Shown: positions 1 to 64,000 of the stretch, one piece after another | Numbering within the stretch: the stretch's first letter is position 1 | Layout: every line of letters starts with the position of its first letter | Assembly: GCA_037903355.1 (NCBI GenBank) | Contig: JBAJFE010000014.1 | Location: 4,588,001-4,652,000, forward strand | DNA length: 64,000 nucleotides | Source of the DNA: Trichuris trichiura | Taxonomy: Eukaryota; Nematoda; Enoplea; Trichinellida; Trichuridae | Direction of reading: 5' to 3' | The notes under the pieces: generated by a model | The model's input: only the letters and a program-made list of their open reading frames with translations | The model's database searches: none | Told to the model about the DNA's origin: nothing | Position numbers and translations under genes: made by a program

Positions 1-179
1 GAGGCAAGGCAGTTTCAAGTGAACGGACGATTAGCATTCACAGGAAACTGACTAATCAGAATTGATCTAGACTTGAGCAATGAGCGTCGTCGTCATTGGG
101 CCAATCACTACCACCCTTCACTGACGTAGGGGAGTTCGTATAGGCCGTGAAATACGGTAGTTTCTATGGTACAGATGCA

Positions 180-655
180 TTATCTATGGCATGCATAACT
201 TCATGCTTGGAATATGCACAGAAACTATGACATGTACATGGTTTAGATTGCATATAAAGAAGGCATTTATAATATCTACCCTCCCTACGGCATGCATGTG
301 GTGTCTATTTTGTTTATATTTGTATAGAAGGAATATTTAGTGTATATATGGCCTACACATGGCATACATTGCTTATAAATGAGACATTTGTGATATACAC
401 GGTCTCCAGCTGGACGTGAAGTATCTATGGCAAGTATACCTGCGCACAGGACATACTTATGTCATATGTGGTATGCAAGTGGTACAAATTGTTTTTAAAT
501 AGATGATGTATAGTATCTCGAATCTCCAGGCGCATTTATAGTGCCTACAGTTCACATTATTACACGAAGCAAAACTTTATGGCTCTTATAGAATACGCGT
601 GAGATGCATTGCTTATGAAGAAGCTATTTGTAATGTCTAGTCTCTCTACACTACA
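180..655. repeat. Degenerate tandem repeat, period about 120 bp
   Basis: Related blocks (roughly 'attgcttataaa..gacatttgtgatat...tctcc') recur near 247, 367, 487 and 608, a spacing of 120-121 bp. They are rich in CATG and ATAT words. A diverged copy in the opposite orientation lies at about 1180-1290, so the array is partly mirrored around the foldback element at 787-1162. No coding signal. The repeat is seen directly; its origin is unknown. Confidence 0.65.
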
Positions 656-786
656 CATGCGTATATCGCATGCATGTCATATATGCTATAAATATGTCCT
701 CCAGCAAGTGCATATGCCGCAGAGTTTGCACGTGTAGCTGTAGACCCTGCATATCACAAATATCCAATTTAAAAGCAATGTACATT

Positions 787-1162
787 TTCATCACTACTTT
801 ATACGGTATGTTTTCTTGCCCGATGATAGGTTCTGAAATTAAACCGAAGCAGATGCCCTACCAACGGATGGATGAGCAATTATTAAGGAAAAATACAGAA
901 CAAACACTTAACAGTTCGTAGCTTTCGGGACTAACCTTGTCCCATCGTCAGCGATAGTGGTAATGGTCTGGACAAGGTTAGTCCTGAAAGCTACGAACTG
1001 TTAAGTGTTTGTTCTGTATTTTTCCTTAATAATTGCTCATCCATCCGTTGGTAGGGCATTTGCTTCAGTTTAATTTCAGAACCCATCAACGGGCAAGAAA
1101 ACATACCGTATAAAGTAGTGATGAAAATCCATTGCCCCGTTAAGAAGCACCCCGTCTTCAAG
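787..1162. mobile_element. PLE-derived foldback element (E1) with 13-bp direct repeats
   Basis: Two inverted arms (about 787-942 and 973-1135) pair over about 150 bp around a short spacer. The right side carries an extra single-sided terminus ending in TCTTCAAG, as in the other members of the family. AGCAATGTACATT occurs on both sides, at 774-786 and 1163-1175, and reads as a target-site duplication. The left arm holds a well-formed hammerhead-like core on the minus strand; in the right arm the CTGA box is lost. It sits inside the 120-bp repeat array. Confidence 0.75.
915..954 (-). ncRNA. Hammerhead-ribozyme-like motif (E1, left arm)
   Basis: On the minus strand: CTGACGA, then one extra T, a GGGAC/GTCCC stem II with a 7-base loop, GAAA, then GCT, A (position 17) and CGA pairing with TCG as stem I. 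This fits C3-A9, G12-A14 and an NUH cleavage site (CUA) of a type I hammerhead with a two-base stem III. The base inserted after A9 departs from the minimal consensus. Activity is inferred, not shown. Confidence 0.6.
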
Positions 1163-1300
1163 AGCAATGTACATTGTGGATATCCCGTATACACACCAGC
1201 AGTGATACCTTGTGTATTCCATACACACGCTAAATAATCCCTCTATGCAAATATAAACAGCATAGGTACTACGTGGGTGCTGTATGGCTTTTAAAGTCTT

Positions 1301-1889
1301 TAACGAAGCAGGCAAGAAACAGTTAACAGCTTTTAAATGAGTGCGTATAACGATGTTTCTGTAGAATGTTTGTGTGAAATCAACTTTTAACCTTTTCATG
1401 TATTTTGAAAACGTATTTTAGAAATAACGTTTATGTTAGACGAAACAAAGAAGAGACATTCGATTCTCTGACCTATTGCTGGGCCCGCGTTGTCTAAATA
1501 AATGTTCCACAGTACTCAGCAAATGAGAAATCATTTCCATTTGACTGGTTTCTTTTACTAGTGTCGGCTATGTGTGAGGGACAATCTTATAAGCCAGTTT
1601 CCAGTATTGTTTTGTTCTTGCAGAAAAGTTAAAGATATTCTTTTAGTTTGCAGCTGTTGATGAGACGAAAGCGCTTTCTTCGCTCAAAAAATAGTAAATG
1701 CGCATTATTAATTTGAGGTAAGCATTTCAAGGTGAAATAACTTTAGCGTAAAATTAAGTAGTTTGGCGTAATCATAGGTTTAAATAAATAAATGCATTAG
1801 CGATGTACAATAATTCATGGCGGATTTGTTTGAAGCGTAGAGAACATTCGATACATTCAAAAATAGTTTGATAAAAGCATTCATTCCGC
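1301..1889. other. Intergenic, no feature recognised
   Basis: AT-rich sequence downstream of the minus-strand channel gene. It should hold the 3' untranslated region of that gene. I could not place a poly(A) signal with confidence and see no open frame of note. Confidence 0.5.
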
Positions 1890-4800
1890 TTAGACATTGG
1901 TTTCAACGTGAGCATTTTTCAACTTCGTTTCCAACGCTGCAATTCTGTCCTGGAGCGTTTGTTGCTCCTTTTCATACTGGTCGACGATAAGCTCGTAGCG
2001 CCGTTTGACATCTTCAATCTGGTCGGTAAAATACCTGGAAAGATTATCCATAATGTCTTCTTCTTCCTGCACGTTTTCGTCGAGTAAATTGTCCTTTCTT
2101 AAAATTTCTTTGCCTTTCATTATAAGCATTTTTCTTGCCTCTGGGTAGTAGCGTAGCACGCTCCAAAGATCATCCTTGGACAGCGCGAATAAGTTTGAAT
2201 ATCCGACGCTGCGTATGTTTGCCGTGCGACGGTTTCCATTTTTGTTACCCGCAATGTTCAGAATGCTTAGCTCACCAAAAACAGCTCCTTCGCTGAGGGT
2301 GGCAAATACTTTTGAACCGTCGTCAGAGACAACGTTGAGTTTTCCTTCCTTGACGATGTACATTTCCTTTCCCACGTCTCCCTTCTTGCATATATAATCA
2401 CCTGGACTGAATACTTGTAACTGAAGAGCCAATACAAGCTCAACAAGAAGCCCAGCTTCGCAGTCCTGAAAAATTGTCACCTTACGAAGCGTGCTGAAAT
2501 GAACATGTATTGCAATTTCAGCTCTCAACTTTGGCGGTAGGGTTTTTAGCGCTGAATCGCTGCCAAGGTTGATTTTTCGCGACCATTGATAGTCAAACCA
2601 TGTTATCACTCTTTTTTGCAGATCACGATCGACCTTATGTGACTCCATGAATTGCTTGATAGAGTCCATTCTGGACTGAAATTCTGTTCTTGCGGCATTC
2701 ATGTTTGTTATCATGCTACCTATGTTTCCTACCAACGTGGCGAATATGAGTACACCAATTAAGTAATCCACCGTATTGAATAAAATTTCTTCGTCCCTTT
2801 CAGGGTACGGAGTTTCCCCGATAGTAGTTAATGTTAAGGTTGACCAGTAAAAACTGTAGAAGTAGCGACGACTGAAAGAATCAGTCAAAGTGTTGTTGTC
2901 GTAGACCCATTGATCAGAACCAAGTCCTATTGCTTCACTGACAGCAAAATACAGGCAAGCATTTAGATGAATGATAACTAGTATGCAGCTGATTAGAGTG
3001 AACAGGCGAAATGCGTTTGGCCAGCTGGTTCGGGATTCTGTCCTTTCAGCAAACTCAAGAACAATCGGAAACTTGAAAAGGCGATTCAGCCGAGCCGTAG
3101 GATTAGCTAATCCCGTGAAAACGTAGAATACGTCGGTTGGTAGGATACTAATCGAGTCTAGCTTAAACCGGGTACTTTTCATGTAATTAATGGCCAGTTT
3201 CCGTAGGTCTCGTACAATTAGTCCTTGTTCAAGATAACCTACAAGAAGAAGATTTTAAGGCAATTATTAAATGTCAAGCGTAAATGGAAGCAACGTTCGC
3301 TTCAAATGTTTCAAAAGCTATTACGCGACACAGTTTGCAAGTAATTCTAAGAATTCGACATTGAAGAATACCTTTTCACAACGCAGTCAATCATAAGAGT
3401 TTTACCACTGCTGCTCTACTTTTCACATGATGTTCTGCAATAAGAGAGAGAGAGGGAGAGAGGAAATAAGCATTTTTATTTGCAAGATAAACTGCTGCAT
3501 AACGCTGCCGGACGACCAGTATGAGGGAGCAAAGTCGGTGCTATCGTTTTCTGATTAAGCTTGATAATCAGTAGTTGAAGGAATTCGCGCTTGCTTACGG
3601 ATTATCGCGTTTTCCCTGGCTCAGCCACTTCAGAGTCTACTTTTTCATTATAGATTTTTCCAATGCCTCTTGCTTCCCATTGCTCGCTCTATCATTCTTT
3701 TCACTCATTTAATTTCCTTGGTTTCATTGCTTTTCACCTTATCAGGCAACAAATAGAAGCGTTAATTTTGTATACCCAACTTTAGTGGAAGCTGTTCCCA
3801 CTGCCGGTTCGATCTGACTTACTACTGCTGTTCCGCCCTGCCGTCACTCTGCTTGTGAAAGTTTCATAACTCACCTTTCTCCTATCTGATTTTTAAAAGC
3901 CACTGGTTTGTCAGGTTTTTTCAGGAATATTGCAAGTGCCGAGCGTGCCTTTCCCCATTTTGTTACATCTTTCTCTTTAGCAAGCAAAGTAACCGTATAC
4001 ATGTCACTCAGTTTTTCTGATTCTTTCCTATTCACCATTCGTTTGTTCGCCAGGCAACCCCAAACCAGAATTGTGAATTACTATTGCGCGGAGCACAGTT
4101 GCCTGAGAGAAAACGTAAAAGGAATATTAGGAGTAGGGCTGCTAAGCAATGGATGTATCTTTCGAACCATGCTAAAGTAAAAACATAATGAGTCGAAATC
4201 AACGGTCGCTGTATATTCTACACTATTTAGTTAGTGTACCTGACGAGTCCTGAAAGTTATGGACATTTAACATTTTTACATTTATCAACAGTCATCTGTC
4301 GTTATAAAACTCAAAGACATATAAAGCTTTCCGTTGAATAACGCAAGGCTCAGTACGCGGTTAGCCGCGTCGTAAAAGTTCAGTGTATGGCTTTCTGACT
4401 TCCTGGTAATTATTAATAAGCAAATTATCATTCAGTATCGCCCATCTTGTTGTGCATATGCCATTCAGTTCCGCAATAATCTTTCCTATGTTATTCTGCA
4501 TAAGGAATGATTACGAAATGGCGTTGATGACGAATACGCACACATGCACAACAAGCCAACCTATTTAAGTGAATGCTGCGCGGAAACATAGGAGACTCAC
4601 CAGTACGAAACTTCACGATTATGTCAAATATGTAAACCATATCACATAAGTAATCAATCGCCAGCCATGCGGTTATGTAACTTTCTTGGTATTCATTGAA
4701 AACGGAACGAAGCACGACAGTTATCACGTTGTAAGTCACCGTGACACTAACGATTGCAGTCCAATAATAATAAGCATTTCCGTATGGTACGACAACTTTT

Positions 4801-6465
4801 GACTGCAGCCAGCTGAAACATGTCGCAAATTGTAGATAATGCAAATTCCGTTAATGAGTATAACATGTCAAAATGTTTTAGAAAGGCATTAGACGGTCTT
4901 AACATTCCGATCACCATTAACTGTCTTGCTTCAACATGATTACGATGGACAAATAAGTTTGAATGTGTTTCTGATGGGAAAGTTGAAAATAAGTGAACTT
5001 ACGTAATTTTAAAATAAAACTGCAAACGATGGTATGTGGCTTTTCTTTCAACTCATTGGAGATCCGCTGAATGAACGGCGGGCTTAAGTTTGATAGGCTG
5101 CGTCATCAACAAACACATCCCCCAGCCTTTGCTAATAGCATGCCCACGTAGAATTAAATTAGATTAAGTATGAAGGTCAATTTCACTGTTCTTACTGTAC
5201 CAGTGGTGACAAACACCTTTGAAAAAAAGTTTTAGATGGCGTAGGTAATGGAGAAGAGGATGTTTTTTGCGCTAAGGACACAGGAGACGCTCTTCCCGAA
5301 AAGCTTACAAATTTAACTTCTTGCTGTTAGTGATAATTATTAATAAAACAGGCTTTTTAAAACGCGTGTCTGGAACTGCCAAACTTTAAACAAATGGACT
5401 GTTTCGCCATCCTCATCATTATCACCAGAAATGGTCCCGTCATACCAATCTGTAGCATAGAACACAATTAAGTCGAGTAGATTTCCAGGAGTAGAGGAAC
5501 GAAATTTAAGATTAGCTACATGAGCAACTGACTATGACACTGTGCACGTAGAGCGCGCAATAACTTTCAAGGGCGAGCCTAAGGCTGCATCAAGTCTTTT
5601 ATGTAAATATTCTGTTGCCATGCAGATAAACATTCGACAGCAAGAATGTCTGAAGGCATCTTAAAAACGTGACATTCTCGCTGTTTCCCTTATGATCTGA
5701 TTAAGTGAAACTGATGGAACGCTTGCATAAAAGTCTCTAGACGTGCTGTGACGTAGCCTATGTTCCATGAAAGTGAAATGGGATGGAAAATGGTAAATAC
5801 AATACTCAGCAGAAGGCGACAGATGTTAATAGCGGTATTAGTATTAGTTCTTAAAGATTTTGCTTTTTCTAAAACATTAACTGGGTTATACCTCTTTCAC
5901 AATCCGCTGGCTAATGCAGTTACCCATTTTACGCAAGCTTCTTACTTTTAACTAACTTGTTTTCCGCCCGCAGTATATGACGTTGTATTAATATAATGCT
6001 TTAGCATTCTTCAACATAGTAGTTCCATATGGCACAAAACGATGTGCATCACAAACAGTGAAGATAGACATCCAGTCACCTCAAGAAGTTAACTAAAAAA
6101 TTTGATCTACTTTATTGTCTCCAGTGCGGAGAACGTCTGATGTGTCACAAGGAGTCTATATTCACTGAAAACCTACGTGTATACTGCTTAGCATTAAACC
6201 CTCATTCTTCGGTGGTCAAAACATGGTCAGAATTCAGACGAAATTAGGACAAACGCTGATGTCGTTAGGAGTGATGTGATCCAGCGTTATTTTTTATGTC
6301 GCTGGTATAGCATTTGACTTACCCAAGAAAACCAGACCTCTTCACTTCGTCTGCGTACGCTGCGGCAGCGCACCCAACGGCAAATTTTTTGATGAATTCA
6401 TCATCTTTTTCACTTTTGCTGCTAAGAACCTTGTTGCTTCTCCAGTTGGCAAGACGATCAAATGA
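1890..6465 (-). CDS. Cyclic nucleotide-gated cation channel, alpha subunit (CNGA/TAX-4 family), 5' partial
   Basis: Exons found (5' to 3'): 6323-6465, 4601-4812, 1890-3238; joined they keep frame and encode 567 aa to the stop. Donor/acceptor pairs are consensus and phases match (GG|C and G|GT). The product is a tetrameric cation channel opened by cGMP or cAMP in the plasma membrane, typically of sensory neurons. Visible: S1 (YYYWTA), S2 with DYLCD, the RTGYLEQGL segment, S4-S5 with RLNRL, pore TLTLTTIGETP, C-linker QRMDSIKQF-like helices, and a cyclic-nucleotide-binding domain with FGELSIL and NRRTAN, then a C-terminal coiled coil. The pore GET motif marks an alpha-type, homomer-capable subunit. 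Upstream N-terminal exons were not found; they may lie between 6.5 and 9.1 kb. Introns of 1.36 and 1.5 kb are long for this window. Confidence 0.88.
3443..3462. repeat. (GA)n microsatellite
   Basis: A short run of AG dinucleotides with one G interruption, inside the long intron of the channel gene. No role seen. Confidence 0.8.
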
Positions 6466-9146
6466 CTGAAAATAAGAACATTGCTTCATATGGCATTCTT
6501 GATAATTTAAAGTAAGTGCATTCCTATTGGTTTAACTTGCGAAGGAATCATAATATTAATAATTGTTCCCTACTTCACAAAGTGTAGGCAACAGGTAGGC
6601 AATTCAAAAATGGCCGTAGGCAAGCTTAAGAATTCAAATGCGATTTCAGTCAATACGAAAAGAACAAGAACTGCTTCATTAGTAGCCTGGTAACTGCCCA
6701 CAAAGGGAGGGCAACAGCAGGATAGGGAAGAGCGGGAAATCCTGAGAAATTTAGTCTGCAAGAGAGTGCCTGTGTCCAGGGAAGACTGGGAAATACGTAT
6801 CTAGGATATCTTCAGCAACGCTAACGAATTATCTACATTAACAGGCATGCGCTTGTTGCTGGTCAAGCAATATTTAATTGATCCAGTTTAAAGTTAGTGC
6901 AAAATGTACAATTATTCCTAATAGTACCCACAGTTTTGGCTGTATTGGCAAATGCTTTCCGTTGACATTTCATTATCTGCGATGTTGTATTTATTTAGTG
7001 TCAATACATTCGTTGTCACAAGTAGGTTACAGCCTTTTCAAAAATCAAGCATTTCTCTGCAAAGAAGCACGTTAAAGTTTGCAGAGTAAGATTTACTAAT
7101 ACGTAATCCCGAATTGGCTAGTCGTTCTCTGTCCTGAAAAAGTGTGTATATGTGACAAGTTTGCATCGTTTTGGTAAAACATGGGTATCTTTCGTGGCTT
7201 CTTTTCAAAAGCACGTAACAGAGAATATACTGGAGCTGAGATCTTCCTCGAATCTATTTGCCAAAAGGAAGATCAGCATCGACCTCATCAAACTACACTT
7301 TATTTGCGAGAAAAGTGGCTGAAAATTGCATAAAAGAAAGGAGTGACGTTTTCACAAAACTGACAGAAACAACTTCACGCGCCTTTAGTGACAATAAACA
7401 CGATCCAGCTACTGTACTGGGAAGAGGTGGAACTCGTCAGACATTGCTCCATTAGGTTACATCCTCTGCTGGTTAATGCAGCATTCTTAGTCCGGACAGC
7501 TCTGGTAAAATCGAAGAAGCCCAAACAGGGTGATTGACTTCTTTTATAATTCTTCTACCTTCCCTAGCAGGTTTTGTCTGATAGATCCTATTTTCTTTTC
7601 CCGCATAATCTGTTCTTCACTAAATCACCTATTGATGCAGCCATAAACTTCGGCGCTTTCGGGTCTCACATGACAAATCACCTGCGAAACTGAGTTAGAT
7701 CTTTTTATTTACAGCCCGTTTGGTTTAAAACCAACGGTTATCACGTTCGTTTCCTCTTTGTCACCCATTTGTTGTTGTGTTATTGCGATGGTTAGTCGGA
7801 CAGGCGCCCACTGACGCTGAAAGGCTCACGATAGAAGTGACAGCTTAGGTCTGTGCCGAAGTTGATCAGGCAATGGAATTTCCAAGCAGAATCATCTAAC
7901 CTGGCGAGTGACAACGCTTTTGCTCACGACGAACCGTATGAGGCCTAAATACCCCGTAGTTGACGCTTACATCAGCAAAAGATGTAATGAAAAACAAACG
8001 TTACTGCAAAAAAAGAAAAACCAATTTTTTGGATCAAAGCCCGTGACTTTTTACCACTGTGGCACCAGCACGCTGCCATATGGTTTGAAGAAGAGTGTTG
8101 CTTGCAACAGAGACTACTTTGAGTGATCAGTCTTTTCATCACTTCACTTTACGATTATCTTAACTGATATAAAATTAGTAAAACATCCAGTAAGATAAAC
8201 TCTACTGTAGAAGGAAATCAAGTTTTTAATTAATCTAGTGTAACTAAGGCTTTATCCTGGAGCATAGGTGTCAAATCATACGGGGTTATCAACGTCCAGC
8301 TAATCTTTTTGTTCATCAAAGGTCTGCCACAGGCAGTTATAAAGAATACATTGCCCACGGGAAGCTAGCAAATAATCATGCTAGAGTACGTAGCTAGGAG
8401 CAGCGGTTAAAGTATTACCACATTTGCAATGACAGGCTGCTTAAAGTGTTTTGTTTTGCTGAGTCAATTGCAGTTGGGGTAATTTTAGCAAGTCACTTGG
8501 GACTGTAAGGATGCTAATGATTGCAACAGCAAATGCTTTCTAAAAGCATAAGTATCGCACCTGAAGTTCAAAAATGCAAGCAACTCAGTGAAAGATTAGG
8601 CAATGGGCTCAACTGAATTTGGCCGAAACAAACAATTTAGAGAGTTCTTCCGGCCGACTAATTAACTGAGAGCACGAACTCAGTTATTGCTGAACTTATC
8701 CGCTGGAGTTGCTGAGTGAACTATAATAGTCCGAGTCGTCGTCCATTCAGCGAAAACGGCAATTATTATATGTTAGTAGTTTCTATGGCAGCGTATCATC
8801 CCACAGGAACCTTGTGCTTTGGCTGCTAACGAAAAATAAGGAACTAGCTACAGTAAACAATATCATTAATTTGCCTGCAACACACGCATCATGCTTATTT
8901 TAATCTTGCGAAGGCTGCATAAAATCTGCTTCGCAACTTTGTGAAAGTAAAATCAAATATGGGAATCAGTCAAGAATCCTGTAATCAGCTTACCAGAGGG
9001 CCATGCAATCTCACTGAAAGGAGGTGAAACTTAATATCCGTCCATATTGAAAACAAGATTCAGAATAGTAAGTTCCAAATCGACGAAACTCTCAACAAAC
9101 ACGGAACAACTTTTTAATCAGCATGCATTCCCTACTGCTTAAGAAC
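6466..9146. other. No gene assigned; may hold 5' exons of the channel gene
   Basis: No protein family is recognisable on either strand. Small open frames (for example 7258-7455 and 7908-8126 plus) have no splice context or domain. The channel gene's start codon and N-terminal exons would be expected upstream of 6465 on the minus strand, so this region is the likeliest place for them. Confidence 0.45.
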
Positions 9147-9226
9147 AAGAAGTGCTCATCATGTTGAAATTGTCTTTTATTACGGATTTTTCTCCCGTTG
9201 TAAATTAAAACAAAAAGATCGTTTCT

Positions 9227-9266
9227 TCCGAAGCTTTCGGGTCTGCCGCGACCCGTCTTCAGCGGA
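9227..9266 (-). ncRNA. Hammerhead-ribozyme-like motif (E2, left copy)
   Basis: On the minus strand: TCCG, CTGAAGA, C, stem II GGGTC/GACCC with loop GCGGCA, GAAA, GCT, T, CGGA. TCCG/CGGA forms stem I. Predicted cleavage is between the T after GCT and CGGA. It lies 3' of the RT frame on the same strand. AGCT as stem III is palindromic and leaves no loop, so activity would need two motifs pairing; tiny stem III is known for PLE hammerheads. Confidence 0.7.
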
Positions 9267-9488
9267 CCAGTTCAGTTTGTGGTGGTTACTGAGATGACAT
9301 TTGTCTTCCGTCACTTATCAACGTTTAAAACGAGAGTTTTAAAGTTCTTCATCTGTGTCTGTCAGCTGCCAATATTCCTGTAGAAATTTGTTGCTGCGTG
9401 GGCCTAGCTTGTAGTTTCGTTTTCAATTTTGTTCCAAAAGTGTGATTTGATTTTTCTTCTTCTTCAGTGTTGCCGTTCCCATTGATTT

Positions 9489-10791
9489 TTAGCTTGTGTG
9501 TCCACTATTAAGGGAACAACAATCGTGGAGTGTGATGATATTTGTCCATAAATCAGTAATGTCGGCACCTTGGTCTCGGTTGAAAGTCACATTGTTTCTA
9601 ATATAGAGAGCCTCTTTTAGTTTTCTTAGGTGTAGGTTACTTTCATAGCAAAGGGCTCTTGGACGGAGGGGCTGTTTGCAATTCACCGCATGTTCTACCA
9701 CCGCGGAAGCTTGAATTGCCTTTTCCATGGTTTTTGTTGGATCCAATATTGGTCTTCCGCGGTGAGGTATTGGGGAGTGCATATTGTGTAGTCTACTTTT
9801 TGCATTGTTGTAACTGTTTAGTTTCCTTATGTGTTCTTGGAACCGGTGTTCTAAAGTATTCCCTGTTTCGCCGACGTAAACTGCTGAACAAGAGCATTCG
9901 ATTGCGTAGATGAGACCCGTTCTTTCGTTTATGGGAATTTTTCTTTTGTCCGTCCGGAGAATTGATCTGAGATTGGGAGAATTTTTGAAAAAGACTCTGA
10001 AGCCCAATCTTTTACCTAGCTGAATAAACTTTTCGCCTAGTCCCGCCACATATGGAACAACTAGACGTGGATATAGTGGGGTATTAGGATCAGGAGCTTT
10101 ACCCTTGTGTAGCCTGTATTTGAATACTCGGTCAATGAAGGATTTAGGATAATGATTTTTGTAGAAGACTTTTCTAATATAGTTAAGTTCCGGCCGTAGA
10201 TATTCAGGGTCACAAATATTGATTGCCCTATCGACCATTCCGGAGAGGATTCCACGCATTACTGATCGTGGATGATGTGATGAGAAGTTGAGATATTGTT
10301 CAGTCTGCGTGGGTTTCCTATAGACTCTGGTTTTAAGCCCTTCATTTGTGCGAATAATAAGCACATCTAGAAAGGGAAGGCTTTTGTTTTCTTCTTTTTC
10401 CATGGTGAAGACTATCTGGTTTGGGCACATGTTGTTGAGGAATTGTAGAAATTGTTCTTCTTTTCCGGCCTTGATAATTACAAAGATATCGTCCACGTAT
10501 CTTTTGAAGAGGAGTGGGGCGATTTGTCTGTCTACGTTTTCGAAAATTCTTCTCTCAAGGTTTTCCATAAACACTTCTGCTAAGACTGGGGATAAAGAAC
10601 TGCCCATTGGGACTCCGCTGGATTGTTTGTAGTATTTATTGTCAAACGTGAAGTAATTACCATCTTGCATGCAAAAAGAAACCAGCTTGATAATGTGAAA
10701 GGGATTTAACTTTGTTCTGCTGGGTAGACTTGTATCTGCATTGAGGAGGCTATACAACATCTCCAATGTGTCTGGCACTGGAATGCTCGGG
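9489..10791 (-). CDS. PLE reverse transcriptase/GIY-YIG endonuclease, 5'-truncated copy
   Basis: The open frame of the left copy begins inside the RT domain; the first Met is at 10778. Visible: GVPMGSSLSP, the catalytic YVDDIF box, SLPFLDVLI, and a C-terminal GIY-YIG nuclease (GLIYAIE ... VYVGETG, then a conserved HRFQEH). The reading frame is open to the C-terminal SLNSGHTS. The RT lacks the N-terminal ADKG segment and the first catalytic Asp motif (SYDVKDLF), present in the right copy, so this protein alone should not be a working polymerase. Nearly identical in sequence to the right copy. Confidence 0.85.
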
Positions 10792-12612
10792 ATCAGGAAT
10801 AGTTTATCTTCAACTATCCTAGGTCACAGCTTTAACAACACTCCAAACTTAAACCGATACGAGATGAATTGCTTACGTCATCTAAGACAACAATCCAACA
10901 GAATTATCACAAAAGCAGATAAAGGTAATAGAATAGTTATACTGGACAGAAGCACCTACACTGAAAAAATGACAACTATATTAAACACAGAGAATTACAC
11001 ACCTCTACCAGCCGACCCTACAGAAGCCTCTCGGAAAAATCTCCGTTCTCTTCTCGTTACGTTTGCCGCAGAGACCAAAGAATCAGAAATATCCAAATTA
11101 GCAACACATCTTAAATTCGCGTCGAATTATAGACCCCCTGAGCTATACGGGCTTCCCAAAGTAAACAAACCGGATGTCCCACGAAGACCAATAGTATCTA
11201 CAATCAACAGCACTACAAGCGAACTCAGTCGATACTTAAAAAAGATCATCAAACCCTTAACCGGCAAAGAACCCTCTTTCGTCAAAAATAGCAAATCTTT
11301 CGTCAATGAAATACGTAACCATCACTTGAAACCCGATGAGATTCTGGTTAGTTACGATGTAAAAGATTTATTCCCGAGCATTCCAGTGCCAGACACATTG
11401 GAGATGTTGTACAGCCTCCTCAATGCAGATACAAGTCTACCCAGCAGAACAAAGTTAAATCCTTTTCACATTATCAAGCTGGTTTCTTTTTGCATGCAAG
11501 ATGGTAATTACTTCACCTTCGACAATAAATACTACAAACAATCCAGCGGAGTCCCAATGGGCAGTTCTTTATCCCCAGTCTTAGCAGAAGTTTTTATGGA
11601 AAACTTTGAGAGAAGAATTTTCGAAAACGTAGACAGACAAATCGCCCCACTCCTCTTCAAAAGATACGTGGACGATATCTTTGTAATTATCAAGGCCGGA
11701 AAAGAAGAACAATTTCTACAATTCCTCAACAACATGCGCCCAAACCAGATAGTCTTCACCATGGAAAAAGAAGAAAACAAAAGCCTTCCCTTTCTAGATG
11801 TGCTAATTATTCGCACAAATGAAGGGCTTAAAACCAGAGTCTATAGGAAACCCACGCAGACTGAACAATATCTCAACTTCTCATCACATCATCCACGATC
11901 AGTAATGCGTGGAATCCTCTCCGGAATGGTCGATAGGGCAATCAACATTTGTGACCCTGAATATCTACGGCCGGAACTTAACTATATTAGAAAAGTCTTC
12001 TACAAAAATCATTATCCTAAATCCTTCATTGACCGAGTATTCAAATACAAGCTACACAAGGGTAAAGCTCCTGATCCTAATACCCCACTATATCCACGTC
12101 TAGTTGTTCCATATGTGGCGGGACTAGGCGAAAAGTTTATTCAGCTAGGTAAAAGATTGGGCTTCAGAGTCTTTTTCAAAAATTCTCCCAGTCTCAGATC
12201 AATTCTCCGGACGGACAAAAGAAAAATTCCCATAAACGAAAGAACGGGTCTCATCTACGCAATCGAATGCTCTTGTTCAGCAGTTTACGTCGGCGAAACA
12301 GGGAATACTTTAGAACACCGGTTCCAAGAACACATAAGGAAACTAAACAGTTACAACAATGCAAAAAGTAGACTACACAATATGCACTCCCCAATACCTC
12401 GCCGCGGAAGACCAATATTGGATCCAACAAAAACCATGGAAAAGGCAATTCAAGCTTCCGCGGTGGTAGAACATGCGGTGAATTGCAAACAGCCCCTCCG
12501 TCCAAGAGCCCTTTGCTATGAAAGTAACCTACACCTAAGAAAACTAAAAGAGGCTCTCTATATTAGAAACAATGTGACTTTCAACCGAGACCAAGGGGCA
12601 GACATTAGCTGA
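10741..12612 (+). CDS. PLE reverse transcriptase/GIY-YIG endonuclease, near-complete copy
   Basis: A 623-codon frame. The first ~17 codons (10741-10791) are antisense of the left copy, so the true element sequence begins near 10792. Domains: RT N-terminal ADKG (residue ~58), first catalytic Asp motif SYDVKDLFPSIP (~204), GVPMGSSLSP (~270), YVDDIF (~308), then GIY-YIG endonuclease (~503-530). PLE proteins prime reverse transcription at nicked DNA. At 12606-12612 one extra base relative to the left copy (GACATTAGCTGA against GACATTACTGAT) causes an early stop and removes about 20 residues from the C-terminus; both catalytic domains are intact. The true start and any upstream exon are uncertain because the junction may truncate the 5' end. 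Confidence 0.88.
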   Translation: MRRLYNISNVSGTGMLGIRNSLSSTILGHSFNNTPNLNRYEMNCLRHLRQQSNRIITKADKGNRIVILDRSTYTEKMTTILNTENYTPLPADPTEASRKNLRSLLVTFAAETKESEISKLATHLKFASNYRPPELYGLPKVNKPDVPRRPIVSTINSTTSELSRYLKKIIKPLTGKEPSFVKNSKSFVNEIRNHHLKPDEILVSYDVKDLFPSIPVPDTLEMLYSLLNADTSLPSRTKLNPFHIIKLVSFCMQDGNYFTFDNKYYKQSSGVPMGSSLSPVLAEVFMENFERRIFENVDRQIAPLLFKRYVDDIFVIIKAGKEEQFLQFLNNMRPNQIVFTMEKEENKSLPFLDVLIIRTNEGLKTRVYRKPTQTEQYLNFSSHHPRSVMRGILSGMVDRAINICDPEYLRPELNYIRKVFYKNHYPKSFIDRVFKYKLHKGKAPDPNTPLYPRLVVPYVAGLGEKFIQLGKRLGFRVFFKNSPSLRSILRTDKRKIPINERTGLIYAIECSCSAVYVGETGNTLEHRFQEHIRKLNSYNNAKSRLHNMHSPIPRRGRPILDPTKTMEKAIQASAVVEHAVNCKQPLRPRALCYESNLHLRKLKEALYIRNNVTFNRDQGADIS

Positions 12613-12896
12613 TTTATGGACAAATATCATCACACTCCACAATTGTTGTTCCCTTAATAGTGGACACACAAGCTAAAAATCAATGGGAACTGCAACACTG
12701 AAGAAGAAAAATCAAATCACACTTTTGGAACAAAAATTGAAAACGAAACTACAAGCTAGGCCCACGCAGCAACAAATTTCTACAGGAATATTGGCAGCTG
12801 ACAGACACAGATGAAGAACTTTAAAACTCTCGTTTTAAACGTTGATAAGTGACGGAAGACAAATGTCATCTCAGTAACCACCACAAACTGAACTGG

Positions 12897-12936
12897 TCCG
12901 CTGAAGACGGGTCGCGGCAGACCCGAAAGCTTCGGA
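12897..12936 (+). ncRNA. Hammerhead-ribozyme-like motif (E2, right copy)
   Basis: Same sequence as the left-copy motif, on the plus strand and 3' of the RT frame: TCCG, CTGAAGA at 12901-12907, GGGTC (12909-12913)/GACCC (12920-12924), GAAA (12925-12928), GCT, T, CGGA. It lies in the terminal repeat region, the place where PLE hammerheads are known to occur. Confidence 0.7.
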
Positions 12937-13052
12937 AGAAACGATCTTTTTGTTTTTAATTTACAACGGGAGAAAAATCCGTAATAAAGACAATTTCAAC
13001 ATGAGAACACACGCTCCCGTACGAAAGCACCATGTTTTCAAAGAAGCGCTCA

Positions 13053-15565
13053 TATATCCTTTTCGTCAGAAAAGAATTTTATGGTGGAAAAGAAGCGATC
13101 AATTTTGTCATTGAAATACCTGTTCTGCATTAGCAATAAGGAGACATATTGGTGCAAAAAGTTCTGTTAAAGAATTATCGATTTTTCCTGATTTTAAGAT
13201 AGGAAATGAAATGTTTTACAGGGCTACTGAACTTGCAAATTGTCAACCCATCCATCATTTTATGCTTTCATGGTAATGCGTCCTACAATTAGGTTTAATT
13301 GCACTTCATTATGCACCAAAGACATAGGATGAAAGCTTCGATCAACAGTACTGAGATGGCGCTAATCCATTGAGGTTATCACACTGCCTTCACCGGAGCT
13401 TTCTAAAAATCTCGTACTCATGGCTAGGTTGAAGTATAACTGAACAGTCGGCTTACTATAATTATTGCAATGTCCCTCAGGACTACAGTTCACACAACTC
13501 AAAGTCAGCAGTAAACATCTCACACATATGCGACGAAAACTTTCTGTACTTTTTATGCGGAATGCTACTTATTTAACGTACATACCGCTATTCGCAAGCC
13601 TCCCTGTGGCTTTGATGCACTAGTCATCTCATTGCAACTGTATGTTCGGGTTGCAGAAGGTAGGGGACCAATTTTCCTTGAATAATCAAAGTGAGGAAAT
13701 ATGGCCATGCGAAATGCACCAGCACTTTTTCAAGGACTTTGGACAAATAGGGCTGTTTCCGGAAAAGTTAGCCTAGTGATCAGCTTGCTGTCGACGTTTT
13801 AAGAAAGGAACAAGGGTTGCGTAAGTCACAGTTCAACTTCTTAGACCATATGCATTGTGCACCAGCTGCAACAGTCTAAAACGTGAATTCATCTTGAGCA
13901 GCTTTGTGTAGCTTACCTGGTGGAAGGAAGGCAGTCTACACTACAGCATAGTAGTTTAGTCTGCACTGACAGGGGTCAGTGGGAAGTGTTCATTTCATTT
14001 GCGCAACGTAGATTAATTGCCTCTCAGCGTTGCTGCTTAAAACTCGAGCGACCCGTAATGTGGCTATGTTGTCAATTCGATGCTACCAGTTCGCCCTTGC
14101 TCTTTCCGCACCGCAGTTCACTAAGCGCAGTTCTGGTTGCCAGGTAGATTTTGACTGGATAAGTCCTTATATGCAAGAACGCGATGCAAAAAGGCTAAAC
14201 GTATCTGCCACATTTTCGCGTTTGCCTATCGATTAATCAATTTATGGGTAAATGATACGATCTGAGTTGAAGATATAACCGTAATGATCTCTCTATGCGG
14301 GAAAGAGCTCTTGCTGGCTTTTCTTCATGCAATTTAGGCTACTTCAAAGCCAATCAATACTTCGTTTTCATGGCAAAGTTTTTTTGACCCAACTGTCTCC
14401 AAAAGCTTAATAGTTTATGATATACTTAAGCATCGATAGAGACGGAGAGCTATTTTTTGACGAGTTTTCTTCTGTTAAGTAGAATTTCCGTCTGCCTAAA
14501 CGAAGAAATAACTTTTGGGTAGATAAAAAAGTTTCAGCAGTTCATTTGCAGTCTAACCACCTGACATTTAACGATACAGTCGCTAGCCATTCTTGGCAGG
14601 CATTTCAGACTATGTTATAATAATCAATTCGTGAACGAATTAAGCAGATATTTCACCAGTTGTAAAGGCTATGTTTTGTTGGAACTCATCAAAAAAAGAA
14701 ATGTAATATAACATCTACACATGAGTGAAACCGAGTGTTCGGCCAAGTCTAAGAGGTAAACAGACTGTTTTTAACGGCTGCATTACCACGGAACCGCTAA
14801 TTCTGTGATCTGGTCAGTTACCTTCCGGCTGCGGCATTCATATTGCCGAAAATCGTTTCGTAAATTGGCTATTATGTTTGATGGCCGCTTCGATGAAAGT
14901 CTCGTATTATCGAACCGTCATCTGCCTGGACGATTTGGGTTGCCATCTTGTATTAGTCAGACCTGAACAAGGCGAAATGCTGAATGCGTGAGGAGGTCAA
15001 CTGTATTCCAGATCAACTTTTACTGGAAGATCAGTGCTTCTAATTCCAGACCGGAATGAAATCTTTAATAGGTAGGAAACATTTTAAAAGTGATTGTGTT
15101 CCGACTGTCTTGCACTTACAGTTGTTAAACAAGCGTCGTATTTCGAATTGGGAGATACTTTTGCTTTATCCTCCCATTGCCTCTGCATCGCTGTTGTGGA
15201 CGTGAAAGCATGCGGATCATTACACGGCACTTCATAATTAGATTGCTTCCTTAAATCTCAATTATTAATATGTTTGCTTAGATGGTGAACCAAAGAATTT
15301 AAGTTTTTTTAGAACTAAGAAACGTCCTTTTTGTTATGCTGAAGTTGCCCATCCAACACTTTTCAGAGTAGGCTAAATTTGTTTTCCCGCATTTTCTGTT
15401 TTGTTAGTGGCATTTCTCTTAAGTATATAAACATTACCCAAACTTCAGTACATTTATTCATATGTCAATTCTTTCATGATTTTCTGAATTCGTATTTCCT
15501 TCAGTTTATTTTCTTTCCCATCACTATGCACAGAAAGAACTAAGTTTTCGAGTGAATTGCCTATA
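13053..15565. other. Intergenic, nothing recognised
   Basis: Unique-looking AT-rich sequence. Short open frames at 13920-14236 show no domain and no convincing splice context. No RNA gene seen. Confidence 0.5.
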
Positions 15566-15573
15566 TAGTAGAC

Positions 15574-16012
15574 CAGTAATTCTCACAGTGGGGCAGGTGC
15601 CCCACCAGGGGGCATTTTTGAAGTCCAGGCGCGCCCAAATCGCCAAAGAAGCCCTTATGGGTGGGGGCACTTTTGAGCTGTGGGAGTACATGCCCCACTT
15701 GGTATTCTGAGTGCTAGTTAAGAAAAAGTTGCATGCTGTTGCGCCCCGCAATTCTGATTGGCTAAAAGGGAAGACCGGCGGTGATAGTCAGCTTGGAAAT
15801 GAGAACGTAAGTGTTCGACACACTATTTGGGAAAAGCTTTCACCATATAACTTTTGTGCAGCACTTACATTATGACGTCCCGGTTACACCCGTCCTCTTA
15901 ACCTATCTTCCAACCAATCAGCGCGCTCGAAATTGGCCAATCAGAATTAAGGGCGCAAACGCTCGGAAACGTTCACAGGGGGCGCTGGCAACTCTGACCT
16001 TCAGAAACACTG
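15574..16012. mobile_element. hAT-type MITE, copy 1
   Basis: A 439-bp element. Ends: CAGTAATTCTCACAG... and ...TTCAGAAACACTG, imperfect terminal inverted repeats. TAGTAGAC occurs on both sides (15566-15573 and 16013-16020), a perfect 8-bp target-site duplication, the hAT hallmark. No transposase. The interior is more GC-rich than its surroundings and includes CCAATCAG boxes. Related copies lie at 57705-58140 and 63051-63518. Confidence 0.92.
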
Positions 16013-16020
16013 TAGTAGAC

Positions 16021-19000
16021 TGTTGTGTTTTAATGGAATACTGCTTTCGCTGGTCTGAAAATCCTTATCAAGCAAACCACTACATATTTATTGGATAGTT
16101 TACCGACTTTGAAAGGCATTCAAGCTCTCATAGCAATGAAACGTGGAAGCAGCCTAAAGAAAGCGCCACTAACAAATGTTAGGCAAGTTTTACTCTCAGC
16201 TGCGGCTTTTATTGCTTAAATAGTAACCGGAATCTTGTAGTTGAGCATTGGGTCAATGAATAAAGCTTGAAAATACTCAGCGGTTATGACTACAGATTAA
16301 AAGGATTGAATAACTTTGGTTATTGATGTTTTTCATTTTATATGAGCTATCTCAGCCAGTGGAAGTTAGAAGTTCCAACGCATGTGACCTGGTCAGTCTG
16401 ATTAATTGGACCAACTGTTACGGTTTGAGCGGTGTGGCTAGCAATGTAGCGTGGAATTTTTTGAGCAAAGGCAATATACTCACCCCTGATAGCGAAAGAG
16501 TGAGAAAAAACTCTATGGTCACAATTCACAAACCTGTGATCAAGAGTGAACTACAACATAACGAACTGAATTTTGTATTTATCGTGGGTAAAGGTAATAC
16601 CGACCGACTGTAAGATTCTCTCAATGAAACCACTGAGTTGTTACCAAAAACAGTTCCGTTTAAACAAAAGAAAGGAAAGGAGTGAGATCGATCAAAGATT
16701 CTTCAACAGAGATGCAAGTTTAGCGGGAAGCCAATGCGAAAAAGCTTCCATATTTGAAATACAATTCTTACTATGTAGCTATAAATACAAAACAGTCACA
16801 ATGCAAAGCTTATAAAATTTTTTTGATCTGTTCACAATTTCGTCCTACAATGGACTAAGAGCTATTCATCTTCTGCTATGTCTTAATTGGAGAGACAACT
16901 CACATTTTCGCATGTTCAGCGTTTTGGCGTGTTCAGGTTTGAACTATACGCAACTTCAACACTCGTGTTTTCACCCGTTGGGCATTTCGACCTATTCATG
17001 TTTCTATCATTCAAGATTCTGGCTTATTCATTATTTTAGCGCTTCCAGGCAAGGTAGACGACCATTCTACAAAATGACCGTTTTGCGAAACGGCTTTCAA
17101 AAAAGCAGCAGCAACCCATCCTTCAGAACGATTTTATGCGTGTTCAAATAAGTATGGCGTGAGCCAAATTCTGAAGAGAAAAATTACCTCGTGTTGAACA
17201 CATGTAATGCATTAGTGGACTTTGAAAGCAGAAATGCTTTTGACAAACATTGATTTTTCTTGAAACACTCTGAACGACATCTTCAACTTGTCCACCGAAT
17301 GAACTCCTCTAATGAAGATCTTTATGGCCGTAATTTTTCACCTTTTGACTCAAGCTTTTACTGGATTACTTGTTAGCTTAGCAATGGTAACTGCAATTTA
17401 AGATTCCATAATAATAAAAGTTCAATGCAAAAGTATAATCAACCGACAGAAGGGAAGTATTTAAAAGAAGTTGGGCACCATCGTTATTACTTGCGGCGCT
17501 GACTAGATTAACTCATAGTCTACCTGAATAAACTTTACGCAGTCTCTAAAACGTGTTCAAGCATCAGGAGGTAGGGATTACGGTTATGGATTATCAGAAA
17601 AAGCAGCTACCAGATCAAGAATGAACTTCAGCCACCTATTAAGAGTAACAATAGAGCTGAAAATGAATTGTCCAACTTTGTTTATACTGACTGAGATAAC
17701 CTGACTAATTCCTACTTGTCTTCGCGTCAAAATGCAATAGTTAAGCTTATAACTAATTGAAAAGAATTTCATAACGTCCAGGATAGTGATAATAACACGG
17801 GGACATAAGTTTCCGTAATGCAGTTTTGTTCCCTGTGTAAAGCTTCAACAATCAGCGCTGAAGACAAAACTAGATCGATCCTGAAGGGTCTGTTCCAATT
17901 AATGCCATACGATAATGACGGATGGCTTTTGTGTCATTTTACAACTGCTTGAACAGCCATTTTGGAAAAGTTATTATTGATAATATGTAGTTACAGCTAA
18001 AGGTTTCAATTTGAAATTTTAACTGCTTTCAAATTAACTGAACAGTTGAAACGGCGATCCTTGCTACCTAAAATTTGAATATTTTTTGCGCTAGCGTATT
18101 CATGCCCTTCGGACACCATCAAAAGGGCAGCAGAAGTATACGAGTAGAACAAGCAGATTAGTAAAGTTATTTAACTACACCTGTTTCATGAAACTGCATT
18201 TCAGAAAATTGCAACGTGCAGCTTATTCAAAGGACATTGTAGCATGCACGTTTCACAATTGAACCTGAGCGCATAATTACCGTACATCGCTATTTAACTG
18301 GAAGTCACGCACAAATTATTCATTACTCAGTTTGAGCTGAACCAGTAAAACGGTTTTAGTTCTTGTGTCCTACAGACATAACTGCCATTTTTTTTCATTT
18401 TTCGTACAGAATCCTTTTTATGAGGGCAGTAAAGTTTGTCAAACGGCCAAGCAAAAGTAGCTGAATCACGAACGTTAAAGTACAAGATCATGGCTGTAAG
18501 GACTTCAAGGTCATCCACTGTCAGATAAGGATACAGTTGAAAACTTTTATTTGTCATGAGTTAGACTTTATAACACTTTTTTGTGACAGTCGTAATTGTT
18601 TCATGCTTAGTTCGTACGAATACCCCCTACTTAAGTTTCATGCGCTTTTTCTATTGCAGAATTCATAGAAATCTCCCTGAGCGCAAAATACGAAACGCAA
18701 TCTAGGAGTCCCCAAGGATAGCGCCAAATCGTTTCAGAGATACAGGCGCTGCTTTTACCAGAAAAAATTATTCTTTATGGAAATGATTTCTTTCAATCAT
18801 CAAGAAACACAAAAAACTGAAGAATAAAAAGAAAATAAAAGAGAAAAACAAAAGCGAATTCGTTTAGTAAAATAATGCAAAGCGACTAGCAATGCGCGGC
18901 TCCTTAGGCCTCTCTTAACTGCATATCCATGCTCACAAGAAAAGAAGTCATGCAGAGAAGCCTCATCATACGTACTTGTTTTTTTACATTTAAGCGGGTT

Positions 19001-19378
19001 TGCCGTACACCAGCAAGAACGTGTGAGGAGCATAGAAGCATAAGAAGAGAATCTGCATATCAAGAAGGTTACGATACTTTTGTCCGTCAGAACTATGTGA
19101 GTCAGAGCGTGTGTTTCTTTAGTGGGTTACGTTGTATAGAGTAAATTGTTGCACCCCACACACGCATAATCTGCTAATTTCATGTAATCATATAGTTTCT
19201 CTCAGTCTGTGCTATTTCCAGGTACAATGGTAATTATCAGGTCACTTTCATTGAGCTGAAGAGTATTCTATGAAAGAACGCATCAGTAGACAACTCCATT
19301 ATCTTCCTCAGTGAAAAGTGATAAAACATATTTAAAACGTTTCATGTCAGAAGGCTGCTAAATGAAGCAGTTTCAAAC
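16021..19378. other. Intergenic, nothing recognised
   Basis: No domain, RNA gene or repeat pair could be supported. Open frames at 16323-16815, 16912-17151 and 18929-19144 lack similarity to families I know and look like chance. Confidence 0.5.
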
Positions 19379-19380
19379 TA

Positions 19381-19567
19381 CAGTAAAACCCCTGAAGTTG
19401 ACCACTCCTATATGGTGACCACCTCCCTGAGTTGACTGAAGTTTGGCCAGTTGATTTGTCCGCACGTTAGCTGAGCCACTTATACCCACTTCCTATATAT
19501 TGACCACCTCCTATGTTGACCAGTTTTCCCCAGTCCGTTGGGTGGTCAACTTACGGGAGTTTTACTG
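19381..19567. mobile_element. pogo-type MITE (187 bp), TA target site
   Basis: Begins CAGTAAAACCCCTGAAGTTG and ends with the inverted match CTTACGGGAGTTTTACTG, with TA on both sides. The interior repeats 'tgacca' words shared with the larger pogo element at 21219-23902, which is its likely transposase source. Confidence 0.85.
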
Positions 19568-19569
19568 TA

Positions 19570-20609
19570 GTTCATTCTCTTTGCCACTTTTTAGAGAGCC
19601 AAAGACATTCTGTATGAAGTCGCTATAGTCATAAACAGGAATGCATTTAGACGTCCAGCAGAAAAAGTAGAATTCAAAAATCAGAAAATTAAATAAGCGG
19701 ATTCATGTTTCCAACGTCTTCCTGTGTCTCATTAGTATTAATACTATAGCATTGACCTAACGTCAGTCGTTAGAACGTGCATAATTAAAACTTTTAGCTC
19801 GTGACTTCTGCATGCTGTGGTTTAATGGGCTATTCGATCACAAAAATATATATGAAAGTTCTATGTCCATTTTCTCCTTCAAGCCGAAGGGAAATGGAAG
19901 CCAGTTGCTGCTAGATTATATGAAAAAACTGGCACACTGAGTGAGGTTTCCAAAGTAGCGCAGCTTGGACAATCTAATGAGAACATAAGCAATTAAGAGA
20001 GCGCACGCCTTATTCTACTCAACCAAAGCATTTACGCTTGGCTAGTACCATGCCCAACTGCAACTGAAAAGCTCTGGACAGCCCGTAGATAGAAATTCTG
20101 AATCTTGGGGTCTCATCTACGTTGCTTGTCCGTATGCTTTCTATTTTCAAACGCATGCACATACGGCAGCTTTCATGGATCCTCAAAGTTCGCAAGCACT
20201 TTGGTCTAGAAAAATTTCTGACTTTGACTGCCCAAGATGCCACTCAGTATTTTCAAATGTAAATGGAGATAAGTTTCCGTTAGAAACTATAGCAAGACAG
20301 ACCTGATGTAACAAAGCTACACAACATGAGTTAAGCTAATAAATCTGTGTCATCCTTACTCAGCTTGTAACTCAGTTAATCTTTCCAGTGAATTCTTTGC
20401 ACTGTCAAGATGAGAATATATGAACTCATTATGCATCTTTGTTACCAGGTTTTAAAATCTCTGCTTGTGCAAGGATTGCGGACCTCACGACAGCCTGAAT
20501 ATGCCATTCTAGCCACATTGTTAGCCATAGTTAACAAAACAGGGAGTCACGCAGAGAACTCAAGATTAGAGAAGACTGTAATGCTACGGAAAGCCATTGT
20601 GTAACTGCT
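19570..20609. other. Intergenic, nothing recognised
   Basis: No coding or structural feature supported. The short frame at 20410-20604 appears random. Confidence 0.5.
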
Positions 20610-20691
20610 AACACTCGAACATTTGAAAATGTTTGGATTCTTTGTACGGAGACTGTTCCGTTGAAAAATAGAAAAACATTTTATTGTTGGG

Positions 20692-20730
20692 CCGTAGCTT
20701 CAGGCCGCGCGTGATCCGCCCTCAGCGGTA
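20692..20730 (-). ncRNA. Degenerate hammerhead-like motif (E3, left arm)
   Basis: Minus strand: CCG, CTGAGGGC in place of CTGANGA-C, a broken stem II, and GAAGCTACGG in place of GAAAGCTHCGG. Probably inactive. Its partner at 24711-24752 keeps CTGAGGA and GGAAAGCTACGG but also has a mismatched stem II. Confidence 0.5.
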
Positions 20731-20961
20731 CCAAAAATTAATGTAAATAGCGAATGCGACATCGCCACTCAATCGGTTTAACAGTTTAAAGTGAGTGTTT
20801 TAAAGTCTTCTGAAGTTCCTCTGATTCTGTCAGCCAATTGCGTCCATTGTTGCGTATATGTTGTACCATCCTACTATGTACATGTTATCTGATTTTTTAT
20901 ATTTTACTCCATTGTTCGTTTCACATTTGTTATATGCATTTTCCATTTCTTGTTCCATATA

Positions 20962-21125
20962 CAGTAGTCCATAAGTTCCATCCAAGGGACCGGGAAAAAC
21001 TGGTCAACATAAGAGGCCTTGGGTATATTATATTATTAACGTGCAGACCAACCAAGTGGTCAAAATTCGGTCAACTTAGGGAGGTGGTCGACATAGAGAA
21101 GTGGTCAACTTCTGTGGTTCTACTG
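20962..21125. mobile_element. pogo-type MITE, TA target site
   Basis: CAGTAGTCCATAAGTTCC at the left and the inverted GGTCAACTTCTGTGGTTCTACTG-type end at the right, with TA on both sides. It splits the left arm of E3: sequence on either side continues the alignment to the right arm. Confidence 0.8.
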
Positions 21126-21720
21126 TATATTCGTTTTCTGTATATTCTATTTGTTCCAATTTTTAAAATGTTCCTATACATGCTGTTTTGTGTATATGGT
21201 TTTATTGTTTTATATATGCAGTGGAACTTCCAAAGCTGACCACCTCCTTAAGTTTCCTGAAATTTGACAATTTGGTTGGTCAGCACGCAAGCGCAAGCGC
21301 AACCCCTATACGTTGACCACTTCCCTAAGTGGGAAGTTGACCGCTTTAGCCGTGACGTGGTATATGGACGCAATGCTACTTTGCTCTATAAGTTGACCAC
21401 TTCAGTTTGCTCTGTGTCCGTAGGTAGCTGTTCAGCGTCGGTGCCTGAAATGTATTGCTCAACATAGCGAAGTTTTGCATTTACCGCGCAGTGTTAATTC
21501 CTGAAGAGAGAACCGTTTCAGTCGTTTTGATGATGCTTTTTTATGCCTGCCGGCGCAGCTTGCGGGTTTTCTCGTTTACATGACCACCCACCCAGGCTTC
21601 GACAGCATTTTCCCATGGAGCAAAACATGACGAATAGAACCTAATTGTATTCATTCGCGTAGAGTTCATTTCTAGTCACTCCTTTTGCTGTATCCGTGCG
21701 GGAAATGGCTTTAGCGTGTC

Positions 21721-23453
21721 TTGACGAATAAAAGTATTCTGACTTACGTAGTAATAGCTACCAAAATGGTTACGGTTAGCACTTTGGCCAAACGGAAAGA
21801 ATCGAGAGAGTTGACACTGAAGAAAAAGTGCATCTTATCCACTTTCTCGGAACCAACAGTCAAAGGAAGACAGCAGAATGGTTCCATGTCAGCAAGACTA
21901 CCGTTAGCAACATCCAGAAACGTAAACGTGATTAATTGGAAAGATATGATTAGAAAAACAGAGAGGCAGAGAAAAAGGAGGAGAACCTCCCTCGACCAAG
22001 TCAATGAAGCAGCAACAAGTTGGTTTAAGCAAATGAGAGCAGCTAATGCACGGATCTCTGGTCCAATAATCCGGGAAGTTGCTAGAAGGTTCACCCTGGA
22101 ATTCAGGTTGACAGGTTTCCAAGCATCAAGCATGCGCATTAAGTGGTTAGCTCGAGAAATTCAAGCTCCGTTATAAGATTTCCCAGAAAATCTTATGCGG
22201 CAAGTCTAAGGAAGTTGCCATCGAAGTCTTGGAAAACTTCATCGCGAAGTTTGGGTCTTTTCAGAATTCTCCCCATCGCTGGCCGAGGCGGCAACTTGAA
22301 CCGGTAATGCGCGACGATAATGGGGATTAGCGGAGCAACTGGATGGACGTTTTACTGTAGGTTACTGAACACTTGCCTTGCAAGTTGAACGAACAGGACA
22401 ATGGAGCATCAGCGGCACATGCAGGAGGTGCGGTCACTGATCAGCGGATTACGTGCAGAGGAATTCCGTTACAGCAATGGAATAGCGGTTGCCATTGTGA
22501 CTGATGCAGTTACTGACCCTTGCGAGTTGTCCTTAATTTGCGTTAATCCCCACTTGACCTCCTGTGAAGTTGCCGCCTCAGCCTGCGCTGGGGAAAATTC
22601 CGAAAAGACCTTGAAGGTTTTGCTATTTCACCGGTGACTTCAAGGTGGAAGACACTTTCAATGCTGATGAATGCGGTTTGTTCTTCAGGGCCATGCTTGA
22701 TAGAACCTTTGTACTGGAAGGCGACAAATGCAAAAGCGGGAAGCTCTCTGAGGAACCCTTCACTGTGCCTCTTTGCGCTAGCGCAGCTCAGGAAAAGTTG
22801 GAGCCATTGGTGATTGGTAGGTCAGCAAAACCCTGCGCATTTAGGAGCTTGAGGACTGACGCCCTTCTTTTCACCTGGCGACAAAATAAATGCGGGTGGA
22901 TGACAGCCACTTTGTTCGAGGAGTAGGTAAGAAGTGTCAGCCGACAGATGAAGCAAATGAAACGTTCCATCTTATTGGTACTAGACAACTGTCTGAACCG
23001 TCCTCGCGTGGGGCAGCTCACAAATGTCACGTTGAAATTCCTGCCTCCAAACATTTCCACAAAAACACAGCTTCAAGATCAAGGAGTAATTAAGACATTT
23101 AAAGCGAAATACTGGACCCAGCTTCTGCAATGGGTCATCAACAAAGCGGCGCAGCTGTGGGTGCGACTTCGGTTGCTGCTCCCATTAATGCTTTGGACGC
23201 CATACTTTGGTACAGTTCTTCCTTGAATAAAATTCAACCGGAAGCAATAAGGAAATGCTTCAGGGGAGCTGGATTCGTCAGAGATAAAGAGGATGATGTC
23301 GAGCTTCGACCCGATAGTCCGACTTTCGAAGCAGAGATTGAAGGAGTAGATTTCGAAGATTTCGTTGCAATAGATAATGACGTGGCCACTTCTACCGAAC
23401 CTGACCCACAAGCAATTTTCCAATCTATACAACCGAAGCGGAAATGTGCGTAG
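21721..23453 (+). pseudogene. pogo/Tigger transposase, broken by frameshifts and an insertion
   Basis: 21721-22176 carries the CENP-B-type DNA-binding region (ATSWFKQMRAAN..ISGPI). 22630-22926 carries the first catalytic Asp region (TFNADECGLFF, then GGKLS-like and PLVIG). 22948-23120 carries LLVLDNC and, after a shift, DQGVIKTFKA. 23130-23453 holds the C-terminal NKIQPEAIRKCFRGAGF. Frames differ between pieces, and a stop ends the block at 22924. About 370 bp of foreign-looking sequence with its own inverted repeats separates the N-terminal and catalytic parts. Confidence 0.88.
22247..22616. repeat. Inverted repeat inside the transposase region
   Basis: About 45 bp near 22250-22305 (GGTCTTTTCAGAATTCTCCCC...GAGGCGGCAACTT) recurs inverted near 22560-22612. 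The enclosed DNA interrupts the transposase between its DNA-binding and catalytic parts. It may be a nested non-autonomous element or an internal rearrangement; no clear target duplication was seen. Confidence 0.6.
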
Positions 23454-23911
23454 AAGCGAGTAGCGCAGGAGACGACGCAGAGTAGGAAAACGACAATGAG
23501 GCAGAAATGGTACACAAGTTGAAGGAAGAGGACGTCAGGCGCGTGTTAGCGTAGCTGAAGTGTTTTGCTGCTGAAAAATGTTCAGAGATGCTGACGGGGT
23601 AGCCAGCGAGAAGGTCGCCCTTACCGCCTATGTTTGTAGTAAGAACAAGCATCAGCCGAGGATTGACACTTTTTTAGGAAGCATTCTAGCCGCTGAAAAG
23701 CCTTATGCATGATTTTACAGTGGAGTCAGTTATATGCACCCGACCATTTAGTAGACCTTCAATAGATGCTGTGATGCTGTGCAACAGAATGAAATGCGTA
23801 CAGAAACGAATCTACTCAGCTGAGCCCATTATACCCACAATCTCCCTGTGTTGATCAGTTTTCTCCAGTCGCTTGGGTAGTCAACTCATGGAGGTTCAAC
23901 TGTACATGTTA

Positions 23912-24106
23912 CTCCAGTTTTTCACTTTGCTCCATGTGCTCATGTATGCAATTAATTTAACGAACAGCAGTTGGAACGCACGATAATCTTCGTCTATAAT
24001 TCTCTTATTTCCGCTCCTTGATCGCGGACTTATGTCCCAACTGCTGCTCATTAAATTAATTGCGTACATGAGAACATGGAACAAAGTAAAAAAATGGAGT
24101 GACATA
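23912..24106. repeat. Palindrome (arms about 65 bp) at the core of E3
   Basis: The stretch from 'tttttcactttgctccatg' to 'cagcagttgg' pairs with the inverted copy ending at 'gtaaaaaaatgg'. Spacer about 65 bp. Its central position suggests it is the original centre of the inverted E3 element, displaced by the pogo insertion. Confidence 0.7.
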
Positions 24107-24220
24107 TATGTAAAACAATAGAACTACTTGAATATATGGTGTCTTGGTAAGGGACAATAACTTTTCATAATGAATTGACTTTAATTACGGAGTCAAGTCC
24201 CGTCGAAAAAACGTTTTTCT

Positions 24221-24258
24221 CCAGAGCTTTCGGGTCGAACGAGACCCGTCTTCAGCGG
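24221..24258 (-). ncRNA. Hammerhead-ribozyme-like motif (E4, left arm)
   Basis: Minus strand: CCG, CTGAAGA, C, GGGTC/GACCC stem II, GAAAGCT, C, then CTGG in place of CGG. All core boxes are present; stem I is weakened by the substitution. Confidence 0.6.
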
Positions 24259-24299
24259 TTATAAGTTGAATGACATGAATGTTGACATTCAACTTATAA

Positions 24300-24337
24300 C
24301 CGCTGAAGACGGGTCTCGTTCGACCCGAAAGCTCCGG
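24300..24337 (+). ncRNA. Hammerhead-ribozyme-like motif (E4, right arm)
   Basis: CCG (24300-24302), CTGAAGA (24303-24309), C, GGGTC/GACCC stem II with loop TCGTTC, GAAA (24327-24330), GCT, C (24334), CGG (24335-24337). One of the best-formed copies among the small elements. Confidence 0.65.
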
Positions 24338-24859
24338 AGAAATAAACGTCTTTTCGACGGGACAATTCATTATGAAAAGTAGAACTACTTATACAAAACA
24401 TCATACATAAAAAAATTTTAAAAAATAGACACATTTATAAGGAACAAAGTGGAATCTACAGAAAACCAATTTTCATATATGTAACAAGAAATGGAAAATG
24501 CATGTAACAAATGTGAAAAGAACAATAGAGCAAAATATTAAAAAATCAGATAACATGTACATAGTAGGATGGTACAACATATACGCAACAATGGACGTAG
24601 TTGGCTGATGGAATCAGAGAAACTTCAGAAGACTTTAAAACACTCACTTTAAAGCGTTAAACCGATTGAATGGCGATGTCGCATTCGCTATTTACATTAA
24701 TTTTTAGTACCGCTGAGGACGGGTCACACGTGGCCGGAAAGCTACGGCCTAAAGATAAATTTTTTTTGTATTTTTCAACGGGACAGTCTCTGTACAAAGA
24801 ATTCAAACATGAAAAACTATGGTCCCGTACCGAAAAGTTATATTTTGAAAACACTCGAA

Positions 24860-27800
24860 AATAAACCATAGGCGCCACTAATTCAGCACCAATCATGGTT
24901 CGAAAGATTCAAGTGGTGAACTACGTATTAAGCTGCGAAAATTATGGAAGTTCATAATAGTTTTACATGAAACAAAATCGGTTATTCTGTAAAAAATCTC
25001 AAGATTACACCCTGACAGCTCCACACTTTGAATGTATAAGACATTTGTATAAGCTTGCGTAGACACCCTCATGACGTTATAAGTGTCCCGTGGACTTAAA
25101 GATGGCCTCTTTCGCATCTTGGCCATTTCATTGAATTTAGAGATTCTCAAGGAGCCATAGAAGCTAAGGCGAGATAAGAGATGCACTGCCGCCCTCAGGG
25201 CTCCTGAAGGCTGGGGTTGTATTGGGCTGCAGTAGCTTGACCATGGTCAGTGCAATGTCAGTCAGTGACAAAGGACCATGGACCTCGGAATAAAAGGCAC
25301 TCTTGGTCAATACTTTGGGCTCTCCAAATGACCCTGTAAAGCTAGCAGTGACCAAACGGCAGCGGCCAGGTGGCACTAGCGACCTCCAGGAGGACTCTGG
25401 ATAGGTCGACGAAGCGCAGGAGCGATAAAAATTCAGAAACTATGATTTAAGTAATTTGATTCAAGTGAACCAATATTGCAATTGCAGCAGCAAAATATAT
25501 TCCAAATGATTTATTTGACGTTATTTACGGGCGAAGTGTACAACCGCGGTGGAGCTTTTTAAGTAACTCTGAACAGCACCATCACCACTGGCTTTCACTT
25601 CAATTTAAAATCCAACTGGTTAAGTGTCAACAATGGTGAGAAAATATTGACGAGCATGTCCCGACAGCTGTGTTAATGAGAATTCTATTATAATTCCTGC
25701 TAACTAACGTGACTGAAATTATAGTGAAGTTTTAATAAATACAACAAAATGGAAACGGGAACTCCTTTTCTTATTTGATAGGTATTAGTTGCTACAAAAT
25801 GGACGCGATTTGAACAAGTGGAAGAAGTAAATGAATGCACAGAAGCGTAAAAAATCCATTATCAGTATTACCTGAATGATTTAGGCTGTGCCAATAGAAT
25901 AAAACTTTTATGGTTCTGCTTTCTGGATCATTTTCGAGTAATAGAAAAATGCTTAGCAGCTCCCAGTACAAAAGCCGATGTATAAATAAACAGCTCTTTG
26001 ATGAAATGTGCTCTGCTTAACAGAAGTAATGCAATATAAAAATCAATTGCCATTTACCCCTTAATTTTACAACTCGCGAAGCTGGAAAGCATAGCTGCAC
26101 CTTAGAAGGAATAATGAAACAGCGAAATCGATATTTTCCTGTCCATCAGGAAAGCTGACAAGAAGTATTCATATAAGCACCAATTCGCCTCAGCGTTTGA
26201 TCTAATGAACTTGTCATTCTTTCATAGTTTACAAAAAATTGGCTTATTGCTTTTCCATTGTGGCATCACCAGGAACAGGATTGCCAGAAGAGAACATAAG
26301 GTGGTGCTACGAATTAAGCAACCGTTGAACTTACTTTTAAGGACGATAAATAATTTCGAACATTGACCGTTCTATAACAGATTCATTCATCACAGATTCA
26401 CGACCAGCAAAATCATGACGTTGACAACAGAATATAGTAATTGCAGGAAGCTCTTTCTTGTTGTTAAACAAGATAAATCGTTATTCCCAAAAAGATAAAT
26501 AATAACTAAATTGCAAAGGACAGGTGAATTTTAGGTGTGCTAAAATGCTCTGGACTCAGCAACTAGTGAAGTTCACTGACCAACATATACTCCTTGTTCT
26601 ACTTGCAACATGGAATAGCAAAATAAACTGTCGATTCCGTTGCAAAATGAATTTTAGTTCCAAACGCCGCTTCCTTCTTCATAATCTGATTTAACATGAT
26701 TATGACTTACAATCTTTTTTGGCTGAAATATAGCTATTGAACGTGATTCTAATGCTCCGGTTAGTCGCTTCCACACTGCGTATATACAGGGCGGTGCAAA
26801 AAGTTTGTGCATCCGTCTTTCCGGCAACGAAGCATAAAGTCAATTTATTTACGCTTTCTACTTTCTCATCTCCTATAATTATCCGTTCTACTTTTCATGG
26901 GATAATAAAGCAGAATTCAAGAAGCGATCGCTTAGTTTTTCGCTGTATTCCATAATCGCGGATCCGAATTCAAAGCAATCCATTTCATTAAACGAAACGT
27001 CAATGAAAACGATATTACTTTCGATTCCTTAGTTTGAATTAAACGCTTAGTAGTCCAAGCAGTTACTTTAACTTTATGAATTCTTTCATTACTTGTAACA
27101 CTGCTTCTTCGCACATGCCATCCAAATGCAGGATCCGAACATTTCATAAACTTTCGTCTGCGATGTGAAACCTTAAGAGTAGAGAGAAGGCAGAAGGAGT
27201 ACGTCATAAACAATCTAATAGCCCTATAAGATAGTGTCGCTTCGCTGGAGGAACGCTGAACAGAACTCAAAGATAAAGAATATGAATTGCTTCAGCAACC
27301 GTGACTATGAAATTTGTGACGAAGCGTTGTGCAGATTACGCGTAATGCTACCTCTTATCAGTCTGGATGATTTAAACTCATAATATTTGCAATTAAGTGA
27401 TTACTGAAAGATAGCATTTGGATCACGTATGTCATAAACATAATTACAACTTGTCTACTCCGTTGAACAATAATAGTTTGTTCCTTGATGGCAGTTTATA
27501 GCAATCTGTCTTTCTTGACAACTGATGCTCACGATGATCAGTTGGTGATTACCAGAAATACTTTATCCCTTCTGTCTCGCAAATTCACGTAAGCCTGAGA
27601 AGAGTGAAGCTGTATGCAGATAGATCAAGTCTGCACTAAAGGAAATTGACGTTTTCAATACGCAGAGATAACGAGAGAAAAATAACTTCTTCCAATATAT
27701 CCTTATCCACATGTTCTGTTAATAACACAGAATGGAATATACCGTAACTGGGAATTCGTCATTTCATGTTTTAAACGTAAGGATTCAGAAGGTCAGCAAT

Positions 27801-28760
27801 GAAAGTACAATTCATATGGCAAAGTGTGCATTTTGCCACCGAGCAAACTTCAGAAAACATCTCTGTATACATGAAACATGCTTTTTATAGTTGCAATTTT
27901 TATTTGTGACTACTTGCACAAAGTCAGCAAATAGGCAATCATATTCACACCACTCGCGCTTAAGGTATGTCGTTCATCCGACTTGAATGAAGGAGGCGAT
28001 ACAAAGCACGCAGTTGGAGTGGAATATTAAAACATAGGAACTGATCGATCAAAACTAATCAGGAAAGAGGAGAAGAATTATCAATATGTGGACTGCACAA
28101 CTTTTTATGTTCTTACCATACTTTCAGTGCAGAAGACGTGGCTTTTAGTAGTGAATAGCGCTGTATCAATCAGTGAAACGGTACTTCGACTTGATATCAA
28201 AGGACAGTTGCGTATTAAAAAGGGTTAAAACAATAACCGAATCTTCAATTCACGTCCAGTTTCATTAGATGAAATCAGTGGAAAATTTTCAATCATTTGT
28301 CCTTATCAAAATAAGCAATGAACGTAAATCGGAAAATCGCGTCACATGAAGGTATAGTACTTTTTCAACAATACCAACAACAACTAAGTTACAAGCTTTA
28401 ATATCTGACGCGTAATGGCGCTTTTTTAAGGATACGTCGGTACATCAAACTACATTTTTCAGTGCAAATGTTCTGTTGTAATACCTCAAAACTATTAATA
28501 TTACAACTATGCCGCCTGAGATAATATTAATAAAGCAACATTCTCAAAAGCGCTGGATAATCACTGACAAGAGCGCGATTCAATCCAACCCATTAATACA
28601 AGCGTCTGTAACTTCTAGTTAATAGAAAATGAAACAAAAAGTTAAACTGCATTGAAGATTATAATGCCTTCCAAAGTCAGCATAGGCAAGCAAGCAGAAT
28701 TTCTAAAGCCGCTGTAAGCCAACAAATTAAGCAATATGTTCTTGTGAGCTTGAGCTGTTA
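24860..28760. other. No gene assigned
   Basis: Mostly AT-rich and unremarkable. 25165-25400 is distinctly GC-rich with a clean minus-strand frame (25164-25376) that I do not recognise; it could be an exon or a transposon fragment. 26783-26815 (TATACAGGGCGGTGCAAAAA) resembles a Tc1/mariner end, but no partner was found. Confidence 0.45.
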
Positions 28761-28765
28761 TTAGC

Positions 28766-29025
28766 TAGGATACACTTAGAAAAAATGCATGAATTCAATG
28801 CAAGCTTCTTCAGGGTCATTAGCAGCAACAGGAAACTTTGCAAGAATAATGAATGGCTAACAGTTTAAATGCATTACTTACGCGCATGGAAGCGAGCCCA
28901 GAGAAAAAGCTTGTGCGTTCCGAACTGTCATGCCTTTGCTTGTATTTCCTCTTGCGCCGATTTCGTCTGGATGATAAAGGTTCCGGGCTGTACTGTGGAC
29001 TGTGCAAGTAAGATCTTTGACGCAT
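28766..29025 (-). CDS. Possible small two-exon gene, unrecognised
   Basis: Minus strand: ATG at 29025, an Arg/Lys/Ser-rich 48-codon stretch, then CGC|GTAAGT, a 46-bp intron ending TTGCAAAG near 28834, and a second stretch (FPVAANDPEE...) to a stop. Intron size and donor fit this genome and the phase joins. All three frames are fairly open here, however, and no domain is recognised, so the frame is uncertain; it may also be part of a larger gene. Confidence 0.25.
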
Positions 29026-29039
29026 GTTTTATATGCGAA

Positions 29040-30924
29040 GTGGTTGTTAAATTTCCTGAGAAGCCTATTTGAATGAAGTCGAGGAGCGGATATTTGTATC
29101 GATTTCCTCCACAGTTCACAGCCACCAACTGTTTCCATAGAGATCATCAGGAATTATCCATTCCTCAGTTTCGCGTGTTCTGTCGCGCTAAGTTTAGAAA
29201 ATCAAAGGTAACGCCAAGTTCCAGTGAAAGCATAAGGTCAGCCTTGTTCAGTCGGTAGGAAGCTGACGACAATAACGATCACTTCAAAGTTAACAGTTAA
29301 ACAGCGCTTCCTTTGCTGACATGGAAACCAAAAGCTGCTGTAGAAAGGGAAGTAATACTCACGCCAGCTAGTAATGATCTAATTAATACACCAGTTGTGT
29401 GCACAGAAACGTAAAGCTGCGATGCCAATTTAGCACGGAGTATGAGCGAATCACGCAGTTAATTAACCGAATTAACAAAGCTCAAGTTGTCCTGAAATAT
29501 TTATCACACCAGTCTTATTTGTCTTATTAAACAGAAGGGAACCTAACGGGACGAAGGCTCGCAAACCATTGACATAATGGCTAGACTTAGCCAGTAGGTG
29601 ACCCACGAAATTAAGTTGCAAAACCTCAGCTTGTCGCTGCATTTTAAAAAACCCTTAACAAGCCAACAGTATTGGAAGACGTGATTTCTTTTAACAAATG
29701 CAAATAATTTAATTCTTTTCTTATACAGTTTTCGACTTGCTTTAAAATTTAAAGAAACGCATTTCATTTGGAACAATTATGCTTTAAACAATGATATAAG
29801 GATTAATATCAGTGAAGGCTAGCAAGCTATTCTAAGCAAGTTAAATGTTGCGTACTTGGCTCATATTTCCCTCTACAAGAGGGGGACATCTATTCTGATC
29901 GGTATTACGGTGAAAAAGCAGCGTCCGTAATTGAGACTAAGAATAATCGACTTCGCAGGATCAGTTCAACCTCTTTTTAAGGCAGTCTGTTAATACGATA
30001 ATGTTTATCCACCATTACATGAAGACGCGAAGGTATTCATGATAACCTATACTTAAACTTCGTTCATTGTTTGCGTGTGCTTCCTGTTTGGCTTAAGAGG
30101 AGGGATACACAGCCTAGAAAACTTCAACTGGCCTCTCGTGTAGACGCAAACAAAACAAACGCAATGGCTCTTATCTCCCGTCACTCTGATCACTAGCGCT
30201 AATGGCAGGACCATTGGAGTTTGGAAATTTCCGTTTCTCGAACTACTTTTGCCGATAAACAGCTTTCTCTTAAAGTATTACCGGAATTGACATATTTACG
30301 AATAAGGTTGACCGTGGTAACATCAATGTCAATAACAATCATTCAGCCATGCTAAAAGACTGGCAGGACAAGAAAATGATAATATTAAAAAGAATATGTG
30401 AAATGATAATATTAAAAAGAATAGAAAAATGGATTGCTTTTGGCATTGAATGATTGAGTAGTGTCTGAATAGAACACAAAACTCTCCGGATGAATTTGTA
30501 TCAGACAGAAGAAAATCCAATACTCAATTTTCTGCAACCGTACGGTCGTCTTCCCATGAAAAAGGGCCTACTCGGAAGGCAACTATTGCACGGACTATGA
30601 AAAAAATGACTAGCATGCAATGGGACTGATTTTAGCATCAACATTTAGTTCCAACTTAATAAACGTGAGTGCTGAACTCTTTAGCTGTGTGACTGCCGTT
30701 CCCTAGGGACTAAGTCGCTGCAATTCAAAAAAATGTCTGAAACGATCTTAAACGCAGGAGCTGAGAAAGCATGCAGCTCTCTCAGCTAACATGTTCAAAG
30801 CGGCATAGAGCTTTCCTTAACAAAAGAAAGGACTCGGCATATGGTTTACTTAGAGGACGAGCGAGGTTAGTTCCTTTTCGAAGCAGAAGACAGAGCAAAT
30901 GCGCAACAATAATACATTCAAAAA
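29040..30924. other. Intergenic, nothing recognised
   Basis: A 26-28 bp tandem duplication (AATGATAATATTAAAAAGAA, twice) lies at about 30374-30422. Otherwise no feature supported. The 3' end of the MSP-domain gene's transcript should extend into the upper part of this region. Confidence 0.5.
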
Positions 30925-31461
30925 TTACGCAGGGGGCGGTTTAGGTTCCCCTCCGGCAGGCTGCTCTTTCCCGTCGGCAGGTGGGGCGGCTGGGGTTTCG
31001 CCACCAGCTGCTGGTGCACCCTCTGCAGGTGGTGCAGCAGCTCCTTCGGGTGGAGGAGCATTTGGAGCCTGCGGTGTTGGCGGGGCAGGCTCAGGTTCAT
31101 TTTTGAACTCCACCTTAATGGTTAACTCACGCCATGCAGTCACGGTTTTCCAAATCTCGGCCGCGTCCGACTGATCATCTGGTGCTGCTATATACAGAAC
31201 AACCAGCTTATGATCGTACTGCTTGTTAGCATTGAAAGTAAATGGTAGGCAGCGCACATGTAACATTTTCACCTGTCCAGGTTCTATTAAACCAACAGTG
31301 ACGTTAGCAAGAAAAAGGGAATTATCGGATGTTCGCAGCTTAATTGCTACACGCTTCTGACCAGTATTGCTCAATTTGACGGATGAGCTTTGCCGCCGGT
31401 CAAAGGGAGCGTAGTAAACCAGCGTAGCAGGGTCAACCTCCAAGTTGAATTTCTTCGACAT
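30925..31461 (-). CDS. MSP-domain (major sperm protein-like) protein with Pro/Ala-rich tail
   Basis: A single-exon 178-aa frame. Residues ~1-115 form an immunoglobulin-like MSP domain: FNLEVDPATLVYYAPFDRR, then VKLSNTG, VAIKLRTSDNSLF, VTVGLIEPGQ and a C-terminal VEFK strand. Residues ~120-178 are almost only Pro, Ala, Gly and Glu, with PPA/EGAP-type repeats. No signal peptide or membrane anchor, so cytosolic. Stand-alone MSP-domain proteins are typical of nematodes, where they serve in sperm motility or as adaptor domains. The tail is unusual for a cytoskeletal MSP and may be a flexible linker. Start chosen at the first ATG, 478 bp downstream of the EF-Tu stop on the same strand. Confidence 0.88.
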   Translation of the reverse strand: MSKKFNLEVDPATLVYYAPFDRRQSSSVKLSNTGQKRVAIKLRTSDNSLFLANVTVGLIEPGQVKMLHVRCLPFTFNANKQYDHKLVVLYIAAPDDQSDAAEIWKTVTAWRELTIKVEFKNEPEPAPPTPQAPNAPPPEGAAAPPAEGAPAAGGETPAAPPADGKEQPAGGEPKPPPA

Positions 31462-31507
31462 TTTTCACAATTAGCCAGATGCAAGAACTGCTTCTTTTGT
31501 CCAAACT

Positions 31508-31523
31508 AATAATAATAATAATA
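31508..31523. repeat. (AAT)n microsatellite
   Basis: Five AAT units just upstream of the MSP-domain gene. No role evident. Confidence 0.8.
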
Positions 31524-31938
31524 GGACAAACAACGCCGCCCATCCATTTGAACAGAGCTTTAAATCTACTTTAAAACGCTTTAAAACAAACGTTAAAGTG
31601 ATCGGTGAATTGAGGAGAAAAGCAATATACGACGTGTCACTTGAACTTATTAAACTAGGAGATGACGAGAAAAAGAGGTCGCTATTTTAGAAAACTTGAA
31701 GTATTCTCGCGCATAAAGGAATAATCGATGGTTTTGCAATCATGAAAAGGTTAATCATGGTACCTTGTAGATACCTGCTGGAGAGCTTATTCTCCTTTTG
31801 TAAAACGCTCTTGCAGCAAATGGTAGACGCATTTTAAAACTGTCAAAATAGTAACTGCTAAAATTACTATTCACTTATTTCATTCGGCTCATGGTGCAAA
31901 CGGTTGGAAGGACTTAAACGTGACATACAACTAACAGA

Positions 31939-34197
31939 TCATCCAGCATTAGATGCTCCACCGAGACGAGCTCTGAGTCTTCGGCCAACTTGTTCGGAGT
32001 ACGGATTGAAGCCAAGCTTTTCAATATTTTCTCGCATCGCCTTTTTCTTCAATTTCTTGTCCGCTATTTCTGGCGGAATATCGCCGAGTAATTTTGTTAC
32101 AATACCAGTGGCAATCGTTTGCGTACTGGAACGGAGGGTAAAACGCTGCTGCGGCTCAACGAACACTGGAATCGTAGTGTTAATAATTATCCTTAAATTG
32201 CTACGTTCTCAGCAAGAGTTGGCAAAAAAAGTGAAAGGTATTTACTCTGCATCTTCTCCCGGCATAACTAGGTCCTTTCCAGGTATTTGCAAAATCACAG
32301 AACGATTCCAAGTCAAAGAATAGGCCACATCGGTAAACAGATTTGCAATCGGCTTTGACTGACCGCCCTCTTCGGGTTTCAAGAAATAAGTCTGCAAATA
32401 AAGGCACACAAAACGCAAGGTGCAGATGAGATTTCCATTGAAGCACTTACTCTGGCTTCAAACCGATTCTGCTCTTTGAAACCAGAGGAAGGTGGAACGA
32501 GAACGATACCGCGCCGAACTGCTTCCTTGTCAATACCTTTAACTAGGAGGCCAAGTTGGTCTCCAGCTTCACCAACATCCACTGTTTTATGGTATGTTTC
32601 CACGCCTACATGTACACCTAAACAGTGCTGAACACATCGCTTCATAAACTTATACCTGTAACGGTTCCCTTGATTTTGCTTCCAAATCCTATCATCTCAA
32701 AAGTATCACCTCTCTTCACCTTGCCACGGAGCAGCTTTCCAGTAACAACAGTGCCACGACCTGTCAAAAGAAGTTATATTATAAATGACGTGATAAACAA
32801 ATACCAAGTAGGACACAAGCGTGTTAAAAAAAAGTACTCACTAGTAACAGGCAAACAATACCAGCCCTCATAGTAAACCCGCAGAGGGCAAGAACACGGA
32901 AAAGACGTTGGCAAGACCAGGGCGTAGTTTAATTACAAGCATCCACGGCAACGGGAAAAGCCGTGACTGAAGGACAGCATGAAAAGCAGCCAAAAGTTAC
33001 AAACCTTTAATGCTATATACATGTTCAACGGGAAACAGGAATGGCTTGTCAAGTTCTCTGGTGGGAACCTTTAGGTATTCGTCCGCAGCATTTAGCAGGT
33101 CTTCCACACGGTCTCTGCCGATCTCAGGTTTTGTATCCTACGAATAAACAGCAGCAGTGCGACGAGTCAAACTAAAGAGTCAACTATAGCACCTGCAAAG
33201 CGCATATGGCGGATCCAGCAATCACAGGAGTTCCATCCGCGTCGAATCCGAATTCGCCAAGCAATTCGCGCACCTCCGTTTCCACCAGTTCAACCATCTC
33301 TTTATCAGCTTCGTCAACTTTGTTCAAAAACACAAGAATCTGGGTGACGCCTATCTTAAATTAAAGAACCGCTAATAAAACATAAATAGGGAGTGCTCAA
33401 CTGAAATGGAAAAGTTACTTTACGTCTTAAGGCATATTATTAATAGGATGCGTTAGACGGCGTTAATGCCGCTCTTAAAAACGAATTAAAGAAATATTAA
33501 TGCAAACGCAAACCTACTTGTTTAGCTAAGACAAGGTGCTCCCGCGTCTGCGGCATGACTCCCTCAGTAGCAGCTACAACCAAAATTGCTCCGTCTATTT
33601 GAGAGGTACCAGTAATCATATTCTTCAACATGTGAACATTAAGAAATTAGTTCTTGCATTTATCAGTCCTACTTTGATGTAGTCCGCGTGTCCGGGACAG
33701 TCAACGTGCCCGTAGTGGCACTTATCTGTTTCATATTCAAGATGGGCAGCGTTAATAGTGATTCCTCGACTTTGTTCTTCCGGTGCATTATCAATGTCTT
33801 CGTATTTTTTAAATATAGCATGCTTTTTTTCGGCCAAAACTGCAATGATAATTATACAACATGGAACAATGGAGCAACTAAATGGCGCGCGGTTGCCCTT
33901 GAAGCATTATACTTTTCGTTATAGCTGACGTCAACGTTGTTTTCCCATGGTCCACATGGCCAATTGTGCCAATATTAAAATGCGGTTTATCTCGCTTGTA
34001 CGTGGCTTTCATAGCAACAGCAAAATGACGCACAGCTGCTAGCTGTGTGCGACGGCATGCTAGCAAGTATCTATGCTGCAGGAAAGGACTTGTAATTTTT
34101 AAATGATTAACTGAAAATATGCAAGTCAACAAAAGCACAAGGATAAAAGAAGGATACCTCCAACTGGCGGAATAGAAACAATAATCCGACAAGCCAT
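31939..34197 (-). CDS. TUFM: Elongation factor Tu, mitochondrial
   Basis: Ten exons: 34158-34197, 33913-34110, 33673-33839, 33518-33622, 33193-33354, 33005-33137, 32656-32760, 32451-32617, 32246-32391, 31939-32200; 494 aa, in frame throughout. It delivers aminoacyl-tRNA to the mitochondrial ribosome in a GTP-dependent cycle. Seen: P-loop GHVDHGKTT, switch region [24 protein letters not shown], the NKVD guanine motif, SAICAL, then beta-barrel domains 2 and 3 with RGTVVTGKL and QRFTLR. The ~50-residue N-terminal extension is Arg-rich and acid-poor, as expected for a mitochondrial targeting peptide. The C-terminus has a basic extension ([13 protein letters not shown]...) beyond bacterial EF-Tu, which is of note because nematode mitochondria have shortened tRNAs. 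A TTTTGTAG before the ATG could be a trans-splice acceptor. Confidence 0.95.
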
Positions 34198-36445
34198 TCT
34201 TGGATTGTATGCTACCTACAAAATAGAAAGCAATGAATAAAATATACGCAGAATGCTGCTCGGCATAGGTAAGTAGTTGCTCGGATAAAACAAAATGTGT
34301 TTATAAGAAAGCACCGATTAAGACGGCGTTAATGCCCTTCCACCGCCCTCCTTCCTGAAACCCAGACAAAGGAAGGAAACCACCTGGCAAGTTATTAATT
34401 TTGTTTGTCACTTATATTTGATCGGTTGACTATACTGAGCCATCCAGAACGGCTTATTCACGTCTGCAGGTCCTAGTTACTAATACTGAAGAAAATTATT
34501 GCTTGCAGGATTTCTAACTACTATAAATCCCCATTTTCTCATAACAGTTCCACAGAAAATAGAACGTTTACAAAGACTGTGCAACCAACATTGGTTAGTG
34601 CAGCACTGCGCTTACATTGAAACAATAAGGCTATATGTTTTTGTTATTGTTCAGTCTTGTACGGTTCTTACTGATCTGCTCATTTATAGCTTTTATCATT
34701 TCAAGATTGCCTGTAGAACCTTCTTGGAAAACATAATAAAATGGCTTGCCATTTTCTTCTCCATGCTGATGCATAGCAGTGGAGTTTATGCTTTTCTACA
34801 GCTTGCAGAAACTTTACCGAAATCTACACTTTGTTAATTCAAAATTCGCTGCTGTTGCTACACAAAAAAATGAAGAACGGACAATAAAACTTTCAGCAAA
34901 CCTAATACGGAATAAATTTTACCTTTTCAACTGCTCCCAAGACAGAACGTTTACAGTACTTAATTATAGACAGGTAAGACTAAATGTCAAAGTAGCAAAC
35001 CTTGTTCACAGGAACTATTGTCAGTATTGTGCTGAGCGAATACTAGTAGCCATAAAATAACTTGCTTTTAGCTTTATTTAACGAACGGTATTAAATGACA
35101 TCTTTTTGTTCTCCCTTCCAGAGCAGAATGAATACATGCAGTGACCGACATCGCAGCAAAATGCGACAGAGCATCTTTGCTTACGCAAATGCGCGCTTTA
35201 CACTTTTTGAAGCAGCTCGCTCGAATTTTCAATAGCCGGCGTTGTATGCGAATTACTGCTTTAGGTTCATTTGAGAAAAAGCATGTGCCCTCAATTTTGA
35301 TCTATGAATTTCGTGCAGCAAAAATTAGCATCATTTTTGATGCTCATTTTTGCTGCACGAAATTGTTTGTTCGTATTGTTTTTTCGTCAGATATTAAACA
35401 GTTCTGGGAAACCATGCTCGGGAAGCATCGTAGTCCTTCTAACTTTGTTGCAAACGCAGCACGTCGTTCAGTTCACAGCCCGTTCTTCCTTCAGATCATC
35501 AGAAATAGGCAACACCGCAATGGAACGTATTACAAGGTGTCGAACGGCGTTTGTCCTGCGAACAATTGTACAGTATGGTCGAATTCCTCAAATTCGCGTT
35601 TAACTGCCTTGCCCGTCCTGGAACAAATGCAGGCGCATTTTTTGTCTCAGCAGCGATTGTCCATTCACATGTGACCAAAAGGAAGGCTCACGAAAAGTAC
35701 GTCGCAAAGTTTACCGTATTGTTTGTTCCAATTTTGTGTATACATCTCGAGAAGTAATAATGAAATTGTAATTTTTTTTGCTCTTCTACAGAATGTTTAT
35801 TTATCTTACCTTGGATGTGAGTGTTCACTCTACACAGCGGAGTCAAGAGCACTTAGCTCCGCAGAAATAATTTCTGCCTGTGTGTTACTCTGTGATGAAA
35901 GAACCATGCAGTATAAGAATTGCGTTGGAGCTGATTTTCTGAAAAATTAGTATTTCCATGTTTGTACCCTCTCCATTGCACCTGCCTGCTGTAGTAAGTT
36001 TTTCTCAGGTGATAGTGTTACGTTCTACGTGACCGCTTCAATGATCTTGTAAGCAATCCATTATTCTCGCGCGTAGGCGAGCTTCTACTTCAAATGAAAC
36101 TTATGTGCTAACAAAGTGTGTTTTGCTGTTTTATGCCCAATCGCTTTCTTCGCTGAACATGCTTTTCCAACTGCTCTTGCTGTGTTCACAGACGTGTTCT
36201 CCAACATTTACGCCTTTACAATTTCGATGCTCCTTTGTAGGGGACGCGTTTGTAAAGATTGCCGACGTGCTTGACCGGATAATGAATTGTTTCATGTTAG
36301 CTTATATTTTTGCAGTTTCTATTTGGAACTTCTTTTGAAGCATGATAGCTTATTCTTCGATCGAATTTTCCTTTTCAGCTTGCAGTTGGGCAATGGGTAG
36401 AGAATTTTCGAACTGGCAGTTTAATTATGCTGCCTTCATTGGAAA
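34198..36445. other. Intergenic between divergent EF-Tu and LRP5/6 genes
   Basis: Holds the promoters of both genes and a strong short hairpin (35307-35364). The long frame at 35141-35674 spans that hairpin, has no recognisable domain, and I do not treat it as a gene. CCTTTTCAG at ~36371-36379 could be a trans-splice acceptor for the LRP5/6 message. Confidence 0.5.
35307..35364. repeat. Near-perfect 27-bp stem hairpin
   Basis: AATTTCGTGCAGCAAAAAT followed by TAGCATCA pairs with the inverted copy across a 4-base T loop, with one mismatch. The loop is short for a typical animal microRNA precursor. It could be a tiny foldback, a siRNA source or an element end. Confidence 0.8.
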
Positions 36446-39400
36446 ATGAAAAACATCAGTTTTACAGTGTTGTTGTTGAGCTTGCAACATGGCTTTTATG
36501 GAAAGCTTGTCGAACAGCGTCCTTTAAACAGCAATACTGCGCTTGGAGCAATTCCTTCGCTTCCAAGACTTGTCATTTTAAATGAGACAGTGCAAATTGG
36601 GCTGTTGTCTGTCGATTATGGAAAATCAAAGAATTACTCGCTCATCGTTGGCCACTTGGACGGCTGTATGGCTGTGGATATTCTCTTTTCGGATGGCGTT
36701 GTATTCTACACGAATAGTGACGACCACTTAGTTCGTGTGAACGTAGGAAGCTCTCAGGTATTTCCCTGATGTTGCAATAGCGCTTTAAAGTTTGCTTGAT
36801 CGGTGTATCGGCGCAGGAGTCCAAAGTAGTTGAAAATCTGGTTTTTCCTACCTCTGGGTCGGTTTCCGTAGAGTGGATCACGCGCAAGGTGTACTGGTAC
36901 GATTCGGAAACGAATCGAATCGAAGTTGTCAACGTGGATCATCTCTCGCCCATTCGTAAGGTGCTCATATCCGGCAATTTGCACAGCGTGCTCGGTGTAG
37001 CGGTAGACCCTTTGAGTAGGTGAGTGCAAGTTGCTCCGCAGGGCTTTCATGGGATGCATGATGAAAAAATTTTAGTTTCTTGTTTTTCCACAACTTTGCA
37101 AATCAGCATACTATCGAAAGAGCATGGCTAGACGGCAGCAATCGAGTTACGCTTGTGCATTCAAATTTGTCCCTACCGAAAAGTCTTACAGTTGATTCTA
37201 AAAGCAAAAAGTTGTATTGGATTGACAGCGACAGAAAGGCAATTGTTTCCACCGACTTGGACGGTGCCCATTTCCGAGTAATAGTAGAAAGCGTGGATAC
37301 AGCTTTCGTTATGGCCGTATTTCAGGCAAGCTTTTGTCGGAGTAACCTGAGCGTATAAGCAGTTATTCATTTTCAGGGATTGTTGATTTGGAGCGACATT
37401 TTTGATAGCGGCATCTTTTGGTGTTCGGAAGACTGCCTCCATCCGAAGCATCTTAATTTTGCTGACTTAAAGCCTTATGCTCTCAGGGTGTACGAAGAGG
37501 AGGCACAGCCTTATCGTAGGTGTCCCATGATCGTTACAAGAAGTATATTAAACCTGTTATAAAGGGGAAAATCCCTGCGTTGCCAACGGTGGTTGCAGTC
37601 ATTTCTGCTTCCTCATACCCGTTTCACCGTTTAAGACGTGTGGCTGCCCAACTGGAGTGAAGCTGTCCAACGACGGATTCACTTGTCGAGACGGTATGTT
37701 ATACCGCCCTAACGTACAATTATAAAATGCAAATTTAGGTCCTGAGGAAATCCTTATAGTAGCCCGCGGCACTGACATCCGGTTGCTGTCCCTGGACACA
37801 TTTGACTATTCGGATTCGGTGCTCAACGTTAAGGGTATCAGGCATGCCGTTGCTGTTGACTATGATGCTTCTGAAAGATTCGTTTACTGGTCTGACAATG
37901 ACCTTAAAATGATTCGCCGTGCCAAATTAGACGGTTCAGGTAAAGTTCCATAGGCTTTTAAAAATGCTTAGTGAAGTTGCCGTTCTAAGATTTTCATCCG
38001 AGTTAAAGTCGTATACTTAAACGTTTTTATTGTGGTGTTTTGTTACAGGAAGTTGACTTTGCTTTGAAAAGGTTTTTCAACGTCCGGCTCGAAAGTTACT
38101 AATGAAGCAATTGTAGATGAAGGTGACGTTGTGATCAGTGAACTTGGCATTTGTGATGGGTTAGTAATTGACTGGGTAGCCAGAAACATATATTGGACAG
38201 ACGATGGTACTGATCGGATTGAGGTCGCGCGACTGGACGGCTCTGCTCGACGAGTGATTATCTCCACTGGTCTTGTTCATCCCAGAGCTATCGTAGTCGA
38301 TCCTTCACGAGGGTGTGCTTGCACTTTTGTTTTGTCTTGAAGCAAAACTGTGTTTTTAACTCCAGATATCTGCTTTGGTCTGACTGGGACGAATCTTTTC
38401 CAAAAATAGAACGTTCCTATCTCGATGGATCAAATCGCCAAGTGTTAGTCGAATTCAGTCCGAAACGCTGGCCAAACGGACTCGCTTTGGACATTGAGGC
38501 CGGTCGAGTCTTTTGGGCAGAGGCGACGGCCGCAGTGATCGAAAGCGCTGACATAGAAACTGGTCAGAACCGCAAAGTAGTTCTGAGCAAAAACTTCGGA
38601 CATATTTACGGTCTTTCACTTCTTGGTAAGTAATTATTCATTTTTATTGCCCCTACTAAATAATAACAATTGCCACAGGTGATCACGTTTACTGGAGTGA
38701 CCGGGATCGTCGTTTCCTTGGCCGTGCTCATAAGGTTAATGGTCGCGACCCAACACCTCTGCACGAGTACATGGCGGACGTAATGGGCATAAAGGCTGCT
38801 CATGCCAGTCAACTTCCAAGTAGAAATTAGTGTGAATATTCAGAATGGCATTATCGTTAACATACTTAGCTTCCATCAATGAATGCGGTCAGAATAATGG
38901 CAACTGTTCGCATCTGTGCTTGTTTCGACCAACAGGTCGCGTTTGTATGTGCCCAGTTGGGTGGGAACTAGCAACCAATGGCAGAACATGTAACGTCCCT
39001 GAAGCTTTTCTGATGTTCACTGAACGAGATAACGTAATAAGCTTGGTTCATCGATATTGCGTATTTTGATGTTCACGTTTCAGAATGACATTTTGCGTAT
39101 ATCGCTATCAAACCCAAAAGGCAACTTGGATAGCCTTAAGCTGTTAAACGTCTCTCAGCCAATTACTCTCGACTATCATTACAGTAGCGGGAAGGTATAC
39201 TGGACAGGAAGGCAAGCTGATAGTCACGGCGGGGTAAGGCATTTCTTAATGTTCTTTGTCGTAGCAGTAGTTTTTGCTTTGCTCAGATGGTTTCCCGCTC
39301 TTTTATGAACGGAAGCGGGATAGAAGTGATCGTCGACGGAGGAATTGAACATCCGGAAGGCTTGGCAATTGATTGGCTAGCTGGGAATGTTTATTGGTCG

Positions 39401-42400
39401 GATTCTGGACACCACTTGATTGAGATGACAGACTTCATGGGTAGATGGAGAAGGATCATTGTTTGGAAGAATACTCATCCTCGATCATTGGTTGTTCATC
39501 CGATAGTTGGGTGAATGGATTCTGTTTGGCCATTTCTACTTAACATACGAGTTTTTCAGGTACTTATATTGGGCCGAATGGCTGGGTCACTCGCGACTTG
39601 AGCGCTCCGAGTTGGATGGTGAGAATCGCATAACTCTGCTGAAGAATGTAGGACGCATTTTTGCCATCACCATTGACTACGCTATGGGAAGACTCTTCTG
39701 GTCTGAGGTCGATGCACCCAGCATTCAGTCGGTAGACCTGAACGGTAAGCTAAATGCTTTATTGCATTTTTTTAAAACTTAGCCGGTGTGTTTGAGGTTA
39801 GTAAGGAGCAAATAGTAATATTTCTTCTAGGATGACGTTAAAGTTGAGACAGATGCAATTCGTTTAACCATGCATCTTGGTTTCTTGGTACGGGACCGTA
39901 TGTTTTCATAATGAAATAGCTTTATCACGGAGAGCGTCACGTTTCATGTGCGATAAAAAGCCTTGAACTCCGGCGCTTTCGGGTCACTCGAGACCCGTTT
40001 TCAGCGGTCTTAAATTAATAATTGATAATTAATAATTTAAGACCGCTGAAGACGGCTCTCGAGTGACCCGAAAGCTCCGGTGTTCAAGGTTTTTTATCGC
40101 ACATTAAACGGGACGCTCTCCGTAATAAGGCTATTTCATCATGAAACCATGCATCTTTGCATAACGTTGTGCAGATGTATTTATACCTTGGAAAAGCATG
40201 GCTTTTTTGTTGTGTATGGTTGGTCTCCCGTTTATGTGAGGAGGAAATGAGAAAATATTTTTATTTTTACCTCGAAGAAGCTTTTGAAACTTTCTAGTTC
40301 CATCCTCAGCGTAATTTCGCAGAATATTTTACCGTAGCAATGTTTCTGTGTCGACAGTGCTACAGGACACTGCGGTGACTATGATTCTTAAGCAAGCTTC
40401 TTTTAATTCGTTCTCCAGTTGCGATATGGATCAGCTAAAAAATAGCCGGTACATTTTATTGAATGCGTCAGTTTCTAGAGTAAACTAAAAACGGAGCGTT
40501 TTACAAGATAAAACCCGCGTGCTAGGAGAATTGAAGATCTGTGTGCCATTCGCATAATTTGTAGTCTTGTTCTGGTAACCCAACTGTTTCACGTAGAACT
40601 AGATGATTAAAAGGTAAAGAATAAAACAGTTAAGAACCCCGAGCTATATAGTACTTCAACTGGGCATACTGTGAATTGTGCTTCTTTTGTTGCTGTGTAA
40701 TCTTTATGGATCGTGCGTAAGTAAACTTGCGGTAATGTTTATCTGGAACGCGAAGGCAATTATTTTTTGACCGTCAAAATACGTTAGCTACGTTAGGCCC
40801 TTTCATTGTTGCTAAGTAATTGGAGGCCTTGGTCCTGTCATGAAAGGCTGCAAATTACTGACCAACAATAGAATGAATTTAGCGTAAGTATTTCACTTTG
40901 AAAATATCTTTATTACGGATTCTCTCCCGTTGAGAAGTAAAATAAAAAGATTTTTTCTTCCTTCCGAAGCTTTCGGGTCTGCCGCGACCCGTTTTCAGCG
41001 GTCCAATGAAGTTTGTGGACCGCTGAAGACGGGTCGCGGCAGAGCCGAAAGCTTCGGAAGGAAGAAAAAATCTTTTTATTTTACTTCTCAACGGGAGAGA
41101 ATCCGTAATAAACATATTTTCAATATGAAAACACACGCTCCCGTACAAAAGCATCATGTTTTCAAGTATTTCACTGTCAAAAGTTATTTCATGTTTTTCG
41201 CAGGTGGATCCCGGCAAATGATCGTGAAAGAGCGTTCTATGCAACCATATGTTCTGACTGAATACGCTGATCGGCTTTACTGGGCGAATTGGAGAAGACA
41301 GCGAATCGAAATATGTGACAAAGCAACTGGTCGAAATCGATCGACTTTGCAAATTCCTCTGCATTACATAATAAACTTAGTAGCTGTGCATGCTCTCAAG
41401 CAGAAAGGTAGGAAGGATTTCAAAATCTCGCTTGGCAGCTGATCGCTGTCATTTTTAGGTTGGAATTATTGTTTCTTGAAGAAAAGGCAATGCGAGAATT
41501 TGTACGTCTCTTCGCCAGAGAGACAATGTCGCTGCGCTTGCGCCACCCACTACGCCCTCGGCAGCGACAAGAAGAGCTGCCTCCGTAGGGGAACGATGGT
41601 GCGATGCATGCAACATTTGTTTTTCACTTTCAACTTTCAGCTCCAAATACGTTTGTACTCTTCTCGCAAGGGTCCACCATTCGTAGAATGAAAATTCGGG
41701 ACAGGCAGGATACTGAGGAACATCCAGTAATGGCGTTTCCTTTTCCCGATCAAATGAACGCCCACTCCGTGCAATACGATCCATTGAATCAGACGATTTA
41801 TTGGCTGGCGTCCAAATATTCGTACTCCTCCGAAGTCGGAGGTTACGTAAATGTCCTTAGAAGAGCAAAAGACAGGGGGAATAAGGTGGTTTAGCATGTG
41901 TTTCTGTTGACTATAGGGACTGTTATTTTTTAAAAAAATTTTTCAGGTCGAGGAAGTCAAACTTTCCCGATCGGAAGTGGAAAGGCCTTTTGACATTGCT
42001 TACGAACCTTTCTCACAAACTCTGTTTTGGAGTTGCGAGAGTACAGCAAGTGTCAATGCAACGCGGCTAATTCGTGGTGAGGTTAAGCCGTTGGGTGGTA
42101 TTGTCTCTGATTCTGATTATACTCCAAGGGCATTGACAGTTTATGCCAAGCGCAGGTGAGCAGCCACGTTGCTTTCCAGATGGCTATTTTGCAATGTTTG
42201 CTTTCTGAGATAAATCAGTAAACAAGACGTCCGCGTGCATAAAAAGCAAAAGTCTTTTTCGTTATTGGATTTCTTTTATGAATCGGTTCGTCTCCTATTA
42301 ACAATGAAATTAGTATTACTATTATTATCCATAAATCAACTTTGTGAATGATGAAGTAACCACTCTGGAGGGATTACGGTAAGTCTTCCTCTTCTGCGTT

Positions 42401-45400
42401 GAGATATTTCAGCCAACGTAGGTAAAGATAGAAGCTCAGCACTCTTGTGTCTGAGTTCTCTTAACTTGAGAGCTAGTAACCATAACTAATAACGCTCGTT
42501 TTTGCCCACTTCTGTCGACCGGGCTGTCGCCAAACTAATCTTTTACCTGGCAATGTAAAATGCTATTGGGGAGTGATAAGAGTGAACGTTATTTTTAGCT
42601 TCAGCTTTGCTTTGTCGCTTTGACTCGCCGAAAAATTCCCAGCCTGTTTTACGACCTCTTCTGCTAATGCTCGTTGTCTAGTCTACTGTGTTCATGCGCT
42701 TGTTCACTCTGTTCTTTTGGGTTTCATTTATCGTGGAGCGTATTGGAAGAGAGCGTATAAGTTTATTAAAAAATTCCATTTCTTGTAAACGCAAAAGTAA
42801 CATATAAAAAATTAGTAATACCAAAACCACCTAAGGAGATACCAACTTGAAGGAGGCTAAAATCTTCTCTCTGTCACACCTTTTCGAGATAGAAAACGTT
42901 AAGGCGTTCGAGCAAGTTTGCCAGTAAGTTTGAACCTAAGTGGAGTAACCCGAAATCAAGGATTTAGTCTATTCCAAAAAATGAAACGTAGGCAGCAGCC
43001 CTCCTCCCATCTTTGTTAGACCCGAGACAAATGTAGGTAAGAATTTCTCATAGTTTCATCAATCAAATCCATAAGGCGCTCTCTTCAGTTTCAGTTGGTC
43101 TCTTAAGACAAGTCTGCTGGAGATAGAGATTTATTCCTGAGGTTTTAGAACGGTAGTGCCTCGTCTTCGATCTTAAACTTATACGCCACGTCATCATGCG
43201 GTGATATAAATAGTGATTTCGAAAAGCTTGGATAGGTGATTTTCATTCTTGTTTTGTTACAGACTAAATCTTAAGAATATTGTCGCTTGCGAACATGGGG
43301 TTTCTAAAGTCAGTTTTTCGTATTTCCGCTAAAAGTAGCTCGGCAGACGTCGTACATAGCGAAGTAAATGTATGGACTGCAAACATTATTGAGCTGTGGT
43401 TTGCCAGCCAGAATGTTGATTGCATCGACTTTATTGGTGCCAAATGTTTCTTAATATATTATACTTTTAGCAGACGTCGCACGTTCCGCTTTCAGCATTT
43501 TCTTGTTTTTTGCGTTAAACATTGCGCAAAGTGGGTTACACGTTTCCTTCAATTTCAGATTTTTGTTTTTTGCCAGCATTGGTTATCGCGCTGGCATTGT
43601 TCTTTGTCAGCTGGACGGTTCCTCGTGCCATTTCATTGTCTCAGACAATATTATGCGTCCTGAAGCTCTTATTTTCGATCCACATGGTAACAAGGTATTT
43701 TGGGTGGACTCCAAGTACAAACAGTTGTGTGGTGTGGACTACAAGGGCCGAGGGAGACATACACTTGTTTATGACGTTGATCATGCGACGGGTTTGGCCG
43801 TTTTCAGGCACTGGTTGTATTTTATCGACCAAGGTCATAAAATTGAAGTCGTTAACAAGCAAACGGGTACTGGACGCGAGGTATTAGTGGAGCGGCTGCC
43901 CAACCTGACCAGCATTTTGGCTGTAGAGAGTGAACTAAGCAGCACTGAAATAATGCGAAGCCCCTGCTTGCACATGCATTGCAGCCATCTTTGCCTTCTG
44001 AAGAACAGCGGCTCTTCTTTATTTGAAGCCGTATGTGCATGCCCTCCCAGCATGGTTTTGCAGGAGACGAATAACTGCGTGCCCCGAGTTAAGTGCAACA
44101 CTTGGGAATGGCCATGCAATGACGGTTACCAGTGTATTGAACTGACTGCTCGGTGTGATGGTGTTACGAACTGTGATGATGGAAGCGACGAATCGTCTGG
44201 TTGTTATCGTTGCCAGCCTAACGAGTTCGAATGTTTGCATGATCACAAATGTATACCTCGCCTGGAATACTGCGATGGAAAGCTCGACTGCCTTGACGGC
44301 TCCGATGAACGTTGCTATTGCAGCGACCCTTCGAATCAATTCTACTGCAGAGGACCAGGTGGAAAAGAATCGAAAATTTGCATTATAAGGAGTTGGGTAT
44401 GCGACGGTGTGAAACATTGCCAGGATGGTAATGATGAGCTTTTCTGCAACAATGTTCATCCCTCTTTGAAATGGGGCAGTGATCTAAAGGTTCCAGCGCA
44501 GGACCCAGTAACTTACGTTATAGTGATTATTGTTGGCTTTGGAGTGTCGGCCATCATCCTTCTTGCAATGTACTTCTTCTGCAGACGACCGACTGTTGCC
44601 AATGTGCAGCCTGTGGAAATCGAATTGGTAAATAGAACTACTGCTCAAGAAAATGGTGATCCAGCCAAGTCTACAACGGTAGAATACAGGTATCGTCTAT
44701 TCTTATCACTGATAATCGTCTTAGATTGTACTTGGTTGTGACAGCCTAACCATACTTTGACTTTTTTTCTGTTTATGAAACCTAAAGCAAACTATTAATT
44801 GCATAATATATTAGATACCTCGCTCAAGTGAACCTTACGTACTCTAATGTATCGTAAATTCGATGCAAGGCTACCAGTTCAAAGATCTAATAGCATGAGA
44901 TATTTCGTCAGCAATTGTCAAATCGTCAGAAAAGAAACAGTATGCTGCAGCCTGTTATTCTAGAAAATTTCAACCACAGTTTTCTTAGCTTCTATCATGT
45001 ATTGGCCTTAATTTTCCGAGTTATGAGAAATCGCGTGAAATAGTGTGTTGGCTCGTTTTGTAGCTAGATTGCGGTTTCGCATCTATCCTGCTTGCGGATA
45101 GGTCGTTAGGGGTTGTTAATTTTTTTTACCCAAGTGAATTTTCGCAGTTTCAAAACTACTGTAAGTAGTAAATTTTTGTAGGATATTCACTGCGTGTTGT
45201 TGCCTTATGAAGAAAGTTTTATTACCTTCGCGTAGATTTCTGATCTGGCGCGATTCGTTGTCTAACGAAGGTCTCTTGTCCAGATGTCAGAATTTTTTAG
45301 AATAAGAAACTTCGGTTTTTAATTCGTGAACAATAAGAGCGAGAACTGTTTGCTACAATGAATTTCCGGGCTAGAGGTACTCAGGTGCTCACCATTATGA

Positions 45401-46329
45401 GATATTCGACAGACAGGTTTTTGCAGCTTACCCTGCGGCTTGTGTTGACCACAAGGACCTACGTACCGCGGTCGCAGCTGCTCTAGAAGTAATAGTCCTG
45501 TCAAAGTCGTTAATACTCTTAAAGTACTACTTTCCTTGTCAGTGCGTCATTTATCCCTCAGCGATAGTATTTGCTCGTTCGCGTTACAGCTATTCAGCTT
45601 TGGTAGTTATTAAGCAAAATTTTACTTCCCAAGAAGAAAACGCTCTGTTATGTTCACACAAGTTGAAAATATTGATATATTAAATTTATAGAAATAGGAA
45701 TTGAATGTGTGATCCTGTGCATTCTCTTTTTCTTTAGATACCGTCTTGGCATTGGGAAAAGTACGATTGCTGACGATTTGTTGCTTGGTAGGCCGGAGCT
45801 GACCGGAAGATCAAGCAGTAGTACTAGCGAAGACAACGGCATCAAAATAGGCGTTTACATTCCACCTCCTCCACCGAGTCCTGTTAGCGTGGCAGGTTTT
45901 TCTTTGTCAAGTCGAAAAGGTCGAGGTCAAGATTGGCAACAGGACAGATCTGTCAGACTGTACCTTCATCAGTCAGCGCGAGCTTCCAGTCGGACTTCAT
46001 ACCGACGTCATTTGAGCCCTCCACCGCCGTATGCTGCATACTCGTTAACCTCAGATGAACATAGCTGCAGGGCAGCTGAGGAAGACAGCGGTCCCAACAT
46101 GCCATTGCTGTGTTGCAACAGAAATCCAGTGCCACCCCCACCTTCACCACGGAGCAGTGGTAGTGTAGCATCTAGTGGGGCAACATTATCTGGTAGGAGC
46201 ACACTGGGTAGCGGAATGGGCGGTCAGTGTAAAAGGAAATTGTGCCTGCGGCGCGTCACCAGTCCTAGAAATCCGCCGCCCAGTCCTGACGAGCTGTCAG
46301 ACGCTTCGTCAGCCCGACGCCGATCTTGA
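36446..46329 (+). CDS. LRP6: LRP5/6 (Arrow)-type Wnt co-receptor, complete
   Basis: 19 exons: 36446-36757, 36817-37019, 37076-37325, 37377-37515, 37565-37693, 37739-37939, 38072-38312, 38366-38625, 38679-38819, 38870-39033, 39084-39233, 39287-39510, 39560-39744, 41204-41407, 41459-41584, 41641-41885, 41947-42155, 43559-44689, 45738-46329; 1,701 aa, in frame. Layout: signal peptide ([13 protein letters not shown]); four YWTD propeller + EGF units ([27 protein letters not shown], a diverged [22 protein letters not shown]); three LDL-receptor A repeats with DGSDE/DGNDE calcium sites; one transmembrane helix ([20 protein letters not shown]); then a ~250-residue tail with PPPSPVS, PPPSPRS and a looser PPPSPDELS. 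This is the LRP5/6 plan, and PPPSPxS motifs are the phospho-sites that bind Axin in Wnt/beta-catenin signalling. Some propeller blades have lost YWTD (LFFHNF, LFFASI). Exon 16 could end 3 bp later. Confidence 0.92.
37326..37376 (+). other. GC-AG intron in LRP5/6
   Basis: Exon 3 ends TTTCAG and the intron begins GCAAGC, ending TTTCAG before GGATTG. Reading frame and homology ([11 protein letters not shown]) require this join. CAG|GCAAG is the known strong form of GC donors. Confidence 0.85.
39970..40007 (-). ncRNA. Hammerhead-like motif (E5, left arm), core mutated
   Basis: Minus strand: CCG, CTGAAAA (G8 changed to A), intact GGGTC/GACCC stem II, GAAAGCG in place of GAAAGCT. Probably inactive because G8 is a catalytic base. 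Confidence 0.5.
40043..40080 (+). ncRNA. Hammerhead-like motif (E5, right arm), stem II mismatch
   Basis: CCG, CTGAAGA, C, GGCTC against GACCC (one mismatch in stem II), GAAAGCT, C, CGG. Core boxes are intact. Confidence 0.55.
40964..41001 (-). ncRNA. Hammerhead-like motif (E6, left arm), core mutated
   Basis: Minus strand: CCG, CTGAAAA (G8 changed to A), GGGTC/GACCC, GAAAGCT, T, CGG. Same G8 change as the left arm of E5. Confidence 0.5.
41020..41057 (+). ncRNA. Hammerhead-like motif (E6, right arm), stem II mismatch
   Basis: CCG, CTGAAGA, C, GGGTC against GAGCC (one mismatch), GAAAGCT, T, CGG. Core boxes intact; same strand as the host gene's transcript. Confidence 0.55.
42156..43558 (+). 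other. LRP5/6 intron 17, no feature recognised
   Basis: A 1.4-kb AT-rich intron without a supported gene or paired repeat. The frame at 43280-43663 crosses the 3' splice site and is not coding in my model. Confidence 0.6.
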
Positions 46330-46459
46330 CCACGATTCCTAACCTATTGAGCTCAAAATGTTATAGCTAGTTTTTGTATTCTATCTGTTGTGCAACCTAA
46401 GCTACTCTTACCAAAGAAGCTTGTCACTGTTTATACTGTTATATCGCCACTTTTTACGA

Positions 46460-46465
46460 TATTAA
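46460..46465 (+). terminator. Candidate poly(A) signal of LRP5/6
   Basis: ATTAAA about 130 bp after the stop codon, the common variant of AATAAA. Placement by position only. Confidence 0.4.
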
Positions 46466-46587
46466 AGCAGTTTACTTCGAATCAAAGTTAGAAAGTACAA
46501 ACGATGAACTGGTCCTATGAAGTCCGTACTACAGCGCTGAAGCGACTTCAGTGCCAGTCCCGTCTGTTCAATGGGCCATCAAGTTAC

Positions 46588-48104
46588 CTATATGTCGAAA
46601 GTTTTGCTTTTCATGAAGTACTTCGTGAAGTAATCGAACGATCCATCTTTGCGTGTTATCTGTGTGGTTTCTTCTAAGTAACTACCGCTAAGTCTGAAAT
46701 GTCGAGTGGCCTAAAAATAAGTCGATGGGATAAATTCGATATCAAGCATTACCAACCTTGATAGGGACGTGTGGTCCTCGAGTAATTGCTATTGCGTATT
46801 TTGTTTCAATTTTCATGCTTGTATCATTCATCTCGCCCTCTTCGATTGTTGTAATCCCTAGGCGCAATAAATGTAAGCAGGAAAAAAGAGAAGGCACATG
46901 ATTACCTTGATTACTTGTTGAAATTATGGCCACCTCTATCGGGTTACTAGCTGGCTTCAAAGTGACGAAACCAAGTGATATGTGTTGATTTTTGGGATTA
47001 GATCGACTAATTGTCTTTACACTGAAAGCAAGTAGGCAGTTTCAGATAGGCAACATTTTTTCAAGCAATTCTCACGAAAAGTTCAAATACGGCATGTTGA
47101 ACATGAGAACTCTTTGGTTACTTATGGTAAGCTCTTCTATGTATCCCCGACTAGAATCAGCTAGATTTACGGGGAACGACAAGTTGCGACCATATTCGAC
47201 TCTCCAGGTTCCAATGATCCAAAGAAAAGGTTCCAAAACAGGTGGAAGTGTGTCCAGTGTTTTCACTTTGAAAATATGTTATTCAAAACATATACTAATA
47301 TTTGTTTAACTAACCCGTCTTGTTCGAGTATGTACACTGACCGCATGTGACGGCGCAATTAACATCATAAAAGTCCGTTGCCGGCCTCATCGTTTCGCAT
47401 TTATCCTGCTCTCCCCAATAGCCGCAACTACCGTATACATCCTGGCAAGGACCTGACTCGAAAAGGGTTAATGTTAATGTCTTGTTAAGCAAGTCAGAAT
47501 AGAGAACTTACGATGACAAGTCGTACCCATATAACCGAATGGACACTGGCAAACAAAGGATCTGTAGACATTCTTACAAATTCCCTTGTTCAGGCACGGG
47601 TTTGGGTCACATTGATCGATTTCTGCATCATACTAATCTGTAGAAGTGCTACTTAGTCGCAGAAGTAAGAAGTACTTATAGCACATGTATCTCCAGTGTA
47701 ACCAGCTGAGCAATGGCACCTAGGTTTTCCATTCCGGATCACACAGACACCTTCGTTCTTGCAAAGGCTATTTGGGCACTCGGCTAAAACAGTATATTCC
47801 ATCCAAGCAGTGTTAGGCGTGAACACATACTATCACAAAGTTCGCCACCAAAGCCGGGATCACAATCACAAGTATAGCCATTTTCGTTGTTTAGACATAA
47901 ACCATATTGGCACTGATGCGTGGCGCAAAAATCTTTCTCTGGAAAGGCTACTGTTTAAAAGCGAACCAATTTTCGTGCACAACGTACTGTCGCATAAAGT
48001 ACCAATCCATCCTAGAGGGCAGTTGCACTGAAACTTTTCCACGGTAAGTGTATTCATGCAAGTTCCACCATTTTGACAAGGCTTGTTTTTGCACCAATCT
48101 TGCT
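46588..48104 (-). CDS. EGF-repeat/ShKT protein joined to a nitrobindin-like (THAP4 C-terminal) domain, 5' partial
   Basis: Exons: 47988-48104, 47831-47938, 47676-47783, 47512-47622, 47315-47452, 47076-47265, 46906-47021, 46757-46857, 46588-46710; at least 369 aa, phases all agree. The first four exons each encode one EGF-like domain (for example CKNKPCQNGGTC and CDPNPCLNKGIC), with phase-1 junctions typical of EGF shuffling. Exon 5 encodes a ShKT six-cysteine domain (CQDVYGSC ... NCAVTCGQC). Exons 6-9 encode a nitrobindin-like barrel (LPPVLEPFLWIIGTW, GFVTLKPASNP), where the usual C-terminal heme-binding His is not obvious. If the ShKT exon is not spliced it stops at 47310; splicing at ACGG|GTTAGT removes that stop with a 49-bp intron. 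EGF and ShKT parts imply secretion. The 5' exon and signal peptide were not found. Two separate genes remain possible. Confidence 0.72.
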
Positions 48105-48384
48105 CTGAAAAGACAAATTTTGTTTAAGAACATAATGAAGAAACACAGTAATCACGTACAGGTTTGGGAACTATCTTGGAAAATATACAGTCCAGCTACT
48201 TGCCAGTCAATAACTAAGAACGAGCGGATAAAAAGGTTGCTAACAAACCGTTCAAAGCGAAATGCTGACTGGCCACGTTGTGACGCATGAATTGCACTAT
48301 CCATTGTAAGCTTGTTTGGAAAGGGAAACAGGGATTATACTGTAGGCATTTCAAGTAAGTCATTAAACGCTACAGCGAAAATTT

Positions 48385-48568
48385 TCATAATGTAAAAGTT
48401 TTATTACGGAAGTATTCCCGTTTAATGTGCTAAATAACTCCGGAGCTTTCGGGTCTCGGTCGACCCGAAGGCTCCGGAATTATTTAACACATTAAACGGG
48501 AATACTTCCGTAATAAAACTTTTACATTATGAAAACATACGCTCCCGTACCAAGAAACCACATTTTCA
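48385..48568. mobile_element. PLE-derived foldback element (E7), hammerhead core deleted
   Basis: A 184-bp near-perfect palindrome. Arms meet inside what is stem II of the hammerhead in the other copies (CGGGTC TCGGTC GACCCG), so no CTGAAGA box remains. AGCGAAAATTT flanks it (48374-48384 and 48569-48579). The extra terminus ACGCTCCCGTACCAAGAAAC is on the right. Confidence 0.9.
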
Positions 48569-48579
48569 AGCGAAAATTT

Positions 48580-51330
48580 GTAACTTTACGCCAGCATTTC
48601 TCTGCTGCAGAAAACATTAAGAAATTACCCTCGGACAACATGATAAATATACTTTCGTTTATTGAATCTTTAATTACTTGCGCTCTAAAGCATTCATTTA
48701 AAATGACAGAAAGCAATTCAAAAGTTCTAAACAAAACAGCGTGCCGTTCTGAGTGAGTACAGTTCTTTAGCAGGAAACTTGGCCTACTTCTAATGTTCAT
48801 TCTTCATTATAGAATTTACTTACGGAATAACACGTGGAAAAAATGTGAAAATGTTTCAGAGCATTCGAGTCCCCTTTGACCCTGCCCTCAGCTTGATGTT
48901 ATTCGGCTGAGAACGAATCTAGCATGAGTCTGAAAGACCACATTTTTATTTCGTCATCGGGTTCGCTCTTAAATAAATTTCCTTCCCCAACATGAAAGCT
49001 TATAAACCTGTTAGGTAAAAATATGCTTAAAGGCCAATGTACTTTTCCAAAAGAATAACACGGAGAAGGAATTGAAAGGAGAAGAGCTAAAGAGAACGAG
49101 TCACTGATCTTAGACCCCTCAGCGAAGGACCTTTAAGTGTTAACTGTGCTTCATGTCTTCCACTACTTCCCGCAAACGAGTGCTGCTAAGTATAGGAAGA
49201 GTTTCAGCAATGAAGTTGAACGGCATAATACTAACCCAACTTTGCATTACGCAAGCTTTCATTGAAAAAAGGTACTGCACTTTCGCTTCGAAATTTGTAT
49301 TTGGTTATTTATATGTGTATGTAAGAGATGACTACTGCGACAGATTTGAGGAAGCTGATTGTGAGATTCAAGTTCGTTCGATAGTTGAAAATAAATGTAA
49401 AAAAGATTACAGAAGAGTATAGAAGCAAAACGTGGTACGTCCTTAAAGCAGCCTGCTCCTGGTACGCTGTCAATCATCACACGGGTGCTTTCTAGCTATC
49501 ATTGAGTCAAGCAGGGAAACAACTTCATGAAGTTATCGCTATAGCATTACTATCTTCTTGCAATTTATCAGCTGGGTACATCATAAGGATCAGTGAGCTC
49601 TTGAATATGCATGTACATAGATGTAGTTGCCATAGGCCAGAGTTGTATGTTATTAACTGCACAGCAAAATTGCTGCATTATGTAGCAGTCCTGTACGACG
49701 TGGTTTCTTTCAACTGTACGTTAATTCAAAGGTTTAATCTCGTTAAGACAGGCTCCGCAAATTGTTGACGTTCAATCGGCTCTAATCTTCAGCACGGGTT
49801 CGTTAAAGTTCGATGTATCTAATTCGCTGCGAGGATTTCCCATCGTGGCAGTTCATCTCTCCTAAGCCGATGCTGGTTCAATACAGTGCAGTTCAACTTC
49901 ATCTTAGCATAAGCTTAAACCTAGACGTACATCAGTGACGGCGTTGAACCAATGCGTGGCCAACGGAAGCTAATGAGGAAACTATCATTAGCGAATCACC
50001 GCCTCCGCGGTCCAGTTCAGCATTAAATGCATTGATTAGACGTTTCGACTTACGGTATCAACTTACGATGGAACGCTTGCAACGAAACGCATCGTAAGTC
50101 AGGGAGCCCCTCTACTAAAAAAAGTGGCTGTCTGTCTGCGTTCAAACACGCATTCTATTTTATTCCATAGTTCAGCTCTAAGGTAGCGAATTACTAATGC
50201 GGAACTGAACAGCACCCAGTTAGGGAGTTATTAATAAAACTGAATCCTTCAAGGCTCGTCACAGGTATGCAATGAAAAATTTGTCCTTCAGAAATAGTCA
50301 AATCATGCGTTTACGCTAAATTCTATCCTGTCCGTGCATTTTTATGGCATAGATGAAATTAAACTTAGAGGTTAATAACAGACGGAAACTGGTCTTTAAA
50401 TCAATAAATCAATAATACCACCCCTTACAAAGCCAGCAGGCGCGCATAACCTTTATGCACTGGTAAGTGCATTCTCTTCTGACGTCAGCACTTTCATAGA
50501 GTTGAAAAAGTTTTTAATTTTAGACGGACGTAACGCTGTCAAGGCGAAAGAACGCCTTGATTGTAAAAGCTCGATTGCCCGTCTATGCTTGCATAGGGGC
50601 ATTTCGGATAATGAAAATTTTTTGTTCCCTTTTTCCATTCTGTTTTAATGTTCAACTACGTTAAACGTCAATTCTTCAGTTCTCAAAAATTCATATTGGT
50701 TTTTAAAAATCGTTACGGATCTTCGTTTGAACGCGTTTGTGCGATTCTCAGCTGCTGCAACACGAAGGGGTTCTTATAATTGCCAAGTTACCTGGCTTTA
50801 TTGCAATGGGAATGTTGGTAATGATTTTTAAACCTTAACAACACGACCGCAGTTGGAGTAGATTGCTGTGTAGGTGAAATTCTGGAAGACCAGTTTTTCC
50901 ATGAATAATAATGGCAAAGGACGAACAGAGTCAATGAGGACTGAACAAAGCTTGTAATAACTGAGATGCCAAGAAAAACACTGATGGCCACTTTTTATTC
51001 ACATGTTTACGAAAAACTGTAACAAAGAAGAACATATCTCAGCAAAAGAGAAATTGCAGAAAAAAGATAGGTTGTTCCACAAGGTGAGTTGCCTTCAATT
51101 GGAAAGATGCAGGAACGTTTTTCTATGGCTAGTTCAAATCATCCATGTTTTGAGTGTATGCACAATGCAGATAATTTATGAAGTTAAGCAATCTATATAA
51201 TCCCGTAAATTTTTAGACAATGCATGAAATAATTACTATTTCATACATTTTCTAAATATTCTGTAAGATGTCAATCGACAAACAGGAGAAGTATTAAACC
51301 ATGTCGCTTCACCTATTCTCCTGCAAGTCT
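48580..51330. other. No gene assigned
   Basis: Could contain the missing 5' exon(s) of the EGF/ShKT gene, but none was convincing; the join needs an exon ending in a single base other than T. The frame at 49153-49422 has no domain. Confidence 0.4.
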
Positions 51331-51339
51331 ACAGCAACG

Positions 51340-51600
51340 ACAAAGTCGGCTGTTTATCGCTACTCTGTCGGCTGTACCTTCCTTACATTTTGCCTTAGGC
51401 ATAGGCTAGGGTAGCAAAGGACAGCCGGCAAAAATCCGAAGAACATTGGGTGTCTTTGACGTAGAACGTTGCCGACTAACGTGTTTTGCCCTCACCTAGC
51501 GTGAGCCAAAACATAAAGGACAGCGCAGTCACAATGTAACGAGAAAACAGTACGCTCTGCCCACAGATGTAGTCACTATAAGTTTGCGGCGGCATAGATG
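51340..51600. repeat. Dispersed repeat, copy A
   Basis: Shares ordered blocks with 56900-57110: 'tttgcctt/caggc.taggctag', 'acgttggc', 'taaaggacag/taaagacag', 'agagaaaa', 'agtttgcgg'. Both contain related GGC/CCT-rich words in opposite orientation, suggesting a weak foldback. Family unknown. Confidence 0.5.
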
Positions 51601-51639
51601 ATAAAACTTTAAGAATCACCACTCCCAAGATTTGATTCC

Positions 51640-53320
51640 CATTCTGCCTTGAAAGATCGTATAACACGATGGCAGGACTTTATACATTGCCTGTAACAGA
51701 CGTACACTTACAAGCAGAGCATTGATTACTTCCTTTTGAATCATCAAAAACGGCAGTTATAAGGATTAGCAAAAGGAAAAAGTTTTGCACCTAACGGTGA
51801 AAGCCCTAGTATTACTCCCTTGTAAAAAATATCATGCCTTCGTTTTTTGTCCAATCTTCCGAGTTTACCAATAATGAGCGTACATGTTACTGAACGATTC
51901 CGGCAAAAATCGCTAAGCTGCTAAGCAAGAGATGCAAACTCCGTCGGCTTGAAATTATAACAGTGAAAAACCCCGTGTTCAAAATAACAATGCACGTAGT
52001 ATGACATTTGTAAAAGTTTCAAAGTTGATAATTCGGTATCCACTTTTCTACTCTGCAATACTAAATCTATCATTTATTTCGCTACAATGCAAGAGTTGCA
52101 AGAGACTGCAGCATTATAACTAATGGATACCTGCCATGGCACTCGCTTTAAACAGACGCTTCGAATAATAAGTTCCATTCCGTTCAAGGTTACTGAAATC
52201 CGTTTGGCTTACTTCGAGTGCTCTGTTTTCCAAGAAAATAAAAAACTGACTTACAGGAGCATCTTGAGCATTAAACAAATTGGCAGTTTCGAAAGTTCAG
52301 TGACATTAAATGTTAACGAAAGTGTAAAAGCAATGTTATCATACTCTATGCATGTCAAAATGCTCTAGTTCAACCGTGCGCTGATTGAAAGGGGAATAGT
52401 AGAGATAGTTGAGAAAAAAAAACGTTTTTGATGAAAAAGAAGTTTCTTACACGCGTTCTCATATTAGAAGTGCCAACGTGCCTTCGACAGAATGCTAGTC
52501 ACACAAAAACTGCGCGGACTATCACAGCTGCTAAGGACGCAGCTATCACGTGATCGTTAAATCGCACGTTCAGAAACCTACTTGAGCTCAATTTGAACCA
52601 TAATAAAAATGTTAACCTTCGTTTGACCTACATCCGGATGATTTGTTCCGAATACTCACCTGGAACGCACAGGACAAAAGACCTACAGCAGTTTTCTGGG
52701 CCAATTCAAGTTCAAAACCGCCGGTTTCGATGACTGCATACCTCCTACCAGGTTACACTTGCAAGTGTGAGACACCTCCTGCAGACTTTTTAAATTGCCA
52801 ACCGAATCTCATTGCTAATAGACCTTTGTAGTTCAACCTTTAGCTAAGTTTTAACGGATGCACAGTAAACCTGCCAACCGATGGACTTTGAGAACTTCAG
52901 GTCAGAGGTGCTATTCGTTAATGAGCTATTGCATTAAAGGTCTAAGGGAAATTCCAGAGGAGAAGCTCTTGCTCTAAAGGCAAGCAACAAATTACGTAGT
53001 GAACAAACCATTGAATAAATGAACTTTTCTGCCCATATACAAGAACACCACTTGCTTCAGAAGACTGCAACAATTAATTAGAAAAGAGCAACTGTACAGG
53101 TTTACAGCCTTAGAATTACGATGGTTTGTCCAAGCGTGTCAGGAATATAGCGGACGTTAAATTACTCTATTTCATTACGCTCCGCTTGATAAGAACAGTC
53201 TGAGCGGCACCCTCCGCTTTGTTTTGACATCACTCAAAGTCTGTAGGTCATGCAAACGATGCCATGCATGGGAAAATGCAAAATGAGCACGCTGTGGCTT
53301 GTGAGACGCGAATTAAAATT
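51640..53320. other. Intergenic, nothing recognised
   Basis: No supported gene, RNA or repeat. The 3' end of the reeler gene's transcript should fall in the upper part. Confidence 0.5.
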
Positions 53321-53323
53321 AAA

Positions 53324-54201
53324 TCAGCGCTGAGTAAATTGCTTACGTGGATGCAGATTCACTTGATGGCCGTCTGCGTTTGAACTGCCGTTTTTGTCTC
53401 TTGAAGAGACCATGGTAGAGTATCTTGGAGTGGTTGACCCAGAGGTATGCGATGTCGTTTTATGCGTTGTTGTTGCTGTCGTTGTGATGTTATTTAAACT
53501 TGGACGGCTTGACTTCGTGGATGTTGACCAGAAGAAACGGTTTTTTAACTTTGAACTATTGGAGGGAAAAATAAGACCACCTTTGGGCAACCAGAATGCC
53601 CAGTAGATGTCGCGCTCCTTTAGTACAGTGACCCTACAAGTTGCTTTATAGGCAGCTAAAGCACGTATGTTGGCCATGGATAGGGAACTTACACAAACTG
53701 AACGGGACCTACGCTGTATTCAGTTTTCCAGGTTGCTTCAATAACAAATTTCATGCGATCGTCCACATGCGTAATTGAATTATTTCTTTGCGTGACACAG
53801 TTTTGAAAACGAATGCCATAATAATTCCAGCTTTCCTCCTCCACGAATTCACCAGCTCTGAGATGACCAATAACGGTACCTTGAGAGGTGGCCAGTCGAG
53901 CTTGTATAAGGAAACCGCGAAAATATGTCGTTCCACTGAGTCTAACTTTAATAATCAACTTTGGTAAAAAGAAGTTTTAATTAACACACTTACTTGTGTA
54001 CGTCTTGTCACCGTATTCCTTTACGGGCTTCGAGTGAACATCCAGCACAGTGAAAAAGTACGGTGGAACAGATTGTTGAGGTGGACCATGTTCAAGCGGA
54101 TTAGGGCGCATGCTGTGCTGTATCTCGCAAGGAGCACCACTGCTGTACTCATCGGCAGCTGCTATCAATATAATACTCCAACAAAATAGCAACAGTAGCA
54201 T
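53324..54201 (-). CDS. Secreted reeler-domain protein with Ser/Thr-rich tail
   Basis: Exons 53994-54201, 53693-53945, 53324-53633; 256 aa, in frame. A signal peptide (LLLLFCWSIILIAA) is followed by a reeler domain: CEIQHSMRPNPLEHGPPQQS, VPPYFFTVLD, then YFRGFLIQAR, a GT.IG.L stretch and a final VVTVL..RDIYWAFW strand. The domain is as found at the N-terminus of reelin and in insect defence proteins; its ligand is generally unclear. Residues after ~190 are Thr/Ser-rich (ITTTATTTHKTTSHT), likely O-glycosylated. Acceptors TTAAAG|TT and TTGTAG|GG were picked because nearer AG sites give stops. No membrane anchor seen; a later donor (CCAC|GTAAGC) could add exons. Confidence 0.82.
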
Positions 54202-56870
54202 CGTTCTTGGCCAACTTGATTACGAGGGGAAGAGTAAAAGTGTCAGCGGAATGCCACCGTTACACGTTTGTCTAACTATGCAGGTTGCACAAAAGAGGTC
54301 ACTGGGCCAAGAAGACGAGCTTCTAAATGGCTAATTCACTGTTTCGTTGGGAAATAAAACGATATCCTCTACCTTCTGCTAAGCCAGCTAACTATGCATT
54401 ACCAATGCAACGCAGGAATGAGCCGGGCTGCACTGGTTCGTATTCCTTGCTTTTAACGCACCGCACTTGACAGATGGGAGTTACCGTAAACGACGTAACG
54501 GTGGCAGTGGAAACCTTATGTCATTCAGTAACCAAGTTGTCTCAACAAAGCGTCAAAGATAAGCGAAAAGCGTAGTGTGAACTAATAAAGAATTAGTCTC
54601 ATTCAGCGTAACAAAAACAGATCCACCCTATCCTCAACCTGTTTCAACAATTTATATCTTTCATGCCGTCCACTTCGCCATGTGAACTGAGCAATAATTA
54701 CTTCTGGCAGAAGTTACCATCTATAAGTCAAGTACAAAAGAAATCCGTCGAAAATAGTTAACCAGATAAATTATTACTGATAGAAGCAAATGATGAGATG
54801 CGAGAATAAGTTGAACGACTAATTTTGTTGGTAGAAAAATCAGTTCAAAAAACTCGCCAGTTTTGCCGTCAGTCCGTTACAGTGCTGTTAGGTTGAACGA
54901 ATCACGACGTGAGCAAATTTTACAACTTTATAGTTCGCAATCATCGAGTTTTCTGGGCGCTCATATGCGTGCTGTCGTGCGGGAAGACAAAACATACGGG
55001 TCAAATGGCGAGTAGAAAATTAAAGATGCCAATCCCAGGCTAAGTATACAAATTCTTGAGCATACTTAGAAAAGAAGCATAATAGTCATTGCGGTAGGAG
55101 AAACATTTGAAGTTTTCTTTCGATTAAAACCGTAAGTACTGACGTGATTAACCGGTAGAAACTAGAAAAACTGACACTACCAGGACGCCTACGGTTCGTG
55201 CACCGCTACTTTCTCACGCAGGCCTTTGATCAATAAGATTGAACTAGTCATTTTCGAAACATGCAGTAAAAACTTTGAGCCGCTTGTTTACCAGTTCCTC
55301 CTAAAAGTTCTTTTACACCTACGTAGTACCCTGCCTTCTGACCGATTAACAATTTCAATCATTTTGTCAGAACGAATTTCTTTTCACAATGAAAACGGAA
55401 ACACCTTGTTGCTACTGCTTCCGTCGCAAAATACTTTATCTTGGTTGAACATTCAGAGTAAGGAAAAACTAGAATCATAGGCAGCATTCGTCTGCGTTAA
55501 TTTTCTTACAAAGCTAATCTCACCTACTAGAACTAAAAAGGCCATTACCTAAACGTAAATGAAGCATTTCTAAACAGTGCGCAGCACATGCTGCATTAGC
55601 TCAGGTAGAAATAGACAAACTAACCGGTAAAACGTACTGCTAAGAATTCAATCAAAACAGAAATAAACTAAATAAGTGTACATTTAAGGTTTGTACGAAT
55701 ACAGCTTCACAATTTCGAAAGGACAGCAGGCATATAGCTACTGCCTACTGTACGCATGAAGTTAATAGCATTTGTTTAAGTATAACTATAAATTAACTTA
55801 AGTGTTTTTTTCAGAAAATAGAAGCCTGAAGCTGCGCACTCTATGGTGCTAAAAGGAATCGAATGTCACACAAGTAACATAGCCTCCCAAGCAACCTCGG
55901 AGCCGCTAATATGAAATCAAAACAGGTAGGGTAAAGAGAATTTCTAGGCATAGCTGGTGTTTTGATGCACGCTTGTAATTCTTGCTCTGTACCAATCCCA
56001 ACAGCGTGACTTCTTTTGAAAGAGCGAGTTATCTTGATGAGAGCATTCTTTCACTCTGGTCGACATTGTTTGCTTATGATCAATTCTCTTTCACTATACC
56101 TTTGCATTCATCTGCAGTGAAGTCTAGTCGTCTTACCCCAACATGCAGTTATTACAGCCGAAAAACATGGAAAAGAATATAAACTTGAGGAATGCTTCAA
56201 AGCTGTTTGTTTCAACGCGTAAAGCTTTTCTGTTATCCATTTAAGGCACGATGCTGCTCACACCAGGTACAGTCAGTTCAAATTAATAGAACTGCACATG
56301 AAAACGTAACAGCAATGCTGAACGCAGTAAAACACTTTCCGATAAGGTGACAGCAACAATTGACAAGACCTCAGTTGGCAAACATTATTTAGCTGACGCC
56401 AAAGGAACCAATTTTCATGTCAAATTAGTCAAGCATCGCATCGAAAGCAAAAACGTTCACCAACAAAACGTTCAAAACGTACCAGAAAATTCAGTAGTAA
56501 ATCAGGCCATGCGCCTGGTCGGCTTTCCATCCTACTGACAGGCAACTTGTCAAATATAAGACAAACTGAGTGATCAATTTTTCACCACCGAAACCATGCT
56601 GCCTTTTAAAGTCTCACGCAGAACAGAGAAAGTTATTAAAACAAATATCAGTAATCCACAAGTGCAAAATGGTGAACCTGATCGCACTGAATGTATACTT
56701 TACAAGCGTTTTTTGAAATTACACATTCTCTGGAATCGCTATGCAATCTATAGAGTGCCAACAAAGTTTAGGCAATGCGTGAGACAATTAATATTCCATA
56801 AATTTCCTATGCGTTCTATGAAACGCCGAAAGCCAAAACGACAAAGTATTGGGTCTGTGCATGAACCCTT
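54202..56870. other. Intergenic, nothing recognised
   Basis: Upstream region of the reeler gene and further AT-rich DNA. Short frames (55226-55480, 56347-56538, 56596-56892) show no domain or splice structure I can support. Confidence 0.5.
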
Positions 56871-56899
56871 GGCTCAGCAGGGCAAAGCGTGATGTCTCC

Positions 56900-57120
56900 C
56901 TGCCTTTATACTTTGCCTCAGGCTTAGGCTAGATCTGATAACCAGCAGGATTGTGAAAAACGTGCGTGATTTGGTCGTAGAAGCACGTTGGCTATTGTGT
57001 TCTACCCCAAGCCTAAGAGAAAATACGTAAAGACAGAATGATCGCAAAGTAGAGAGAAAATTGCACACTTTGCCGTGTAATTGACGTAATTGCAGTTTGC
57101 GGGGACTAAGTGGTACCGCC
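56900..57120. repeat. Dispersed repeat, copy B
   Basis: Diverged partner of 51340-51600, same orientation, sharing several ordered blocks. Unknown family. Confidence 0.5.
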
Positions 57121-57704
57121 CTAAAACGGCCACTCATTAAACTTATTCACACTGCCCTAATGGCACTGGACGTTCTATATAATGCCTAGATAAACTATAC
57201 AGCATACTAAAAATAACACAGACATTTCGTAGTTTGCCTAGCCGGTGGATTGTTTGCGCAATTTATAAAATGTTTACAATTCAGAAATTGCCTGTAACGT
57301 ATACATTTAACCAGTTTTTAAACCAGAGATCGTTTGTCCTTAAACAGGCATATGATTTGTTGTAAACCTTCAGAGCTTTCACATTTGGCGCTTTTCGTCA
57401 AAAGCGTGATAACGGAGAGTGTAAAACCTGAATTAATGAACTCTATGGTTTCTTTTCTAGCAGTCTCATTCTCAAACAACTTCCTTACTGCAAAAACGAA
57501 AATGCGATGAGACTTTCACTGGTGGCAAACTTTACCACTGCTAGGAAAGTAACAGCAAGAAAATGAGTAAATCCTTGTGAATATTTAGTTGATGCAAGCT
57601 AAGAAGTTTACAAGACTGCGTTGACAGAATCAAACGTCACTAGACACTATTGGTTGGGTTAGAACGTTCATTTCACCTCCAAGCGACAACCTTGCCATAC
57701 ACAT

Positions 57705-58140
57705 CAGTGTTTCTAAAGGTCGGGATCGCCAGCGCCTCCCAATTCTGATTGGCCAATTTTGAGCGCACTGATTCGCTGGAAGGGAGGGCGAGAGGACAGG
57801 GGCAGCCGGGTCGTCATAATGTAGGTACTGCACAAAGATATGCGGGGATATTGTATCGAACACTTACGTTCTCATTTCTGAGCCGACTATCCCTCCGTTC
57901 CTCCCTTCCAGCCAATCAGAATTACGGGGCGCAACAGCATGCTTGTTTTTTAACCAGTACGCAGAATACCTGACCCGGGGGCCGACCTTCCTATGCATTT
58001 CGGCCTGATGGTCCAGGTGGAGCACGTGCGCGCCAAGCCTCTAAAGTGCTCCCCAAGGGCTTCCTTAGCGATTTGGGCCCACCCCCTGGACTTCAAAAAC
58101 GCGCCCCGGTAATGGACATGCCTTACCGTGAGAATAAGTG
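57705..58140. mobile_element. hAT-type MITE, copy 2 (diverged)
   Basis: Begins CAGTGTTTCTAAAGG and ends CCTTACCGTGAGAATAAGTG. The interior matches copies 1 and 3 (CCAATCAGAATT, CATAATGTAGGT, GACTTC..AA.GCGCCCC). The flanks no longer show a clear 8-bp duplication, so this copy is older. Confidence 0.85.
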
Positions 58141-59290
58141 ACTTAAATGATCTATAAGCAAACAGAAACTCCTACTAGAGCTATTTGATTTACTCACTGG
58201 ATGCTTAGTAACAGCTTTTTATGTCATGATGTCTTTCTGCACAAAACTCTAAGTCCAAAGAGACATGCATCCGCATGGCGTCTCTAGCACAGCGATTGCT
58301 GTGCGTATTGGCTTACTTGCAGAAGGCGGGATGTGAGAAGTCCAGAAAGACAAAAAGTAAAGCACCTTATCAAAGGGCGAAAATCATCAAGAAAGGCAGA
58401 ATGCTAAGCTGAAACATTTTCAGCTGATCATGTCGATTAACAGGATTTACCAGTCGAAACTACTCCTACTCCGCAAATTCGAAGCTGTGAAACGGCCATG
58501 CAAGCTGAGAGCGGACAGGTAACTCCGTTTCCTAGGTTTCATCATTTGCATTTAAGGGTAAGATTTTCAAAAGATTTAGCCGTGACAACCGAATTTGCTT
58601 TTCATCCCTTCTCTACGGAAGCATCCTGTTTAGTCCACTCCAACCTAAGTAACATTGCATTATGAATACTAATGTCCTGTCGTCAGCATTTATGTAAACA
58701 TAGAATAGGCCCAGAGCTGAGTAAACTGGTTGTTTTTCATAAATAGAAAAAAAAAACCTAAGCACCCGTCACGAGTCTCTTATGTCAGGAAATTCAACAG
58801 ATCAACAAACAAATAAGTTACACATGCAAGGTTAATTCCACTGCAAAAAGGGGTGCATTAACAAAAGCTTAACAACGCAAGTTGAATGAACATTGCTCTC
58901 ACGAACGGTAATTTGGAAAATTATTTCAAACTTTGAAGCGATCATGCGCTATGTTCCGTTAAGACAAATCGAAACAGAAGACTAAACTTTTATGCAGACA
59001 AGTAATTCTCGGAGCAGATCCCTAGAATTTGACTTTGTCTGTACAGAATTATGAAGCAATTTTCACAAAACGGACGCCAAAGAAATTGTTGAAGAAACGC
59101 GAGAAGTCAAGTCCTTAATGTTCCTGAATAAGCAGTCCTCGATGAAAGGTCGTGAGTGACTAAGGTCTTTTCTTGAACAGCTTTAATTCATTAATATCTG
59201 TTTTCTAAGTGCCAACATGTACACTTGACAAAAATGGCGATATTAAAATCCTGAACAGGCCGAAAATGCTTTGTAAATTTCAGCCTTGAG
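58141..59290. other. Intergenic, nothing recognised
   Basis: AT-rich, with a short poly-A run at 58748-58757. No feature supported. Confidence 0.5.
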
Positions 59291-59300
59291 GTAGTTGCGC

Positions 59301-59432
59301 ATTGGCGCCTTCTAGAAAAGGAATGTATTTGAATAGAGACGTTATTATACTGGTCTTATTTTCCAGATCGCTAACTTCGAACAAAGCCTGTATAATAACG
59401 CCTCTAGCCAAATACATTCCTAATCCAGAAGG
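59301..59432. repeat. Small foldback (about 130 bp)
   Basis: GGAATGTATTTGAATAGAG, continuing to TTATTATAC near 59350, pairs with the inverted copy at about 59391-59421. Ends CCTTCTAGAA and TCCAGAAGG are also inverted. No coding capacity; MITE-like. Confidence 0.75.
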
Positions 59433-59667
59433 TACCAGTGCACAACTGTCACAAAGCCAAACTTTACTGTGTATTTTCGACCTATTCGGGATTTGACCTT
59501 AACCCAACAAAAATAGCTATGGACGGCAACAAAAACCATACAACTGGCTAACGTTTGCTCTACGAAAACAGAATCGCGGTGGACCATCATGAACACAACA
59601 AACTGAAAAGTTACAAAAACGCTGATTTTTATTCCAGAAAAAATTTGAACACTTAAATAGTGCTCCA

Positions 59668-59878
59668 AATTTGAAATTAATCACTTTTTCTTCAACATTT
59701 CCACTTAGGCATTGTAACTGTTATAGATAAATCTATACCGCAGGTATATTACTTTCCAATATTTTTCAGTCAACTTTCTGACTGAAAAATATTGGAAAGT
59801 AAAGTACCTGTGGCATAGATTTATCTGTAACGGTTACAATGCCTGAGTGAAAATGATGAAAGGGTTAATTTCAAATTT
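59668..59878. repeat. Foldback element with ~100-bp arms
   Basis: AAATTTGAAATTAA at the left matches TTAATTTCAAATTT at the right. The arms run to an 8-base spacer (AACTTTCT) near 59770-59777, so the whole 211 bp is one hairpin. Different sequence from the PLE-derived foldbacks; no target duplication identified. Confidence 0.88.
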
Positions 59879-59879
59879 A

Positions 59880-60651
59880 TCTCTATGATAGCAAGCCAAC
59901 GGAAAGAAAATATACGCTTGCTCATTGAACACAGACTACCGGATTCCCTACTCATGTCGAATGGGTGCACAAACTAGGGGCAACGATAGCAAATGTATTT
60001 CTGAGATGCTTTATTTTTCGTTCTGCTAATTCTAGGGTTTCTGATGGCAATAAAATGACTTCAGAGTTGCTTGCTTGCATCACCGTAATCACAGTGGAAA
60101 AATGTGACTCGCACATAACATTGTCAGACTTTGGCAGGCAGCGTTATGAGCGAACGTATTTCTTAAAAGATGCACAGGCAAATGTGATCTGGAAATGTTC
60201 AAGCTGTTTTATTCCTGTTCATACAACATAGTGGTCAATGGACGCATGACAGGTCGCCCAGAGACAAATCAATTTCATCTACGAAAGCTAAGCAGATTCG
60301 CAAGAAGAGAATCAAAATGGTTAAATGTTCACACGAATCGCATTGACGTGATCAGGGTGGCCATACTTAGGCCTCCCCCTTCTGTGCTGAGTCACGGCAG
60401 CACAGAAGCTTGAAATGACGGTCAACCAACATGTACCAGCACGTAATCTGCTAACCGCCTATGATTACAAGGTGAACTACAGACAGAAAACATTGTTTCG
60501 TTGTTTAACTTCTTCTCATAGGCTAAACAGGTTCTCTATTCAAAAAACAGAGATTCATAATACAGTATAAGAAGAACATCAGCTTGGCTGCAAACATTCA
60601 TGAGCAAATACCGGTAGCACCAAAAATGCGTAAGGCGAACTGCAACCTAAT
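59880..60651. other. Intergenic, nothing recognised
   Basis: Downstream of the phosphorylase kinase gene. The frames at 59965-60231 and 60195-60413 have no domain. Confidence 0.5.
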
Positions 60652-62080
60652 TCACATAACTACGCACTGGCTATCGTAAGGTGATGGGTGCTTTGACCGA
60701 TCTTGAGGCTTGTTATCTCTGAGCAATGCGCTAACCACGGCCTACGAAAAAAGTTTAGTTTACAAAATTACACCAAAACGTCGTACTCTAGCCAAGTATG
60801 CTGAGGAACCGCCTCCAGTTTGTGGATAGAGAGTCAGAAAAGAACTCTTGGCCTCTTGCTGCTCCAGATTTCTCTCTTCCGCGTAATAAGAAACGGCTTC
60901 CGTTATCAGCTACAATAAAAGGTTAGCTAAGTCATTAATAGTAGTCAGCTTTTTGCCTGGTCCATGTCAACGTTCGATGAAAAGTTTAGCTCCGGATTCC
61001 GCTGCAGTATAATGGAAAGCACGACAAAAAGCTGCAAGACAACTTGATATCACAAATCATAACAATTTTCACGTAGCCCTCACCTCCACCATTAGTTGCC
61101 TATATTCGGGCAGCGTGATAGAACACAACAGTTCATCAATGGCTAGAGCAAAGTTTAACTCGTATTCTGTCATATCGGATAAAAGTGGTTGTGGCATTAA
61201 CGTGTGATCCCCAATCAGAAGGCCGCCTGGGGTTCGTTCCAATGTTCTCCATACATGATCGAAAAAGTCAGCCGGAACACGATTTAGCGAACCGTTTAGC
61301 TGTCTCTGCTGCAAAGCGCTCCTCAAATCGTTTTCGATAAAAGCTTTCAAGGCAAAACTCATTTTCAACTTACAACTGACCAAAGTTTTTCATAGATAAA
61401 AGGTCATGGAGCTGAGACTTCACTTGGGTTGGTGACATTGAATATATAGAGGACGCGGGCGGTCCTTCTTTACGATCAAAAAGAGTTAAATCTAATGCGT
61501 GAATCAGCCATCTTCAAACAGCATTTCGTGAAGAAACTCGCGCCTGCGAACGTCCACTTGACACCTTACCCTATGCGAATTTTCAGGATACCAGAAAATA
61601 GTTCAGGTTCTACCATGACAAAATGGCCGAGCGCGATAATCAATTCCTGAGCTAGAACGGCGGCTGGTGGATCATATGGCAAACATAATTGGAACAAGAG
61701 ATCCTCAATCTCATTAGGAGTGACTGGAGAATCTACCGTCACTTCCTCATGGCCAAAAACACCAATCGTCAGCTAAATCAAATCAGAACTATTCGGTGGA
61801 AGCAAAAAATATCTATGAATGCATACCCGTTTACCTCGTACCAAGATAGATGTTATTGAGGGGGCCAAACTGTCCACAACTTTTCGAAGATGAGCGGCGC
61901 ATACCCTCACGATTTTCCTAAACCGTAAAAACCATTAAAACATTTCAAGTCCACTGCAACCTCTTCCTATTTTCGGCTGGCAGTAGGAGACAAAGGAAAG
62001 CTGAGAGCCTTTCTAAACAGCCTAGCCTTGGGTGATTTGCAATTGTCCGCGCATTTAATGAAACAACATTAATTTGCAAG
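60652..62080 (-). CDS. PHKB: Phosphorylase b kinase regulatory subunit beta, C-terminal part
   Basis: Exons: 61961-62080 (less certain), 61827-61917, 61570-61772, 61374-61511, 61084-61318, 60957-61031, 60787-60909, 60652-60741; about 270 aa to the stop, every phase agrees. The protein is a regulatory subunit of the kinase that switches on glycogen phosphorylase. Family signatures: KVVDSLAPSIT, GVFGHEEV, AVLAQELIIALG, EPELFSGILKIRIG, LNRVPADFF, LERTPGG, LSDMTEYELNFAL, LPEYRQLMVE, RNPELNF, AYLARAVV. The LERTP and LSDMTxYExNF motifs match beta rather than alpha subunits. It ends in CVVM, a CaaX farnesylation box, as expected for this family. The intron after exon 60957-61031 begins with GC. The N-terminal glucoamylase-like half lies upstream, in or beyond the last 2 kb. 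Confidence 0.9.
60910..60956 (-). other. GC-AG intron in PHKB
   Basis: Exon ends GACCAG, the intron begins GCAAAA and ends TTGTAG before CTGATA. The 25-residue exon before it matches the family (VLSIILQRNPELNF), so the join is needed. Confidence 0.75.
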
Positions 62081-62750
62081 CTGACGTTACGGCGCAAAAT
62101 CCGGAACCATAAAAGCTCGAACTATCGTGAATGCGGAGCTCAACAGCTCGAACTTTAAAGTCCCAAACAATCAAGGATTACGAGCATAATCGTGAAAGCT
62201 AGCAATCTGAGTGGGTTGATCCTATGGCGAGAGGAAACACTGCAGAATTAGTGTATTTGCAACTTGTAAATAAGGAACACATTTGAATTTTAAAAAATAT
62301 TCCTATATTGGTGACTTCTTCTGTAGCTGCTCTTATTCTTTTCCTGCTTCCCCTTTCGCTTACTGTGGGGCGATGATTTCGCGCAAAACTTTGCAGCAGC
62401 ATAATTAGGAGTTCGCTTAGCTGTATACAAGCTAAGTTTGTAAATAAACAAAGCAAAAAAGATAAAACTTTGAAAAGGGGACTCCCTGCAGTGATAGAAG
62501 GGCGCGCCATTTTTCTTGATTCGTGGCAAGCGATAGGAAGAAAAAGAAAAATGCCATATATTTTAGGTCTCTCCGCCCTTCTTAAATTACTTTAATTTCA
62601 GTATGTTCAGGCCTAAACAGTATTTTTAGCAATCACAGCCTGCACCTTTCGAAATTTTAACCTTTTCAAAGTTTCGACCCACTTAGCGTTTCTATCCATT
62701 TCTGACTCCTGATCTTTTCTATTCTTTTTCAGATTTAAGCTCATTTCCCA
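62081..62750. other. No gene assigned; possible further PHKB exons
   Basis: Minus-strand frames around 62290-62529 contain a basic stretch (SPHSKRKGKQEKNK) but no motif I can tie to phosphorylase kinase. The missing N-terminal exons should lie here or past the window end. Confidence 0.4.
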
Positions 62751-62756
62751 TAGCTT

Positions 62757-63025
62757 TGAAAACGCAGCTTCTTGGTATGGAACAGTGATATTTCACGTAG
62801 AGCACACAAGTACATTGTCACATTGGTGTCCCGTTATTATATTCAATAAATTTCTTGCCTGAGATTTTGGGTTAGGCCTTAATCCATCTTCAGTGGATAG
62901 GTGGTGAGAATAGTTCGCTGCCGCTAGCCAGCCGCTGAAGATAGCTTAACGCCTAACCAGAAAGCTCCGGCAACAAATGTATTGAATTTAATCACGGGAC
63001 ACTTCCGTAACAATAAACTTGCATG
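62757..63025. mobile_element. PLE-derived foldback element (E8), eroded
   Basis: Arms CCCGTTATTATATTCAATAA (from 62832) and its inverted, diverged copy ending at 62999. The left outer sequence CTTTGAAAACGCAGCTTCTT matches the inverted long terminus of the family. A hammerhead remnant on the plus strand (62931-62972) keeps CCGCTGAAGATAG and AGAAAGCTCCGG. No clear flanking duplication. Confidence 0.65.
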
Positions 63026-63050
63026 CACCTAATATGTTAATTTTTTAGAG

Positions 63051-63518
63051 CAGTGTTTCTCAAGGTCAGGGTGGCCAAGGTTCCCATGTGAACGTTTCCG
63101 AGCGTTTGAACCCCCAGCTCTGATTAGTCGATTTCGAGCGCACGGATTGGCTGGATGGGAGGACTTAGGGTAACCGGGACGCCATAATGTAGGTGCTGCA
63201 CAAAATTCTGTGGGGAAAGAGTTTCCCGGATAGTGTGTCGAACACTTGCTTTTTCACCTCCGAGACGGCTGCCTCCCCGGTCTTCCCTTCCAACCAATCA
63301 GAATTGCGGGGACCAACACCATGCATCTTTCTCTTATTCAGAGATGCACAGTATCTGACCCGCAAACCATACCTTTCTATGCACTTCAACACGATCGCCC
63401 AGGTAGGGCATATGCCCCTTACAGCTCAAAAGGGCTCCCTTGGCGGTTTCGCCCCCCCCCCTCCTGGACTTCTAAATGGCCCCCTGGTAGGACACATGCC
63501 CCACCGTGAGAATCACTG
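63051..63518. mobile_element. hAT-type MITE, copy 3
   Basis: A 468-bp element. Ends CAGTGTTTCTCAAGG and CCACCGTGAGAATCACTG. TTTTAGAG lies on both sides (63043-63050 and 63519-63526), a perfect 8-bp target duplication. Similar to copies 1 and 2. A CCCCCCCCCC run lies near 63452. Confidence 0.92.
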
Positions 63519-63526
63519 TTTTAGAG

Positions 63527-64000
63527 TACAAAAAATGGTTCTTTACACGGTTCCCTACTCCGAGATGAACCCAGGATCTAAAACGCAAAAATATTTCAAA
63601 GTGACCTTTTTCTCACGTTTTGTAACTGGACTCTTTCTGGCCACTCTGTGCGAACTCTGTTTCGCATTTTAGACAATTTAGCGTTTCTGCCTTGCGAGCC
63701 CTCTTCTGGATAAAGACTTCAACGTTTGTAGGTTTTCCACTTTCAAAATCTTGACCATAAGCATGTGTTTCTTAAGCTCAGGGGCGCCATCGCCATTAGA
63801 CAAAAGCGCTTGCATTGAATGAGAATAAATAAAGGTAAACAATGCGTCCTTATTTAATAAATAATAATAAATTTAATAATTATAATATAACGTTTACCTT
63901 AATTCAGTTAGATGGCCTGATAGTTTTACTTCTTACTTCACATCTTTAACTACTTTCCCTATTTATTGAACGCGGGGTGCTTTGTAACGGGATTGTATTT
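63527..64000. other. Intergenic, nothing recognised
   Basis: Includes an AT-rich (TAATAATAAAT) low-complexity patch at 63851-63892. No gene supported. Confidence 0.5.

Follow-up and report, generated by a model that had tools for sequence, protein, structure and literature searches.

Inverted, one-tailed copies of a Penelope-like element in Trichuris trichiura: probable products of two-strand target-primed reverse transcription

How does a retroelement come to lie in a genome as two inverted arms, only one of which carries an extra terminus? The question is raised by a 64,000-nucleotide stretch of the Trichuris trichiura genome (the window; contig JBAJFE010000014.1, positions 4,588,001 to 4,652,000), in which eight elements of this architecture had been predicted. 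Read from the sequence, all eight (E1 to E8) do have inverted arms and an extra terminus, or tail, of ~36 bp on one side. All are copies or miniatures of a Penelope-like element (PLE), as follows.

787..1159, + strand: E1, diverged inverted-arm PLE copy, terminus right; target duplication 771-786 / 1160-1175
9160..13040, + strand: E2, two head-to-head PLE copies, 5'-truncated (left sub-copy ~9160-10791, inverted; right sub-copy ~10795-13040); target duplication 9147-9159 / 13041-13053
13004..13040, + strand: one-sided tail of E2, equivalent to the first ORF codons in the genomic copy L035
20620..24849, + strand: E3, old inverted-arm PLE copy, interrupted; target duplication 20610-20619 / 24850-24859
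24130..24379, − strand: E4, miniature nested in E3, tail left; target duplication 24119-24129 / 24380-24390
39879..40144, − strand: E5, miniature, tail left; target duplication 39866-39878 / 40145-40157
40898..41163, + strand: E6, miniature, tail right; target duplication 40886-40897 / 41164-41175
48385..48568, + strand: E7, miniature with arms joined within hammerhead stem II and without the CUGANGA core, tail right; target duplication 48374-48384 / 48569-48579
62757..63025, − strand: E8, old, diverged miniature, tail left

Flanking direct repeats had been claimed for seven of the elements, and we found them around E1 to E7 (10-16 bp). The target duplication is 16 bp with one mismatch (13 bp exact) in E1, 13 bp with one mismatch in E2, and 10, 11, 13, 12 and 11 bp in E3 to E7, respectively, each with P between 0.0007 and 0.004 when compared with 3000 randomly drawn pairs of stretches 50 bp long; the same flank test found no target duplication at E8. 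The terminal 'AAG' of 'TTTTCAAG' is frequently part of the target duplication. E3 is interrupted by a Tc5-like DNA transposon (PF03221) and by E4, and the opposite arm of E3 carries a paralogous empty site for the E4 insertion (score 42, with 15 for the control and 24 for the best of 200 shuffles).

E2 was predicted to encode a PLE reverse transcriptase (RT) and a GIY-YIG domain, and its coding regions are these.

10741..12612, + strand: open frame with the PLE reverse transcriptase part (Pfam RVT_1), the N-terminal part of the PLE protein being absent
9489..10778, − strand: the same coding region in the inverted left copy of E2 (Pfam RVT_1 and GIY-YIG)

The domains are present, RVT_1 and GIY-YIG both being detected in the inverted copy and only RVT_1 rising above the Pfam threshold in the right copy and in L035, but the frame is not intact. 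The right copy begins near residue 230 of the longer L035 ORF; the E2 ORF is 5'-truncated relative to that of L035, and E2 is therefore not a complete element. L035 itself has a direct and an inverted pLTR. The arms of the miniatures match the 3' end of the PLE and not a DNA transposon, which upholds the predicted derivation. The family is one of endonuclease-bearing Penelope-like elements, with RT and GIY-YIG domains, one-tailed pLTRs and variable target duplications.

The arms carry a hammerhead-like motif, located in the window by pattern search.

917..951, − strand: hammerhead-like core, E1, left arm only
9229..9262, − strand: hammerhead-like motif, E2 left arm
12901..12934, + strand: hammerhead-like motif, E2 right arm
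24713..24746, + strand: hammerhead-like motif, E3 right arm
24303..24336, + strand: hammerhead-like motif, E4 tail-less arm
40046..40079, + strand: hammerhead-like motif, E5 tail-less arm
41023..41056, + strand: hammerhead-like motif, E6 tail-bearing arm
62935..62969, + strand: degenerate hammerhead-like motif, E8

The core pattern occurs eight times in the window and 0 times in 100 shuffles. Lacking stem III, the core consists of CUGANGA / GAAA / UH with helices I and II paired; one additional pyrimidine lies between the core and stem II, and in the AAAGCUH core the self-complementary AGCU replaces stem III. With the core fixed in the search, helix II varies among GGGUC/GACCC, GGGAC/GUCCC and GGAAC/GUUCC, and helix I among CCG/CGG, UCG/CGA and UCA/UGA. 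Among 71 distinct motifs, for which paired helices were demanded, the base preceding the cleavage site is C in 52, U in 13, A in 6 and G in 0, and position 7 is variable. Judged by conservation at the sequence level, the hammerhead-like motif is real, but the predicted pair, one motif in each arm, is not present in every copy: inspected by eye, the CUGANGA core is missing from both E7 arms and has been lost from the right arm of E1. In both E5 and E6 the left arm has, again by eye, a change at the position designated G8. The core lies ~85-105 nt upstream of the ORF start codon. Rfam hammerhead models gave no match in the window, and a genome search with RF03152 and RF00163 also gave none, the controls being equally silent; strong scores of microRNA models in the window are probably artefacts of the hairpin that inverted arms form. 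That hammerhead cleavage produced the arm ends was rejected for most copies, with 2 of 126 ends (L063, L064) within 3 nt of a predicted site.

Genome-wide, in one assembly, target duplications of 10-18 bp were found in 55 of 58 parsed copies; direct-repeat flanks are the norm. The 58 include L004 and L014, duplicates of L003 and L010 that are outside later counts, and L029, L049 and L071, which are counted as misses (L049 and L071 have no duplication of 10 bp) and are absent from the junction-overlap and duplication-length counts; L067, whose left arm is beyond reach, was left out of a batch of 24 copies in the duplication count. The long terminus is never on both sides (0 of 89), again in line with the original prediction: exactly one side is tailed in 79 of 79 elements, with scores of 12 or less on the tail-less side and of 25 or more on the other, and likewise in 10 of 10 long copies. 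Tail-bearing queries retrieved most of the 79, and copies without a tail are possibly under-sampled among them; a tail-free sample of 20 head-to-head E7-type pairs, drawn from the hammerhead pattern, has exactly one tail in all 16 that were scored (12 plus 4 long pairs). The one-tail count leaves out L079 (nested), L080 (identical to L075) and the complex L164 and L166, and L089, L093 and L096 are not independent, having common flanks.

The ten long pairs were built from 14 of 20 stretches, 6 with earlier loci and 8 with each other; besides the two complex stretches, L163 went to a one-armed copy, L165 gave nothing useful and L169/L170 are without a left end. Target duplications were found by script in nine long pairs (that of L171/L172 lying within a simple repeat) and by eye in L101/L161. 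Of six long pairs with a known ORF-bearing arm, four carry the tail on the short arm and two on the ORF-bearing arm. Listed neighbour pairs within 5 kb are head-to-head in 42 of 44 cases and direct in one, and one-armed insertions occur (L033 and L104/L163). Within limited searches, we found no published description of a discrete class of ~150-290-bp miniatures or of a strict one-tail rule. The suggestion that the class is undescribed holds to this extent, but an inverted one-tailed architecture is already on record in the excerpted text of PMC3846280.

Duplication and element overlap by at least 2 bases at 31 of 52 tail-less junctions (a count without the artefact L045) and at 32 of 53 tailed junctions (a count that keeps seven rows matching the reference poorly), with ~3.3 expected in either case. 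In 51 of 52 copies a distance of 28-49 nt separates the outer end without a tail from the tailed one, and 124 of 126 arm inner ends lie at most 21 nt upstream of the hammerhead core, a sharp 5' boundary. The centres between the arms are diverse, 56 being distinct in 66 miniatures scored (of 76; ten unscored), and the longer arm is the left in 23, the right in 23 and within 2 nt of the other in 17 (n=63). Six copies, E7 included, are joined exactly in hammerhead stem II, and this centre is found in both orientations (L053, L054). At subtype sites the two arms of a copy are discordant in 4 of 113 cells, compared with a mean of 50 and a minimum of 25 under random pairing; the discordant arms belong to 3 of 30 elements (L047, L055, L062). 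Arms are identical in 8 of 30 copies, yet the centres differ among those eight. A common centre is found in L024/L040, together with a right-arm-only variant, and in L056/L058, in both cases with unrelated flanks and different target duplications, and, by eye, in L067/L074. L113 and L114 were not counted as full-length starts at -20, a longer upstream sequence being common to both. A cap-derived extra G at 5' ends was also considered; informative copies are few. A search for the nematode SL1 leader found none.

The elements had been thought to have moved as inverted units. L024/L040 and L056/L058 look as if they did, but most copies differ in the centre; because the centres differ in nearly all copies, even in those with identical arms, most copies were probably made at insertion. 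The anatomy, the one-tail rule, the target duplications, the microhomology at both junctions, the independent centres and the sharp 5' boundary are all read from sequence, and we think it quite probable that the inverted copies are products of two-strand target-primed reverse transcription by an endonuclease-bearing PLE. The PLE enzyme, presumably a dimer, would cut both strands of the target, and both target 3' ends would pair with a few bases of PLE RNA, each starting a cDNA. A cDNA begun at the distal start site would include the ~36-nt tail, which is the ORF start, and one begun at the proximal site ~36 nt upstream would have none. Both cDNAs, templated by what may be a single RNA molecule, would extend toward the 5' end of the RNA; joining of the inner ends 5'-to-5', perhaps by host repair, would leave two inverted arms head-to-head, a single tail and a target duplication. 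A short pLTR transcript with its 5' end ~20 nt upstream of the hammerhead, from a putative transcription start at about -20, would yield a miniature. PLE RTs are not known to have RNase H, so one RNA could be copied twice.

In favour of two-strand priming are the one-tail rule, the junction microhomology, the 56 of 66 distinct centres, the 23:23 split of the longer arm and the same-subtype arms. Against it, any microhomology-guided joining would give such junction overlaps too, and the start site in vitro is, in the excerpts of PMC11167929, neither strand-specific nor homologous to the cut DNA, in contrast to the microhomology here. L024/L040 and L056/L058 look like units copied whole, and the one-armed L033 and L104/L163 and the discordant arms of L047, L055 and L062 also count against it; L062 may be chimeric, derived from two RNAs. 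The subtype differences between the L062 arms would suit two separate RNAs, perhaps joined by a dimeric stem-III-less hammerhead and reverse transcribed from both target ends. The self-complementary AGCU in place of stem III fits such a dimer, and dimeric cleavage of stem-III-less variants has been reported (work cited in the excerpts of PMC7761336), but random RNA pairs should give ~18 of 30 discordant elements where 3 were observed, and two RNAs alone do not explain the strict one-tail rule; we consider this origin unlikely.

Self-priming, in which the cDNA (or an antisense RNA) doubles back on itself at the palindrome of the hammerhead to prime the second arm before the hairpin is inserted, accommodates the palindromic centres, among them the six that meet exactly in stem II, and the common source of both arms in a copy, and Arkhipova et al. 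proposed it in 2013 for Adineta Penelope elements, with an antisense template (excerpts of PMC3846280). It should fix the side of the loop relative to the tail, whereas the even split of the longer arm disfavours a simple snap-back and joins in stem II are found in either orientation; nor does it predict target microhomology at both junctions or exactly one tail, whether on the short arm or on the one with the ORF, and we regard it as decidedly unlikely. Very improbable, in our view, is a founder foldback transcribed whole and retrotransposed, with unstable hairpins changing their centres later: the centres common to L024/L040, L056/L058 and L067/L074 speak for it, but the eight copies with identical arms have different centres, the long copies obey the same one-tail rule, and target-primed reverse transcription (TPRT) of a unit should leave many copies with a truncated left arm, whereas 1 of 52 has one, though the searches favour full-length copies. 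To a PLE-unrelated MITE or foldback DNA transposon, for all the short length, inverted arms and target duplications, we give practically no credence, as the arms are the PLE 3' end, the duplications vary from 10 to 18 bp, the termini are asymmetric, differing by the tail, and pair distances extend up to those of coding copies.

Whether two-strand priming is the normal course of PLE integration seems to us evenly poised. On this extended proposal, a coupled reaction would set two RTs on start sites 36 nt apart on one RNA, one RT per target strand, so that a complete insertion would have exactly one tail and two inverted arms, and short pLTR RNA would give self-contained miniature foldbacks. The 2013 paper, which proposes self-priming, calls for experiments separating the models (PMC3846280), and in the excerpts of the 2024 biochemistry the later insertion steps are left unvalidated (PMC11167929). 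Numerous within a single genome, short and sharply bounded, the insertions serve as a record of the PLE insertion reaction, and one tail per insertion is an exact rule that any PLE genome, or the in vitro system already available, can put to the test. Two-strand priming at two neighbouring start points would explain the long-puzzling inverted layout of PLEs and, if the coupled reading is true, miniature foldbacks would be the retrotransposon-derived counterpart of MITEs.

In LINE-1 twin priming, both target ends likewise prime reverse transcription, but the inverted part is not duplicated, whereas here the same stretch of RNA is copied from both target ends. The following comparisons draw on excerpts of the cited papers. 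Closest in layout is Penelope of Adineta vaga, with an ORF between direct pLTRs plus a head-to-head inverted pLTR, target duplications (8-10 bp there), a tail on one inverted pLTR (31-bp there), the first ORF codons within the pLTR, junction palindromes and solo pLTRs (Arkhipova et al. 2013, PMC3846280). There, copies are few per family and self-priming is proposed; here, 89 copies follow the one-tail rule, with microhomology at both ends and a discrete miniature class. The purified Anolis Poseidon PLE protein PAc cleaves and extends both strands in vitro, initiating at two adjacent internal sites on the RNA, within the start of the ORF, with the tail being the stretch between them (Frangieh et al. 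2024, PMC11167929). Two-strand cleavage and extension, paired start sites and the tail between them agree with the scheme proposed here and support it, and a reduced hammerhead is dispensable for insertion there; PAc differs in start sites without strand difference or homology in vitro, and in a hammerhead that overlaps the start codon, the core here lying well upstream (PMC11167929). Metazoan non-LTR retrozymes, thought to be PLE-dependent (PMC7761336), are also short non-coding hammerhead-bearing elements of similar size, but they are arranged as direct tandem repeats, carry full type I hammerheads and have circular RNAs (PMC7229834, PMC7761336), whereas the T. trichiura elements are head-to-head inverted pairs, as are 42 of the 44 close pairs, with a tail and a motif that lacks stem III.

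All eight of the inverted-arm Penelope-like elements (PLEs) originally predicted in the window, E1–E8, were confirmed, and target duplications, claimed for seven of them, are found in seven (10–16 bp), E8 being the one in which none was found. E4 is nested in E3, whose other arm provides the empty site for E4. Also within E3, remnants of a Tc5-like DNA transposon (PF03221) with short, broken frames occupy 21200–24120. E2 encodes a PLE reverse transcriptase and has a GIY-YIG match, as predicted, the latter in the inverted copy, but E2 is judged to be 5′-truncated because the ORF of another copy, L035, has about 230 additional N-terminal residues. L035 reads, in order, inverted arm, direct 5′ region, ORF, 3′UTR, hammerhead and then the same ~100 bases again. 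Its frame stops at base 6813, ahead of the element end, and its first dozen codons (13 protein letters, not shown) are the "extra terminus", the ~36-bp tail. The window, bases 4588001–4652000 of contig C1, further contains a near-perfect hairpin of ~75–110 bp (59724–59836), perhaps a MITE, matched by microRNA and snoRNA models only. Its gene content is that of a eukaryote and includes the following host genes:

1890–3182, cyclic-nucleotide-gated channel
30925–31461, MSP-domain protein (PF00635)
43503–44741, LDL-receptor-like protein

Searches of the 72.7-Mb genome (62 contigs) with E6, E7 and E5 gave at least 84, 103 and 95 matches, respectively (40 of 565, 1055 and 1226 candidates scored); owing to the inverted arms, one place often accounts for two of these. 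For the E7 subfamily the hammerhead pattern has 300 occurrences, 146 of them forward and 154 reverse, and for an E6-related subfamily 101; backward-pattern controls for both gave 0 occurrences in the genome. Among the 100 sites listed per pattern, 42 of 44 neighbour pairs less than 5 kb apart are head-to-head, and the distances fall into two groups, 28–60 bases (15 pairs) and 100–2964 bases (27 pairs, one below 230). Given these two groups, the miniatures, short two-armed copies of the PLE 3′ end, are a discrete class and not merely the tail of random truncation. The direct-repeat flanks hold genome-wide, with target duplications of 10–18 bp in 55 of 58 parsed copies (33/34 in one set, two duplicated loci included, and 22/24 in another). 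One-armed copies, namely a solo terminal repeat (pLTR; L033) and a 5′-truncated copy (L104 with L163), also have a tail and a target duplication. At L079 one miniature sits between the arms of another, and at L159 a PLE copy apparently lies in or adjoins an E1-like foldback. Three miniatures (L089, L093 and L096) share flanking sequence, which places them either within another repeat or within a stretch of host DNA that has been duplicated.

The long terminus had been predicted on one side only, and each of 79 elements (146–1535 bp) has exactly one tail. Most of these were retrieved with tail-bearing queries, and two further tests were hence made. In six long copies, whose left arm and ORF start had been established first, the far end was fetched afterwards: it has no tail in the four with a tail on the short arm and has one in the two without. 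Head-to-head pairs found by hammerhead pattern alone have exactly one tail in all 16 examined of 20 listed (12 in one scoring, four scored among the long copies). Independent choice of start site on the two strands would leave exactly one tail in at most half of copies. Two complex PLE 3′ ends (L164, L166), with inverted PLE sequence adjoining or another PLE end inserted, are unscorable for this rule.

In most copies the point at which the arms meet was probably made at insertion. We found 56 distinct centres among 66 scored miniatures (of 76), and in the 8 of 30 copies with identical arms the centres nonetheless differ; the pairs L024/L040 and L056/L058 seem to be copies of an entire unit. 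Self-priming, proposed in PMC3846280 as the origin of inverted arms, is argued against by arm lengths, the longer arm being the left in 23 copies and the right in 23 (within 2 nt in 17). The miniature class and the strict one-tail rule likewise support two-strand priming over self-priming: both target strands would prime reverse transcription on PLE RNA. In six copies, including E7, the arms meet within hammerhead stem II, and in two more they do so in the opposite orientation; the arms of these copies fall in different subtypes, and the stem II palindrome therefore seems a preferred joining place. Arms of one copy are discordant in 4 of 113 cells (four subtype sites), whereas 2000 random pairings gave 50 on average and never fewer than 25; arms drawn from a random RNA pool do not fit this. 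The concordance fits one source for both arms, whether the same RNA served as template for each or two RNAs came from the same locus. The arms of L062 differ at subtype sites, making it a candidate two-template insertion and a possible chimera.

Of 126 inner arm ends, 124 lie at most 21 nt upstream of the hammerhead core, and longer copies run on into the 3′UTR beyond that boundary. A second count is similar (102/108 at 5–21 nt), although it includes rows picked by hammerhead pattern, biased to ends near −20, which the first does not. This sharp boundary suggests that the 5′ end of the RNA lies at about −20, probably at a transcription start within the pLTR. Apart from L063 and L064, no copy ends near the predicted cleavage site, and uncleaved RNA thus seems the usual template.

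The motif itself is a putative hammerhead. A comparison of 71 distinct motifs shows a conserved core with position 7 variable. Immediately before the predicted cleavage site stands C, U or A, and G does not occur there; in helices I and II, changes on one strand are matched on the other, one motif set having demanded paired helices and the other having fixed the core. AGCU replaces stem III, and there is an additional pyrimidine before stem II. The motif went unrecognised by Rfam models. PLE hammerheads without helix III are already described in PMC7761336 and PMC11167929. In the predicted fold of the 3′ region the tail pairs with the arm, ACGGGAG with CUCCCGU, and four sequences gave z-scores of −2.2 to −3.2. 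Changes on the two sides of this pairing correspond in the alignment (GGGAC with GUCCC), L015 being among the exceptions.

At the tail-less junction, target and RNA-derived sequence have at least two bases in common in 31 of 52 cases, and on the tailed side the RNA sequence carries on into the target for at least two bases in 32 of 53, with about 3.3 expected for each. Both element ends look primed from the target, although such overlaps alone are no proof of priming, as any microhomology-guided joining gives them too.

The claim of an undescribed class stands in part. The inverted anatomy with a tail is known, and the miniature class and strict one-tail rule are a new variation on it; neither was found in a limited search of the PLE literature, available in part, which is weak evidence of absence. 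In published Penelope elements, according to PMC3846280, the pLTR and tail include the first ORF codons, and here too the tail holds them. The junction overlaps fit the biochemistry of an Anolis PLE protein, which, according to PMC11167929, cleaves and extends both strands, uses uncleaved RNA as template, as in our reading, and has two adjacent internal start sites that bound the tail. That study differs, however, in that it reports no strand preference and finds the Anolis start site to lack homology to the cut DNA, whereas we observe microhomology at both junctions.
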